IMG/VR virus record: IMGVR_UViG_3300000553_003130 | Span: 1 to 35,805 of that record | Length of the DNA: 35,805 nt | Origin: a virus | Reading direction: 5' to 3' (one strand) | Shown here: in pieces, positions 1-35,805 of the stretch | Numbering within the stretch: position 1 is the first letter of the stretch | How the letters are laid out: each line of letters begins with the position of its first letter | The notes under the pieces: generated by a model | Databases searched by the model: none | Told to the model about the DNA's origin: nothing | Seen by the model: the letters and a program-made list of their open reading frames with translations, nothing else | Made by a program: the position numbers and the translations under genes

Positions 1-1782
1 TTTGCCAAAGTAAGTCACCGCGATTTGATTGCCGATGTACTCCATTTGGACCAAGCCTGTTGTAGGGGCTGCGCCGACGGCAGCCAGTCCAAACACAGCT
101 GCTTTTGCCGCCATAACCGCGTCCCCGTTACCGCCACAACATGCTGCCATTTGTTTCTCGCCTCTCATGTATTCGCCGTAGCGAACATCAAACGTCTTGA
201 ATATCTCGTTCTTACGAACATTGCTGGCAGTACGCCGCTCGCCGGTGTGGTGCCGGTATGCAAAAGTGGGATACGGAACTCTCCTTCCGCACACCCCATT
301 TATTGCACACCGGATGAAAAAGTCCCAATCCTCAAACCCCTTAGTACTGTCATCAAACTTAAGGGTCTTTGCATGGCCTGTTGCCATGACCACCGTTATA
401 CCAGCGTAGAATCCGCGAGCATGTGTCAAGTCGTGAACATAATCGGCAGCCTCAGCCAATGACTGATCGCCATTGGCCTCAACTACGACCCAATTACCGT
501 ACACATACCCTGCTTCGCCCTTGGCGTACTCTTCCAGCATCAGCTGGAGTCCATATGGCTCTAGCCAATCATCTGCATCCAAGAAACACACCAACGGACC
601 TCGCGCGGCGTCTAGTCCCAGATTTCGAGCGGTCGCCACTCCCTGTTGATGCGAATCAATAACGCGCGCAAACGGGTAGGAAACGCTTAGGTCAAGCGGC
701 TGCCCACTATCGTTAATGACAATGGCTTCCCAGCTACGGCAAGTTTGCCCGAGTAGGGACTCCAACGCACTTGCAACTAGGGTGGTGTGCTTCGGCCCAA
801 CAGGAATAATTACACTAACAGCCGGCTTAGTGTAGTCAGGAATGCCTGGGAACCGTTCCGCGGGGGCCATGAATGGAAATCGTTCATCTCGCATCCACGG
901 CTTATAATGGTCAATGCGTGTGAACTTTCGTGACATACTCATTTGTTGGCCCGAATGTCTACGATACGTAAACAGTCTTTCAGGAGTGGCCTTTAGGGCT
1001 TCCCATCCTGTAGCCAAACCGCGCATCCAAAAGTCAACGTCTTCGCCGGCACGGTAGGTTTGTTGAAACCCTCCGCACCGTTTCCACATTGCCTTACGAA
1101 ACATTGCAGGTTTAGGTATGCATGTCACTGGTGGGTTGATTGGCTGACACATGAATTCCCAACTGAATGCCGGGAAGTCAGTTGGCTCATAAATCTGCCC
1201 ATCTTGCAATACCTTGACCCCGCTGTAGCACACCCCCAAGGCCAAGTTAGCCAACATTGCGTCGTGCAGCACTTGAATGTAAGTCGGGTCGATCATATCG
1301 TCCGCATCCAAACATACAATGTGCTCTTGAGTCGTTAGTCGGATCCCGATGTTTTGGGCTTCCGCTAGATCGACGTTATGTGGGGTCATCACTTGAATGA
1401 CCCATGCACTTAGTTCATGTGACTCAATATACTCATCGATAACGGCTTCCGAGTTATCGGTGCTAAAGTCGTTAACAATGATAATCTCTTCAGGCCGCCG
1501 AGTCTGCTTCACTACCGAATCGATAGCTTGAAGTACAAACTGGGCATAGTTGTGACATGGAATAACGACTGACACACCGCATGTTGTATCGTACTCGTAC
1601 TTTCGTAACTTAACCGCGTCTTCAAGGTCTGCGTCTTCTAAAGACATCGGGACAACACGCATATCACGCATCACAGCCTCATCAAGCCGATTAGAATCAG
1701 TAGCAATGATAAAGGCTCCGCGCAGTTTATGCGGGTCAAATGGTTGACCTGTCTTGAGTACTACAAGCCCTTCTTGTTCCAT
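1..1782 (-). CDS. Tandem two-domain GT2 glycosyltransferase, C-terminus cut by window edge
   Basis: The frame is open for 594 codons from an ATG at 1782 and leaves the window at base 1, so the C-terminus is missing. After about 55 residues a GT-A fold begins (VVIPCHNYAQF) and carries a DADD metal/nucleotide-sugar motif. A second copy begins near mid-protein (SVIIPVGPKHTT) with FLDADDWLEPYG. Each resembles family 2 glycosyltransferases, which transfer a sugar from a nucleotide-sugar donor. The last visible stretch is Ala/Gly-rich, followed by MEYIGNQIAVTYFGK, perhaps a small beta domain. GGAG lies just before the ATG, and the start overlaps the end of the preceding glycosyltransferase by 22 nt. 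Its location in the structural operon suggests virion glycosylation, which is inference; acceptor and donor are unknown. Confidence 0.8.
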   Translation of the reverse strand, partial: MEQEGLVVLKTGQPFDPHKLRGAFIIATDSNRLDEAVMRDMRVVPMSLEDADLEDAVKLRKYEYDTTCGVSVVIPCHNYAQFVLQAIDSVVKQTRRPEEIIIVNDFSTDNSEAVIDEYIESHELSAWVIQVMTPHNVDLAEAQNIGIRLTTQEHIVCLDADDMIDPTYIQVLHDAMLANLALGVCYSGVKVLQDGQIYEPTDFPAFSWEFMCQPINPPVTCIPKPAMFRKAMWKRCGGFQQTYRAGEDVDFWMRGLATGWEALKATPERLFTYRRHSGQQMSMSRKFTRIDHYKPWMRDERFPFMAPAERFPGIPDYTKPAVSVIIPVGPKHTTLVASALESLLGQTCRSWEAIVINDSGQPLDLSVSYPFARVIDSHQQGVATARNLGLDAARGPLVCFLDADDWLEPYGLQLMLEEYAKGEAGYVYGNWVVVEANGDQSLAEAADYVHDLTHARGFYAGITVVMATGHAKTLKFDDSTKGFEDWDFFIRCAINGVCGRRVPYPTFAYRHHTGERRTASNVRKNEIFKTFDVRYGEYMRGEKQMAACCGGNGDAVMAAKAAVFGLAAVGAAPTTGLVQMEYIGNQIAVTYFGK

Positions 1783-2432
1783 GAGTCTCCAACGTGTGCC
1801 CAGTAATCAAATCCATAAGCACACAACGGAACTAAGACATCTGGTAACTGTCCTGCTATCCCCATACGCTTAGCCCGCTGATTGAATTCTACTTCACAAC
1901 GGCCGGTGGGTATTCCTTCCATAAACCGCCCCACAGCCGTGTGATAACGATAGGTGCTGAGGTGCGCACGAAAGCTGCACGGCCAGTCATCGGGTCCGTC
2001 GTATGCCAAACGCCAATGCCGTTTGTCCAGTTTGGCCACGAATCGATAGCCGTCGTTGGACTCGTCCCCCACAGCATCGAGAAGAAGTTGTATCCAGCCG
2101 GCAGTGGGGTCGTCCCGTAGCTTTGCCACATGTTCGCCTAACCTTAATGGGTTCATAAGCCAATGGTCGTCGTCAAGACTAACATAGTATTCGAACCCAT
2201 TCAAATACGCCGCATCAATCAACCGATTTAGATTAGCGCCTAGCGATCCCGATGGTTGTGCCAGCACCGTTGTACCTTGCAGTACAGCCGGTGTGTTGTC
2301 TATACCATCACATCCGACATAGAAGAACAAGTTCCCCTCATACCTAAGGTTTTGCCTCAGGAGGTCAATCGTGCGCTTGACAATCTGCGCACGATTATAT
2401 GTCGGAATAAGGACCGCTACGTTAGGCCACAT
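1761..2432 (-). CDS. GT2-like glycosyltransferase
   Basis: This 223-residue protein opens with a GT-A Rossmann-like strand (VAVLIPTYNRAQIVKRTIDL) and has YVSLDDDHWL near residue 85, matching the DxD region of family 2 glycosyltransferases. It is short for the family, so it is probably a single catalytic domain without a membrane anchor. No transmembrane segment is visible. It lies 5 nt downstream of the capsid gene stop and overlaps the next, tandem glycosyltransferase, so the two are likely translated together. A role in decorating capsid or tail protein with sugar is inferred from position only. A function on host surface glycans is the alternative. Confidence 0.75.
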   Translation of the reverse strand: MWPNVAVLIPTYNRAQIVKRTIDLLRQNLRYEGNLFFYVGCDGIDNTPAVLQGTTVLAQPSGSLGANLNRLIDAAYLNGFEYYVSLDDDHWLMNPLRLGEHVAKLRDDPTAGWIQLLLDAVGDESNDGYRFVAKLDKRHWRLAYDGPDDWPCSFRAHLSTYRYHTAVGRFMEGIPTGRCEVEFNQRAKRMGIAGQLPDVLVPLCAYGFDYWAHVGDSWNKKGL

Positions 2433-2437
2433 AATGG

Positions 2438-3892
2438 TTACGCGCTATACACATTCGGCGGATAGAGGCTGGGCGCGCTCACAGTTGAGGTCTTGCCGCC
2501 GTTATAGAACGTGGCATCACCTGGGAACCCTGAGCGGGTCGGCAAACCGGCGGTGTAGCGGACACTGGTAAGACGAGCCGCCAAGAACGGCGTGTCCATG
2601 CGAATGCGGGTCATTTCAACCCCCAGGAAGCTGACGCAGAAATTGTCATTCTGGCGCACAAAGGCGTACCGGCCCGCGTCGGTAGTAAAGTACTTGCCAG
2701 TGATGCCAAACACCTGTGAGGCCTGCTGAAGCGCCCCGTCGCCATCGAAGTTGAAGTACTCCGTATAGGTTGCGGGGGTGTTGCCCAAGACGGTCACGGG
2801 GATAAAATAGATCGTCGATTCGAACACATTGCCGCCAATGGCAGTCTGGGCAATGGCGTCATCAAGAACCACCGGCACCTGAATGCCGTTGATCATGAGG
2901 AATCGACCTGTGCGCAACGAATCGCGCATTTGAGCGGCATCCATAGAGTTGACCTGCAGCTGAGTGTTGGTCTGTGCGCCAGCGATCACGGTTGTTGCCG
3001 TGGTAGCGTACGCAATTGGCCACACCTTGGTCAGCTCATAGAACATGTCACGGGCCATCGCAATCTTGAACGACACGGGCGAGAGGCCTGTGCGATCCGC
3101 GATCGATACCAACGCGCGATGCATGTCCTGGATCAGCCCCACCAGGTTCGTTGCTGCCGTGCCAGACGTGCTAAAGTTCTGAGAACTAAAGCTCTGCAGC
3201 AGGGAATTGGCCGCGGGGCACCACACACCGGTTTCAGCGTCCTGATACCCTGTGTTGATCAGCAGGTCCAGCCCGTTGAATTCCTTGTAGCCATCGCCCA
3301 AGTTGTTGACGGGATTACCGGCGTAAATCAACTTCGCAAACTCGCGGGCCCAACCAATGCGGAACTGCATCATTTGCTTCTGCACTTCACTGGTGATGGC
3401 CTGTGAAATGCCCCCGTTTGGCAATGTGGGGGTCGCCCCGTTGGTGATCGTGGAGTTCATCGGATCGCCAATCAAGCGGAAGTCCGAGAAGTAGCCACGA
3501 TTGGTAAACTGGCCAACACGGGTCAAGTCAATCGTTGGTGTCTTGAGAGACATACGACCGAACTTGGTTGTGATGTTGCACAGTTTTGCCAAACCAACCT
3601 GCTTGGTGTCGCCGCATGGCGCGGCGCTAAACGAACCTGTGCTAGCGGTCACACCTGTGAACAACGGGGTCAACGGCTGCATCTGATTGGTGAAGGTCAC
3701 CGGCAATGCTGCCTGCAAGCCCAGTTCGGGCAGGATCATCGCATTGATAATCCCAGGATTCAAACCGGGGGTATTGAACAAGCCACCATTGCCGAACGCG
3801 TAAGTAGCGTTTGGGTTTTGGGTGCCAGTATCCTTATACCCTTCGGCGACTGGCACAAACTGGCCAGACTCAGTACGTACGAAAAAGTCCAT
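2438..3892 (-). CDS. Probable major capsid protein
   Basis: This 484-residue soluble protein has no recognisable catalytic motif. It sits directly after the protease/scaffold gene, the usual place for an HK97-fold major capsid protein. The composition, rich in Asn, Thr, Gly and beta-prone stretches with a long helix near residues 180-200 (EVQKQMMQFRIGWAREF), fits a capsid subunit. I chose the ATG at 3892 because GGAGGT lies 7 nt upstream; the longer frame would need a TTG at 3907. Residues about 28-47 contain NATYAFGNGGLFNTPGLNPG, and a close copy occurs at the N-terminus of the metallopeptidase gene at 5418-6287. The assignment rests on context and general appearance, so an encapsulating-shell homolog of another type cannot be excluded. 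Confidence 0.7.
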   Translation of the reverse strand: MDFFVRTESGQFVPVAEGYKDTGTQNPNATYAFGNGGLFNTPGLNPGIINAMILPELGLQAALPVTFTNQMQPLTPLFTGVTASTGSFSAAPCGDTKQVGLAKLCNITTKFGRMSLKTPTIDLTRVGQFTNRGYFSDFRLIGDPMNSTITNGATPTLPNGGISQAITSEVQKQMMQFRIGWAREFAKLIYAGNPVNNLGDGYKEFNGLDLLINTGYQDAETGVWCPAANSLLQSFSSQNFSTSGTAATNLVGLIQDMHRALVSIADRTGLSPVSFKIAMARDMFYELTKVWPIAYATTATTVIAGAQTNTQLQVNSMDAAQMRDSLRTGRFLMINGIQVPVVLDDAIAQTAIGGNVFESTIYFIPVTVLGNTPATYTEYFNFDGDGALQQASQVFGITGKYFTTDAGRYAFVRQNDNFCVSFLGVEMTRIRMDTPFLAARLTSVRYTAGLPTRSGFPGDATFYNGGKTSTVSAPSLYPPNVYSA

Positions 3893-3918
3893 GTCTACTA
3901 CCTCCAAAACAACGGGGT

Positions 3919-5421
3919 CTAACGCCCCAACAAGCCCGGCAGGCCTTCAAGGGCGTGTGCTACCAGCGGGTCCATGTACTGAACGGGTTGCTGAAGTTCC
4001 TTGCGAGCGACGGTTTCAGGAGCTGCCGATGCACGGAAACCTGGGCGCTGCGGGGCATCGCCTTCGAGTTCCTTAAGCCGGTCGTTCAAATCCAAGAGTC
4101 GCTGGTCAGCGAGTTCCTTGGTTTTCACACCTGCCTGCTCCATGGCGGCGATCCGGTTACTGAGTTCCTTCGTTCCTGAGAGGATCAGTTGTGCCAACAT
4201 GGTTGCCAGGGCTTCCTGCAATTCGCCGATCGTCATGTCGGCAATGCTAGGCCCGCTCGCGCCGGTTTCATCACCTTCGGCCGTTGCCTCATCAGGTGAT
4301 TCGCCGGCCTCTTCTTCGGTCGAGCCTTCAGGCCACAGACCCTCTGCAGGCGCGGGAGCCTTGGGCTCAGCAGCTGCAGTAGCAGCAGGCGGACCTCCAA
4401 ACGGCGAACCGGGCTTCTTGGCAGCAACGCCATCGGCCACCGCCTTATAACGGACACCGTCTTTAACGATCTCCTGTTCCTTCTGGGCAAGACCAGTCAC
4501 ATACTCTTTGGCCTTCCCTTCGTCCCCGATAAGGGCGACGAACTCCTTCCACTTCTCGTCTAAAGTCGCCATACTGTTCTCCTTATGCACTGTTATAGCA
4601 GTGTATGGATTCGCTGCCCTTTCATTTCGCAGCACCGAACGTTCGAATTTCCTTACGTGATGATAAACACCATCACTATCAGGCTCAGTAATTGGATACA
4701 GGAAGCCCAGCGATGCCGCGTAGTCGTCCTGATGTTCCTTAATCTTTTGGCCGATGAAGTCGTCCTTAAACGTCCCCGATTCGACCAACGTATGACCAGA
4801 CATTGCATTGAAGTCGCATGTTCCAATGTCTACGCCACTGCCCGGGACTCCCATGTGCCAAAACCGTAACGGTCCGTAGTCCCCAGTGCGATCACAGCGG
4901 TCGCAATCTTCCGCTAATGACTTGTAGGACAGGATCTCCCCTTCACGATCTTCGAAAGCATTGCTGGAAGTGATAATCCACCGCAACTTACCGTCGTTTT
5001 GCTTGAAGATTGCTAGATTGCCGACTTCTTTGCCGACAAACTGCTCAAAGCTTTGCTGCAGGGCCTCCAACGGGTTGACTTCAGCTTCGCGTCCACCAGC
5101 GGCCTTCTTGAAGGCATCCATAAGCCCCTTATGAACTGGTTTCTCACGTACAGAGGTGCGCTTGCCTGCAGGAGCTTTACCTTTACTGTGCGCCCCCGAT
5201 TCAGATTTGCCTCCACTTCCGCCCCCAGCCGCTCCGGGGTCATAGGTGCCGCGGTCGTGCATGTTAGCCATAGCGGCATTCTGCTGTTCCTGCGAGCTAA
5301 ATTCCTTCGTTTCAATAACGTCCCCAGGTATTTCATTGTTACTAACAGCCCATACGAACAATGCAAAGGCTTCAGTAGCTCCTTTTTCGATCATGTCGGA
5401 TACAAACGCTTCTTTGTTCAC
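3919..5421 (-). CDS. Prohead protease fused to scaffold-like C-terminus
   Basis: The protein has 500 residues. Residues about 135-290 resemble phage prohead proteases of the XkdF/S78 type: TSSNAFEDREGEILSYKS, then FWHMG with a candidate catalytic His189, then VESGTF with candidate Ser215. After residue 340 the chain becomes Ala/Pro/Glu-rich and then predicted helical (TIGELQEALATMLAQLIL and a Leu-rich heptad region), as expected for an internal scaffold released by proteolysis. The N-terminal 100 residues contain a Gly/Ser-rich stretch near 62-80. The gene lies just upstream of the capsid gene in transcription order, the standard protease-scaffold-capsid arrangement. Its start overlaps the stop of the metallopeptidase gene by 4 nt. 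Catalytic residues are assigned by motif only. Confidence 0.75.
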   Translation of the reverse strand: MNKEAFVSDMIEKGATEAFALFVWAVSNNEIPGDVIETKEFSSQEQQNAAMANMHDRGTYDPGAAGGGSGGKSESGAHSKGKAPAGKRTSVREKPVHKGLMDAFKKAAGGREAEVNPLEALQQSFEQFVGKEVGNLAIFKQNDGKLRWIITSSNAFEDREGEILSYKSLAEDCDRCDRTGDYGPLRFWHMGVPGSGVDIGTCDFNAMSGHTLVESGTFKDDFIGQKIKEHQDDYAASLGFLYPITEPDSDGVYHHVRKFERSVLRNERAANPYTAITVHKENSMATLDEKWKEFVALIGDEGKAKEYVTGLAQKEQEIVKDGVRYKAVADGVAAKKPGSPFGGPPAATAAAEPKAPAPAEGLWPEGSTEEEAGESPDEATAEGDETGASGPSIADMTIGELQEALATMLAQLILSGTKELSNRIAAMEQAGVKTKELADQRLLDLNDRLKELEGDAPQRPGFRASAAPETVARKELQQPVQYMDPLVAHALEGLPGLLGR

Positions 5422-6287
5422 TTAATCCATCCCCGTTTGGCAAACATGTCGTCAATGGCCTTTCCAATTGGCTTGAACGATTTGTGGGACCACATACCAC
5501 TCACGCTGCCTATCTTGTTTAGTCGATCGACTGCCCCTTTCATGGCAATATCCCCACTACGCGTAGCTATATATTGCGAATACGCTCGTGCCCATATCTC
5601 GTGGGGTTGAGTCAGATATTCGGCGTACTTGGCTACGCTGGCTCCAGCTGGAGCGCCACTTAGTTTGCCCGATTTCCATTCAGCATGTTCAGGCGACGCT
5701 TGAACCGCCTTCATAAACGGCGCGAATTCTTTTGCACCATTGCGAGCTCCCCCCTCCATCCCGGCCCCTTCAATATAATGCCCCATCTCATGCACAGCGA
5801 ATAATTTCTGATCGTCTTCACTACTGGCCTTGCTTAGTCCAATCTCAACCGGCCGACCATCTACAGTTTGCTTATAATACCCAAGCGTCTGTTTGCCCCC
5901 AGTCGCAACTACGGGCACTTTTGGCATGTCGTCTAATGAATGAACGGAGTTGATTACCTTCGCCGCATCCCTTGCAATGCCTGGGGTCTTAGATGTCGCT
6001 TGCAGGAAACTAGTAATCTTTGGGCCATCCCCGGGAGAATGGCTTTCGCCGTCGTCGCCTCCGCCCCCGTCCCCGCTCTCACTGCCACCGATCTCCCCGG
6101 GACGCCCTCCATGATCAAAGTCTCCAGAACTGGCGCTGCCCTTAACACCTACCTTAATGCCCGTTTTCTTCTTGGACTTGCCAACCTTACGATTGAGTCC
6201 CAAGCCCGGCGTGTTGAAGAGTCCGCCGGGCCCGTAAGCCATTACGGCATTCGGGGATTGATCGCCGACATCTTTGGTCTTAAACAT
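5418..6287 (-). CDS. Zinc metallopeptidase-like protein with Gly-rich tag
   Basis: The protein has 289 residues in three parts. Residues 1-35 contain NAVMAYGPGGLFNTPGL, nearly the same as a stretch in the capsid protein. Residues about 46-75 carry a glycine-rich tag (GSASSGDFDHGGRPGEIGG) like those in the portal fusion. The rest holds a zinc-binding HExxH (H166-E-M-G-H170), followed about 70 residues later by HEIWARAY, a downstream Glu-x-x-Ala-Arg-Ala pattern seen in gluzincin-like domains of phage and polyvalent proteins. It is therefore probably an active zincin. No signal peptide or membrane segment is visible. It sits between a methyltransferase and the protease/scaffold in the head operon, suggesting either an assembly role or a packaged effector. 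The substrate is unknown. Confidence 0.75.
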   Translation of the reverse strand: MFKTKDVGDQSPNAVMAYGPGGLFNTPGLGLNRKVGKSKKKTGIKVGVKGSASSGDFDHGGRPGEIGGSESGDGGGGDDGESHSPGDGPKITSFLQATSKTPGIARDAAKVINSVHSLDDMPKVPVVATGGKQTLGYYKQTVDGRPVEIGLSKASSEDDQKLFAVHEMGHYIEGAGMEGGARNGAKEFAPFMKAVQASPEHAEWKSGKLSGAPAGASVAKYAEYLTQPHEIWARAYSQYIATRSGDIAMKGAVDRLNKIGSVSGMWSHKSFKPIGKAIDDMFAKRGWIK

Positions 6288-6912
6288 GGTGTATTACCGC
6301 CATATACCGATAAATGTGGATCTCGTCGATCTCAAGCTCACGACCTGTCAATAGCTTCTTTTCAATTGGGGCGACATTGTCAAGACGCGCTGCCGCTGTC
6401 TTGCCGCGGCCATGAAGATCGTCCTGAAGCACACCCCCTATGAAAGCTACGGCTCTTCGCGGCGAATCCTTATAGCTAGTATAGTTCGGATGAAGGTCTT
6501 CGATGGCATAGATCCCGCCGACTCGCACATACGGCCACAGGGCCTCAAACGAAAGGATCTGGTGTTCAGGGTTGTGGGATCCGTCATCGATGATAATGTC
6601 CCATGGACCAAGATGTTCGGCCATGTTAACTAGCGACGGTGTGGATGACTGGTCCGCTTGCCATAAACGACAGTGCTCGGGTGTACGCTTACATCGTTCG
6701 ATATTGATGTCGGCGCCTACAATGGTCGCTTTCGGGAAGTACTTCGCCCACATCTGTAGCGATGCCCCTTCCCACACGCCGATCTCTAAAACCTTAAGCG
6801 GCTGATCCCGCAAAGCATCGAAATGCCGAGCATAGTACTTAGTGTATCCATGCCCATTGGATGCCTTATCAGGAATCGGGTCGCAACTTAGGGCGATTTC
6901 GTCTAATGTCAT
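6280..6912 (-). CDS. Class I SAM-dependent methyltransferase, macrocin O-methyltransferase-like
   Basis: This 210-residue protein has a clear Rossmann methyltransferase fold. Motif I is VLEIGVWEGA at residues 41-50, an acidic residue ends the second strand (IVGADI, D68), and the motif IIIDDGSHNPEHQ at 107-119 is typical of the CmcI/TylF-like group that methylates sugar or other hydroxyls, often with a metal ion. There is no DNA methyltransferase DPPY-type motif, so DNA is an unlikely substrate. The gene lies among glycosyltransferases and structural genes, which fits methylation of a virion glycan; this is inference. It overlaps the genes on both sides by 4-8 nt. The 13-base motif GGGGGTGTGCTTC occurs inside it on the coding strand (6426-6438). 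Confidence 0.8.
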   Translation of the reverse strand: MTLDEIALSCDPIPDKASNGHGYTKYYARHFDALRDQPLKVLEIGVWEGASLQMWAKYFPKATIVGADINIERCKRTPEHCRLWQADQSSTPSLVNMAEHLGPWDIIIDDGSHNPEHQILSFEALWPYVRVGGIYAIEDLHPNYTSYKDSPRRAVAFIGGVLQDDLHGRGKTAAARLDNVAPIEKKLLTGRELEIDEIHIYRYMAVIHHV

Positions 6913-7247
6913 TGGGACAATAATTCCTTGATCCCTGTAACCATGTCGCCGTACTGAGTCTCTTCTTTGAGCCCCGCAAACGGCCCTGCGTTTCTGGCCA
7001 TGCGCCCCTGCATCCCAACCGCGTGCCCCTGCGCGCGAAGCCGCGCCCTTCCATTGGCACGGGCTTGCTGTTGCTGCCGATCGTATCCAGGAGCTCCGGG
7101 GTTAAGCCGTTTACCGAGAGGCTTTTCAGTGTTGCGGCCGCCTCCAGGATGAGGTCCACTTCCTGGCCCGCCCTTATAACGAACGGCAACTTCTTTGAAC
7201 ATTGCCGCCAACTTGTATGCAACATCGTCAATTACTTCTTGGTCCAT
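6909..7247 (-). CDS. Small basic protein with Gly-rich tag
   Basis: I do not recognise this 112-residue protein. After a short helical N-terminus (MDQEVIDDVAYKLAAMFKEV) it carries YKGGPGSGPHPGGGRN at residues about 24-39, a shorter version of the tag in the portal fusion and metallopeptidase. The middle is Arg/Gln/Ala-rich and probably disordered (RQQQQARANGRARLRAQG). The C-terminus (about 85-112) may be helical. It overlaps the glycosyltransferase upstream and the methyltransferase downstream, so it is part of the head operon. It may be a small virion protein or an adaptor that uses the same tag. Confidence 0.6.
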   Translation of the reverse strand: MDQEVIDDVAYKLAAMFKEVAVRYKGGPGSGPHPGGGRNTEKPLGKRLNPGAPGYDRQQQQARANGRARLRAQGHAVGMQGRMARNAGPFAGLKEETQYGDMVTGIKELLSQ

Positions 7248-7867
7248 GTTATTGGAAATCCTTGAGCTTCCCGCTCACGATAGACACGTCCATCTTCAAG
7301 GTGATATTGTTCACCCAAACGATACGTTTCGTCATGCTGGGCTAAACCCAGCGTATAATGGTTATGCTTGATGACTATTTGCTGGGTCTTGGTGTACCGG
7401 CCGGCTTTGCGGGCATGCCAACATACTTCCCAATCAGCCCACCAAGACTTATACACTGGCGGCAGAAGCACACCCCCAAGAACCTCTTTGCAAAACGCCT
7501 TGGTCATTAACCATTGGCCCGTGATCACCGCGCTGTATGCGTCGCCTTCATTAAGTCCAATAAAGCCCTGGTTCGGGGTGTTCATGCATTCGTCAAACCA
7601 TCCCGGGAGTGCGACATCATCGTCCATAAACGTCATTATCCATTCATGTTTTGCGTGTTGTGCCCCATAGTTAAACTTGGCTATGGCATCCGAATCAAGC
7701 ATCAACAGTGTGTCAACCCCCGCTTTAGTAGCCATCCGATAAGTCTCATGGTCGCCCGCAATCACTACGATGTCCGGGGCGCCCACAGGCGCGCCATCAC
7801 GTAAGCTCTTGATGGCGTTCCATAATAGTTCAGGCCTGCCGCGGGATGGAATGATACTACTTACCAT
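7232..7867 (-). CDS. GT-A family glycosyltransferase
   Basis: This 211-residue protein begins with a short strand and loop typical of GT2-like enzymes (SSIIPSRGRPELLWNAIKSL) and carries WIMTFMDDDVALPGWFD near residue 80, with the expected DxD. Residues about 125-150 (SWWADWEVCWHARKAG) resemble the acceptor-side region containing a conserved acidic residue and Trp. No membrane segment is visible. It is the third glycosyltransferase of this array and lies between a gp10-like protein and the small tagged protein, with overlaps at both ends. Residues near 130 read LGGVLLPP, encoded by the repeated motif GGGGGTGTGCTTC (7465-7477). Sugar donor and acceptor are unknown. Confidence 0.75.
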   Translation of the reverse strand: MVSSIIPSRGRPELLWNAIKSLRDGAPVGAPDIVVIAGDHETYRMATKAGVDTLLMLDSDAIAKFNYGAQHAKHEWIMTFMDDDVALPGWFDECMNTPNQGFIGLNEGDAYSAVITGQWLMTKAFCKEVLGGVLLPPVYKSWWADWEVCWHARKAGRYTKTQQIVIKHNHYTLGLAQHDETYRLGEQYHLEDGRVYREREAQGFPITWTKK

Positions 7868-8339
7868 GGAACACCAGTTTCAAGGCGTCGCGGAAATATA
7901 GGTGCTGTCGTTCGCGGGCTCGCACAGTTAGGATTTTAGTAAACCCACGAGCCTTAGTACCAGGATGATGAACTAAATACGCAGCCCTGGGCTGATCACC
8001 GGGCTTACCATTGTAGCTACTGACGATCTGCGGTTTGGTCTTCGGCGACCCGCCGGTTGCAAAACGTAACGGATAGCCTGGACCTTTGGGCTTGATAATG
8101 TGGGGGCGTGTGCCCCCATCTACGAACTTGTAGATCTTGTCACGCGTGCCTATGCTACGCCCATACTTAGTTTTGGTGATTGTAAACACCGGTTTGTCGT
8201 TCCAGGTTGCCACAGTTTTCTCGTACTCTGCTTGAGTCGCCCTTGCGTTGGCGTCTAACGACTTCTCGATAGCCGCTTCGACCTCATCAGGAGATCCGAC
8301 CGTCTTGCGGCCCACGTGGGGTGTGATCTTGACTCTCAT
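7857..8339 (-). CDS. HK97 gp10-like head-tail connector/minor tail protein
   Basis: The protein has 160 residues. The C-terminal half has the look of the HK97 gp10-like family: a loop YKFVDGGTRPHIIKPKGPG, then beta strands, then HHPGTKARGF and a terminal helix (RQHLYFRDALKLVF). Such proteins sit at the neck and help complete the tail or join it to the head. The N-terminal 50 residues are helical. It follows the portal fusion and a 62-residue protein in the operon, where connector genes are expected. A related region seems to be embedded in the portal fusion (residues about 770-930), so the phage may encode two connector-like modules. The assignment is from motif shape and context. Confidence 0.65.
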   Translation of the reverse strand: MRVKITPHVGRKTVGSPDEVEAAIEKSLDANARATQAEYEKTVATWNDKPVFTITKTKYGRSIGTRDKIYKFVDGGTRPHIIKPKGPGYPLRFATGGSPKTKPQIVSSYNGKPGDQPRAAYLVHHPGTKARGFTKILTVRARERQHLYFRDALKLVFHGK

Positions 8340-8475
8340 TGTGTTGCATCTGTGCCATCAGTTCGGCGTCAGTTGGTTGCCCCGTCTGAGCCGCATGCAT
8401 CTTCTCGACGACCTTGATCCAATTGTCATCTTCGTCGTTCGCCGTGTATACATAAACCGGTCTCTTGTCTGCCAT
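8287..8475 (-). CDS. Small acidic protein of the head operon
   Basis: This 62-residue protein is unrecognised. It is supported by a good ribosome binding site (AGAGGAA 6 nt before the ATG at 8475) and by filling the gap between the portal fusion stop (8485) and the gp10-like gene. It overlaps the gp10-like gene start by about 50 nt. The sequence is polar and helical (DDNWIKVVEKMHAAQ and DAELMAQMQHNE), with no membrane segment or Cys pairs. It could be a small connector or assembly factor, but nothing in the sequence fixes a role. Confidence 0.55.
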   Translation of the reverse strand: MADKRPVYVYTANDEDDNWIKVVEKMHAAQTGQPTDAELMAQMQHNESQDHTPRGPQDGRIS

Positions 8476-8484
8476 ATCATTCCT

Positions 8485-11400
8485 CTAGAAGGTCCTGCGT
8501 ATCCGAGCTTGTTGTGTGTACTTACCCTTTAGAATGAACTCTTGCTCACTAGCGCATCCTAAACCCGTCGACCAATGTGCAAACACCGCTTCCTTTGGGA
8601 CCTTGACTTTTAACACTACACCACGATTGCCTTCTCGGGCAAAGTCCTCTGCAACCGTCGGTGCTGTGGTCCAAGACGATAATGGTCGAGACTTAACGTT
8701 AACTAGTTCGCTTTCCTGGGGAAATGAACTAGCCCCGCTAATACCAGATTCACTCATTTTCTTATCGAAATGGACGCCACGGTACAGAGTTATCATCTCG
8801 CCATCTTTAACGCCGGCTTCGGTCAGAGCTTGCTGAGTCCGGGCGTAGATGTCCTTGTAGGCTACTTTAGCTGCTGCCTGAGACATCGAATTCTTTTCCG
8901 CGTTGGCAGTCTTCATGCCCCCCGACTCCTGCATATCAGCCCACCCGTCTTGTCTTCCGGCCTCGACCTGGAGATAGTCGGACATTGATCCACTATCGTT
9001 AGAGGAGTCAGCCCAGTCACTTAACAACGTACGACCCCTAGAACTCGGTATGCCTTGAGCCACCAATGCCGCACCTAAGGCCTTTTCCCCAGCTTCCTTA
9101 AGTGCCTGGCGACCTATGGTAGATGCGTGCCACTCAATCTTGTTGTAGGTGGCGTCACTGATCTCAGGGGCCGTGTCGTTAATTCCTGAACCACTACCTT
9201 CGCCAGATCCTCCGACTTCGCCTTCGCGACCGCTGTGGTCGAAGTTTCCAGACCCTTCGCCGCCTTTGAAAATGATGCCAAGCTCTTTGACGATGGCTGC
9301 CTTGATCGTGTCAGGCTTGTCGGGGTTGAAGCCGTCAATGTGTTCGGCATTGGCCCGTTTAACACCAGTAACCTTGATTTGGTCCTTGGCTAGGGCGCCG
9401 ATCCGTCGTGCCATTGAGTTTCGTTGGTCGGCTGTGTTGTCCCAGGCTCGCTCAAACCAGTTATTAGAGACTGCAGGTCCGACATGTTTTGTGTAGACCA
9501 GCTCGCCATCGGACCCAGGGAATACCAAGTATCCTTTTGGGTCTTTAGGCCCGAAACCACGTCGTCCATACAGACTACTGCGGACCACGACTTCGGGTCT
9601 TTCAGGACTGCCGGCGTAAACACGTAATTGGATGTCAGGACTGCCACGCCCCTCCACTAAATGCCTGATGCTGTCCCGCAACTTGCCTGACTCACCAGAC
9701 GTTCCACTTTGAGGACATTCGTCTTGCGCGGCCAGAACTAGGATCCGACCATACTCGTCTAGTTCGTCTGCCACTTTTTCCAGGTACATTGATTCCCCCA
9801 TTGAGGGTTCGTTGGAATCAATCAACTCCGCCCGTTTTGGGGAGATCGTCGTTAGATCTACGGTCGATCTCTCCTTAACCTTCTTGTCGTGTATGGCGGT
9901 ATGAACTATCGCATTAGTCGTGTACTTACCCTTAATGACGTATTCTTGTTCGTTGGCACACCCAAACCCCGTATGCCATGAGGCAAATATAGCCTTACGT
10001 GGGATCTGAGCCTGGATGATGACATGATGGGATCCGATGCCCAAGAAACCTTTGGCGATGTCGACATTCATAGTCCACGATGACAATGGCCGTGCATGTA
10101 CGCGTACCTTATCGCCGGCCTCGATCTTGGTAGTGTGGTACCCGAGGACGCCGCCTTCCTTAACCTTGTCGTAGCCGATGCCGCGATACATGGTTACGAA
10201 GTCGTCTTCTCCCCATCCAAGGCCGGCTAGGTATTCTTGGGTCCTGTCATATTGGGCCTTATAAATGTTCTGCCGTTCCTCAGCTCGAGCACTGTCGCCC
10301 CCTTCATCTCTGACGACAGTCTCCATACCTTTCGAGACATCCATGCTCTTCCAGCTATCGAGCTCTGCTCCAGCTTGTTGCATGGCGTCCTGATATCCAC
10401 CGCTATCATTGGACATATTCGCCCAAGATGCCAGGATGTTGTTGGCATAGCGCTCTTGGATACCTGCCTTAGCGGCCAGTTCTTTTGCGCCTTTGGCTTT
10501 AATAGCCCCGCGGTCTTTTATCGTGCCCTTGAACATTAAGTTCTTTAGTACATTATTGCCAACTGGCTGGCCGCCTTCGCCAGATCCTCCGACTTCGCCT
10601 TCGCGACCGCTGTGGTCGAAGTTGCCTGAACTAGCCGATCCCTTGGTACCTACCTTAGGCGCAAAGGCAGTAGACACTGCTTGCTGGACCTGCGGCAACG
10701 TCGCTGGAGGCATTTGTGCATTGGGGTCAATTACGCCCGGTTGAGCTGGAGGCACACCCCCCAGGCTTGCGTCAGCCGCACTATCGCCCTGCAAATCCGG
10801 GTTGTCGGTATCTTGGACCGTCTCGATTTGCGTTAACGGGGCAGGTACGAACTCTTTCGGTATGTCGCCTACATCCGCTGCCATCTGTTGCGACTGTTGA
10901 GCTGTAATCTCGCCACTTGCAATCTGCGCTTGCCGGGTTTGAGCTCGAGTAAGACGGACCTGTGCTTCGGCTTGCTGATCCCGCCAGTCCTTCTCGCTGA
11001 ACGCAAATGTCGTGGCGTTGCCTACAATCCCACGCAAGTTAAGCTGCTCGGCGAATGACTGGAACCACCCGAACTTGCCGTGCTCTTTGTCATCCAGGAC
11101 CTGCGACTGCGTGGCTGTGCCCATTGCTCGTCCCGTTAAGGGCTGAAGCTCCTGTGGGTCCAGGCCTATTGCGTCAGCATAGCGAAGATAGGCGTCCTGT
11201 CGTTCCTTATCGACATCAACACGGTCAGGGATTTCAGCCAGCTTGACCGTTACTACTTCAGGCTTAAGGTCCGATTGGGTTGCAACAATTGCCGCGCCCA
11301 TATAGGTCGTCAAGCCTTGCTGGTCCGCGACCAATTGAGCCCCTTGCAGTGATCCATCGATCTGCTTCTGCGACAGGTTACTAACAAATATCAGTTCCAA

Positions 11401-12075
11401 TGGTCTGCGCCCCGAAGCCTTCTCGGAAATGTACTTCTCGATATTCGCCAGTTTGTAGATCGTTGAGTAAGCCCGTGAGGCTGCGCAGAATCCAACGCCC
11501 CGCATGGTCGCCGAAGGACTCGGCATGTCTACCACGCTGAACACTTGATGCCACTTAAGTTCGTGTTCAATGCCTACATAGTCGCGGTACACAACAGGGA
11601 CTTCATCGTCGCCTGTACGGCGACATCGCAGACTGTCAAGATGGGCTAACCCCATTATCTTGCTGCCGGCTCCGCTGGTGGCTCGTATGATCTCAACAAA
11701 CGCACCGTTGTCAGTACATAGGAAATCAAATCCGTGTTGTGCAATGAAGTATCGCCAACCGCGTAAGAAGTTCACGCCACTAAGTAGTTCGTGGGCTTGT
11801 TTGGTCTTGCGGGGGCTGCCTTCTACCGACCAGCCGGCCGATTGCATTTTAGTAACCGAGATCCCGACGGCTGAACCCCACATCGTCTCGGCCAATGTTG
11901 TAGCTCGCAATACGATGTCTCGGTTGTAGGTCCAGTACACCGGAGGCTCGGGGGGCAATGCCGTCAGAGGAGCCGTCTGCATGAACGGCATCATGTAGAA
12001 GTTGTACTGCATGAGCTTCTGCTCATCCAGAGTTACCGACTTCTTTCTAGTGTCAACGGGTAGTGCGTCTGCCAT
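8485..12075 (-). CDS. Portal protein fused to two ADP-ribosyltransferase-like domains
   Basis: The protein has 1196 residues, far above the 450-550 usual for portals. Residues 1 to about 400 look like a portal, including LTGRAMGTATQSQVLDDKEHG near 315, and a Gln/Pro-rich linker follows. Residues 479-501 are a glycine-rich tag (GSGNFDHSGREGEVGG-type). The first ADP-ribosyltransferase-like domain has Arg631 (MYRGI), Ser665-Ser-Trp-Thr668 and Glu709-Gln-Glu711, the R-S-ExE pattern of arginine-specific enzymes. Residues about 770-930 resemble a gp10-like connector. A second tag lies at 936-958, then a second ADP-ribosyltransferase-like domain with Arg1099, Ser1133-Thr1136 and Glu1177-Gln-Glu1179, at exactly the same spacing. 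No stop interrupts the frame. It lies 2 nt after TerL. Portal identity is from context plus appearance; transferase activity is inferred from the triads. Confidence 0.8.
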   Translation of the reverse strand: MADALPVDTRKKSVTLDEQKLMQYNFYMMPFMQTAPLTALPPEPPVYWTYNRDIVLRATTLAETMWGSAVGISVTKMQSAGWSVEGSPRKTKQAHELLSGVNFLRGWRYFIAQHGFDFLCTDNGAFVEIIRATSGAGSKIMGLAHLDSLRCRRTGDDEVPVVYRDYVGIEHELKWHQVFSVVDMPSPSATMRGVGFCAASRAYSTIYKLANIEKYISEKASGRRPLELIFVSNLSQKQIDGSLQGAQLVADQQGLTTYMGAAIVATQSDLKPEVVTVKLAEIPDRVDVDKERQDAYLRYADAIGLDPQELQPLTGRAMGTATQSQVLDDKEHGKFGWFQSFAEQLNLRGIVGNATTFAFSEKDWRDQQAEAQVRLTRAQTRQAQIASGEITAQQSQQMAADVGDIPKEFVPAPLTQIETVQDTDNPDLQGDSAADASLGGVPPAQPGVIDPNAQMPPATLPQVQQAVSTAFAPKVGTKGSASSGNFDHSGREGEVGGSGEGGQPVGNNVLKNLMFKGTIKDRGAIKAKGAKELAAKAGIQERYANNILASWANMSNDSGGYQDAMQQAGAELDSWKSMDVSKGMETVVRDEGGDSARAEERQNIYKAQYDRTQEYLAGLGWGEDDFVTMYRGIGYDKVKEGGVLGYHTTKIEAGDKVRVHARPLSSWTMNVDIAKGFLGIGSHHVIIQAQIPRKAIFASWHTGFGCANEQEYVIKGKYTTNAIVHTAIHDKKVKERSTVDLTTISPKRAELIDSNEPSMGESMYLEKVADELDEYGRILVLAAQDECPQSGTSGESGKLRDSIRHLVEGRGSPDIQLRVYAGSPERPEVVVRSSLYGRRGFGPKDPKGYLVFPGSDGELVYTKHVGPAVSNNWFERAWDNTADQRNSMARRIGALAKDQIKVTGVKRANAEHIDGFNPDKPDTIKAAIVKELGIIFKGGEGSGNFDHSGREGEVGGSGEGSGSGINDTAPEISDATYNKIEWHASTIGRQALKEAGEKALGAALVAQGIPSSRGRTLLSDWADSSNDSGSMSDYLQVEAGRQDGWADMQESGGMKTANAEKNSMSQAAAKVAYKDIYARTQQALTEAGVKDGEMITLYRGVHFDKKMSESGISGASSFPQESELVNVKSRPLSSWTTAPTVAEDFAREGNRGVVLKVKVPKEAVFAHWSTGLGCASEQEFILKGKYTQQARIRRTF
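9197..9246 (-). repeat. 50-bp direct repeat copy 2 inside the portal fusion
   Basis: This 50-bp stretch is identical to 10574-10623. It encodes the core of the second glycine-rich tag (SGNFDHSGREGEVGGSGEG). The flanking codons differ. Confidence 0.9.
10574..10623 (-). repeat. 50-bp direct repeat copy 1 inside the portal fusion
   Basis: Identical to 9197-9246 and encoding the core of the first glycine-rich tag. The adjacent ADP-ribosyltransferase domains have diverged far more, so the tag DNA is either under unusual constraint or was recently copied. Confidence 0.9.
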
Positions 12076-12077
12076 AA

Positions 12078-13490
12078 TTAAAGCGGGAGTTTAAGACATC
12101 GATAGGATGCCATGCTAAGCGCCACCGCTAAGTCAATCTTTCTAGACGATTCACGCTTAACGATACGTATCTTGCGTGACTCGGTATCGACCTTCTTATT
12201 CGCGTTGTCGACATGTTCCCTGAGTGGATTCGTGCCGTCATGAAATATACGGGTCTGAACGATCAAATCGTGCAGCCCCTTGTCCGCCTCAAGCCGGTCG
12301 TTGGCTTGGTTGAACTCACGAGTCATGACAGTACCATTGCGCTGAAGCCGAGTCGCCATGTCATGTAACTGATAGGGATCGTAGGCCAATTGGACCACAT
12401 TCCAGGTATTGCACACCTGCGTGATCGCGGCTTCAACGGCCGAGAAGTCTATTTGTCCATTTCGTGGGGGCTTCCATTCACGTACCACGCGAACCGCTAT
12501 TGCGTCATTTGCCTGAGGATGCCGGGACACCCCCACCAATGCGAAGCTGTCATTGTTCACACCTGCGTCTGCTGCTAATACGATCGGCACTCGCTTATCC
12601 CAATGCGGCTCATCCCAACGACATCGGTCCCATAAGAACATGTCGGCTAAGAACTTCTCGGTGTCGGACGCTGAGAATGCCTCAGCCGGCGTATTCGGGT
12701 ATTCCTGTTGCAACAGGGCTTCGGAGATTGAATCGCGGGCCACACCTGCATACCACGCATCATCACGATCAGGACGTGCACGCCAGTTTAGGAATAGCGG
12801 CTTGAAGCTATTGAGCCCCGCTGCCGCCTTTTCCCACAGACTCGCAAACAGGTTGCTATTGCCGACTGCTGTCGACACTATGATCAACTGTCCGCCTCCG
12901 TCCACTGTAGGTTTCATACTGGTGTACAAGTCGTTCGCCCATACCATCTTTGCGAACTCGTCTGCCAAGACAAAGCTGGCTGTGAAACTACTGCCGGCGG
13001 TTTTAGTAGCCGCCTGGGCCTTAATGCGCGACCCGTTACTGAACTTTAACTCTTCGGTATTGCCCGTCATCACTGGCAGGTCGACCTTCATGCTGTCGGG
13101 CATCCGGTTGTACATGCCCTGAATACGCCTAACCATTTCGGCGGCTTCCTCTAGACCCTTACTGAAGATCAGCCCCGTCTTCATCGGCCAGTACAAGCAC
13201 TTCCAAAGGGCATACCCGCAAAGCAGCCATGAAATCCCCAACTGCCGGGCCTTAAGGATAATCACCCGCATTGAATGCTCGATCTCGGTAAGCATTTCGT
13301 CCTGCGCGGGCCAGGTGTCGAACGGGATGATCCCCACCTGCCCATCGGCCTGCGGGTCCTCAATCGTTAAGCGACGAATGAACTCAGCCGGCTTGGGGAT
13401 CCGTGTCCTCAGCAGCCGGTCGACTTCCGCTAACTCCTGTGGCGTAAGATATTGGCGGAGTTCAGTTAGTTCAGCCGCCAATGAACCCAT
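12078..13490 (-). CDS. terL: Terminase large subunit
   Basis: This 470-residue protein is the packaging motor, with an N-terminal ATPase and a C-terminal nuclease. A deviant Walker A is seen at residues 80-87 (KARQLGIS), and Walker B with catalytic acid at FVLADEF (D177, E178). The nuclease half has ADAGVNND, an internal DPYQ and a late KIDLAVALSMA, giving the acidic metal ligands of the RNase H-like fold. Length is normal for TerL. The start at 13490 follows an AGGTG sequence and overlaps the HNH gene by 20 nt. TerS, HNH and TerL together, followed by the portal, form the standard packaging block. Confidence 0.9.
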   Translation of the reverse strand: MGSLAAELTELRQYLTPQELAEVDRLLRTRIPKPAEFIRRLTIEDPQADGQVGIIPFDTWPAQDEMLTEIEHSMRVIILKARQLGISWLLCGYALWKCLYWPMKTGLIFSKGLEEAAEMVRRIQGMYNRMPDSMKVDLPVMTGNTEELKFSNGSRIKAQAATKTAGSSFTASFVLADEFAKMVWANDLYTSMKPTVDGGGQLIIVSTAVGNSNLFASLWEKAAAGLNSFKPLFLNWRARPDRDDAWYAGVARDSISEALLQQEYPNTPAEAFSASDTEKFLADMFLWDRCRWDEPHWDKRVPIVLAADAGVNNDSFALVGVSRHPQANDAIAVRVVREWKPPRNGQIDFSAVEAAITQVCNTWNVVQLAYDPYQLHDMATRLQRNGTVMTREFNQANDRLEADKGLHDLIVQTRIFHDGTNPLREHVDNANKKVDTESRKIRIVKRESSRKIDLAVALSMASYRCLKLPL

Positions 13491-13800
13491 TTGGTTGCAC
13501 CTGAATGTAATCGGTCATCGCGTAAAGGGTTCCGACGTTCTCCTTAAGGAGCCCTAACGTCGTATTACAAGCGTGACAAAGCAGCCCCCGGATCTCGTCC
13601 GTTCCGTGATCGTGATCTATCTGCAACAAGGTCGAAGAAGATTGTTTGCAAATCGCGCAAACACCGTTTTGGGATTCTAAAAGGACATCGTACTCTTTAG
13701 GCAGGAGCCCGTACTTGTGTTTTAAGTTGTACACACGCCGTTCGTCTTTATGCGTTCGGCGGTACTCTGCCATATAGGCCTTATGGACTTTGGTTACCAT
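13471..13800 (-). CDS. HNH endonuclease, endonuclease VII-like
   Basis: This 109-residue protein matches the recombination endonuclease VII/HNH group: GVCAICKQ with a CxxC pair, the catalytic LQIDHDHGTDEIRGLLC, and a second CxxC (CHAC), so zinc is probably bound by four Cys around a beta-beta-alpha metal site. An N-terminal basic helix (MAEYRRTHKDERRVYNLKHKYG) may bind DNA. I chose the ATG at 13800 because GGAAG precedes it; a longer frame to 13827 lacks a good site. It sits between TerS and TerL, where HNH proteins often assist terminase cleavage during packaging, which is its likely role. A free-standing homing endonuclease is the alternative. Confidence 0.85.
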   Translation of the reverse strand: MVTKVHKAYMAEYRRTHKDERRVYNLKHKYGLLPKEYDVLLESQNGVCAICKQSSSTLLQIDHDHGTDEIRGLLCHACNTTLGLLKENVGTLYAMTDYIQVQPNGFIGG

Positions 13801-14344
13801 CTTCTTCCTTTCGCTTACGAGCGGCATTCAACAAAGCTTCAATCCTGGCCGCCCTTTCTTCATCCCCTAAACCAAGGTACTCATGCGCTCCTGTGGGATC
13901 AGTAAGGGCAATCTTCTCAACGAATAGCCCCCCGATCTTGGCTAACTGAATAAGGGCATTCTGGGCGTCGTACATGTCGATCTTGATATTAAGAGTGCCG
14001 TCTTCCTTGACCGTCTGTACCACGCTTTTTAGCAATGCCGTTGGGGCTTCTTCGGTCAAAACAACCATGCCCGCTTCATCTAAGAAGTCTCCGACATCGC
14101 CCCTGGCCTGTGCGGCCAAACGAGCTACCACTTCACGAGCAGACATCTCGACATCCTTAAGATATTCGGCAATGTACTCTTTGACTTGCGGATCGCGCAT
14201 CATACGATTAAACGCATCGCGTACATTCTGCCGACATGGGGAGTAGCCTGCCTTAACGATCGCCCCCCGCTTACTCCACGTACGGACATACTCCGCTGCG
14301 AAAACCCTTTTCTTCTCGCTCGTGATTGCTTGTAGATCTGCCAT
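13781..14344 (-). CDS. terS: Terminase small subunit
   Basis: This 187-residue protein looks like a Terminase_2-type small subunit. The N-terminal region (KKRVFAAEYVRTWSKRGAIVKAGYSP followed by a helix with MMRDPQVKEYI) is the typical TerS helix-turn-helix with the phrase AxxAGYS. It binds the packaging site and regulates TerL. The rest is helical, with an acidic central oligomerisation region and a basic C-terminal tail (ARKRKEEDG). It directly precedes the HNH and TerL genes, overlapping the former by 20 nt, and its ATG abuts the ferritin stop. Length is normal for the family. Confidence 0.85.
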   Translation of the reverse strand: MADLQAITSEKKRVFAAEYVRTWSKRGAIVKAGYSPCRQNVRDAFNRMMRDPQVKEYIAEYLKDVEMSAREVVARLAAQARGDVGDFLDEAGMVVLTEEAPTALLKSVVQTVKEDGTLNIKIDMYDAQNALIQLAKIGGLFVEKIALTDPTGAHEYLGLGDEERAARIEALLNAARKRKEEDGNQSP

Positions 14345-14826
14345 TACAACTCGCCCATGTCATGGTCAATGGTGTCCAGTTTATCGCCGTACGCCTTGAA
14401 CCACCCTTCAATAATCCGTAACTCCGCCAGACTCTTGGTCTGTTCATCCACAAACCACCCGAGCATTTGCATGGTTTGAGCATCGCTTGCCGCAAAGGCT
14501 GTGTACCATAACGTCCCAATGGCCATGGTAACTTCAAGCTCTAATTCCACTGCCCCTTCGATCGTGTCGTAAAGCGAAGTGTAAACAAATGGCTTGGGGC
14601 TTACTGTGGGCACAATGGCAATGGCATCGAAGTCCGTTAGGTACTTCATGAACATGTCACGGTGCTTGATCTCGTCAGCCGACGCCTTCTCAAAGTACTT
14701 AGCAGCCCCCTGAAAGCCGGCTCGATCACATGCCATGCTCAGGCCCTTATACGACAGACTGGCCGTTTGCTCGCGACCTATCTGATCGTTGACCGCCTGA
14801 ACAATGCTGTCTAGTAGTATGTTCAC
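14344..14826 (-). CDS. Ferritin-like protein with complete ferroxidase ligands
   Basis: This 160-residue four-helix protein matches bacterial ferritin. Helix A has Glu19 (GREQTASLSYKGLS). Helix B has Glu52-x-x-His55 (ADEIKHRDMFMKYL). Later helices have Glu94/Glu98 and WFVDEQTKS with Glu128-Gln129. These correspond in order and spacing to the E17, E50, H53, E94 and E126-Q127 set known in E. coli FtnA, so an active iron-oxidising centre is likely. No signal peptide is present. It lies between a small Gly-rich protein and TerS, overlapping both by 1-4 nt. Its role in infection could be iron scavenging, protection of DNA from peroxide, or a virion component; the sequence does not decide. Confidence 0.85.
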   Translation of the reverse strand: MNILLDSIVQAVNDQIGREQTASLSYKGLSMACDRAGFQGAAKYFEKASADEIKHRDMFMKYLTDFDAIAIVPTVSPKPFVYTSLYDTIEGAVELELEVTMAIGTLWYTAFAASDAQTMQMLGWFVDEQTKSLAELRIIEGWFKAYGDKLDTIDHDMGEL

Positions 14827-15020
14827 TTCTTCACCCTAAACCGCAGTGGCACCTGTCTTTTGGGTGCCGGAGTAGCGGGTCGATTAAACCGTTTAGCATT
14901 CCGTTGCAAGGCCGCCGGACGAGAATTCAATGCCCCCGCCCCCTCATGGGGCCCGCCACCAGGACCGCCCTTAAGCTTGATCTCAGTAGCCTCTTTGACC
15001 CCAACAAGAAACTCATACAT
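14823..15020 (-). CDS. Small basic protein with Gly-rich tag
   Basis: This 65-residue protein carries LKGGPGGGPHEGAGA at residues about 17-31, a relative of the tag in the portal fusion and the 112-residue protein at 6909-7247. The N-terminus (MYEFLVGVKEATEIK) is hydrophobic, and the C-terminus is basic and Pro/Arg-rich (RFNRPATPAPKRQVPLRFRVKK). No function is recognised. It overlaps the ferritin start by 4 nt and follows the C39-like peptidase stop by 2 nt, so it is translated within the same operon. It may be a minor virion protein or a tag donor for the ferritin that follows, which lacks a tag. Confidence 0.55.
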   Translation of the reverse strand: MYEFLVGVKEATEIKLKGGPGGGPHEGAGALNSRPAALQRNAKRFNRPATPAPKRQVPLRFRVKK

Positions 15021-15022
15021 AT

Positions 15023-15505
15023 TTATGGCATCACCTCAAAGTAAATCACCTGTACGATCGCCGACTTTACATTCGGGCCAAAGTCAGGAACCAACGGATG
15101 CCGTATTCCTGTCCACGGGTCGTCTACTAACCCATCTCCTTGCCACACTACATAGTGTTGATGAGTGGGTCCAAAGTCGACTCTTACCACCGCAAGTCCC
15201 GAAGGAGTTGCCAATAGGTTAAGAATTTCGTCAACCGGAAACGGATCGTCTTGGTGCACTGCTGTCATGCGGAGGCACACCACCTTGCCCCCTGTAGCTC
15301 GGCCGACAGCCCCAAACACCAACAACCCATCCCCCATGAAACCGCCGGTCTCCTTAAGTCGTTCGTTAAGGACGTCGGGACGAATGTCAGCGAGCTCGGA
15401 TATGCAACACAGCAAACAACCATACCCGCCGATCGTGTACTCGGGCTCAATGTTAAGCCCTAAAAGTGTGTTCGCCCACCTAACATCCCGCTGATGGTAA
15501 ATCAT
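15023..15505 (-). CDS. C39-like cysteine peptidase, possible endolysin
   Basis: This 160-residue protein begins HQRDVRWANTLLG and has GGYGCLLCCISELA with Cys30 as likely nucleophile, then HQHYVVW with His117 and VDDPW with Asp128/129. This ordering matches the peptidase C39-like_2 fold. It follows two short membrane proteins that look like a holin module, so it may be the lysis enzyme cutting peptide bridges in the cell wall. No signal sequence or wall-binding domain is visible, and the start overlaps the preceding membrane protein gene by 25 nt. The alternative is a structural-protein maturation protease. Family confidence is moderate; the lysis role is inference. Confidence 0.65.
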   Translation of the reverse strand: MIYHQRDVRWANTLLGLNIEPEYTIGGYGCLLCCISELADIRPDVLNERLKETGGFMGDGLLVFGAVGRATGGKVVCLRMTAVHQDDPFPVDEILNLLATPSGLAVVRVDFGPTHQHYVVWQGDGLVDDPWTGIRHPLVPDFGPNVKSAIVQVIYFEVMP

Positions 15506-15884
15506 GTAACTTCCTGTCGATACGTTGGAGAAGCTCTTTATTAGTCAACATGCGTTCCGTCACAGTTGCCATCGCTGCCGCCACTTGTTGACTTAGACCC
15601 AAGTGCTGCGCATCCATCTTTTCTACCAGGATGGCAGTTTGTTGCACTAAAGGGATCGTACTATTGCCCCGGACTACTTCCCCCAACTGCCGGTTGGTGT
15701 CCGAGATCTCTTGCATGACTCGAGAGTTCACTACTAAGACCTCGGTAAAACCTTTCATGAAGATAAGGAAGTCGGGCCACATCCTTTTGTAGAAAAAGAT
15801 TGCGAACCCGACGACAAGCACCACCGACAACCCAAGAGTCCCGATTATGGTCGTCAGTGCTTGAATCCATTCTTGTGGAGTCAT
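15480..15884 (-). CDS. Membrane-anchored coiled-coil protein of the lysis cassette
   Basis: This 134-residue protein has one N-terminal transmembrane helix (residues about 13-33, TIIGTLGLSVVLVVGFAIFFY) followed by a long polar helical region with heptad character to the C-terminus (MDAQHLGLSQQVAAAMATV, then MLTNKELLQRIDRKLHDL). This resembles spanin-like or phage-holin accessory proteins. It lies between a two-helix holin-like protein (4 nt overlap) and the C39-like peptidase, which supports a lysis role. No Cys-based lipobox is present. The exact role (holin, antiholin or inner-membrane spanin) cannot be settled from sequence. Confidence 0.6.
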   Translation of the reverse strand: MTPQEWIQALTTIIGTLGLSVVLVVGFAIFFYKRMWPDFLIFMKGFTEVLVVNSRVMQEISDTNRQLGEVVRGNSTIPLVQQTAILVEKMDAQHLGLSQQVAAAMATVTERMLTNKELLQRIDRKLHDLPSAGC

Positions 15885-16087
15885 CGGGCCGCCCTTATCT
15901 GCTTAACCTGCTGTTTGACAACACTGACACCGCTGGCCGCTAGCATCGCAATAATGAACCCATTGATCGAAGCCCACACTTCCTTAGGGAACGCAGGTAT
16001 GAAATAAAAGGCCAACGTGTTCGCCATCAAGAGAAACGCGGACCACACCGCCCCATTCCCCAGTATCGCTTTAATCCAGTCGTTCAT
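15881..16087 (-). CDS. Holin-like two-helix membrane protein
   Basis: This 68-residue protein has two predicted transmembrane segments, about residues 14-31 (VWSAFLLMANTLAFYFIP) and 37-57 (VWASINGFIIAMLAASGVSVV), joined by a short turn, and ends in a basic tail (KQQVKQIRAAR). This is the usual pattern of a class II holin. It is followed by the coiled-coil membrane protein and the peptidase, so a holin-endolysin cassette is likely. Its start overlaps the end of the first gene of the operon by 17 nt. Confidence 0.65.
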   Translation of the reverse strand: MNDWIKAILGNGAVWSAFLLMANTLAFYFIPAFPKEVWASINGFIIAMLAASGVSVVKQQVKQIRAAR

Positions 16088-16286
16088 GTGTTACGTTCTC
16101 CGAAACCATTTGTCGTTGCTCCGTCGGCGTCGCTGCCAACCGTTCCTTAAACCGCGCGTACTCAGCGTCCTGGTCCGCTCGCATCTGCTTCTTTCTTGCG
16201 GCCTGACGTTGGCTGTTCTCGATGCACTGATAATAGTGATCGTAATAGTACCGACGATTGTACTCACTTCGTTCAGGAGTTGTCAT
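16071..16286 (-). CDS. First gene of the leftward operon, small charged protein
   Basis: This 71-residue protein is unrecognised. It begins MTTPERSEYNRRYYYDHYYQ and continues as a charged helix rich in Arg, Gln and Glu (RQAARKKQMRADQDAEYARF). I chose the ATG at 16286 because a promoter-like GGCGTATACT ends 11 nt upstream, leaving a 4-5 nt leader. The frame extends upstream to 16376, but that would place the promoter inside the gene. Tyr-rich starts of this type occur in small DNA-binding or nuclease-associated phage proteins, but no motif proves this. As the first gene it may be expressed at the highest level. Confidence 0.5.
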   Translation of the reverse strand: MTTPERSEYNRRYYYDHYYQCIENSQRQAARKKQMRADQDAEYARFKERLAATPTEQRQMVSENVTHERLD

Positions 16287-16297
16287 AATCAATCTAA

Positions 16298-16327
16298 AGT
16301 ATACGCCGTTTCGGTCTAAGATTTCAC
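16298..16327 (-). promoter_or_regulatory. Promoter of the leftward structural operon
   Basis: On the minus strand GGCGTATACT (-10 hexamer TATACT at 16303-16298) matches the GGCGTATAAT family found elsewhere in this window. A -35-like GTGAAA lies at 16327-16322 with an 18-bp spacer. The start codon is 11 nt downstream of the -10 hexamer, leaving no room for a ribosome binding site. No other promoter of this family was seen within the leftward block. Confidence 0.55.
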
Positions 16328-16443
16328 CCTGAAGTTTGTTGGAGATTATCTTCGTTTTAAGCTGGATATCCTTCATCTACGCTTCTTGCATGCTTTCAAA
16401 GACATAAATATGAAGTTACTTGATTCTATAGTCGATCGTTAAT

Positions 16444-16457
16444 AGATGAATTCATCT
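16444..16457. promoter_or_regulatory. 14-bp perfect palindrome, candidate operator
   Basis: AGATGAATTCATCT is a perfect palindrome in the control region between the divergent operons, about 120 nt upstream of the leftward promoter and 155 nt upstream of the rightward one. Dimeric helix-turn-helix repressors bind such sites. The first rightward gene encodes a triple-HTH protein that could be the binder. This is inference from position and symmetry. Confidence 0.4.
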
Positions 16458-16486
16458 GAAAAGAATGCTGATGAACATAGAAGATA

Positions 16487-16552
<66 letters not shown>

Positions 16553-16613
16553 GGTATAGCCCCCCACCGTCCCCGGCCCGAACCCGCGTCGTGCAGTGTT
16601 CACTAGTTTGCTG

Positions 16614-16619
16614 TATAAT
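16614..16619 (+). promoter_or_regulatory. -10 element of a leaderless promoter
   Basis: TATAAT is followed by exactly 6 nt and the ATG at 16626, so transcription would be expected to start on the A of the start codon. The -35 position (16591-16596, GTGCAG) is a poor match. It drives the rightward operon, beginning with the triple-HTH protein. Confidence 0.6.
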
Positions 16620-16625
16620 CAATTT

Positions 16626-17126
16626 ATGGCAAAAAGAATCTCTCAAGATACCCGTAGTGATATCTGGCAGCTGGGAGAAGCAAAAGTTTCAGTTGCCGCA
16701 ATCGCTGAGCAGCTTGACGTCAGTATCCCATTTGTCTACAAGGTCCTGAGCGAAGGCGGACTACGGCCTGCAAAGCCCAATCCCCTTACTCCGGAGGCCC
16801 AAGTAGACGCATTCGAGATGTATCGTGCAGGAGTCCCATTAACCACGATATGCAAGAAACATGGTGTTAACCCGCAATACATATACCAAATGTTACGTGA
16901 GGCAAACGAGCCTCTTCAACGCGATGTCCAACGATTGACATTCGAACAGAACTTGGCCAAAGCGCTAACAATGTATCAGTCCCCTGAACAGCCGCCTATC
17001 TGGCAAATCTGCCGGGACTGTAACATTTCACAGCCTGCCCTCTACAAGGCGATCCACGATTACGAAATCGAAACTCGTAATGTTCCAAGGAGGATCAGTG
17101 TTCCACCTATTCAAGAAGCGTCGTGA
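16626..17126 (+). CDS. Triple helix-turn-helix DNA-binding regulator
   Basis: This 166-residue protein contains three tandem HTH units of about 45-50 residues: VAAIAEQLDVSIPFVYKVL, LTTICKKHGVNPQYIYQML and IWQICRDCNISQPALYKAI. The pattern resembles resolvase/transposase-type HTH domains without a catalytic domain. It is the first gene of the rightward operon and lies beside the palindrome and (AT)17 tract, so it is a good candidate regulator of the divergent promoters. The ATG at 16626 has no ribosome binding site; TATAAT lies 6 nt upstream, so translation would be leaderless. No ligand domain is visible. A role in origin recognition is the alternative. Confidence 0.75.
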   Translation: MAKRISQDTRSDIWQLGEAKVSVAAIAEQLDVSIPFVYKVLSEGGLRPAKPNPLTPEAQVDAFEMYRAGVPLTTICKKHGVNPQYIYQMLREANEPLQRDVQRLTFEQNLAKALTMYQSPEQPPIWQICRDCNISQPALYKAIHDYEIETRNVPRRISVPPIQEAS

Positions 17127-17358
17127 CCCCAACAAAGTCGGTCACTTCAACATCAACGGCAATAAGGTCGAAGTATTCAAGGACCCCGATGCTAAGCTCT
17201 TCCCCTACTACACCATTAGCGATACCGGCTTGGTGTCCACTAACGATGTCCAGACGATCCTTGATGTCAAACGGGCTGAACATGGTAAGCGCCCCCCTTT
17301 CTTCCGTGCCGGCGAATCTGCTCAACCCAAGCCCAAGCCCAAGCGAGGGAAAGCATGA
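17098..17358 (+). CDS. Small protein of unknown function
   Basis: This 86-residue protein is unrecognised. I placed the start at the GTG at 17098, where AAGGAGG lies 4 nt upstream. This overlaps the 3' end of the triple-HTH gene by 29 nt. The body looks like a small beta-rich domain (KVGHFNINGNKVEVFKDPDAKLFPYYTISDTG), and the C-terminus is a basic Pro/Lys tail (QPKPKPKRGKA). The next gene starts within its stop codon region, so the genes are co-translated. No enzyme motif is seen. Confidence 0.6.
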   Translation: MFHLFKKRRDPNKVGHFNINGNKVEVFKDPDAKLFPYYTISDTGLVSTNDVQTILDVKRAEHGKRPPFFRAGESAQPKPKPKRGKA

Positions 17359-17555
17359 CACTAGTAACTGAACCTGTTAACATTACGCCGGCAGTTCAAG
17401 ACAGCATTGAACACGGGTTGACCTTACTGGTTGACAAAGGAGGCATCGAAGGGTGGTACCGTACGAATACTGGGAATGGCTTGGTCTACCACATCCTACA
17501 GACCCCAACCCCCAAGGCTGGCGCCTCAGAACCCGAGTTGGCTGGCTCGAAGTAA
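17355..17555 (+). CDS. Small protein of unknown function
   Basis: This 66-residue protein is unrecognised. The ATG at 17355 overlaps the previous stop (ATGA). The sequence starts MTLVTEPVNITPAVQDSIEH, includes GWYRTNTGNGLVYHIL and ends in a low-complexity tail (PKAGASEPELAGSK). No membrane segment is present. A second frame with AAAGGAGG before a GTG at 17453 runs through its 3' half and continues into the next gene, so the boundary between these two genes is uncertain. Confidence 0.5.
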   Translation: MTLVTEPVNITPAVQDSIEHGLTLLVDKGGIEGWYRTNTGNGLVYHILQTPTPKAGASEPELAGSK

Positions 17556-17563
17556 GTACCCGC

Positions 17564-18079
17564 ATGACTGGAGATGTCTACCTGACCACAATCCAGTCGG
17601 TTCTTGGGGAAACCTTGGAACAAGTCATGCGCGACAACGATGCTCGTGCCATCCGGGTCCATCACATCTTGTGCAGACACGCCGCAAGGTTGCAAACTCT
17701 GGGCACTGACAACGTCATTCGCTGGGACAACAAGTATTCGGACTCGGCCTTAGACAAAGGAGCTGCGATCCCAATTGTCAAGCGCGCAGGTACGGCTGAC
17801 CAAGGCCTGGGGGGTGTGCTTCCTCCGGCCAAGGCGCCTGCTCAGGTCTTGGATAGTTTTGACTTCGCCGATGTCGTCGATCTTTCGGCAGGATCCAACG
17901 GTTTTGAAGTGGGAGCCATGATCGAAACTATTCGTGCCGATAAGAAAACCCCGAAAGGTCTGAAGGGCAGGCTCTTCTGGGTCGGCAACAACAAATATGG
18001 CCCCGGTTTACGCGGCGGCATTGAATCGGACGGCGTGACGTATTGGGTGTTGCAATCCAACTGTAAAGTGGGGGAGTGA
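17564..18079 (+). CDS. Hypothetical protein with GGVLPP segment
   Basis: This 171-residue protein is unrecognised. The N-terminal part is helical with a His/Cys cluster (VHHILCRHAARL near residues 33-44). A Pro/Ala-rich linker includes LGGVLPPAKAPAQ, encoded by the repeated 13-mer GGGGGTGTGCTTC (17810-17822). The C-terminal 80 residues (MIETIRADKKTPKGLKGRLFWVGNNKYGPGLRGG and what follows) form a basic beta-rich region that could bind nucleic acid. I prefer the ATG at 17564, which follows the previous stop; a GTG at 17453 with a strong ribosome binding site would give 208 residues. It ends 31 nt before the next gene. Confidence 0.5.
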   Translation: MTGDVYLTTIQSVLGETLEQVMRDNDARAIRVHHILCRHAARLQTLGTDNVIRWDNKYSDSALDKGAAIPIVKRAGTADQGLGGVLPPAKAPAQVLDSFDFADVVDLSAGSNGFEVGAMIETIRADKKTPKGLKGRLFWVGNNKYGPGLRGGIESDGVTYWVLQSNCKVGE

Positions 18080-18104
18080 CTTTTGCAGCGGAAGAGCGTA
18101 TAAT
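18076..18104 (+). promoter_or_regulatory. Leaderless promoter
   Basis: GTGACT (18076-18081), a 17-bp spacer and GCG-TATAAT (18099-18104), then CAAGCC and the ATG at 18111. The predicted transcription start is the A of the ATG. Confidence 0.65.
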
Positions 18105-18110
18105 CAAGCC

Positions 18111-18317
18111 ATGGTTAACATTCAATCAAAACTAGAACCGATCGAGCCGGCAAAGTCAAGCCGACTCGATGCCGATGAACTTAAGGAATTCTTGGCCTCT
18201 CTTGAAGAGGGGCCCAAGCCGCGCTACAAGTACGAGAAGCATCGATGGTGGCCCGGTAAGTTTGGAGATGATAATGAGACTAATACCGACGACCCGGACT
18301 CCGCGTCCCACGCTTAG
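18111..18317 (+). CDS. Small charged protein of unknown function
   Basis: This 68-residue protein is unrecognised. It starts immediately downstream of a TATAAT box (6 nt), without a ribosome binding site. The sequence is polar, with a short Leu/Glu helix (ADELKEFLASLEEG) followed by a basic aromatic patch (PRYKYEKHRWWPGKFG) and an acidic tail. The phrase EFLASLEEGPKPRY resembles EFLASLNIVPGPRY in the HTH protein two genes downstream (18453-18917), so the two may share a short interaction module. No catalytic motif is present. Confidence 0.6.
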   Translation: MVNIQSKLEPIEPAKSSRLDADELKEFLASLEEGPKPRYKYEKHRWWPGKFGDDNETNTDDPDSASHA

Positions 18318-18402
18318 ACATTGGGTCCTGGCCATTGTCCTGGCTGCACTGTTTGCACTTACAATGTGGCTATTGGCTGGTTGCCCTGCATTGACGGGGT
18401 GA
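18274..18402 (+). CDS. 42-residue membrane peptide with lipobox-like end
   Basis: The ATG at 18274 follows GGAGATGATA and overlaps the preceding gene by 44 nt in another frame. The 42-residue product has a basic N-terminus (MRLIPTTRTPRPTLRH), one transmembrane helix (WVLAIVLAALFALTMWLL) and the ending LLAGCPALTG. LAGC resembles a lipobox, which would leave only a six-residue lipidated tail, so it may instead be a plain tail-anchored peptide. Function is unknown. Confidence 0.45.
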   Translation: MRLIPTTRTPRPTLRHWVLAIVLAALFALTMWLLAGCPALTG

Positions 18403-18427
18403 TGACCACCTGAGTCACAAGTATAAT
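18399..18427 (+). promoter_or_regulatory. Promoter with short leader
   Basis: GTGATG (18399-18404), a 17-bp spacer and TATAAT (18422-18427). The next start codon is at 18453, so the leader is about 19 nt and contains AAGGAGA. It has the same core as the leaderless promoters but with a ribosome binding site. Confidence 0.5.
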
Positions 18428-18452
18428 TGACACAATTCAAGGAGACATTAAA

Positions 18453-18917
18453 ATGACCGAAACAGTTACCCAGCCCGTCGAGAAGATGGGCATTCGTCAA
18501 GCCGCAGTTTACGCCGACGTGTCCGAGCAGTACGTTCGCTCGTACCTGATTCGCAAAGGCAAAGTCGAATTCGTCAAGAACGACAAAGGCATCTGGGAGA
18601 CCACGAAAGACAAGGTCGACGCCTACCTAGCCACGGTAAAGGAGCGCCACGCCACCACACAGGCAAAAGGAGAGGCAAAAGCAAGTGTCATGCGGGCGGC
18701 TCCCGGCAAGACTGCTGTGATCCATTACGGATTCGAAGTCGCAACCCAAGTTGAGGAATTCCTGGCCAGCCTGAACATCGTCCCAGGGCCACGCTACAAT
18801 GCGGAAGCCATGAAAAAGTCACAAGAGAAGCAGAAGGCTAAGAAAGCCGCAGAACGTGCCGCAAAGCTCGCCGCTGCCGCTGCCGCGCCCGAACCGACTC
18901 CAGCCCCCGAAGGCTAA
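18453..18917 (+). CDS. Winged-HTH-like DNA-binding protein with Ala/Lys tail
   Basis: The protein has 154 residues. Residues 13-57 form a MerR/excisionase-like helix-turn-helix (IRQAAVYADVSEQYVRSYL, then a wing KNDKGIWETT). The same arrangement occurs in the protein at 34496-34849 (IRQAAIAMGTSEQYVRQLL, then KNEKGVWTV), so these are paralogs. A central segment (GFEVATQVEEFLASLNIVPGPRY) is followed by a Lys/Ala-rich helix and a Pro-rich end. AAGGAGA lies 10 nt before the ATG, and a strong terminator follows directly. It is probably an abundant regulator or nucleoid-type protein. Confidence 0.7.
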   Translation: MTETVTQPVEKMGIRQAAVYADVSEQYVRSYLIRKGKVEFVKNDKGIWETTKDKVDAYLATVKERHATTQAKGEAKASVMRAAPGKTAVIHYGFEVATQVEEFLASLNIVPGPRYNAEAMKKSQEKQKAKKAAERAAKLAAAAAAPEPTPAPEG

Positions 18918-18937
18918 TTCATTCCTGGACAAGTATA

Positions 18938-18964
18938 GACCGCCCGACAAAGGCGGTCTTTTTT
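18938..18964 (+). terminator. Rho-independent terminator
   Basis: GACCGCC and GGCGGTC pair around a 7-nt loop, followed by six T. It closes the HTH gene but lies only 8 nt upstream of the next start codon (18972), so downstream genes need read-through or another promoter. Confidence 0.85.
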
Positions 18965-18971
18965 GATTTAC

Positions 18972-19385
18972 ATGATTGCAATTGATCCTGGCTTGACCAC
19001 TGGCATTGCTATAGGACATATCGATGCGTATAACCATTTCGTTTTGGAAACGTGTCATGTCGTTACTTGGGACCAACGTTTCGATCGGCTTTGGCGTCTC
19101 CTTGAGGCGCAAACGACGGTCATTATTGAAAGCTTTAACCTCTTCGAACACCACAAGAACGACCAGGTGGGGAGCTCGTTCCCGTCGTCGCAAGTGATCG
19201 GGATCGTTGAAGCGTTCTGTTGGCACCAAGGCATAACAGACGTTGTATTTCAAACACCCGCATCCCGTATCAAAGTAGCAATACTGCCCCAACATGAGTC
19301 CATAGTGGGCAAGGTAAGCCATTGTAAGGCGGCCTACCAACATCTCAGACTGTACGCAGTTACACATTGTCATGCTAAGTCCTAG
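18972..19385 (+). CDS. RuvC-like Holliday junction resolvase
   Basis: This 137-residue protein has the RNase H-fold pattern of RuvC-type nucleases: MIAIDPGLTTGIAIG with Asp5, VIIESF with Glu53, then SSFPSSQVIGIVEAF and a C-terminal helix HCKAAYQHLRLY where the usual Asp appears to be replaced by His (H117 or H124). It would cut four-way junctions during recombination or before packaging. The loss of a C-terminal acid could lower activity or change the metal site. The ATG at 18972 follows a terminator; a TTG at 18963 is possible but lies in the T-run. Its stop overlaps the helicase start by 14 nt. Confidence 0.7.
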   Translation: MIAIDPGLTTGIAIGHIDAYNHFVLETCHVVTWDQRFDRLWRLLEAQTTVIIESFNLFEHHKNDQVGSSFPSSQVIGIVEAFCWHQGITDVVFQTPASRIKVAILPQHESIVGKVSHCKAAYQHLRLYAVTHCHAKS

Positions 19386-20697
19386 ATCGTTTCAACTTGA
19401 AGCTATCGAATGCGCCGTTGCACGTAATGCCTATATAATGGACGGCTGTGGCACAGGCAAAACCTTAGTTGGTGTTGAAACTGGACTTAAGCTACGTCAA
19501 CGTCTACCCCGCCCCCTCCCCTTTTTAGTCGTTACCCCCAAAACTCCCCGTTGGCAATGGGAATCCACGATCTTAGAACAAGATCCTCAAGCCCAAGTGT
19601 TTGTCATCGACAGTAAGGCCCCCATATTTGACGAAGGGGCATCCTGGGCGGTGTGCCATCCCGATTTCCTGCGATCGTACGCCGACTTGTTGGTTGACAC
19701 CAGATGGGGCTTGGTTATTGTAGATGAGGCGCATTTGTTTCGTAATCGGAACACAGCTGTCTACAAAGCGCTTACGGATTTGCGTGTCTATAGGAAACTG
19801 GCCCTGTCGGCGACTCCAATGCACAAGGACCCGTCGGAGTTGTGGGCTATGCTTAGTTGGTTATACCCTCAAGACTTCCCGTCCTATTGGCATTTCCGTA
19901 ATCGATATGCGGATTATCAAGAGAACTATATGGGGTACAAGACGTTCATGGGCCCTAAGCACACTGACGAGCTTGCAATCAAACTAAAGGACTTTACCTT
20001 CCGTCGGACTCTCGCGGATGTCCCCGGTTTGCCTGCTCGACATATGACTGTGGTGAATGTCCCCGCCAATCCCCAACTACTCAAAGCCCATGAAGATGTT
20101 TTTAATGCCCCGGATATAGTAGTCGATGCCTTACCGAGTGAGCCAGTGATTATCAACACCCTGGCTGCCATCAACTACTTACGGCAACTGATATCCAATC
20201 CTCCCAGCAAAGGGTTTAACTTCGAAGGACCCAAGATTAAGTGGGCCTGCGACTACGTCAAAGAGAACCCAGAACAACGTATCGTAGTACTGTGCTATTA
20301 TATAGAGACGGCTAAGCGATTAGGTGAAGTCCTAAAGGTTCCCGGGTTGTATGGGGCGTCACCTATTAAGGATCAAGCGGTCGCTGATTTCCAACAAGGG
20401 AAGTCCACTCTATTAGTAGGTACGTTTGGGGCCTTGGGTACTGGTACCGATCTTCCTGGAGCTGATGTGGTTATCATTGTCGATCTGCTATACCAACGTA
20501 TTCAACTGGAACAAGCTATCGACCGTATCTACAGGATCAACATCACTACACCGAAGTTTATCAAACTGCTACGAGTACCCGACACAGTAGACGACTTACT
20601 GGTGAAAGCCATCGAAGAGAACTGGGGCTCAACGAAACTAGTGTTAGCATTCATTGCTAAAGCCAGGCGTGACAGTTTGACCACGTTTGGCGTATAA
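19372..20697 (+). CDS. SNF2-type superfamily 2 helicase/translocase
   Basis: This 441-residue protein has a Q-like motif (FQLEAIECA), Walker A GCGTGKT (25-31), motif II VDEAH (D118-H121), motif III LSATP (145-149), and C-terminal motifs including VGTFGALGTGTDLPGA and QLEQAIDRIYRI (motif VI). It is a compact SNF2-like ATPase of the kind phages carry in recombination blocks, moving along double-stranded DNA or remodelling forks. Length is normal for phage versions. It overlaps the RuvC-like gene upstream, and its last codons contain the promoter for the nuclease gene downstream, so the protein ends Phe-Gly-Val. Confidence 0.85.
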   Translation: MLSPRSFQLEAIECAVARNAYIMDGCGTGKTLVGVETGLKLRQRLPRPLPFLVVTPKTPRWQWESTILEQDPQAQVFVIDSKAPIFDEGASWAVCHPDFLRSYADLLVDTRWGLVIVDEAHLFRNRNTAVYKALTDLRVYRKLALSATPMHKDPSELWAMLSWLYPQDFPSYWHFRNRYADYQENYMGYKTFMGPKHTDELAIKLKDFTFRRTLADVPGLPARHMTVVNVPANPQLLKAHEDVFNAPDIVVDALPSEPVIINTLAAINYLRQLISNPPSKGFNFEGPKIKWACDYVKENPEQRIVVLCYYIETAKRLGEVLKVPGLYGASPIKDQAVADFQQGKSTLLVGTFGALGTGTDLPGADVVIIVDLLYQRIQLEQAIDRIYRINITTPKFIKLLRVPDTVDDLLVKAIEENWGSTKLVLAFIAKARRDSLTTFGV

Positions 20698-20698
20698 T
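20669..20698 (+). promoter_or_regulatory. Leaderless promoter overlapping a stop codon
   Basis: GTGACA (20669-20674), an 18-bp spacer and GGCG-TATAAT (20693-20698). The helicase stop TAA lies inside the TATAAT. The next ATG (20705) is exactly 6 nt after the hexamer, so the transcript would be leaderless. Confidence 0.7.
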
Positions 20699-20704
20699 TA
20701 CACC

Positions 20705-21760
20705 ATGAAGACATCAATACACGTTTCCGATGTTCGGACGTTTTGGAAATGTAAGATGCAGTGGGGCTTTACATCGCCGTTACGCCGTAACTTGGAACCT
20801 GATCGAATTTACGCCCCCTTTCTAACTGGCCGAGCCGTCCACTTTGGGCTCGAACAGTATTACAAAGGTGTTGATGTGACCAAAGCCCTGGATGCATTCT
20901 TTGCGGCCGAGAAGGCTAAACTGGAAGCTTCCGGGGGCATGGACGACTTGGTCTTTGGCGAACAGGTTGACTTGACAACTGGTTTGATTCAGCACTATTT
21001 ACAGTGGGTTAAGAACCAACATACCATGTGGTCCGACGACCAGTTCGACTTTCTAAAGTGGGAACATGAATGGCATCTTCCGTTGCTTACCCCAGCTGGG
21101 CGAATCAGTCCACGAATTGTACTTGGCGGTCGATTCGATGGCCTGATTCGCCGCAAGGATGACAAATCGTTGTGGCTATGGGAAACCAAAACCGCGCGGT
21201 CCATCGACGAATTGGGCTCTACTCTTTGGAATGATTTGCAAGCAACGGTTTACTGTGACGCAGCCCGCCGACTTTATAACGAGCCTATAGCGGGGGTGCT
21301 CTACAACGTAATGCGCAAGAAACTGCCGACCGAACCAGAGGTGTTGAAGTCTGGTTACTTGACAATGCGGGCTAACATCGATACTACGCCTGAGGCCTAC
21401 GCAGCCGCAGTCAAGGCACACCATAAAGAGGTCACCCTTGAGATTCGTGCCCATTACGAAGAATTCCTGTATAATTTATCACGTACCCAAACTCCATTCT
21501 TTGCGCGGATACCTATACGACGTACCAAAGAACAATTAGACCGAGCCATGACAAACATGTATTACGTTTGCCTGGAGATGGCACACCCACAAACGGCGGT
21601 GTTTCCAATGCCGGCTTGGTCAAGTTGTCGCTTCTGTATGTTCCAGGACCCTTGTAAGGCATGGAGTGAAAATCGTCTTGACATGATGGAACGCATCCTG
21701 ACAGACGAGTATCGGGTTAAGCAACCATATTCCGACTTGGAGGTAGAGATAGAATCATGA
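20705..21760 (+). CDS. PD-(D/E)XK nuclease, Cas4/RecB-like with Fe-S cysteines
   Basis: This 351-residue protein belongs to the PD-(D/E)XK exonucleases. GGRFDGLIR carries Asp145, WLWETKTA carries Glu160 and Lys162, and a QATVYCDAARRL helix follows, as in RecB/Cas4 proteins. Cys16 together with Cys308-x2-Cys311-x5-Cys317 gives the four-Cys arrangement that holds an iron-sulfur cluster in AddB and Cas4. It probably resects DNA ends for the annealing protein encoded next. The ATG at 20705 is leaderless. The stop overlaps the start of the acidic peptide (ATGA). Confidence 0.85.
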   Translation: MKTSIHVSDVRTFWKCKMQWGFTSPLRRNLEPDRIYAPFLTGRAVHFGLEQYYKGVDVTKALDAFFAAEKAKLEASGGMDDLVFGEQVDLTTGLIQHYLQWVKNQHTMWSDDQFDFLKWEHEWHLPLLTPAGRISPRIVLGGRFDGLIRRKDDKSLWLWETKTARSIDELGSTLWNDLQATVYCDAARRLYNEPIAGVLYNVMRKKLPTEPEVLKSGYLTMRANIDTTPEAYAAAVKAHHKEVTLEIRAHYEEFLYNLSRTQTPFFARIPIRRTKEQLDRAMTNMYYVCLEMAHPQTAVFPMPAWSSCRFCMFQDPCKAWSENRLDMMERILTDEYRVKQPYSDLEVEIES

Positions 21761-21900
21761 ACGGTCCTTTCTTTCGATTACTAGAAGATCCACCAGACGA
21801 CGTTGTCGATGACGACGCAGAATTCGAAGACGATTTCGAGGAAGAGGACGAGGACGACGACGATGAGAGCGACGAACCCGAATCAGATATCGACGCTTAA
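21757..21900 (+). CDS. Very acidic 47-residue protein
   Basis: The ATG overlaps the nuclease stop (ATGA) and the frame ends at TAA 21898-21900. Of 47 residues, 26 are Asp or Glu and only one is basic (Arg7). The acidic run covers residues 10-46. After a short hydrophobic start (MNGPFFRLLEDPP) the chain is probably disordered. Such composition is seen in DNA-mimic inhibitors of nucleases or restriction enzymes, and the neighbours are a nuclease and an annealing-type ATPase. The last 35 nt overlap the next gene. A role as translational coupler alone is the alternative. Confidence 0.6.
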   Translation: MNGPFFRLLEDPPDDVVDDDAEFEDDFEEEDEDDDDESDEPESDIDA

Positions 21901-22663
21901 GATCCTGTTGTACGGCGATCCTGGGTCAACTAAGACTCGGACAGCCGCCACAGCCGCAATGGATCCCCGAACAGCCCCGGCATTGATGATCGACATCGGC
22001 GGCAATCCTATTAGCATTCGTGACTACAAGGAACGCCCCGACGTCATTAGCATTGACGCATTGACCGACTTGAACCTGATTTATGCATGGATCAAAGGCG
22101 GTCAAAGTGTCGAAGCTATGTTTACTCAGGCCGGCAAGCCAACGAACTTTGTTGAGGCCATGCAGTTGCATCCTCCATACAAGACGTTGATAATCGATGG
22201 TGTAACCGATCTGCAGCGCTTTTCATTTGGTCAAGTTACTGGCAATGATGCTACAGGGCCCGGCGATCTCCCAAACGAGACTAAGCGGCCACACTTCAAT
22301 GCTGTGCTAGGTCAGATGGTGAAAATCGCACGATTGTTTTACGACCTGCCGATGCATGTTATTATGACGGCATTGGAGCACAGCGACAAAGACGCGACGA
22401 CTGAATTGATAACCTATCGTCCCTTACTACTGGGCCAGTCAGCTTCCGAAGTTGCTGGGTATGCGTATGTAGTGGGGCGAATGGTCCATCGTACAAAAGT
22501 AGCGGACAAGATTGGCATCTCTGAAGACTCGATCGGCAAGACCGCTACAAGCATCGCGCTTTTCAAACCGTCCGGCAAATACGTGGCTAAAGACCAAACC
22601 GGGCGGCTCGGGGCCTACATGATCGACCCCACAATGACAAAGATCATGGATCTAGCTTATTAA
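21866..22663 (+). CDS. Sak4-like RecA-fold ATPase (AAA_24)
   Basis: This 265-residue protein has Walker A GDPGSTKT (18-25), a central TLIIDGVTDLQRF (Walker B) and VIMTALEHSD later, as in the AAA_24/Sak4 group of phage recombinases related to the RecA core. These proteins assist single-strand annealing with a phage ssDNA-binding protein, which matches the next gene. I chose the ATG at 21866 because it follows a purine-rich stretch and begins just before the first strand; a longer frame from 21803 would add a low-complexity Thr/Arg stretch. It overlaps the acidic peptide by 35 nt. Confidence 0.8.
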   Translation, partial: RATNPNQISTLKILLYGDPGSTKTRTAATAAMDPRTAPALMIDIGGNPISIRDYKERPDVISIDALTDLNLIYAWIKGGQSVEAMFTQAGKPTNFVEAMQLHPPYKTLIIDGVTDLQRFSFGQVTGNDATGPGDLPNETKRPHFNAVLGQMVKIARLFYDLPMHVIMTALEHSDKDATTELITYRPLLLGQSASEVAGYAYVVGRMVHRTKVADKIGISEDSIGKTATSIALFKPSGKYVAKDQTGRLGAYMIDPTMTKIMDLAY

Positions 22664-22700
22664 GTGGTGGTAGCCACTAACTAAAGGAAACCTAAAAACC

Positions 22701-23192
22701 ATGAATGAAACAAACATTCCCTTGGACGAACTAGATGGTGCGTTGGATACCGGGACAACCGGAACTGATGGCGCTGTCGAAATCGACTTTTCAACCGTAA
22801 CTGGCCTGGAACCGCTTCCGGCCGGCAAGTACAACATGCAGTGCGTGTCTGCCAAGATGTCCAAAAGCAAACAGGGCCAGCCGTTGCTTCAGTGGTCGTG
22901 GCGTGTAATGGACGGCGAGTTCGCAAAACGCCAGGTCATTGATAGCCTCAGCTTCCACCCCAATGCTTTGGGCCGCACTAAGACGATGTTGAAGAATCTG
23001 GGTGTTGATGTCGCTGGTCGTGTGCGCATTACGCCTGAGCTGTTTCTCAACAAAGTCGCAACCCTCCGCGTCGATATCGAGACCTCTACCCAAGTCGATC
23101 CCGACACCGGTGAGAACTATCCCCCCCGTAACCGCATCAAGGCGATGAAAGCGGGTTCTTCTGAATCAACAATCAATACCCTGCTCGGCTAA
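22701..23192 (+). CDS. DUF669-like single-stranded DNA-binding protein
   Basis: This 163-residue protein resembles the DUF669 group often encoded beside phage annealing ATPases. The acidic N-terminus (to about residue 30) precedes an OB-like core: LEPLPAGKYNMQCVSAKM, GQPLLQWSWRVMDGEF, VIDSLSFHPNALGRTKTML and LNKVATLRVDIETSTQ. It probably coats ssDNA and supports the Sak4-like protein upstream. AAAGGAAA precedes the ATG. A terminator hairpin follows 32 nt after the stop. Confidence 0.75.
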   Translation: MNETNIPLDELDGALDTGTTGTDGAVEIDFSTVTGLEPLPAGKYNMQCVSAKMSKSKQGQPLLQWSWRVMDGEFAKRQVIDSLSFHPNALGRTKTMLKNLGVDVAGRVRITPELFLNKVATLRVDIETSTQVDPDTGENYPPRNRIKAMKAGSSESTINTLLG

Positions 23193-23224
23193 AGCAGGCA
23201 TGCTACCACTGCTTAGTTTCAATG

Positions 23225-23251
23225 GAGGCCTACTAATCCTGGGCCTCTTTT
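23225..23251 (+). terminator. Rho-independent terminator
   Basis: GAGGCC and GGCCTC pair around an 11-nt loop and are followed by TTTT then GCGTTT. It sits between the ssDNA-binding gene and the primase-helicase start (23265). No TATAAT-type promoter is visible in the 14 nt after it, so it is likely partial. Confidence 0.7.
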
Positions 23252-23264
23252 GCGTTTCGATACC

Positions 23265-25646
23265 ATGTTAAACAACTTCATGTTTGGTGGCGGGAGAATG
23301 GTAATCGCAGACGGGCATCCGTCGGCACTGTCGTTCAATCCCCCCATCGAAAACAGCCCCAATAACATGTACTTTGGTCCTGCTTTACGTAGCGACGTAT
23401 CAGGTACTAAAGCTTCTGTTGTGGGGGCTAAAGCGTTGTGGGTAGACATTGACAATCTTAACAAGCCCGCCATGACCTTTCCTCCGTCGGCTATTGTGTT
23501 TAGTGGGCATGGGCACCATTGTTACTGGTTTTTGGAAGCCCCTGCTATGGGATCGGATCTCATCGAAGAACTAAACCAAATACTTCTAGCGGACATCCCT
23601 CAGGCCGACAAAGCCTGCTGGAATTCAAACCGGTTACTACGGGTTCCAGGGTCAATGAACATTAAACCAGGATTGTCCCCTGTAAAATGTGAACTCAAGA
23701 CCATGACAGGCCCAGTGTACAGCATTGATGACATTCGTGTTTTGGGCGACCTTTCGGACAACGTCATACAGAGAATACGATCGGGATCGGCTAAGGGCTT
23801 TCGTTCGCGGTCTGAACGCGATTGGGCAGTAGTCTGTGCCTTGGTGGAAGCTGGGGCTACTGATGCATTGATCGAACGGCTCTTTAAGTTGCAGCCCATT
23901 GGGGACAAGCTCATAGACCCTGCGACCCCTCAAGAATACTTAAAACATACTATCGAGAGGGCGAGGGCCAAAGTAGATGAGGCCCCAAAAGGCAAACAGC
24001 CTAAAGAGCCGGTCGTTCAAGAACTCACCCAAGGCGTTGATGGGTATTACCGGGGCAAAAAGAAAGTCAGTACGTTTGTCATGGAACCCAAGATTCTACT
24101 TGACGGCAGTCATTTCAAGACCGATGATGCTGTCATTGTAGACGTAAAGGCTAATGGGTATGTGTGGGCGGACATTCCTTTCGGACGTAAGGCATTCACT
24201 GGAGTCGCTCAGTTAGATAAGGAATGCCCTGTGGCAGCTTGGCAATGGATTGGACACGACAATGATGTCCGTCAGTTGCTGCCATTGATAATCTCCCAAC
24301 TGCAAGTTAAGGGGTTGCCGCATGTATCGGCGACTCCCATGTTGGGGCTACACTTGGTCAAGGATAAATGGTATTTCATCGGGCCAACTCAAACGTTGAC
24401 TGCTGATGCCATTTACACCGGGTATACGGGAGCTCTGTGCTGGTTGCCGCGTAATACTGAATACCCACATGTTGACCTATGCCCTAATGTGTCTCCAGAG
24501 CAATTGGAACTTGCACGTACATGGATTCCACAGGTCAATACCGCCGAAGTAATGTACCCCTTGATCGGATGGTACTATGCTTCACTATTGAAACCATGGC
24601 TTGAGACGCAGGGTTATCGATTCCCGATTCTCAACATGACTGGTACAAGAGGCGCGGGCAAAACCACTCTTTTGTTACGGATCATGATGCCATTGTTCGG
24701 ACAACCAGAAGCTAAGTCGTATGATGCAAATACCACTAAGTTCGTTTCCCTTACCTTGTTGGGATCCGCCAATGCCATTCCTATCGCCTTCAGCGAGTTC
24801 CGATTTGCTTCAAGCAGTGACTTCCTTAGGTACATTCTACTATCGTACGATACAGGACATAACCCCAAAGGTAGAGGCGATCTCTCAACAGTTGACTATC
24901 CTTTGGCAGCCCCTTTTAGTCTCGATGGCGAAGATGCTATCACAGATGCCGCCGCTCAGCAACGAGTCATTGTCATTCAGCCTAAAACCAGTACTACTGA
25001 TGAAGGCACACCCGCCTTTGCCGCTTACAACAAGATACGGGCGAACATACCGAACTTGGGTGGCTACTTCATACAGCAGGGCCTCAAGGCGATCGAATCC
25101 GGGGTTGCCGTGCAGGAATTGCAACTAGCCCACGCGGACATGTTAACGGCGTTTCCAAACAAGATGCCTGACCGAATTAGGAACAACTATACTGTAGTTC
25201 GATTCGGAATGAGAATGTGGACTAGATCCGTAGGGGGTGTGCTTCCGCCTACCGAACTCTTTAGGTCATCGATTGAGACGTTGTGCGATCTTAAGACTGG
25301 CAGGTCTCGAACGGGGTCTGATGAGTTTGTAGAGGCGGTCGTTAATGAAATACTTAACCGCACATCGTTAACGTATTTCAAGTGGTACTATGATCCTGAT
25401 ACTAAGATCGTGTACTTTCAATTACAAGCCCATAGCTGGTGGTTACAACTGAAACGCCGGGAAGGCAACTTAGCCCCGCTAGGCCTAGACGCAATTCGAA
25501 GTCAGTTAAAGGAACAGTCGTACTTTGTCCCCGCTAAGATTCACAACGGCGTGACAATGATCGGCATTAAGTTAGATGTAGCTGCTGCTGCGGGGCTAGA
25601 TGTCCCGGAGCAACTAAACGTCGGCATACTGGAAATAGCACTATGA
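23265..25646 (+). CDS. Primase-helicase with AEP-type primase domain
   Basis: This 793-residue replicative protein has an N-terminal archaeo-eukaryotic-type primase signature: LWVDIDN with Asp61 and Asp63, then VFSGHGHHCYWFLEAP as the His-containing motif II, and NRLLRVPGSMNIK as motif III. The C-terminal half holds a Walker A GTRGAGKTT (about residues 459-467) and an ATPase domain like those in phage D5-type or DUF927-type helicases. The combination makes RNA primers and unwinds the fork. I placed the start at the ATG at 23265; a TTG at 23250 lies in the terminator T-run. The segment SVGGVLPPTELF is encoded by the repeated 13-mer (25233-25245). It overlaps queC by 4 nt. Confidence 0.8.
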   Translation: MLNNFMFGGGRMVIADGHPSALSFNPPIENSPNNMYFGPALRSDVSGTKASVVGAKALWVDIDNLNKPAMTFPPSAIVFSGHGHHCYWFLEAPAMGSDLIEELNQILLADIPQADKACWNSNRLLRVPGSMNIKPGLSPVKCELKTMTGPVYSIDDIRVLGDLSDNVIQRIRSGSAKGFRSRSERDWAVVCALVEAGATDALIERLFKLQPIGDKLIDPATPQEYLKHTIERARAKVDEAPKGKQPKEPVVQELTQGVDGYYRGKKKVSTFVMEPKILLDGSHFKTDDAVIVDVKANGYVWADIPFGRKAFTGVAQLDKECPVAAWQWIGHDNDVRQLLPLIISQLQVKGLPHVSATPMLGLHLVKDKWYFIGPTQTLTADAIYTGYTGALCWLPRNTEYPHVDLCPNVSPEQLELARTWIPQVNTAEVMYPLIGWYYASLLKPWLETQGYRFPILNMTGTRGAGKTTLLLRIMMPLFGQPEAKSYDANTTKFVSLTLLGSANAIPIAFSEFRFASSSDFLRYILLSYDTGHNPKGRGDLSTVDYPLAAPFSLDGEDAITDAAAQQRVIVIQPKTSTTDEGTPAFAAYNKIRANIPNLGGYFIQQGLKAIESGVAVQELQLAHADMLTAFPNKMPDRIRNNYTVVRFGMRMWTRSVGGVLPPTELFRSSIETLCDLKTGRSRTGSDEFVEAVVNEILNRTSLTYFKWYYDPDTKIVYFQLQAHSWWLQLKRREGNLAPLGLDAIRSQLKEQSYFVPAKIHNGVTMIGIKLDVAAAAGLDVPEQLNVGILEIAL

Positions 25647-26344
25647 ACAGTACAGCAATTATATCAGTTAGTGGCGGACTTGATTCGACCACTTTACTTC
25701 ATTACATTGTCGGGCAGGGAGAAAAGCCCATTGCCGTCATGTTCGATTACGGCCAACGGCATGATAAAGAATGCGGTTGTGCTGTTGAACAATGCAGCAA
25801 GTTAGAAGTCCCATGGATGTTTATTCAGCTTGACGAATACCAAGACATTGCTTCGCGAATGTCGGCGCTTGTGAACCCCTTGATCGCCGTGCCGACTGTC
25901 CAAGAGGCTATGGGCGATCCTCAGCCGGTCAGCTATGTCCCAAACCGTAACATGTTGTTTTTGAGCTACGCTGTCGCCATGGCTGAATCATTGGGCATCA
26001 GGAACGTCTACTACGGCGCGCAAAAGCATGACACTTACGGTTATTGGGACACCACACCAGAATTCGTTGCCGCCTTGAACGGTGTTTACCGGTTAAACCG
26101 TAAGAACCCGATTCAGATCTTAGCCCCCTTTGTCAATAAGTCGAAGGCGGATGAGATCCTACTTGGAATCGAGTTGGGCATCGATTACGCCAATACGTGG
26201 TCATGCTATCAAGGGGGCGATAAGGCATGTGGCGTGTGTGCTACTTGCGCTGAACGCCTTAAGGGCTTCATGGACGCTGGCATCCCCGATCCGCTTGAAT
26301 ATGCCTTCTTACCGTCGGGCTATAAGCAGCGGTTTGGTGTATAA
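25643..26344 (+). CDS. queC: 7-cyano-7-deazaguanine synthase (QueC)
   Basis: This 233-residue protein converts 7-carboxy-7-deazaguanine to preQ0 using ATP and ammonia. It has the PP-loop SGGLDST (10-16), FDYGQRH (35-40), the conserved PVSYVPNRNMLFLS (95-108) and four zinc Cys at C188, C196, C199 and C202. Length is normal. Its ATG overlaps the primase-helicase stop, so it starts the modification operon. The 3' end carries a promoter, so the protein ends Phe-Gly-Val before a TAA that is part of TATAAT. In phage 9g QueC is fused to Gat; here Gat is a separate downstream gene. Confidence 0.95.
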   Translation: MNSTAIISVSGGLDSTTLLHYIVGQGEKPIAVMFDYGQRHDKECGCAVEQCSKLEVPWMFIQLDEYQDIASRMSALVNPLIAVPTVQEAMGDPQPVSYVPNRNMLFLSYAVAMAESLGIRNVYYGAQKHDTYGYWDTTPEFVAALNGVYRLNRKNPIQILAPFVNKSKADEILLGIELGIDYANTWSCYQGGDKACGVCATCAERLKGFMDAGIPDPLEYAFLPSGYKQRFGV

Positions 26345-26345
26345 T
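26340..26345 (+). promoter_or_regulatory. -10 element of a leaderless promoter overlapping a stop codon
   Basis: GGTG-TATAAT contains the queC stop codon, and the ATG at 26352 follows exactly 6 nt later. The -35 position has no good match. This would give the middle of the modification operon a second, leaderless transcript. Confidence 0.55.
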
Positions 26346-26351
26346 TGTCTT

Positions 26352-26621
26352 ATGGACATTAAACTCATTCCTACGGAAGAACTTATCAACGACTTGTTGA
26401 ATTCGCGGATCGACATTGGGGTCTGCAAGACGGCATTGGAAGTCGGGATCACTGTATACAGTGGTGGTTCCGTGGCTAGTCGTATGATTGTCAACGAGAA
26501 GATGTGCGTCATGATCGAAGCCGAATTGAAACGGAGGAACGTATGTGTGGAATCTACGGAATCTTCAACCGTCCTGGAAGTAGCTCCGACCACCGAGAAC
26601 TCCTTGCTCTTAACCGAGTAA
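26352..26621 (+). CDS. Small protein between queC and the Gat gene
   Basis: This 89-residue protein is unrecognised. It starts 6 nt after TATAAT and overlaps the amidotransferase gene by 79 nt. Residues 1-60 look like a compact helical domain (IPTEELINDLLNSRIDIG and MIVNEKMCVMIEAELKRR), and the rest is low-complexity Ser/Thr/Glu. A helical N-terminus suggests protein-protein contact, perhaps linking QueC and Gat, which are fused in some phages. This is speculation based on position. Confidence 0.55.
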   Translation: MDIKLIPTEELINDLLNSRIDIGVCKTALEVGITVYSGGSVASRMIVNEKMCVMIEAELKRRNVCVESTESSTVLEVAPTTENSLLLTE

Positions 26622-27229
26622 GGGGGGACTTGGGTGGTGGGCTTGTAAGCTTCAATAATGACAATTCATACCGGCAAGTACTACGGAGTACTTGCCTTGC
26701 TGACGTCAATGAAGCCCGAAATCGGGGCAACGTTGTTTTGGGACATGTGCGAGCTCCCACAGGAGGACAGACCGACACAGTAGACTTTCTACATCCGTTC
26801 GAGACTGCCGATTTCATGCTGGCCCACAACGGGTTACTACTTAACTGGTACAAGCCTGTCGCTTACGGGTTACCAAATGTTGACAGTGCTTGCATGCTTG
26901 AGATCATTCAACGTACGTACAGTGAACGCGGGTCAGTCTTGTACGCCATTCAGTTGGCCTGTGAAGAACTGCAGGGGCAGTTTGCATGTTGGCTTTATCA
27001 TAAGACAACCGGCGATGTCTACATTTGGCGTTGTATGAGCCCATTGTGGATTACACATACCCAGGAATGGACATCCGTTAGTAGTGTTTGTCCCTCAATG
27101 CCTAAAGAAGGGTGTCTTGTAGAACCGTTGCCTGAGGGGCAGATTCGAAAGTTCAGTTACAGCGATATGATGTTTCATACCGTTGCGTTATTTTCATTAC
27201 CGGAGGACTATCCATATGCTATCGATTAA
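26543..27229 (+). CDS. Class II glutamine amidotransferase (Gat) for 7-deazaguanine DNA modification
   Basis: This 228-residue protein has the N-terminal nucleophile Cys2 (MCGIYGIFNRPG), then LGHVRAPTGG, LHPFE and LAHNGLLLNW, the standard glutaminase pattern of class II amidotransferases, which release ammonia from glutamine. Only the glutaminase domain is present, with no synthetase partner fused. In crenarchaea and phage 9g a Gat-QueC fusion turns preQ0 into archaeosine. Here queC, gat, queD, queE, folE and dpdA form one operon, so Gat probably feeds QueC as a separate subunit. CGGAGGAAC precedes the ATG. A 9-bp perfect hairpin lies in its 5' half. Confidence 0.8.
   Translation: MCGIYGIFNRPGSSSDHRELLALNRVRGDLGGGLVSFNNDNSYRQVLRSTCLADVNEARNRGNVVLGHVRAPTGGQTDTVDFLHPFETADFMLAHNGLLLNWYKPVAYGLPNVDSACMLEIIQRTYSERGSVLYAIQLACEELQGQFACWLYHKTTGDVYIWRCMSPLWITHTQEWTSVSSVCPSMPKEGCLVEPLPEGQIRKFSYSDMMFHTVALFSLPEDYPYAID
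26674..26695 (+). other. Perfect 9-bp hairpin inside the Gat gene
   Basis: GCAAGTACT and AGTACTTGC pair around the loop ACGG. No T-run follows. It lies 130 nt into the gene and could affect mRNA stability or translation, or be coincidental. Confidence 0.45.
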
Positions 27230-27644
27230 GATTGAGGATCACTTCTCGGCTGCCCATCGTATTGAGGGGCATCCTAAGTGCGGCCGCTTGCATGGGCATA
27301 ACTACGTTGTAGAAGCAGTGTTTGCCGGCCCGATCACGGGCATGGGCTACATTGCTGACTTTGCCGAATTGAAAGCAATTCTCAAGGACATCACTGACTC
27401 GGTCGACCATGTGTACCTGATTTCGGGGTCCAACATTCAGGCCGGCGATCCTTACGCGGAAATCGCTCGTGACCGTGATGAAGCCGCCGAGATTGATGTC
27501 GACGTTTCCAGCGCTGAGCAATTGGCCGAGTGGTTCTACAACATGATCCGACGCGCGCTAAACATTGATTCGGACGTAACGATCGAATCGGTTAAGGTCT
27601 ACGAGACCCCGAATACATGGGCGGAATACAATGCCAGAAGCTAA
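27216..27644 (+). CDS. queD: 6-carboxytetrahydropterin synthase (QueD)
   Basis: This 142-residue protein is a T-fold enzyme making 6-carboxy-tetrahydropterin from dihydroneopterin triphosphate. Zinc ligands are His14, His26 and His28 and the catalytic Cys is Cys22 (GHPKCGRLHGHNY). The late Glu is in ESVKVYETPN. Length is near normal for the family. GGAGG is 8 nt upstream of the ATG, and the start overlaps the Gat stop by 14 nt. It is the second step of the preQ0 pathway after FolE. Confidence 0.95.
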   Translation: MLSIKIEDHFSAAHRIEGHPKCGRLHGHNYVVEAVFAGPITGMGYIADFAELKAILKDITDSVDHVYLISGSNIQAGDPYAEIARDRDEAAEIDVDVSSAEQLAEWFYNMIRRALNIDSDVTIESVKVYETPNTWAEYNARS

Positions 27645-27915
27645 TCGCGATCCGCTGGACGCTCGTTACGATTTGCTGGAAGAAGGCTTCTTGACTGCCA
27701 TGGCTCAGACAATGGCGGCCGGCGAAAAGAAGTACGGGGTTGACAATTGGAAGAAGGGGCTCCCTCATGGCAAGGGGGCCCTCAATCATGCGTTGTACCA
27801 TCTGTTGCAAGCCAGCAAGGGCGGACCTGACGCCCTGATGCATTTGGCTCATGCAGGGTGCAACATCATGTTCCTATTCTGGTTTGAGGAGGCTGCAAAT
27901 GTACGTGGTCAATGA
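27631..27915 (+). CDS. DUF5664-like putative dATP/dGTP diphosphohydrolase
   Basis: This 94-residue protein resembles the phage family annotated as DUF5664 (dATP/dGTP diphosphohydrolase, N-terminal domain): RYDLLEEGFLTAMAQTMAAGEKKYG followed by NWKKGLPHGKGALNHALYHLLQA and a helix with HLAHAGCNIMFLFWFE. Related all-alpha MazG-type folds use acidic residues to bind metal and cleave nucleotides. It lies between queD and queE, with overlaps of 14 and 17 nt. It may adjust the purine nucleotide pool for the modification pathway, which uses GTP. Family assignment is by pattern only. Confidence 0.55.
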   Translation: MPEANRDPLDARYDLLEEGFLTAMAQTMAAGEKKYGVDNWKKGLPHGKGALNHALYHLLQASKGGPDALMHLAHAGCNIMFLFWFEEAANVRGQ

Positions 27916-28819
27916 GATTTTCAACAGTGTTCAGGGCGAAGGCGTGAAAGCCGGGGTCTGGAGCACATTCATCCGCTTGCAGGGATGTCCTGTTGGTTGC
28001 AAGTGGTGTGATTCGGTACGAACATGGGGCCCGGGAACCAAGACCGCAAACTACTGGCTTGGGTACATCGCTTCCTGGTATATGGGTAGTGACAATCCCC
28101 TGCCGAAATGGGTTCCCATTACTGTGGAAGTCATCGAGCATAGTCAGCACGATTACGACCGCGGGCGTGTTGCTGGATGGTTCGATGCCACTGACATGCA
28201 TTTGGATCGGGAAGTTCTGGCGTTACTGGAACAAAACGGTTTCGACGTTGCGATACATGATCATAAAATGTGGCCTCAGGACATGCAGTTTTTCTTGGAC
28301 TATTATCAACCGTCAAACGAATCGTTGTGGGGCGGGCTTACTCCCAAACTTAGCGGCACCAAGATGTCTGCCGAACAGATTGCCGAACAAGTCAAGGCTA
28401 AGCATGTCGTCATTACCGGGGGCGAACCCATCCTGTGGAACTTGGACGAATTGATGCTGGCCATTGGGGATGATCACACCATCCAGATCGAGACATCGGG
28501 GCTTAACGACTTCAAGGGCATGATTACGCCGAACTGGGTTACCTGGTCGCCCAAGCAAAACCTACTGTGGGATGCCCCATCGAGATTCAAGTTCTTGGTC
28601 GATGAAGTAAAATGGGTTGTCGATGACGCATTAACCCCCCGAATGATAATCGACACCATGGAATGGTTTAGCAACCATGCACGTAGGCCTAAGTACGTAC
28701 TGATGCCGGAAGGTTGCCCCCCGTCAAAGGTCGCGATCCAAAAGGTCTTTGATCTGTTGACCGCTATCCCAGAAACTGTATTTGGTCCCCGGCTTCAGTA
28801 TTACCTGGGGGTACGATAA
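27899..28819 (+). CDS. queE: 7-carboxy-7-deazaguanine synthase (QueE) with large insertion
   Basis: This 306-residue radical SAM enzyme converts carboxytetrahydropterin to 7-carboxy-7-deazaguanine. The start MYVVNEIFNSVQGEG and the cluster C30-x3-C34-x2-C37 match QueE, and TGGEP (residues 173-177) and FKFLVDE later are conserved. Usual QueE proteins have 210-245 residues. Here about 80-90 extra residues lie between the Fe-S motif and TGGEP, containing HSQHDYDRGRVAGWF and IHDHKMWPQDMQFFLDYY. The insertion is in frame, so it is not a frameshift. It could be a lid, an oligomer contact or a partner site. The ATG overlaps the previous gene by 17 nt. Confidence 0.9.
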   Translation: MYVVNEIFNSVQGEGVKAGVWSTFIRLQGCPVGCKWCDSVRTWGPGTKTANYWLGYIASWYMGSDNPLPKWVPITVEVIEHSQHDYDRGRVAGWFDATDMHLDREVLALLEQNGFDVAIHDHKMWPQDMQFFLDYYQPSNESLWGGLTPKLSGTKMSAEQIAEQVKAKHVVITGGEPILWNLDELMLAIGDDHTIQIETSGLNDFKGMITPNWVTWSPKQNLLWDAPSRFKFLVDEVKWVVDDALTPRMIIDTMEWFSNHARRPKYVLMPEGCPPSKVAIQKVFDLLTAIPETVFGPRLQYYLGVR

Positions 28820-29376
28820 TGCCCACGCCAACTCAAATCAAGGAATTGTCAAACGTACTGAACAGCGTCTTCCGCGCCGAATCATGGGATGATGGCGTGG
28901 AAGAGACTGCCCGACGTGTATTGTCGTACTGGGAATCAATGGTTGAGCCCGTCAAGATGCCGTTTACGTTTACGACATTTCCAGCGGTCGCCAACCAAAT
29001 GATAATTGTCAAGGACGTTGAGTACACCAGTATGTGCGCACACCACCTTCTGCCCTTCTACGGGGTCGCTCACGTGGCCTACATTCCGAACCGCAGAATG
29101 GTGGGGCTGTCTAAGATACCCCGAGTTATTGACTGGTTTGCACACCAGCCTCAGACCCAAGAAAAGCTGACGACCCAGATCGCTAAGTTTCTCAAGGACG
29201 CATTGGAAGCCCATGGCGTATCAGTAGTCATGGAAGCTCGGCACACCTGCATGAGTTGCCGCGGGGTCATGAAGTATGAAGCGTCGATGATTACTTCGGA
29301 ACAGCGTGGCGTTTTCCTGACCTCAGGTGAAGCCCGTGCCGAGTTCATGGCGTTGATAAATCGATCGCGTATGTAA
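28819..29376 (+). CDS. folE: GTP cyclohydrolase I (FolE)
   Basis: This 185-residue protein performs the first step of the pathway, turning GTP into dihydroneopterin triphosphate. Zinc ligands Cys73 and His76 are in MCAHHLLPFYG, and Cys144 is in ARHTCMSCRGV. YIPNRRMVGLSKIPR is the conserved substrate and oligomer region. Length is normal. The TAATG overlap with queE indicates translational coupling. A phage-borne FolE raises precursor supply beyond host levels. Confidence 0.95.
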   Translation: MPTPTQIKELSNVLNSVFRAESWDDGVEETARRVLSYWESMVEPVKMPFTFTTFPAVANQMIIVKDVEYTSMCAHHLLPFYGVAHVAYIPNRRMVGLSKIPRVIDWFAHQPQTQEKLTTQIAKFLKDALEAHGVSVVMEARHTCMSCRGVMKYEASMITSEQRGVFLTSGEARAEFMALINRSRM

Positions 29377-29391
29377 TTCGTGGGATTAAAC

Positions 29392-30105
29392 ATGGGAATT
29401 AAACTTGCACACATTGTTCCGCCATCATTTGGAGACCTGTATCGGACAGGCTACTATTTGGCTTTAGGCCAGAAGTTGTTGTCTGATCGTGGTTACCGCG
29501 AACAGACCCTCCGCCTATCAAAGGCAGGGGGTTTTGTTATTGTTGACAATGGGGCCGCTGAATTCGATCAGCCCCCATTTGCCGACGTCGCTCAGGTGGC
29601 TGCTTATGTACGGGCTGCAGAAGTGGTCATGCCTGACGTATTGTTCGACAAAGAAGCCACCATCGCGAATGTTACTGCCCTAAAGAATCGTAACTTGGTT
29701 CCGCCTGAACAACGATTGATAATCCCCCAAGGCAATACAATCGCCGAATGGTTCGAATGCCTGGCATTCCTGAAAGAAGCCGTAGCATTTGGAACTCTTG
29801 GGATCCCAAAGCATCTAGAGAAGCATGAGGGGGGACGTGCCAAAGTCATGAACGAGCTGCCGGCCACAGCCCAGCGTATTCACTTCTTTGGGGTCTATCA
29901 GGATCCCAAGACTGAAATCGCAACTGCTGTAGCAGCTAAGGTTCGCGGACTTGATAGTGGCGCAGCAGTGGCTTATGCTCAAGCAAACATGCGGCTTGAC
30001 AGCGGCATTCATGTCTCACTTAATTGGGACGCTCGTCCCGGTCCACAAGAACGAACCGAAGCGTTCAAAAACATCATGCAAATGGAGGACTGGGCCAATG
30101 GCTGA
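29392..30105 (+). CDS. dpdA: Phage DpdA-like DNA 7-deazaguanine transglycosylase
   Basis: This 237-residue protein resembles short phage DpdA proteins, distant relatives of tRNA-guanine transglycosylase, which replace guanine in DNA by a 7-deazaguanine base. Visible features are GGFVIVDNGAAEFD with a likely active-site Asp52, VVMPDVLFDKEATI, the barrel strand LGIPKHLEKHEGG and IHFFGVYQD. It lacks the zinc domain of tRNA-type enzymes. It follows folE by 15 nt in the preQ0 operon, and its stop overlaps the next gene by 8 nt. Identity rests on motif pattern plus operon context. Confidence 0.8.
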   Translation: MGIKLAHIVPPSFGDLYRTGYYLALGQKLLSDRGYREQTLRLSKAGGFVIVDNGAAEFDQPPFADVAQVAAYVRAAEVVMPDVLFDKEATIANVTALKNRNLVPPEQRLIIPQGNTIAEWFECLAFLKEAVAFGTLGIPKHLEKHEGGRAKVMNELPATAQRIHFFGVYQDPKTEIATAVAAKVRGLDSGAAVAYAQANMRLDSGIHVSLNWDARPGPQERTEAFKNIMQMEDWANG

Positions 30106-30325
30106 GTACTACGAACGTTACTTCGGCAACAAACAAGATCCAACACGCGCAACAGTAGTAGACGGGATTGTGGTGTCAATTTATTTGCCCCGCAATGCCA
30201 GCCTGCTGCAGCGCCTAGTCGAGCCATCATATATTGGTAAGACCGCCGCCGAACTGGAGGCTTTAGGATTTTACAATGAACGACAAACTACCGAAAGCTC
30301 ACTGTCAAAACTGCACGCTTCGTAA
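30098..30325 (+). CDS. Small protein between dpdA and the polymerase
   Basis: This 75-residue protein is unrecognised. GGAGGAC precedes the ATG at 30098, and the frame overlaps dpdA by 8 nt and the polymerase by 50 nt. The sequence MAEYYERYFGNKQDPTRATV continues with IYLPRNASLLQRLVEPSYIG, suggesting a small mixed fold. No Cys or metal motif is visible. It may be an accessory factor of either neighbour. Confidence 0.55.
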   Translation: MAEYYERYFGNKQDPTRATVVDGIVVSIYLPRNASLLQRLVEPSYIGKTAAELEALGFYNERQTTESSLSKLHAS

Positions 30326-32615
30326 CGAGTCACTGGTACCGCCCTGTGGTCCTGATGACGCCAAGATTATTGTCATTGGCGAAGGGCCTGGGGCTACCGA
30401 AGTCGATAAGGGGCAGCCGTTTGCAGGCCCTGCCGGCAAAGTACTTGACTACACACTCAGGCACGCCAATGTTGAACCCGCGTTCGTCTGGAAAACGAAT
30501 GTGGTGATGTGTCGACCGCCTGCCAATCGAGACCCCAGTCCCAACGAAATCTTGTGCTGTCGTGATCGCTTAGCCGCTGAACTGGAAGCACACCCCCGAG
30601 CCATAGTTCTGCCGCTTGGGAAAATGGCGACCTCCACGCTTGGCCTGGATTTCAAGAACCGCGGGCTTTGGCAAAAGTATCAGGGGCATGATCTCATTAC
30701 GTCATGGCATCCCGCCTACATATTGCGCCAGCCTGACGAGCTTAATGTTCTCATAAACGACATCCGTAAAGTAGCTCGGGGGCCCGAAGCAGCGATTAAA
30801 GCTCCCAAGATTATCATGCCGCGCAGTCTTGAGGAATTACAGGCTGCGCTCGTACGATTGGAAGCCGACAGTACCAACAACTGGGTCGCGTTTGATCTAG
30901 AGACAGACCAACTACGATGGTACGATACCAAGTCGGAACCCAAAGATTCCATACTGTGCTTGGCCTTGTGTTCACGGACTGACTACGCCGTGATTGTCAA
31001 CGACGAAATGCTGTATGACACCGCCGGAGTTCAAAACGAACTCCAAACGTTCTTCAATGCCATGAAAGCCATTGGGCACAATGCTAAGTTCGATGTTCTG
31101 CATCTCCGCAACATTGGCATTGAGGTCGCGCCTGCGTTTGACACAATGTTGGCCCACTACGTACTGGATGAAAATAGTAAACATGGGCTAAAAGAATTGG
31201 CGGCTAATTGGCTTGGGGTACCTGACTATGAAGAAGAGTTGGTCCAGAAGTACTTGAAGTCACGCAACGACCGCTACAGCAAAGTACCTCCAAACGAGCT
31301 GGCCCAATACGCCGGCTGGGACGTAGCAATAACACTGTCTCTTAAGGTTATTTTCACCGATCTGTTACTGCGCAACAAGCAGTACAACATGCCGTTCTAC
31401 GGCGTGCTTATGCCTGTGAGTCTAATGGCCACTGAGATGGAACGCGTCGGCATTATGGTCGATACCGAATACCTGGTTCGGGTGAGATCGGCCCTTAGCG
31501 GCATCAGCGAAGCAGCTGTCGACGAAATGAAAACGATTTCGGGAGAGCCCGACCTAAACATCGGTTACCCTGCCGCGCTAAGCAAAGTGATGTACGGCAA
31601 ACTGGGGTTCAAGAAGCCTGTAGGTAAAGGGATCTCGTCTGCGGCCACAAGCAAAGCAGCGTTGGTTGAATTGCCAGATGTACCGTTCACACGGGCCCTA
31701 CGTCGCTATCGGGCCGCCAATAAGATGCGATCGGCATACGTTGAAAATCTGTTGGAGAACCAGGACGAAAACGACAGGGTCCATTGTACAGTTTTGGTTC
31801 ATGGGACTGAGATCGGGCGAATCTCAATGCGCAATCCGGCACTGATGACGATCCCACGGGAAAAGGGCAATCCATACGGGGCCATGATTCGTGGGGCTTT
31901 CATCGCCAAGCCAGGGCATAAGCTGATTATCATTGACTACAGTCAAGCTGAACTGCGTGCAATGGCCGCTCTAAGCATGGAGCCGTTTCTAATCGATGTA
32001 TACGCGCATGATAGGGATTTGCATACAGAAGTAGCTAAAGCCATGTTTGGCGCTAATTACACTAAGGAACAGCGCGTACAATGCAAGATGTTTAACTTCG
32101 CTTACGCTTACGGCGGAACTGAATACAGCTTTGCAAGAGACGCGGGATTACCACTGAACGTGGCCCAAAAGTTTGTTGCCGACTACGACAAGAACATGCC
32201 GGTGTTGAAGGCCTGGAAACGGGCTCAAATGGAACAGTTGCGGGCTAAGGGCTACGTTCAAACTCCGTTCGGTCGGCGACGTCGCTTTCCGATTATCACT
32301 CAGGAGAATGAGGACGATGCACGTAAGGCATGCGTGCATATGCCTGTGGCTAGCACAGCTGCAGATCTAACATTATTGAGTTGCGTAGAGCTTAGCCAAG
32401 GGGGGTTTGAGGTTGTTCTTACTGTACACGACAGTATTATCATTGAGGCCCCCGATCATATGGCTAATGAAGTCGGAGAGATAGCGTTAGCAGTGATGGT
32501 AGGTATGGGGGAGAAGTACTTGCCGCAGGTAAAGTGGAAAGCGGACGTGGATATCGTTGATAGATGGGCCGAAGCGCCGGAGATCAAGTTCGATGAATCC
32601 GCACCGGAGCTCTGA
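30276..32615 (+). CDS. Family-4 uracil-DNA glycosylase domain fused to DNA polymerase I (family A)
   Basis: The protein has 779 residues. Residues 1-175 match family 4 UDG: Cys10-x2-Cys13 with Cys79 and Cys94/95 for an Fe-S cluster, GEGPGATEVDKGQPFAGPAG (35-54), and SWHPAYILR (143-151). Residues about 200-360 are a proofreading exonuclease (D207 and E209 in AFDLETD, D273 in AKFD, D349 in YAGWDVA). The polymerase has motif A IDYSQAELR (D554), motif B R600-x3-K604 to Y612-G613 and motif C TVHDS (D719). All catalytic acids look intact. Fusing uracil removal to synthesis may exclude uracil or sense a modified base. Confidence 0.9.
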   Translation: MNDKLPKAHCQNCTLRNESLVPPCGPDDAKIIVIGEGPGATEVDKGQPFAGPAGKVLDYTLRHANVEPAFVWKTNVVMCRPPANRDPSPNEILCCRDRLAAELEAHPRAIVLPLGKMATSTLGLDFKNRGLWQKYQGHDLITSWHPAYILRQPDELNVLINDIRKVARGPEAAIKAPKIIMPRSLEELQAALVRLEADSTNNWVAFDLETDQLRWYDTKSEPKDSILCLALCSRTDYAVIVNDEMLYDTAGVQNELQTFFNAMKAIGHNAKFDVLHLRNIGIEVAPAFDTMLAHYVLDENSKHGLKELAANWLGVPDYEEELVQKYLKSRNDRYSKVPPNELAQYAGWDVAITLSLKVIFTDLLLRNKQYNMPFYGVLMPVSLMATEMERVGIMVDTEYLVRVRSALSGISEAAVDEMKTISGEPDLNIGYPAALSKVMYGKLGFKKPVGKGISSAATSKAALVELPDVPFTRALRRYRAANKMRSAYVENLLENQDENDRVHCTVLVHGTEIGRISMRNPALMTIPREKGNPYGAMIRGAFIAKPGHKLIIIDYSQAELRAMAALSMEPFLIDVYAHDRDLHTEVAKAMFGANYTKEQRVQCKMFNFAYAYGGTEYSFARDAGLPLNVAQKFVADYDKNMPVLKAWKRAQMEQLRAKGYVQTPFGRRRRFPIITQENEDDARKACVHMPVASTAADLTLLSCVELSQGGFEVVLTVHDSIIIEAPDHMANEVGEIALAVMVGMGEKYLPQVKWKADVDIVDRWAEAPEIKFDESAPEL

Positions 32616-32868
32616 GCTGGTTGTAAAGTACGCGCGGGTTTATCGAAATAAGCGCGGCTACGTGATCTTACAGATGTGGTCACGTTACCGCGCTTACCTT
32701 CTAGAACTTGCGGCGCTTTACGGCGGCCATGTTTATCATCACAAGACCGGCGCCATCTGGGTTGTTTGTCGCCGTGACGAGCTAGAGTTCCTCATGGTGG
32801 TGTGCTCTCCGCTTGACCCCGATCGGCGTCTGACCCCCCTCTACGACGCAACAAAAAACCCCGAGTGA
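32593..32868 (+). CDS. Small basic protein after the polymerase
   Basis: This 91-residue protein is unrecognised. It overlaps the polymerase stop by 23 nt in another frame and ends just before a strong bidirectional terminator, so it closes the rightward operon. It is basic and rich in Tyr and Arg (YARVYRNKRGYVILQMWSRYRAYL), with possible beta strands (GGHVYHHKTGAIWVVC). The many basic residues suggest nucleic acid or protein binding. No known family was recognised. Confidence 0.55.
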   Translation: MNPHRSSELVVKYARVYRNKRGYVILQMWSRYRAYLLELAALYGGHVYHHKTGAIWVVCRRDELEFLMVVCSPLDPDRRLTPLYDATKNPE

Positions 32869-32884
32869 TCGGGGTTTTCTTTTT
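32853..32884. terminator. Bidirectional rho-independent terminator
   Basis: AAAACCCC pairs with GGGGTTTT (10 bp with the inner GA/TC), loop GTGA, with A-run and T-run on the two sides. It lies between convergent genes ending at 32868 (+) and 32887 (-) and can stop transcription in both directions. Confidence 0.9.
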
Positions 32885-32886
32885 GC

Positions 32887-33093
32887 CTACGCTTTGTCTT
32901 CGATACCCACAATCGCATCGTTGCTAAGTGGGAGCCGGCTGAAGTTGTCTTCGACGGCTACAAGTCGTGTAAACTCGAGTGAACCATGGCGTGCTGGAGG
33001 GTAGATCGTCTTGATCAGTGCGCCACAATAGTACATGTTGACGGGCTTAACGTTGTTCAATTCGATCGCTTCTTTTAGTGTTACGTATTTCAT
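32887..33093 (-). CDS. Small protein with leaderless start
   Basis: This 68-residue protein is unrecognised: MKYVTLKEAIELNNVKPVNM, then YCGALIKTIYPPARHGSLEF and an acidic tail. I chose the ATG at 33093 because TATAAT ends exactly 6 nt upstream. A longer frame to 33213 would include the promoter and part of the upstream terminator. It is a stand-alone unit bounded by a terminator-promoter element and the bidirectional terminator. Function is unknown; the sequence looks like a compact alpha/beta domain. Confidence 0.6.
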   Translation of the reverse strand: MKYVTLKEAIELNNVKPVNMYYCGALIKTIYPPARHGSLEFTRLVAVEDNFSRLPLSNDAIVGIEDKA

Positions 33094-33099
33094 GGCTTG

Positions 33100-33128
33100 A
33101 TTATACGCCGCCGCCGCGCAAAAAGCAA
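33100..33128 (-). promoter_or_regulatory. Leaderless promoter with consensus-like -35
   Basis: On the minus strand TTGCTT (33128-33123), a 17-bp spacer and GGCG-TATAAT (33105-33100), followed by CAAGCC and the ATG at 33093. The -35 lies in the T-run of the upstream terminator. Confidence 0.75.
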
Positions 33129-33155
33129 GCCCCCAATCTTTCCCAGACTGGGGGC
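33117..33155 (-). terminator. Terminator overlapping the next promoter
   Basis: On the minus strand GCCCCCAGTCT pairs with AGATTGGGGGC (one mismatch) around GGGAA, followed by TTGCTTTTT. It ends the 33168-33431 gene, and its tail forms the -35 of the next promoter. Confidence 0.75.
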
Positions 33156-33167
33156 CTGTTAATGTGA

Positions 33168-33431
33168 TTAGGCTGTGCGCGAATCGATGTCGACGGCTAC
33201 CGATACGCCCCATCCGAGCCCGAAGACTTGCGGCTGATTAGAGTCCTTCTTGAGAATAACGTTGGCTATGCCCTGTTGTTCGGGGTATGTGATGTCAAGA
33301 ATCTCCAAGGTTGCTTTAGCCTCTTCGGGCAGATCCATGAACTCTAGCCCCTTAATAATAAAGGGAGAAAGGCCGGTGCGGACGTAGCTACGAAAGTCGC
33401 GATACTGTTCCAAGGTCATTATTGTCTTCAT
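33168..33431 (-). CDS. Small protein of unknown function
   Basis: This 87-residue protein is unrecognised. GAGAGGTAAAAACAC precedes the ATG, and the ribosome binding site overlaps the stop of the 37-residue gene upstream, so the two form a small operon. The sequence has an N-terminal helix (MTLEQYRDFRSYVRTG), then ITYPEQQGIANVILKKD and VFGLGWGVSVAVDI, a likely beta-rich end. No motif identifies a function. Confidence 0.6.
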   Translation of the reverse strand: MKTIMTLEQYRDFRSYVRTGLSPFIIKGLEFMDLPEEAKATLEILDITYPEQQGIANVILKKDSNQPQVFGLGWGVSVAVDIDSRTA

Positions 33432-33437
33432 GTGTTT

Positions 33438-33551
33438 TTACCTCTCACTGATAACCATAAGAAAGATCAGGGTCATGATAATGCGCCGATAAGTCTTCGG
33501 CATCGTTGCCATGTACCGACGGATTGCTACGGCTTCTGCTGGTGTAAACAT
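33438..33551 (-). CDS. 37-residue leaderless peptide gene
   Basis: The ATG at 33551 follows 6 nt after TAAAAT, a variant of the promoter family. The peptide starts MFTPAEAVAIRRYMATMPKT and ends with a hydrophobic helix (RRIIMTLIFLMVISER) before TAA. The stop overlaps the ribosome binding site of the 87-residue protein. It may be a small membrane peptide or a leader that couples translation to the next gene. Confidence 0.5.
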   Translation of the reverse strand: MFTPAEAVAIRRYMATMPKTYRRIIMTLIFLMVISER

Positions 33552-33557
33552 GGTTTG

Positions 33558-33586
33558 ATTTTACGCCGGCTTGTCTTGATTGGCAA
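33558..33586 (-). promoter_or_regulatory. Leaderless promoter variant
   Basis: TTGCCA (33586-33581), a 17-bp spacer and GGCG-TAAAAT (33563-33558), then CAAACC and the ATG at 33551. It matches the family at all positions except TAAAAT in place of TATAAT. Confidence 0.6.
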
Positions 33587-33592
33587 GCCGGC
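33565..33592 (-). other. 9-bp hairpin embedded in a promoter
   Basis: GCCGGCTTG pairs with CAAGCCGGC around a 10-nt loop. It ends at the GGCG that begins the promoter of the 37-residue gene and overlaps its -35. No T-run follows, so termination of the upstream gene would be weak; a protein-binding or cruciform role is possible. Confidence 0.5.
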
Positions 33593-33602
33593 AATTTCGT
33601 TC

Positions 33603-34316
33603 CTAGTTCAGCGCCTTGTTGGCGGTCAACGATGCGCCGAATTGCACACCGGTGCTGAACGCGGTGGCTTCGGTCTTCAGATGACGTAGCTTAGAAGCGT
33701 GCAGGCCAACACTCTGCTTGACCCACAGTTCGGCTTCCTTCCGGGCATTGCCTACTACGACCAGGGCCATGCTGTTGGCTGTCTGTTCCTGCTGCTGTGC
33801 CTTGGCCACGATTGCGGCGTATCCCTTAGGGGCTCCGATCTTGAACGACTTGATCCAGGTCGCGCGAATGGCTTGAACCCCAGACTGCCGATAGAACGAC
33901 ACACCTGTGCGCGCCTTTTCGCTGGCGGCGTGCTGTTTGAAGCTTTCGACGGCCTGTAGCTGAATGGCGCGCTCGAACACCGTGAACAAGTGCACTGCCA
34001 CCGCTACATTGCTGGGCCGACCACTGAATAGGAACGAATCGTTTCCGGTGTGACGATACACATAGGTTCCGGTGGCGACAGACACTGCCATGGCCAACTC
34101 GCCCATCCACTGTTCCAGCGTACCCGGTTTGGCTTCGGCCGATTCGAGCGTTGCCTTTTCTCCGACGGGGCGGCATTCCTCTTCGGAGACCATGTACTTT
34201 GTCATTAGCGACGTTGCCTTGGCCATTGCGACTTCGGCTTCGCTAGTTGTAGCCCCTTCGTTAAAGGCTAGGGCTAGTAGTTTGGCGATCAATTCACGAG
34301 CTTCTTTTTTTTCCAT
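33603..34316 (-). CDS. DUF2786-domain protein
   Basis: The protein has 237 residues. The N-terminal 40 residues (ELIAKLLALAFNEGATTSEAEVAMAKATSLM) match DUF2786, and the rest (ELAMAVSVATGTYVYRHTGNDSFLFSGR to the C-terminus) resembles its usual partner domain. Function of the family is unknown, though phages carry it often. I chose the ATG at 34316: GAGGTAAGTGAA precedes it and TATAAT lies 18 nt upstream. The frame open to 34349 would include the promoter. No catalytic motif was found. Confidence 0.75.
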   Translation of the reverse strand: MEKKEARELIAKLLALAFNEGATTSEAEVAMAKATSLMTKYMVSEEECRPVGEKATLESAEAKPGTLEQWMGELAMAVSVATGTYVYRHTGNDSFLFSGRPSNVAVAVHLFTVFERAIQLQAVESFKQHAASEKARTGVSFYRQSGVQAIRATWIKSFKIGAPKGYAAIVAKAQQQEQTANSMALVVVGNARKEAELWVKQSVGLHASKLRHLKTEATAFSTGVQFGASLTANKALN

Positions 34317-34334
34317 TTCACTTACCTCGGTTTG

Positions 34335-34363
34335 ATTATACGCCCCCATAGGCTAGAAAGCAA
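34335..34363 (-). promoter_or_regulatory. Promoter with short leader
   Basis: On the minus strand TTGCTT (34363-34358), a 17-bp spacer and GGCG-TATAAT (34340-34335). The leader before the ATG at 34316 is about 12 nt and holds GAGGTAAG. AAATTGGGGGA precedes the -35. Confidence 0.75.
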
Positions 34364-34431
34364 TCCCCCAATTTCGCGCCTTCCCCTGAGCCTGATTGTC
34401 ATTCCCATGAACTTAGATTGGGGGGGTGCTT
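34362..34431. repeat. Inverted repeat between divergent promoters
   Basis: AATCCCCCAAT (from 34362) and ATTGGGGGGG (ending at 34426) are inverted copies flanking about 40 nt, and the outer flanks GAAAGC and GCTTTC also match. Each arm sits at the -35 of one of two divergent promoters. It may act as a shared regulatory site. Confidence 0.5.
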
Positions 34432-34453
34432 TCCAACAGATCTGGCGTATAAT
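34426..34453 (+). promoter_or_regulatory. Promoter with leader
   Basis: GTGCTT (34426-34431), a 16-bp spacer and GGCG-TATAAT (34448-34453). The leader before the ATG at 34496 is about 37 nt and holds GTGAGGTAA as ribosome binding site. AGATTGGGGGG precedes the -35. Confidence 0.7.
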
Positions 34454-34495
34454 CAAGCTGTAGGTAAGCAAGTCCAAGTTAGTGAGGTAAACCAA

Positions 34496-34849
34496 ATGTC
34501 AGATCAGAACGAAACAACCGCCAACAGCACGCTCAACATTCGCCAGGCCGCCATTGCCATGGGCACCAGCGAACAGTACGTCCGCCAGCTCCTCATCACG
34601 GGGAAGGTTCCCGGCGAAAAGAATGAGAAGGGTGTGTGGACCGTCAACGCTGAAGACGCCGCACAGCACAGCGTCGCTTCCAAGTCCAACGCCGCAGTCG
34701 CGTACATCGTGTACTTGACCCCCGAAGAGGTCACCCGTGTGCAGGCCGCATTGCCGATGGTTCGTCTGGAGAAGCGGTTCGACAGCACGAAAGCCAAGGC
34801 ATATCGGGCCCGCAAGAGCCAGAACGAAGAAGCCGCCGCCAGTGAGTAG
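34496..34849 (+). CDS. Winged-HTH-like DNA-binding protein, paralog of 18453-18917
   Basis: The protein has 117 residues. The HTH region (IRQAAIAMGTSEQYVRQLL followed by KNEKGVWTV) matches the protein at 18453-18917 across the whole recognition unit, including the identical SEQYVR. The middle (YIVYLTPEEVTRVQAALPMV) and basic tail (RFDSTKAKAYRARKSQ) correspond loosely to the other protein. It is a stand-alone unit with its own promoter and a strong terminator immediately downstream. It probably regulates the promoter family or competes with its paralog for sites, which is inference. Confidence 0.7.
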   Translation: MSDQNETTANSTLNIRQAAIAMGTSEQYVRQLLITGKVPGEKNEKGVWTVNAEDAAQHSVASKSNAAVAYIVYLTPEEVTRVQAALPMVRLEKRFDSTKAKAYRARKSQNEEAAASE

Positions 34850-34858
34850 GTAACAAAA

Positions 34859-34888
34859 GACCCCCGCTAATCACGGGGGTCTTTTTTT
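34859..34888 (+). terminator. Rho-independent terminator
   Basis: GACCCCCG pairs with CGGGGGTC around CTAATCA, followed by seven T. It closes the HTH gene. A promoter for the next gene begins 14 nt later. Confidence 0.9.
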
Positions 34889-34901
34889 GCATATTGCCGG
34901 C

Positions 34902-34930
34902 GTGCCATTGTGGCAGATCCGGCGTATAAT
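34902..34930 (+). promoter_or_regulatory. Leaderless promoter
   Basis: GTGCCA (34902-34907), a 17-bp spacer and GGCG-TATAAT (34925-34930), then CAAGCC and the ATG at 34937. The sequence from GGCG to the ATG is identical to that at 33093. Confidence 0.75.
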
Positions 34931-34936
34931 CAAGCC

Positions 34937-35131
34937 ATGGAATACATCATTGTTCGTATCAGCAAGTCGATCAAGTCGGCAACCGAGTTTTATTGCGGCG
35001 GTTTCGGATGGGATCCCAATAAGGCCTACGCCGTTCGCTTTGCGACCAAGAAACTGGCCGAGCAGCGTATTATTGACCGCGGCTTCAACGGCGGCAAGCA
35101 CGTCGAATACAAGGTACGCGGAGTTAAGTAA
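34937..35131 (+). CDS. Small protein with leaderless start
   Basis: This 64-residue basic protein is unrecognised. MEYIIVRISKSIKSATEFYC is followed by GGFGWDPNKAYAVRFATKKL and a helix-turn toward KHVEYKVRGVK. The compact alternation of strands and helices resembles a small ferredoxin-like or dsRNA-binding-type fold, but no family could be assigned. TATAAT lies 6 nt before the ATG, and a terminator follows directly, so it is an independent unit. Confidence 0.6.
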   Translation: MEYIIVRISKSIKSATEFYCGGFGWDPNKAYAVRFATKKLAEQRIIDRGFNGGKHVEYKVRGVK

Positions 35132-35139
35132 TAAGTAAG

Positions 35140-35174
35140 CCCCCTCCAATCGCCGGATTGGGGGGGTGTTTTTT
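35140..35174 (+). terminator. Rho-independent terminator fused to the next promoter
   Basis: CCCCCTCCAATC pairs with GATTGGGGGGG around GCCG, followed by TGTTTTTT. The GTGTTT formed by the stem end and T-run is the -35 of the promoter at 35166-35194. Confidence 0.85.
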
Positions 35175-35194
35175 GTTTTGAAGTAGCGTATAAT
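35166..35194 (+). promoter_or_regulatory. Leaderless promoter
   Basis: GTGTTT (35166-35171), a 17-bp spacer and AGCG-TATAAT (35189-35194), then CAAGCC and the ATG at 35201. It overlaps the terminator of the previous gene. Confidence 0.7.
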
Positions 35195-35200
35195 CAAGCC

Positions 35201-35611
35201 ATGGAAAAGTATCAGTGCACTCAAATGCGTAACCCGCTTAAGACCGTTGGTCCAAAGTGTTGGGCCTTAGTCGCCGTTCTTCCGTGCATTACTTTCGAAG
35301 ATCACGAGTCATTGACCTACTTGGTAGAACAGCATCACGAGTTATTGATCTACTTGGTAGAACAGCATGGACCTGAGTCCGAAGTCTTCACGATCGTAGG
35401 GACAATTGGGGGCGATTGGATATGGGTCATGAGCCAAAAACAATGGGACCAAGAAGTAGCCGATCGCACAGAATACGAGTATGACGAGAACATGCCGATG
35501 CCGGGGCAGTTGCCAATAGCAATGAGCAACTCACACGCCGAAGAGTTTGCCGACATGGCCAACGCTTACAACGTCCTAACATCGCTTTATTTTCTGGATA
35601 CAAGCCTGTAG
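35201..35611 (+). CDS. Acidic protein with an internal tandem duplication
   Basis: This 136-residue protein is unrecognised. Residues about 35-56 contain two 11-residue repeats (HESLTYLVEQH and HELLIYLVEQH), caused by a 33-nt tandem duplication. The C-terminal half has GTIGGDWIWVMSQKQWDQEV and an acidic Glu/Asp/Tyr patch. It starts leaderless and is followed by a terminator, like its neighbours. It may interact with a basic partner or DNA-binding protein. Confidence 0.6.
   Translation: MEKYQCTQMRNPLKTVGPKCWALVAVLPCITFEDHESLTYLVEQHHELLIYLVEQHGPESEVFTIVGTIGGDWIWVMSQKQWDQEVADRTEYEYDENMPMPGQLPIAMSNSHAEEFADMANAYNVLTSLYFLDTSL
35303..35368 (+). repeat. 33-bp tandem duplication
   Basis: Two adjacent 33-bp copies (35303-35335 and 35336-35368) differ at two positions, both C to T. 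The length keeps the reading frame, adding 11 codons. Confidence 0.9.
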
Positions 35612-35627
35612 TCTTAGCCCATTGATA

Positions 35628-35654
35628 AAGCCAGCTTGGAACGCTGGCTTTTTT
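35628..35654. terminator. Terminator between convergent genes
   Basis: AAGCCAGC pairs with GCTGGCTT around TTGGAAC, followed by TTTT. It ends the rightward gene at 35611. On the other strand the stem is followed by a weaker TTTATC, so it may also stop the leftward gene that ends at 35660. Confidence 0.8.
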
Positions 35655-35659
35655 GTTGT

Positions 35660-35805
35660 CTAGTGCACGTTGATTGTGTACTTCACGCCGTCGAATGCAA
35701 TCCAGCCCTCTTTCGCTGCCAGCAACAGTATCAGGTTACGGCTTTGCGCCAGTGTCAACAGTGTCGCGTCAGTGCCGTTCACCGTGGCTGCTAACGCGAC
35801 CGCTG
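35660..35805 (-). CDS. C-terminal end of a gene entering from the right edge
   Basis: The frame is open from the right edge to a TAG at 35662-35660, giving about 48 residues that end ILLLAAKEGWIAFDGVKYTINVH. The visible part has an Ala/Leu-rich helix followed by a short beta hairpin. The N-terminus is outside the window, so start and identity cannot be judged. Confidence 0.5.
   Translation of the reverse strand, partial: AVALAATVNGTDATLLTLAQSRNLILLLAAKEGWIAFDGVKYTINVH

Follow-up and report, generated by a model that had tools for sequence, protein, structure and literature searches.

The window (the whole stretch analysed, 35,805 nucleotides of IMG/VR virus record IMGVR_UViG_3300000553_003130) contains no N and holds on its minus strand an ORF of 1196 codons that starts with ATG and has no internal stop (Table 1), which bears out the single uninterrupted frame of the original prediction. 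Its product carries a portal domain, a neck-like domain and two domains of the ADP-ribosyltransferase (ART) type, each ART being preceded by a glycine-rich tag, and the joining of these parts in one ORF beside the large terminase gene, TerL, is the arrangement by which polyvalent proteins are recognised. Searches with the full-length protein against Pfam, PHROGs, PDB sequences and IMG/VR yielded no useful match, the sole match among annotated phages was gp258 of phage SP-15, and no other instance of the order portal-ART-neck-ART was found.

Table 1. Features of the portal ORF and its surroundings (positions in the window; aa, amino acids; MCP, major capsid protein)
Feature	Position	Strand	Remarks
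Large terminase subunit	12078..13490	-	Directly upstream of the portal ORF; Pfam TerL_nuclease 1.6e-15
Whole ORF, 1196 aa	8485..12075	-	Portal / tag 1 / ART1 / neck-like / tag 2 / ART2; immediately 3' of TerL
Portal domain, residues 1 to about 420	10816..12075	-	Homologs, Foldseek
Tag 1, KGSASSGNFDHSGREGEVGGS, residues 478-498	10582..10644	-	N-terminal half variant
ART1, DRAT-like R-S-ExE (R631, S665-S666-W667-T668, E709-Q710-E711)	9871..10569	-	Alignment; homologs in 20 tag ORFs
Neck-like (gp10-like) middle domain, residues about 736-930	9286..9870	-	Homology to L057/L056 regions
Tag 2, KGGEGSGNFDHSGREGEVGGS, residues 937-957	9205..9267	-	
ART2, DRAT-like R-S-ExE (R1099, S1133-S1134-W1135-T1136, E1177-Q1178-E1179)	8488..9204	-	AlphaFold2 model, motif
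Shorter tag variant, KGGPGSGPHPGGGR (KGGPGSGPHPGGG)	7134..7175	-	In ORF 6909-7247; K precedes
Tagged zincin-like (HEMGH) probable cargo, 289 aa	5418..6287	-	HExxH motif in sequence
Tag 3, KGSASSGDFDHGGRPGEIGGS	6081..6143	-	Near N-terminus of ORF 5418-6287; outside the region of the original prediction
25-residue peptide KDVGDQSPNAVMAYGPGGLFNTPGL in the zincin	6201..6275	-	Copy of capsid-protein N-arm
Candidate head maturation protease/scaffold gene	3919..5421	-	Between zincin and MCP
Matching N-arm peptide KDTGTQNPNATYAFGNGGLFNTPGL	3761..3835	-	In probable MCP (ORF 2438-3907)

The window protein itself gave no direct portal match in Pfam or PHROG. The portal domain is however 43-46% identical to the post-terminase genes of two related records, L057 and L056, and the PHROG portal family phrog_146 is matched by L060 and L071, which are related more remotely. 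When a model of the domain was run through Foldseek against the PDB, the best 50 matches listed were all portals or necks (best E=2.9e-6), with 54 matches at E <=1e-3, TM about 0.35 and a mean pLDDT of 55 for the model. The fold search, the homologs and the position after TerL together support the N-terminal domain as a portal. The middle domain, the gp10-like region of the original prediction, is 38-43% identical to a region fused to the portal in L057 and to a separate gene in L056; the match of the L056 gene to phrog_5, 'tail completion or Neck1', is weak (E=0.006).

In L057 the portal and neck-like domains form one gene and in L056 two genes, in both cases without ART or tag, and neither a tag nor an ART was found anywhere in these two records. 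Since these close relatives lack both, the two tag-ART cassettes were probably gained in the portal of this phage.

The residues of the two R-S-ExE motifs were all found where the original prediction had placed them, with equal spacing in both copies (34 residues from R to S and 44 from S to E). The tag+ART segments share 37% identity with each other over 260 residues (E=4e-44), far beyond chance, and are therefore true homologs; a recent tandem duplication is ruled out by the same low identity. In an alignment of 16 members of this ART family the R is invariant and the S and E are near-invariant, with ExE in both window copies. Pfam DRAT is matched by 9 of the 16 members (best 4.4e-7), while the window copies reach 12.7-12.9 bits, under the curated cut-off of 25 bits. 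An AlphaFold2 model of ART2 (pLDDT 84.7, pTM 0.84) had ARTs as all of its nine best matches in the PDB, the top ones being of the R-S-E type, but at E>=0.034 and TM <=0.31, so that the fold match is based on rank, suggestive and not significant alone. Profile comparisons were not significant with ModA or with the ADPrib_exo_Tox modules recognised by Pfam, and with ModB collinear but weak (E=0.003, probability 11%); PHROG 832 was weakly matched by two family members. The proposed portal with two ART-type domains thus stands on the portal fold and homologs and on membership in a DRAT-like family, the fold match being too weak to carry the ART part by itself. The window ARTs are classed as DRAT-like rather than as DraT and are predicted to modify host proteins.

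The general feature is the glycine-rich tag, whose wider occurrence the original prediction overlooked. Lysine precedes the tag at all four tag sites of this genome, even though the window tags are variants (FDH, GRE, GSASSG in 2/3) of the family pattern, GGxGSG[NH][FY]GHxGRPGxxGGS with a genome-uniform residue in front. A survey of this family gave 295 distinct contexts at 150 loci, with a median spacing of 216 aa and a maximum of 10 tags per ORF, and the edges are conserved past the search pattern (GGxGSG before it in 117/118 and S after it in 118/118). The proteins that carry the tag belong to the phage head (portal, MuF and head maturation protease) and are joined to ARTs, Zeta kinases, NUDIX, 2H, topoisomerase IB, nucleases and zincins, and portal, tag and effector are fused in at least 22 phage ORFs besides this one, with two or three tags in some of them. 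Tag sequences also occur in Desulfosporosinus sp. PR, Clostridiales bacterium CCNA10 and Oxalobacter paraformigenes HOxBLS, in the first two as portal-tag ORFs. A tblastn search of phages and plasmids with the tag peptide gave no match, probably due to low-complexity masking, and no paper containing the tag strings was found among the open-access papers searched.

The residue before GG tends to be constant within one phage and varies from phage to phage. It is the same throughout in 43 of 57 contig clusters, where 5.3 were expected and 14 was the maximum across 5000 shuffles, and this pattern suggests that each phage has a single trans-acting reader. At position -2 there is a modest codon excess too (0.515, with 0.383 expected), and common ancestry of the tags within a genome accordingly accounts for part of the signal. 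At four-fold degenerate sites, tags of the same genome are in most loci near the expectation for unrelated codons; conservation thus acts on the tag peptide and not on the DNA, and gene conversion as a general source of the uniformity is excluded. It does fit tags 1 and 2 of the window, which have 50 identical bases in common (9197-9246 = 10574-10623). Setting the residue ahead of the tag against the cleavage sites of capsid proteins gave no result, as these proteins could not be aligned, HK97 included. Two likenesses were seen post hoc and are not used as evidence: KN|SM in L214, where every tag has N, and a K before AAV in L212.

The zincin-like ORF matches PHROG 4529, minor head protein and DNA pilot (5e-5), and LPD1 (0.013). 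Its 25-residue peptide is identical to the N-arm of the probable MCP, which has homologs in L056 and L057 (49%), at 18 of 25 residues (score 99, where the highest of 2000 shuffles scored 52) and at 43 of 75 bases. The ORF between the two has homologs at the same place in L056, L057 and L071, and its match to the PHROG head maturation protease reaches E=0.084 only.

Prohead proteases are known to cut portals and ejection proteins at a phage-specific P1 residue, as at AXE| in SPN3US (PMC10052503), and prohead cleavage in HK97 takes place at K103|S104 (PMC10275583), where the sequence is NK|SLGS. For the present ORF we propose, with a probability of about one half, a portal polyprotein that is cut at its tags by a phage protease, freeing the ARTs inside the capsid for injection. 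Portal C-termini usually lie inside the procapsid. Twelve copies of the polyprotein would form the portal, and their C-terminal extensions (tag-ART1, neck-like domain and tag-ART2) would be made together with the head and placed in the procapsid interior. As the head matures, the tags would be cleaved by a protease specific to the phage, which is most likely its head maturation protease, probably right after the residue preceding GG (Lys here), whereby both putative arginine ADP-ribosyltransferases and the tagged zincin would be released inside the capsid. The freed enzymes would then exit with the DNA at infection, followed by early ADP-ribosylation of host targets. Against this reading speak the tagless portal-neck fusion of L057, which is either tolerated or processed otherwise, the related ARTs without tag in L005, L006, L007 and phage SP-15, and the ART assignment itself, given the fold match and the DRAT score described above.

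If the chain stays uncut, as many as 24 ARTs would stay bound to the portal and work there rather than as free, injected enzymes, with phage proteins as their substrates or host proteins that come into contact with the ring or its DNA. Only then does the original proposal of up to 24 transferase domains on the ring hold. The ORF is open throughout, the L057 fusion implies that covalent joining is tolerated, and local protection of the packaging machinery has been raised as an alternative role of head-linked ARTs (PMC9503650). A neck-like domain following a C-terminus in the capsid interior is nevertheless hard to place without cutting, and an inert tether needs neither conserved interdomain tags nor a genome-specific residue before them; we judge the uncut chain unlikely, and less likely than processing. 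Marginally less doubtful is a tag to which a capsid or scaffold component binds and which works as a docking or loading signal, or as a specific structural linker, so that the effectors are retained as well as loaded. A motif of twenty residues in which His and Arg are fixed, and which head proteins share with cargo, would suit this, one reader per phage is explained too, and the capsid N-arm peptide of the zincin suggests docking by mimicry, but up to 10 copies per chain, about one domain apart, exceed the needs of loading, and the genome-specific residue lies right at the border of the motif, where a P1 residue is expected.

That the tag is a functionless, recombination-friendly linker spread through cassette shuffling seems very improbable. 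The 50 bases common to tags 1 and 2, whose ARTs are only 37% identical, indicate that exchange or conversion via the tag happens, but elsewhere the near-random synonymous sites and the invariant peptide require selection on the peptide. The same exact repeat at both tags could raise the suspicion of an assembly chimera of portal, neck-like and ART pieces from separate genes or genomes, but reads usually exceed it in length, no part deviates from the others in frame, GC or GC3, a portal-neck fusion is found independently in L057, and portal-tag-effector ORFs recur in the at least 22 other sequences, which leaves a chimera hardly credible.

Among known systems, the polyvalent proteins (Iyer et al. 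2017, PMC5512222) are alike in that head proteins such as MuF or portal are fused to several effectors (ART, 2H, zincin, nuclease), thought to be packaged and injected; a GGxGSG-NFGHAGRPG-EVGGS tag or a genome-specific preceding residue is not described in the passages searched. PMC9503650 also reports viral ARTs that are fused to MuF or portal and whose genes lie next to those for terminase and portal, whereas here two DRAT-like ARTs occur per portal with a conserved tag before each. The novelty first suggested for the double fusion to a portal was, in view of these two papers and of the other portal-tag-effector ORFs, overstated; head- and portal-fused ARTs are already known and the tag is the less expected part. 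DraT (dinitrogenase reductase ADP-ribosyltransferase, Pfam DRAT) is the nearest Pfam family and has the R-S-E type in common, but the window copies score under its curated cut-off and occur in a phage head context, and nitrogenase is implausible as a common target. T4 Alt, ModA and ModB are likewise phage R-S-E ARTs, and Alt is packaged and injected, but they are separate proteins with no portal fusion and no tag reported. In SPN3US and HK97 the capsid protein is likewise cut by a phage protease behind a P1 residue particular to the phage, and in SPN3US so are the portal and ejection proteins, whereas the proposed candidate substrate here is a long internal glycine-rich tag between effector domains.

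More tentatively, many phages may make head-protein polyproteins with a 20-residue tag per effector module and a maturation protease of their own that cuts inside the capsid, its specificity coevolving with the residue before the tag, to give a set of injected enzymes of which the double-ART portal would be one instance. How head-fused effectors are loaded, freed and injected becomes a testable question through a tag with a genome-specific edge residue, as the tag predicts the sites of cutting and the phages with injected enzymes, and unexplored effector domains can be found by looking behind it. The double-ART portal suggests that ADP-ribosylation at the onset of infection merits, for this phage, a twelve-fold, two-domain dosing.

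Every R, S and E residue named in the original prediction was found where it had been placed in the main ORF, with equal motif spacing in both ADP-ribosyltransferase (ART) copies (R-S = 34, S-E = 44). The two tag-plus-ART segments are 37% identical (E=4e-44), and GC and third-position GC are even over portal, ART1, middle and ART2, the window being the complete 35,805-base IMG/VR record. The first 470 residues, proposed as portal-like, gave no useful match of their own in Pfam or PHROG. A terminase-based search for relatives revealed proteins 43-46% identical to this part in the loci L057 and L056 and more distant homologues in L060 and L071, all in the same gene place, the latter two matching PHROG portal families. 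A model of low confidence (pLDDT 55) had portals as all 50 of its 50 best PDB matches (best E=2.9e-6). The relatives and the fold thus bear out the proposal, and the assignment of the N-terminal part as a portal is secure.

Features of the window and of one tag-rich locus, with coordinates
Feature	Position	Strand	Remarks
Main ORF	8485-12075	minus	1196 codons, intact, immediately after the large terminase gene
Zincin N-terminal peptide	6201-6275	minus	25-residue copy of the capsid N-arm
N-arm of probable major capsid protein	3761-3835	minus	
Ferritin-like protein, phage-encoded	14344-14826	minus	Pfam Ferritin 4.5e-22; adjoins small terminase gene
Endonuclease VII-like gene	13471-13827	minus	8.4e-19; between small and large terminase subunits
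Two glycosyltransferase-like genes and one methyltransferase-like gene	1761-2432, 6280-6912, 7232-7867	minus	in or beside the head module
ORF of locus L033	3262-11094	minus	2611 aa, ten tags, one every 150-330 residues

Residues 736-930, the region described as gp10-like, are homologous to the C-terminal part of a 722-codon ORF in L057, in which portal and middle are fused without ART or tag, and also match a standalone gene in L056. The label is reasonable given a weak hit of this standalone gene to PHROG tail completion/Neck1 (E=0.006). Neither tags nor ARTs were found in the L056 and L057 records. The simplest history is that tag-ART cassettes were gained twice, at the portal-middle junction and at the C-terminus of the middle, loss in both relatives being a possible alternative. 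Tags 1 and 2 have 50 identical bases in common, the trace of a recent exchange.

When aligning 16 members of the ART family (window and other loci), R, S and E proved conserved, and E-x-E is present in most; nine of the 16 match Pfam DRAT (best 4.4e-7), the window copies falling below its cut-off. ART2 was modelled with confidence (pLDDT 84.7, pTM 0.84) and its nine best PDB matches are all R-S-E ARTs, headed by Vis with NAD (4xzj). The claim of two ART-like domains is supported by the motifs and the family matches, while the fold match, with a best E of 0.034, is suggestive only. Since E-x-E usually marks arginine-specific ARTs, arginine is predicted as the acceptor. Relatives are fusion partners of a MuF-type minor head protein (L007-L010), follow a 2H domain and a tag (L004) or form tagless tandem pairs (L005 4943-7528, L006 5464-7605), and one, with R, SS and ExE conserved, is Bacillus phage SP-15 gp258 (L003 3260-4669), annotated as hypothetical. 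In L005 a repeated module, LWDHGxCLGVWYxHxCV, precedes each ART and may be another tag type.

Portal-fused and MuF-fused ARTs (passages of PMC9503650) and phage polyvalent proteins (passages of PMC5512222) are already known; what is new in the portal with a double DRAT-like ART is how known parts are arranged. The tag was not found described in the passages of these two papers matching the search terms, nor were the tag strings tried found in any paper of the open-access library searched.

This Gly-rich tag is the most informative element. The window holds three copies, two in the main ORF and one in the zincin-like ORF (5418-6287), together with a variant in ORF 6909-7247. A first pattern search identified it in 43 IMG/VR stretches, and a broader pattern located at least 120, along with 20 bacterial genome stretches (Clostridia, Oxalobacter, Desulfosporosinus, Sulfuricaulis and others), and the L033 ORF is apparently a chain of tag-delimited modules. 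The core, GGxGSG-[NH]-[FY]-G-H-x-G-R-P-G-x-x-G-G-S, is sharply bounded, and its copies lie a median of 216 residues apart (295 distinct contexts). Its conservation is partly imposed by the search patterns; in the first tag set, the edges of which lay outside its pattern, GGxGSG precedes 117 of 118 tags and S follows 118 of 118.

The tagged ORFs are head proteins bearing effectors. Their Pfam/PHROG matches comprise portal, MuF and head maturation protease, together with ADPrib_exo_Tox, ART-PolyVal, DRAT, PARP, Zeta, NUDIX, 2H, topoisomerase IB, PBECR2, InPase, GNAT and zincins. Of 245 tag ORFs, a portal profile search picked out 22 as portals, the tag always lying behind the portal core with ~90-600 residues beyond the last tag; combinations include portal-tag-ADPrib_exo_Tox (L032), portal-tag-Zeta (L027) and a portal with 2H and topoisomerase IB (L118). 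Twenty tag ORFs hold DRAT-like ARTs, with no portal among those 20. An intein splicing domain was matched by 2/66 tagged ORFs of the second set (1.8e-7).

The zincin and capsid N-arm peptides share 18/25 residues and 43/75 bases (score 99 versus at most 52 in 2000 shuffles) and both begin with K; the equivalent region in L057, K-SVGS, resembles K103|S104-LGS of HK97 (PMC10275583). This suggests that the machinery of head assembly or maturation may act on the zincin, its peptide possibly being a capsid-targeting or maturation mimic.

It is the tag peptide that is under selection, as four-fold sites in one genome's tags agree at about chance level in most loci. The residue before GG is uniform in 43 of 57 contig clusters (for example 12/12 R, 11/11 N and 8/8 K) against 5.3 expected and a maximum of 14 in 5000 shuffles; it varies from phage to phage (L, K, D, R, N) and is K at all four sites of the window. 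Its codons agree at 0.515 versus 0.383 expected, so common descent contributes to the uniformity. Tag variants running genome-wide in L108, L119, L176, L178 and L209 (HRGHKGRPG, NIGHAGRPG, NHGHxGVPGQ) are further signs of tags evolving together.

The natural reading of these patterns would be one reader per phage, its specificity shifting together with all its tags, and we infer that a protease P1 pocket fits such a reader best. In known maturation proteases the P1 residue is phage-specific (PMC10052503, PMC10275583), and that of SPN3US cuts the portal and ejection proteins (PMC10052503). Two alternatives are rated less likely than cutting at the tags, at similar levels: the tag as a docking signal, and an uncut ring, in which the portal chain is left intact with its ARTs attached. 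With a probability of about 0.5, the portal polyprotein would be cleaved at the tags within the prohead, and cleavage would free the ARTs, which would then be injected.

What the first reader, a model, noticed from the sequence alone, without database searches (positions are those of the whole stretch)
16614..35200. Family of leaderless promoters with fixed geometry
Seven sites place TATAAT or TAAAAT exactly 6 nt before an ATG (16626, 18111, 20705, 26352, 33093 on minus, 34937, 35201), and an eighth does so for the 37-residue peptide (33551 on minus). The core is GGCGTATAATCAAGCCATG. With normal sigma70 geometry, transcription starts on the A of the ATG. Related copies upstream of 18453, 34316 and 34496 have added leaders with ribosome binding sites.
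Basis: partly seen in the sequence, partly recalled or inferred. Interest (0 to 1): 0.78.

Follow-up and report, generated by a model that had tools for sequence, protein, structure and literature searches.

The report
Phage promoters fused to start codons
[quoted passage not shown] it is a clear new example of a known but uncommon way for phages to start genes.

Summary
The window, an uncultivated tailed-phage contig, has TAWAAT-N6-ATG at exactly the eight places named, against 0.49 expected. No other spacing from 0 to 15 exceeds two. All eight ATGs open ORFs with the genome's codon usage.

The sites look like real promoters. [GT]TG lies 17 bp upstream at 8 of 11 family sites versus 1 of 11 other TATAATs, and a pyrimidine precedes +1 at 11 of 11 versus 3 of 11. 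Standard geometry puts +1 on the A of ATG. Terminators abut three of the promoters.

The best new evidence is the exonuclease gene (20705). In 6 of 7 homologous loci the TATAAT lies 22-43 nt before the ATG, with a Shine-Dalgarno leader; here it lies 6 nt before, with none. The leader was apparently lost.

Corrections: the exact core occurs twice; there are two subclasses; the 18453 copy shares little beyond GTATAAT. No transcription start was measured and the host is unknown.

Leaderless -10-adjacent promoters are established in Deinococcus and leaderless messages in phage phiYS40: a new member of a known kind.

The parts
16591..16625 (+). Leaderless promoter (subclass B) of the HTH gene 16626-17126
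   Evidence: TATAAT 16614, N6, ATG; GTG at spacer 17
18076..18110 (+). Leaderless promoter (subclass A) of ORF 18111-18317 (68 aa)
   Evidence: GTGACT at spacer 17
20669..20704 (+). Leaderless promoter (subclass B) of the exonuclease 20705-21760; relatives have the same promoter with an SD leader
   Evidence: GTGACA at spacer 18; orthologues
26340..26351 (+). Leaderless -10 (subclass B) of ORF 26352-26621 (89 aa); no clear -35; holds the stop codon of queC
33094..33128 (-). Leaderless promoter (subclass A) of ORF 32887-33093 (68 aa); overlaps the end of a terminator
   Evidence: TTGCTT at spacer 17
33552..33586 (-). Leaderless promoter (subclass A, TAAAAT) of ORF 33438-33551 (37 aa); spacer region is an inverted repeat
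   Evidence: TTGCCA at spacer 17; fold
34902..34936 (+). Leaderless promoter (subclass A) of ORF 34937-35131 (64 aa)
   Evidence: GTGCCA at spacer 17
35166..35200 (+). Leaderless promoter (subclass A) of ORF 35201-35611 (136 aa); -35 overlaps a terminator's T run
   Evidence: GTGTTT at spacer 17
34329..34363 (-). Leadered relative (subclass A), predicted 12-nt leader with GAGG, gene 33603-34316 (DUF7168/DUF2786)
34426..34459 (+). Leadered relative (subclass A), predicted 36-nt leader with GAGG, gene 34496-34849
18399..18433 (+). Leadered, only distantly similar promoter, predicted 19-nt leader with AAGGAG, gene 18453-18917
33126..33158 (-). Intrinsic terminator fused to the promoter of 33093
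   Evidence: 14-pair stem; fold z -3.64
34855..34885 (+). Intrinsic terminator upstream of the promoter of 34937
   Evidence: 12-pair stem then T run; fold z -4.62
35141..35166 (+). Intrinsic terminator fused to the promoter of 35201
   Evidence: 11-pair stem; fold z -4.07

Best explanation
Eight genes in the rightward (replication) and right-end part of this phage genome are transcribed, most likely by the host's housekeeping RNA polymerase, from sigma70-type promoters placed so that +1 is the A of the ATG. Their mRNAs are leaderless and are translated by recognition of the 5'-terminal AUG, without a Shine-Dalgarno. Shown here: the geometry, its non-random spacing, the other promoter features, the missing SD, and the leadered state of the same exonuclease promoter in related phages. 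Inferred: use by host sigma70, start on the A, leaderless translation, and loss of the leader in this lineage. Subclass A promoters share sequence from about -45 to -1 and probably arose by duplication of one block.
For: 8 sites versus 0.49 expected; peak at one spacing only; all 8 at ORF starts with positive coding score; [GT]TG at spacer 17 in 8 of 11 family sites versus 1 of 11 other TATAATs, G before the -10 in 11 of 11 versus 2 of 11, pyrimidine at -1 in 11 of 11 versus 3 of 11; no SD match at the 8 starts; terminators abut three of the promoters; in 6 of 7 distinct exonuclease homologues TATAAT lies 22-43 nt before the ATG with an SD, in the window 6 nt with none, in the same gene order; the same layout was tested in Deinococcus (PMC12340547, passages).
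Against: No RNA data; host unknown. 26340 has no clear -35. At 20705 and 26352 the upstream stop codon lies in the -10, so coupling is possible. The exact block was found in no other virus, so conservation of the spacing in close kin is untested. One exonuclease homologue (L054) has no TATAAT. Many other genes of the window also lack an SD match, so its absence alone proves little; the paired SD comparison is not significant (p 0.17).
Confidence: 0.82

Rival explanations
1. The genes are mainly translated from longer read-through transcripts by SD-independent initiation or by coupling to the upstream gene; the N6 promoter is secondary.
For: Many window genes lack an SD match; at 20705 and 26352 the upstream stop codon lies 7-8 nt before the ATG.
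Against: Three sites follow terminators, 16626 follows a divergent, gene-free region, and 33093/33551 are opposite in direction to their right-end neighbours. It does not explain the fixed spacing.
Confidence: 0.1
2. The block is a start-associated or operator sequence: a site for a phage DNA- or RNA-binding protein placed next to start codons, as proposed for the start-associated sequences of cluster K mycobacteriophages. It need not exclude the promoter reading.
For: Conservation of the discriminator CAAGCC beyond what a promoter needs; the phage encodes HTH proteins; GGC...GCC ends of the core.
Against: Subclass B lacks the CAAGCC discriminator but keeps -10 and N6; two copies of the block occur before leaders instead of start codons.
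Confidence: 0.06
3. Chance or base composition.
For: AT-rich phiYS40 has 6 N6 sites in 50 kb without a sharp peak.
Against: 0 of 100 shuffles reach 8; single-spacing peak; all 8 at gene starts.
Confidence: 0.01

Closest known systems
-10 motif adjacent to ORFs in Deinococcus-Thermus (PMC12340547, passages) and TA-led leaderless genes (Zheng 2011, PMC3160421, passages)
   Same: A -10 about 6-7 bp before the ORF that drives leaderless mRNA; a -35 at 17 bp strengthens it.
   Different: Those motifs are degenerate TANNNT in cellular genomes; here TATAAT is nearly invariant, the spacing is exactly 6 and the flanks are repeated.
Thermus phage phiYS40 leaderless middle/late transcripts (review PMC3594737, passages; primary paper Sevostyanova 2007 not read)
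   Same: A phage with a set of leaderless messages.
   Different: There the class is middle/late; in the 50 kb I scanned there is no sharp N6 peak. No homology was tested.
Predicted leaderless promoters of cluster O mycobacteriophages such as Corndog (PMC4351075, passages) and P90 of Adephagia (PMC11373665, passages)
   Same: SigA-like promoters with +1 on the first base of the start codon.
   Different: Three or one per genome; here eight with a shared sequence.
Start-associated sequences (SAS/ESAS) of cluster K mycobacteriophages (PMC11373665, passages)
   Same: A short repeat next to many start codons, some with an upstream promoter.
   Different: The SAS is thought to act in translation and extends a ribosome-binding site; here the repeat is a -10 and no SD is present.
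Promoter-plus-stem-loop mobile regulatory cassettes of T4-type phages (recalled; the search listings gave no paper that I read on it)
   Same: Repeated intergenic units that join a terminator to a promoter.
   Different: Only three copies here have a clear terminator, and the start codon directly follows the promoter.

Membership tests
Leaderless -10-adjacent (TA-led) genes | -10-like hexamer about 6-7 bp before the start codon | tested here: met
   8 sites, all N6
Leaderless -10-adjacent (TA-led) genes | No Shine-Dalgarno before the start codon | tested here: met
   No match at the 8 starts
Leaderless -10-adjacent (TA-led) genes | Mapped 5' end on the first base of the start codon | not testable with these tools
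   No RNA data held
Sigma70-type promoters | -35 at 16-18 bp from the -10 | tested here: met
   [GT]TG at 16-18 in 10 of 11 sites, weak match to TTGACA; none at 26340
phiYS40-type leaderless phage gene set | Change of host initiation factors (IF2 up, IF3 down) during infection | not testable with these tools
   Reported for phiYS40; needs infection data
Cluster K start-associated sequence | Repeat next to start codons that includes a ribosome-binding site | tested here: not met
   No SD in the block; the repeat is a -10

The most novel reading that the evidence does not exclude
This phage lineage has rewired several replication and right-end genes from leadered, SD-driven starts to leaderless ones, by bringing the promoter up to the ATG and by spreading a promoter block that in places also overlaps the upstream terminator, so that about 60 bp end one gene and start both transcription and translation of the next at the same base. 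This would mark adaptation to a host that translates leaderless messages well.
Probability: 0.35. Interest if true: 0.6.

Novelty: new member of a known kind. Interest (0 to 1): 0.45.

Why it matters
The same gene, the exonuclease, is leadered in relatives and apparently leaderless here, which makes a natural experiment on how leaders are lost. A sharp -10-N6-ATG peak is also a simple sign for finding leaderless gene sets in uncultivated viruses, and may hint at which hosts they infect.

Tried and rejected
Other genomes with the block: an exact 18-mer and a version with one free position found one viral contig, L034, where the hit lies inside a 222-codon ORF on the other strand. The 19-mer in GTDB contigs gave 3 hits. 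Both are about what chance would give by my own estimate from pattern length and collection size, not a tool result. Relatives by the right-end gene 33603-34316 and by the helicase gave none.

Looser TANNNT-N6-[AG]TG looked enriched (40, versus 17-29 at the other spacings from 3 to 10), but listing those that open at least 30 codons or start a listed gene adds no convincing new leaderless gene.

Host: DNA polymerase, TerL, a protein shared with L013/L014, a right-end protein and the primase against phage records gave only distant hits or none; no tRNA; integrases but no telling host gene among 8 proteins of two structural relatives. Host left open.

SD poverty as a genome-wide trait: suggestive (4 of 40 versus 54 of 114 genes with a six-base SD) but not supported by the paired test on 11 shared genes (p 0.17). 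In one search genes were picked mechanically and starts chosen in favour of SDs. In one search two genes with doubtful starts (g17564, g18981) were left out of the comparison set of 37. 5'-end features of the eight ORFs differ from other genes only in G content (p 0.02 of five tests, not corrected).

Control phages were eight stretches of my own choosing (TM4, lambda, BFK20, phiYS40, P23-45, a Manatee Spring phage, StAshley, Cozz), not a random sample.

Full report
What was checked. The count is 8 at a spacing of six and at most 2 at any other spacing from 0 to 15. The window is a virus record without end repeats, a tailed phage with terminase genes, a DNA polymerase, and QueC/D/E and GTP cyclohydrolase genes. 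It has no near DNA match among 50,697 phage records (only the right-hand 19.8 kb was given).

Are the ATGs gene starts? Each of the eight opens an ORF of 37 to 351 codons. On a codon-usage score trained on 18 long genes of the window, each exceeds at least 96% of 302 wrong-frame open runs. The exonuclease start (20705) is confirmed by the N-termini of two homologues. The product at 16626 carries a helix-turn-helix. The products at 18111, 26352, 33093, 34937 and 35201 have no Pfam match; the 37-residue product was not scanned.

Are the TATAATs promoters? Aligned on the -10, the 11 sites (eight plus three leadered) have [GT]TG at a spacer of exactly 17 in 8 of 11 and at 16-18 in 10 of 11. The 11 other TATAATs of the window have it at 17 in 1 of 11. 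G precedes the -10 in 11 of 11 against 2 of 11, and a pyrimidine lies at -1 in 11 of 11 against 3 of 11. A purine lies at +1 in all 11, including the leadered sites, where it is not part of an ATG. With usual sigma70 geometry (established knowledge, recalled) the first well-placed purine is the A of the ATG. The family is not uniform: five of the eight, with the two leadered sites before 34316 and 34496, form subclass A; 16614, 20693 and 26340 share GTTTG before the -10 instead (subclass B). The sites are therefore not eight independent events; subclass A probably spread by duplication (inference).

Context. Intrinsic terminators abut the promoters of 33093, 34937 and 35201. In the first and last the terminator's end overlaps the -35 region. 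At 20705 and 26352 the upstream gene's stop codon TAA lies inside the TATAAT, so coupling is an alternative there.

Relatives. The exonuclease alignment found 13 loci, of which 8 are good homologues; two of these (L047, L048) have the same upstream sequence, leaving 7. In 6 of the 7 a TATAAT lies 22, 29, 30, 41, 42 or 43 nt before the ATG, with an SD of GGAGG, AAGGAG or GAGGAG type; the seventh, L054, has none. The same six have the helicase upstream and share the order helicase, exonuclease, annealase, SSB, primase with the window. The window thus keeps the promoter at the same place, but against the ATG and without an SD. Loss of the leader in this lineage is the simplest reading. Across 18 records (17 found by homology, and L034), 6 have one or two TAWAAT-N6-ATG sites and none has a set like this. 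Among eight control phage stretches the N6 count is 0 or 1, except AT-rich phiYS40 with 6 and no sharp peak.

SD use. By a mechanical gene pick, 4 of 40 window genes but 54 of 114 genes of polymerase relatives have a six-base SD (Fisher p 2e-5). Relatives by structural genes are about as SD-poor as the window (none of 19, and 9% of 33). A paired comparison over 11 shared genes is not significant (p 0.17). I do not rest the case on this.

Literature. In Deinococcus radiodurans a -10 motif about 6-7 bp before ORFs was tested by experiment and drives leaderless genes; a -35 at 17 bp strengthens it (PMC12340547, passages). Zheng 2011 reads such signals as leaderless genes across bacteria (PMC3160421, passages). 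phiYS40 makes most of its middle and late messages without leaders (review PMC3594737, passages). Corndog-group phages have three promoters predicted leaderless (PMC4351075, passages). Other searches were seen as listings only. The present case is a new member of a known kind, with unusually tight geometry and an informative contrast with its relatives.

Verdict. Observation confirmed; leaderless reading supported at about 0.82, pending 5'-end mapping.

Noticed in passing
20687-20707 and 26334-26354: The helicase and queC both end FGV-stop with the TAA stop codon inside the TATAAT of the next gene's promoter.
   Followed up: partly
25643-29376: Cluster of queC, queD, queE and GTP cyclohydrolase genes with a glutamine-amidotransferase-like ORF, which suggests a 7-deazaguanine DNA modification (function inferred).
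   Followed up: no
18453-18917 and 34496-34849: Two paralogous small genes (57% identity over 37 residues), both with leadered promoters.
   Followed up: partly
16484-16541: A long AT dinucleotide repeat in the divergent region between the leftward and rightward gene blocks; possible origin or control region.
   Followed up: no
35301-35368: A 33-bp in-frame tandem repeat (2.1 copies) inside the ORF 35201-35611.
   Followed up: no
33552-33602 and 34891-34936: Inverted repeats between the -35 and -10 of two promoters (GCCGGCTTG/CAAGCCGGC at the first, fold z -4.64; GCCGG/CCGGC and TGCCA/TGGCA at the second), possible operators.
   Followed up: no
1761-16376 versus 19372-32615: Mosaic ancestry: structural genes are nearest to contigs L013/L014, replication genes to L009-L012, which differ in GC and SD use.
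   Followed up: partly

Follow-up and report, generated by a model that had tools for sequence, protein, structure and literature searches.

The window analysed here, the whole 35,805 nt of IMG/VR record IMGVR_UViG_3300000553_003130 from an uncultivated tailed phage, carries an operon that is predicted from its genes to hold the full set for swapping some DNA guanines to a 7-deazaguanine base. Judged by phylogenetic comparison, the stand-alone glutaminase Gat encoded beside its preQ0 synthase gene queC is a member of a widespread and so far unrecognised family accompanying one QueC lineage, and is not a broken-off piece of Gat-QueC. Our preferred and fairly probable reading is a self-contained 7-deazaguanine operon in which Gat would be QueC's separate, ammonia-feeding subunit and mainly dPreQ0 would be made. 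A glutaminase partner of QueC appears to have been overlooked so far, an earlier mention elsewhere in the literature being possible.

Operon layout

The genes queC, an 89-aa ORF, gat, queD, queE, folE and dpdA follow one another in this order at 25643-30105, with the following features in and around them:

23250..25646, + strand: primase/helicase-like gene upstream of queC, context (phrog_10514, phrog_3123)
25643..26344, + strand: queC, 7-cyano-7-deazaguanine (preQ0) synthase, 233 aa (PF06508, E=1.9e-57; TIGR00364 above cut-off)
26352..26621, + strand: 89-aa ORF, function unassigned (coding-like codon use, weak ribosome site)
26543..27229, + strand: gat, stand-alone class II (Ntn) glutamine amidotransferase, 228 aa (profile, model, trees)
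27216..27644, + strand: queD, 6-carboxytetrahydropterin synthase (PF01242, QueD/PTPS, E=6.5e-29; TIGR03367, 4e-22)
27631..27915, + strand: dATP/dGTP diphosphohydrolase-N (dGTP_diPhyd_N, MazG-like) protein, 94 aa (PF18909, E=1.2e-15; phrog_801)
27899..28819, + strand: queE (NCBIfam TIGR04322, 1.5e-27; PHROG QueE phrog_2076, 2e-25)
28040..28330, + strand: insertion of about 100 aa within QueE, ends approximate (alignment)
28819..29376, + strand: folE, GTP cyclohydrolase I (PF01227, E=7.5e-56)
29392..30105, + strand: dpdA-like gene, compact TGT-fold base-exchange enzyme, 237 aa (fold comparison, family alignment, synteny)
30276..32615, + strand: DNA polymerase fused to a UDG-superfamily domain and a 3'-5' exonuclease, context (PF03167, PF01612, PF00476)

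All four synthesis enzymes of the phage preQ0/7-deazaguanine pathway (FolE, QueD, QueE and QueC) are encoded, together with a TGT-family base-exchange enzyme (DpdA) that displays a TGT fold and conserved Asp, Gln and His residues. The original prediction of a complete preQ0 operon was thus borne out by gene content for both preQ0 synthesis and DNA insertion, its six genes (queC, gat, queD, queE, folE and dpdA) being found in the order and at the positions proposed. The dGTP_diPhyd_N gene between queD and queE was absent from its gene list. QueC retains both its SGGLDS P-loop and its Cys4 zinc motif, and its gene shares 4 nt with the primase/helicase-like gene. Dozens of viral contigs have this order of genes, far more than chance would give, and a DNA-level search with the whole operon against phages returned zero matches. 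The nearest relative with a stand-alone Gat, L015 (IMGVR_UViG_3300048838_000123, 40% identity), has the same gene order and, alone among the aligned relatives, the same QueE insertion; it differs from the window by a queC/gat overlap and by two tandem dpdA genes.

The 89-aa ORF has a codon score of 0.375, like that of the neighbouring genes, and was without matches in Pfam and PHROG and in a tblastn search of phages. In L015 the ORF is missing and the gat start lies in the queC stop codon (TAATG). The ORF is lineage-specific and probably outside the core device, as judged from these comparisons, and its proposed role as a part of that device was not upheld. It had also been described as separating gat from queC: an ORF does lie there, but it shares 79 nt with gat (26543-27229) and so provides no clean separation.

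Fold and catalytic residues of Gat

Gat and QueC are separate ORFs, each with its own start codon, as opposed to the single polypeptide of a Gat-QueC archaeosine synthase, and gat is preceded by a Shine-Dalgarno GGAGG. The expected free-standing 228-residue Gat is present, with both the class II fold and the catalytic residues. The match of Gat to Pfam GATase_6 is weak (1.4e-5, just below cut-off); the profile match to GlmS identifies a clear class II glutaminase (1.6e-15). The structural model (pLDDT 87.9) superimposes on GlmS 2j6h with Z 23.4 and an rmsd of 3.1 over 211 aligned residues and displays the Ntn-hydrolase fold. The key residues of a class II glutaminase are in place: the C2 nucleophile, the glutamine-binding R70, the N96-G97 oxyanion hole and D114. 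The position of the glutamine-binding GlmS Arg73 is Gln in 46 of the 48 Gat family members and Leu in L015, Arg being kept in the window (Arg70) and in L147, which leaves some doubt about whether the family has glutaminase activity; a literature search found no biochemistry of stand-alone clade members. The window Gat carries the motif HVRAPT, of the H-x-x-A-P-T type that is the hallmark of its clade, and lacks the NxRAEPTTE motif of the fused clade.

Ancestry of Gat and its pairing with QueC

Stand-alone Gats form their own clade in the trees, with support of 98/92, rising to 100/96 with more rows, and the window Gat groups with those of nt-1, pf16 and 2.275.O (100/96). Grouping the window Gat with the fused Gats was rejected (p-AU 0.0154), which, with the missing NxRAEPTTE, sets it apart from the Gat domain of Gat-QueC archaeosine synthases and contradicts the original description of a Gat split from QueC. 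A single clade (100/97) likewise unites the QueCs encoded next to stand-alone Gats, and the plain QueCs found in sister phages of the window lie apart from it. The match between Gat and QueC clades indicates that the pair is co-inherited.

The closest known systems are those of Vibrio phages nt-1, KVP40, 6E35.1a and 2.275.O and of Pseudomonas phage pf16, in all of which, as in the window, queC is followed directly by the gene for a free-standing class II Gat, with both proteins falling in the same clades as the window's. They differ from the window in their large T4-like or myovirus genomes, in the Gln at the GlmS Arg73 position of their Gats, in the DpdA2 of nt-1 and 6E35.1a where the window has a compact DpdA, and in the QueF that KVP40 and 6E35.1a carry in addition. 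Their Gats are annotated as 'hypothetical' or 'nucleophile aminohydrolase', and the published accounts that we found credit nt-1 only with ArcS and KVP40 with QueF, leaving the gene that touches queC unnamed. The nt-1 Gat, ORF392, matches 51 GenBank phage records, including KVP40, nt-1 and pf16, in each of which the gene lies directly beside queC (as listed or checked), mostly annotated 'hypothetical'. A queC with a free-standing gat is thus not an unusual layout in nature.

The pairing also emerged from a scan of IMG/VR viral contigs that made no use of QueC and yielded about 80 Gat loci, all free-standing. In 66 of the 80, queC lies within 4 kb, touching or overlapping gat in 35; of the remaining 14, L172 alone lay on a contig extending 3 kb upstream. 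Alignments were needed as queries for such searches, since the single window Gat or DpdA protein retrieved zero relatives. Adjacency in unrelated phages and the matching clades support the earlier suggestion that Gat and QueC act as separate partner subunits, which we consider very probable from these sequence data. A parallel within the QueC superfamily is the two-subunit archaeal GMP synthetase with its separate downstream GATase (PMC13329287).

Proposed pathway and predicted base

FolE, QueD and QueE would convert GTP to 7-carboxy-7-deazaguanine (CDG), and QueC, in ATP-dependent amide-forming and dehydrating steps, would turn CDG by way of ADG into preQ0. Gat may hydrolyse glutamine and pass the ammonia to QueC within a putative complex of the two subunits. 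Bacterial QueC works with free ammonia and does not require a dedicated glutaminase; the supply from Gat would free QueC from the need for free ammonium. The compact DpdA would then exchange guanine in phage DNA, its presumed substrate rather than tRNA or a nucleotide, for the new base, mainly as dPreQ0, which may protect the genome against restriction enzymes.

The main rival for the product is 2'-deoxyarchaeosine (dG+), as originally predicted: Gat and QueC would work like fused Gat-QueC and make G+, the ammonia from Gat serving the nitrile-to-amidine step on preQ0. We judge this rather unlikely. In Enterobacteria phage 9g, Pantoea phage Vid5 and archaea (archaeosine synthase), a class II Gat also works with QueC, in the phages within a preQ0/DpdA operon, but there Gat and QueC, in this order, are one polypeptide, fall in clades separate from the window's, and give dG+. 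Phages with the fused form indeed carry this base (9g, PMC6884629; Vid5, 7.55%, PMC8306585), and 9g Gat-QueC with DpdA yields it in E. coli (PMC6884629). The dG+ product would fit a class II Gat with intact C2, R70, N96 and D114 adjoining QueC, and a window in which neither QueF nor another end-step enzyme was found; moreover, a sister relationship of the fused and stand-alone Gat clades, hence a shared origin, was not rejected (p-AU 0.32). Against it stand the tree position and missing motif of the window Gat described above, and the bases measured in phages with a stand-alone Gat, which are mainly dPreQ0 or dPreQ1 (PMC6884629, PMC12028318), a comparison of two phages per Gat form in which the free-Gat phages use DpdA2 and differ in QueF. 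The DNA of nt-1, whose cluster is without queF, holds 232 dPreQ0, 72 dADG and 44 dG+ per 10^6 nt (PMC6884629 Table 2), a trace level of 0.11% of G that makes this phage weak evidence on the product. Its trace dG+ favours the archaeosine product, although an ArcS homologue in nt-1 could account for it. Phage 6E351A, with the gene order queF-queC-gat, has dPreQ1 at 15% of dG (PMC12028318), so that its preQ0 must pass to QueF. A QueF search of the window and of the 55-kb record of L015 gave a single sub-threshold match, FolE itself, owing to T-fold similarity; the window record is linear and at 35.8 kb may be incomplete, relatives measuring 50-56 kb, and QueF or ArcS may lie outside it. On our best reading of this comparison, the window base is predicted to be dPreQ0 rather than deoxyarchaeosine.

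If this is true, phage preQ0 synthesis would have at least three variants, in which QueC acts alone, is fused to Gat, or is accompanied by a stand-alone Gat from a different clade, and the base in DNA may be predictable from the variant. Base prediction from metagenomes would become more reliable, with caution against taking any Gat as a sign of dG+.

It is improbable that Gat is unrelated to base synthesis, as in podophage amidoligase/gamma-glutamyl cyclotransferase clusters, with QueC alone leading to dPreQ0. The window Gat has tblastn matches of about 25% to the amidoligase-cluster Gats of Pseudomonas phages NV1 and UFV-P2 and Pseudoalteromonas phage RIO-1, but in the trees it joins the stand-alone Gats linked to QueC (100/96) and lies apart from the amidoligase-cluster ones, queC is nearby in most of the independently found Gat loci, and the Gat clade is mirrored by a clade of the partner QueCs. 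Assignment to the RIO-1/NV1 amidoligase type, suggested by tblastn, was accordingly ruled out by the trees, and the gene content of the operon does not show the amidoligase/ATP-grasp neighbours of that type.

We regard as very unlikely a two-subunit synthase of stand-alone Gat and QueC whose product is neither dPreQ0 nor dG+, possibly with nucleotide-level replacement by the TGT-like and MazG-like proteins; the Gln or Leu in place of the glutamine-binding Arg in most family members would suggest such a changed donor or role.

A compact TGT-fold DpdA

Pfam and NCBIfam searches with the dpdA product gave zero matches, and a search of PDB sequences with the family profile returned spurious weak matches only, for which reason fold comparison was used. 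The AlphaFold2 model (pLDDT 95.3) matches arcTGT 1iq8 (VIA Z 18.0), and TGT by Foldseek (prob 1.00). The family alignment points to D52, D82, Q113, H164 and D188 as the conserved residues; among 56 sequences, D52, D82 and D188 are at least 90% conserved and H164 is invariant, in keeping with a TGT fold that retains its catalytic Asp and a conserved His. Both 9g DpdA and nt-1 DpdA2 are TGT-type like the window enzyme, which is much shorter and very divergent. Profile-profile comparison gave a weak match to 9g DpdA (hhalign probability 5.5%, E 0.007), with the LDSGA/LDNGA, H-x-x-G and DS motifs in register, and E 7.6e-5 with DpdA2.

The least probable alternative is a nucleotide-level route, in which a dGTP pyrophosphohydrolase-like protein clears dGTP, the TGT-like enzyme uses dGMP and the polymerase incorporates the analogue: queD and queE flank a MazG-like/dGTP_diPhyd_N or DUF6378-type gene both in the window and in most close relatives, P-loop kinases adjoin the same dpdA family in phiST, MA9V-3, Youna2 and BSTP12, dpdA adjoins polA in most loci, and modified dGTP has been suggested for Campylobacter phages (PMC6884629), but TGTs, the enzymes that the model matches, act on polynucleotides, the window genes scanned include no recognised nucleotide kinase, and DpdA systems studied to date are taken to act post-replication. 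Small MazG-like genes are, besides, common in phages.

Weizmannia phage Youna2 and Bacillus phage BSTP12 share the window's primase-queC-queD-queE-folE-dpdA (compact)-polA layout, but have no Gat, a QueC of another clade and a P-loop kinase adjoining dpdA. A GTG at 29380 is an alternative start of the window dpdA. The divergent family comprises 80 viral loci, mostly adjoining folE and UDG-PolA (the UDG-polymerase gene adjoins dpdA in most relatives), with a free Gat only in L015 and a fused Gat only in L070. Many uncultivated phages would thus carry a compact, unannotated TGT-type DpdA family.

Operon layout and gene identities

The original prediction described an operon of six genes, queC, gat, queD, queE, folE and dpdA, all of which are present in that order, but it had overlooked a 94-residue dGTP_diPhyd_N gene between queD and queE. 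The window corresponds to the entire IMG/VR virus record, which is linear, 35,805 bases long and possibly a fragment.

Genes of the operon and its flanks (operon genes from ORF listing and translation unless stated)
23250-25646, primase-like gene, flanking the operon
25643-26344, queC
26352-26621, 89-residue ORF
26543-27229, gat
27216-27644, queD
27631-27915, 94-residue dGTP_diPhyd_N gene (PF18909, 1.2e-15)
27899-28819, queE
28819-29376, folE
29392-30105, dpdA
30276-32615, UDG-exonuclease-PolA fusion, flanking the operon

QueC, QueD, QueE and FolE were firmly identified by family searches, all operon genes including the 89-residue ORF are backed by codon usage, and gat is preceded by a clear ribosome site (GGAGG). 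The 89-residue ORF had been noted as separating queC and gat; we set it outside the queC-gat unit because in L015 (IMGVR_UViG_3300048838_000123), the nearest relative with a stand-alone Gat, gat starts within the queC stop codon.

Most close relatives carry a small MazG-like-sized gene between queD and queE (window 27631-27915; L015:5769-6137; L022:4641-4907; L008:6921-7340), dGTP_diPhyd_N in the window and DUF6378-like in the relatives, and in pf16 a pyrophosphohydrolase lies immediately downstream of gat. Among the aligned phages, only the two that also have a stand-alone Gat show a QueE insertion of ~100-125 residues between the CxxxCxxC and GGEP motifs (window about 28040-28330; L015:6118-7167). 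Operons of sister phages encode a DJ-1/PfpI-family protein (L022:4903-6736, L010:4699-6526, L028:1594-2277), accompanied in L022 and L010 by a methyltransferase; such proteins may catalyse alternative end steps that lead to further 7-deazaguanine derivatives. Other variants are a 678-residue QueC ORF with an apparent intein (L071:9958-11994; CFSKDTNILTPTG ... VENNHNFSAGEYGSILISN), two tandem, overlapping QueC-like genes (L020, 3226-3993 and 3948-4637) and YhhQ-type (Vut_1) preQ0 transporter genes within the operon (L011:5313-6029, Pfam-confirmed; L019:6275-6910, candidate).

A stand-alone Gat inherited with its own QueC

The 228-residue Gat, which begins with MCG, retains C2, R70, N96-G97 and D114. 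In structural comparison its model (pLDDT 87.9) scores Z 23.4 against GlmS and Z 23.1 against 1xff, the glutaminase domain of GlmS, and the family profile matches GlmS at 1.6e-15; by fold and residues it is a class II glutaminase, with activity predicted. The position of the glutamine-binding Arg73 of GlmS is Gln in most of the family, Arg in the window and the related locus L147 and Leu in L015, and the prevalent Gln may reflect an altered donor, affinity or role.

The same gene lies downstream of queC in nt-1, V07 and pf16, and a search with the L015 Gat surfaced it in Vibrio phage 2.275.O as a 'nucleophile aminohydrolase', there too placed after queC. It is present in 51 GenBank records, in most of them labelled 'hypothetical'. 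A scan of viral contigs with a six-sequence Gat alignment, QueC not being used, retrieved 80 loci, and in each of them Gat is free-standing. queC lay within 4 kb in 66 of them, the genes touching or overlapping in 35; of the loci whose contig extends 3 kb or more upstream, a single one was without queC. In contigs of T4-like marine phages (L145-L196), many of the QueCs that accompany a stand-alone Gat have lost the zinc-binding cysteines (TCYSxx..DAxxPSS) and retained the P-loop, and in L162 an IMPDH/GMP reductase-like gene (4970-5992; PF00478, 2.7e-54) sits between queC and gat.

Gat trees resolved three sets: the stand-alone clade (support 98/92 with 6 rows, 100/96 with 29), the fused Gat-QueC clade (100/97-99) and other phage Gats. 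Direct tblastn had first suggested that the window Gat was of the amidoligase-cluster type, from which the trees set it apart. Constraining it into the fused clade was rejected (p-AU 0.0154), and a sister relationship of the two clades was not (p 0.32). Gat is free-standing downstream of queC as originally proposed, but it does not belong to the fused lineage from which a split would derive it. QueCs adjoining stand-alone Gat likewise form one clade (100/97), which does not include the plain QueCs found in sister phages of the window, and among 80 loci of the window's dpdA family a stand-alone Gat occurs in L015 only and a fused one in L070. The simplest history suggested by these sequences is that the plain queC of this lineage gave way to a queC-gat pair that is inherited jointly. 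The 7-deazaguanine pathway and the use of Gat together with QueC are already known; in the literature examined, coverage of which is incomplete, we found no account of stand-alone Gats that form a clade and are co-inherited with a QueC clade of their own.

QueC requires ammonia for the conversion of CDG to ADG, which is then dehydrated to preQ0. Most simply, Gat beside QueC would be the ammonia donor. A parallel is offered by two-subunit archaeal GMP synthetases, members of the QueC superfamily, in which the gene for the GATase lies downstream of that for the standalone subunit (PMC13329287).

Predicted base

Two phages with fused Gat-QueC contain 2'-deoxyarchaeosine (dG+): 9g, whose gat-queC and dpdA yield dG+ in E. 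coli (PMC6884629), and Vid5, with 7.55% dG+ and negligible dPreQ0 (PMC8306585). Of those with stand-alone Gat, nt-1 contains 232 dPreQ0, 72 dADG and 44 dG+ per million nucleotides (PMC6884629), and 6E351A contains dPreQ1 at 15% of dG (PMC12028318), its cluster being ordered queD-folE-dpdA2-queF-queC-gat (record 6E35.1a). No QueF was found in the window or in the record of L015. By analogy with the stand-alone phages, dPreQ0 is the expected base in place of the dG+ originally predicted. We consider dG+ rather unlikely and nevertheless a serious rival, since the division by Gat form is correlative, with two phages representing each form and other genes differing as well.

A compact DpdA family

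The dpdA product had no match in Pfam or NCBIfam. In phages, weak tblastn matches came from Cellulophaga phiST, Chryseobacterium MA9V-3, Bacillus BSTP12 and Weizmannia Youna2, the proteins all lacking a DpdA annotation and each encoded within a folE/queE cluster, and an alignment of them retrieved 80 relatives in viral contigs, with folE upstream within 3.5 kb in 53 and PolA/UDG downstream within 2.5 kb in 68. The AlphaFold2 model (pLDDT 95.3) resembles tRNA-guanine transglycosylases (Foldseek probability 1.00; archaeal TGT 1iq8, VIA Z 18.0, rmsd 3.3 over 225 residues). H164 is invariant, and D52, D82, Q113 and D188 each reach 90% conservation or more; profile comparison places the family very far from 9g DpdA and nt-1 DpdA2. 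From the pathway, we infer that compact DpdA acts on DNA.

The UDG domain fused to an exonuclease and a PolA polymerase (window 30276-32615) lies immediately 3' of dpdA in most of the 80 loci, possibly linking uracil removal with base modification. P-loop kinase-like genes adjoin compact dpdA in BSTP12, phiST, MA9V-3 and Youna2 (L003:5468-6031; L004:11382-11861; L005:10695-11165; L006:11303-11854). L015 carries compact dpdA in two tandem copies (7938-8675 and 8678-9412), and Microbacterium phage Megan (L113) likewise has two adjacent TGT-like genes.
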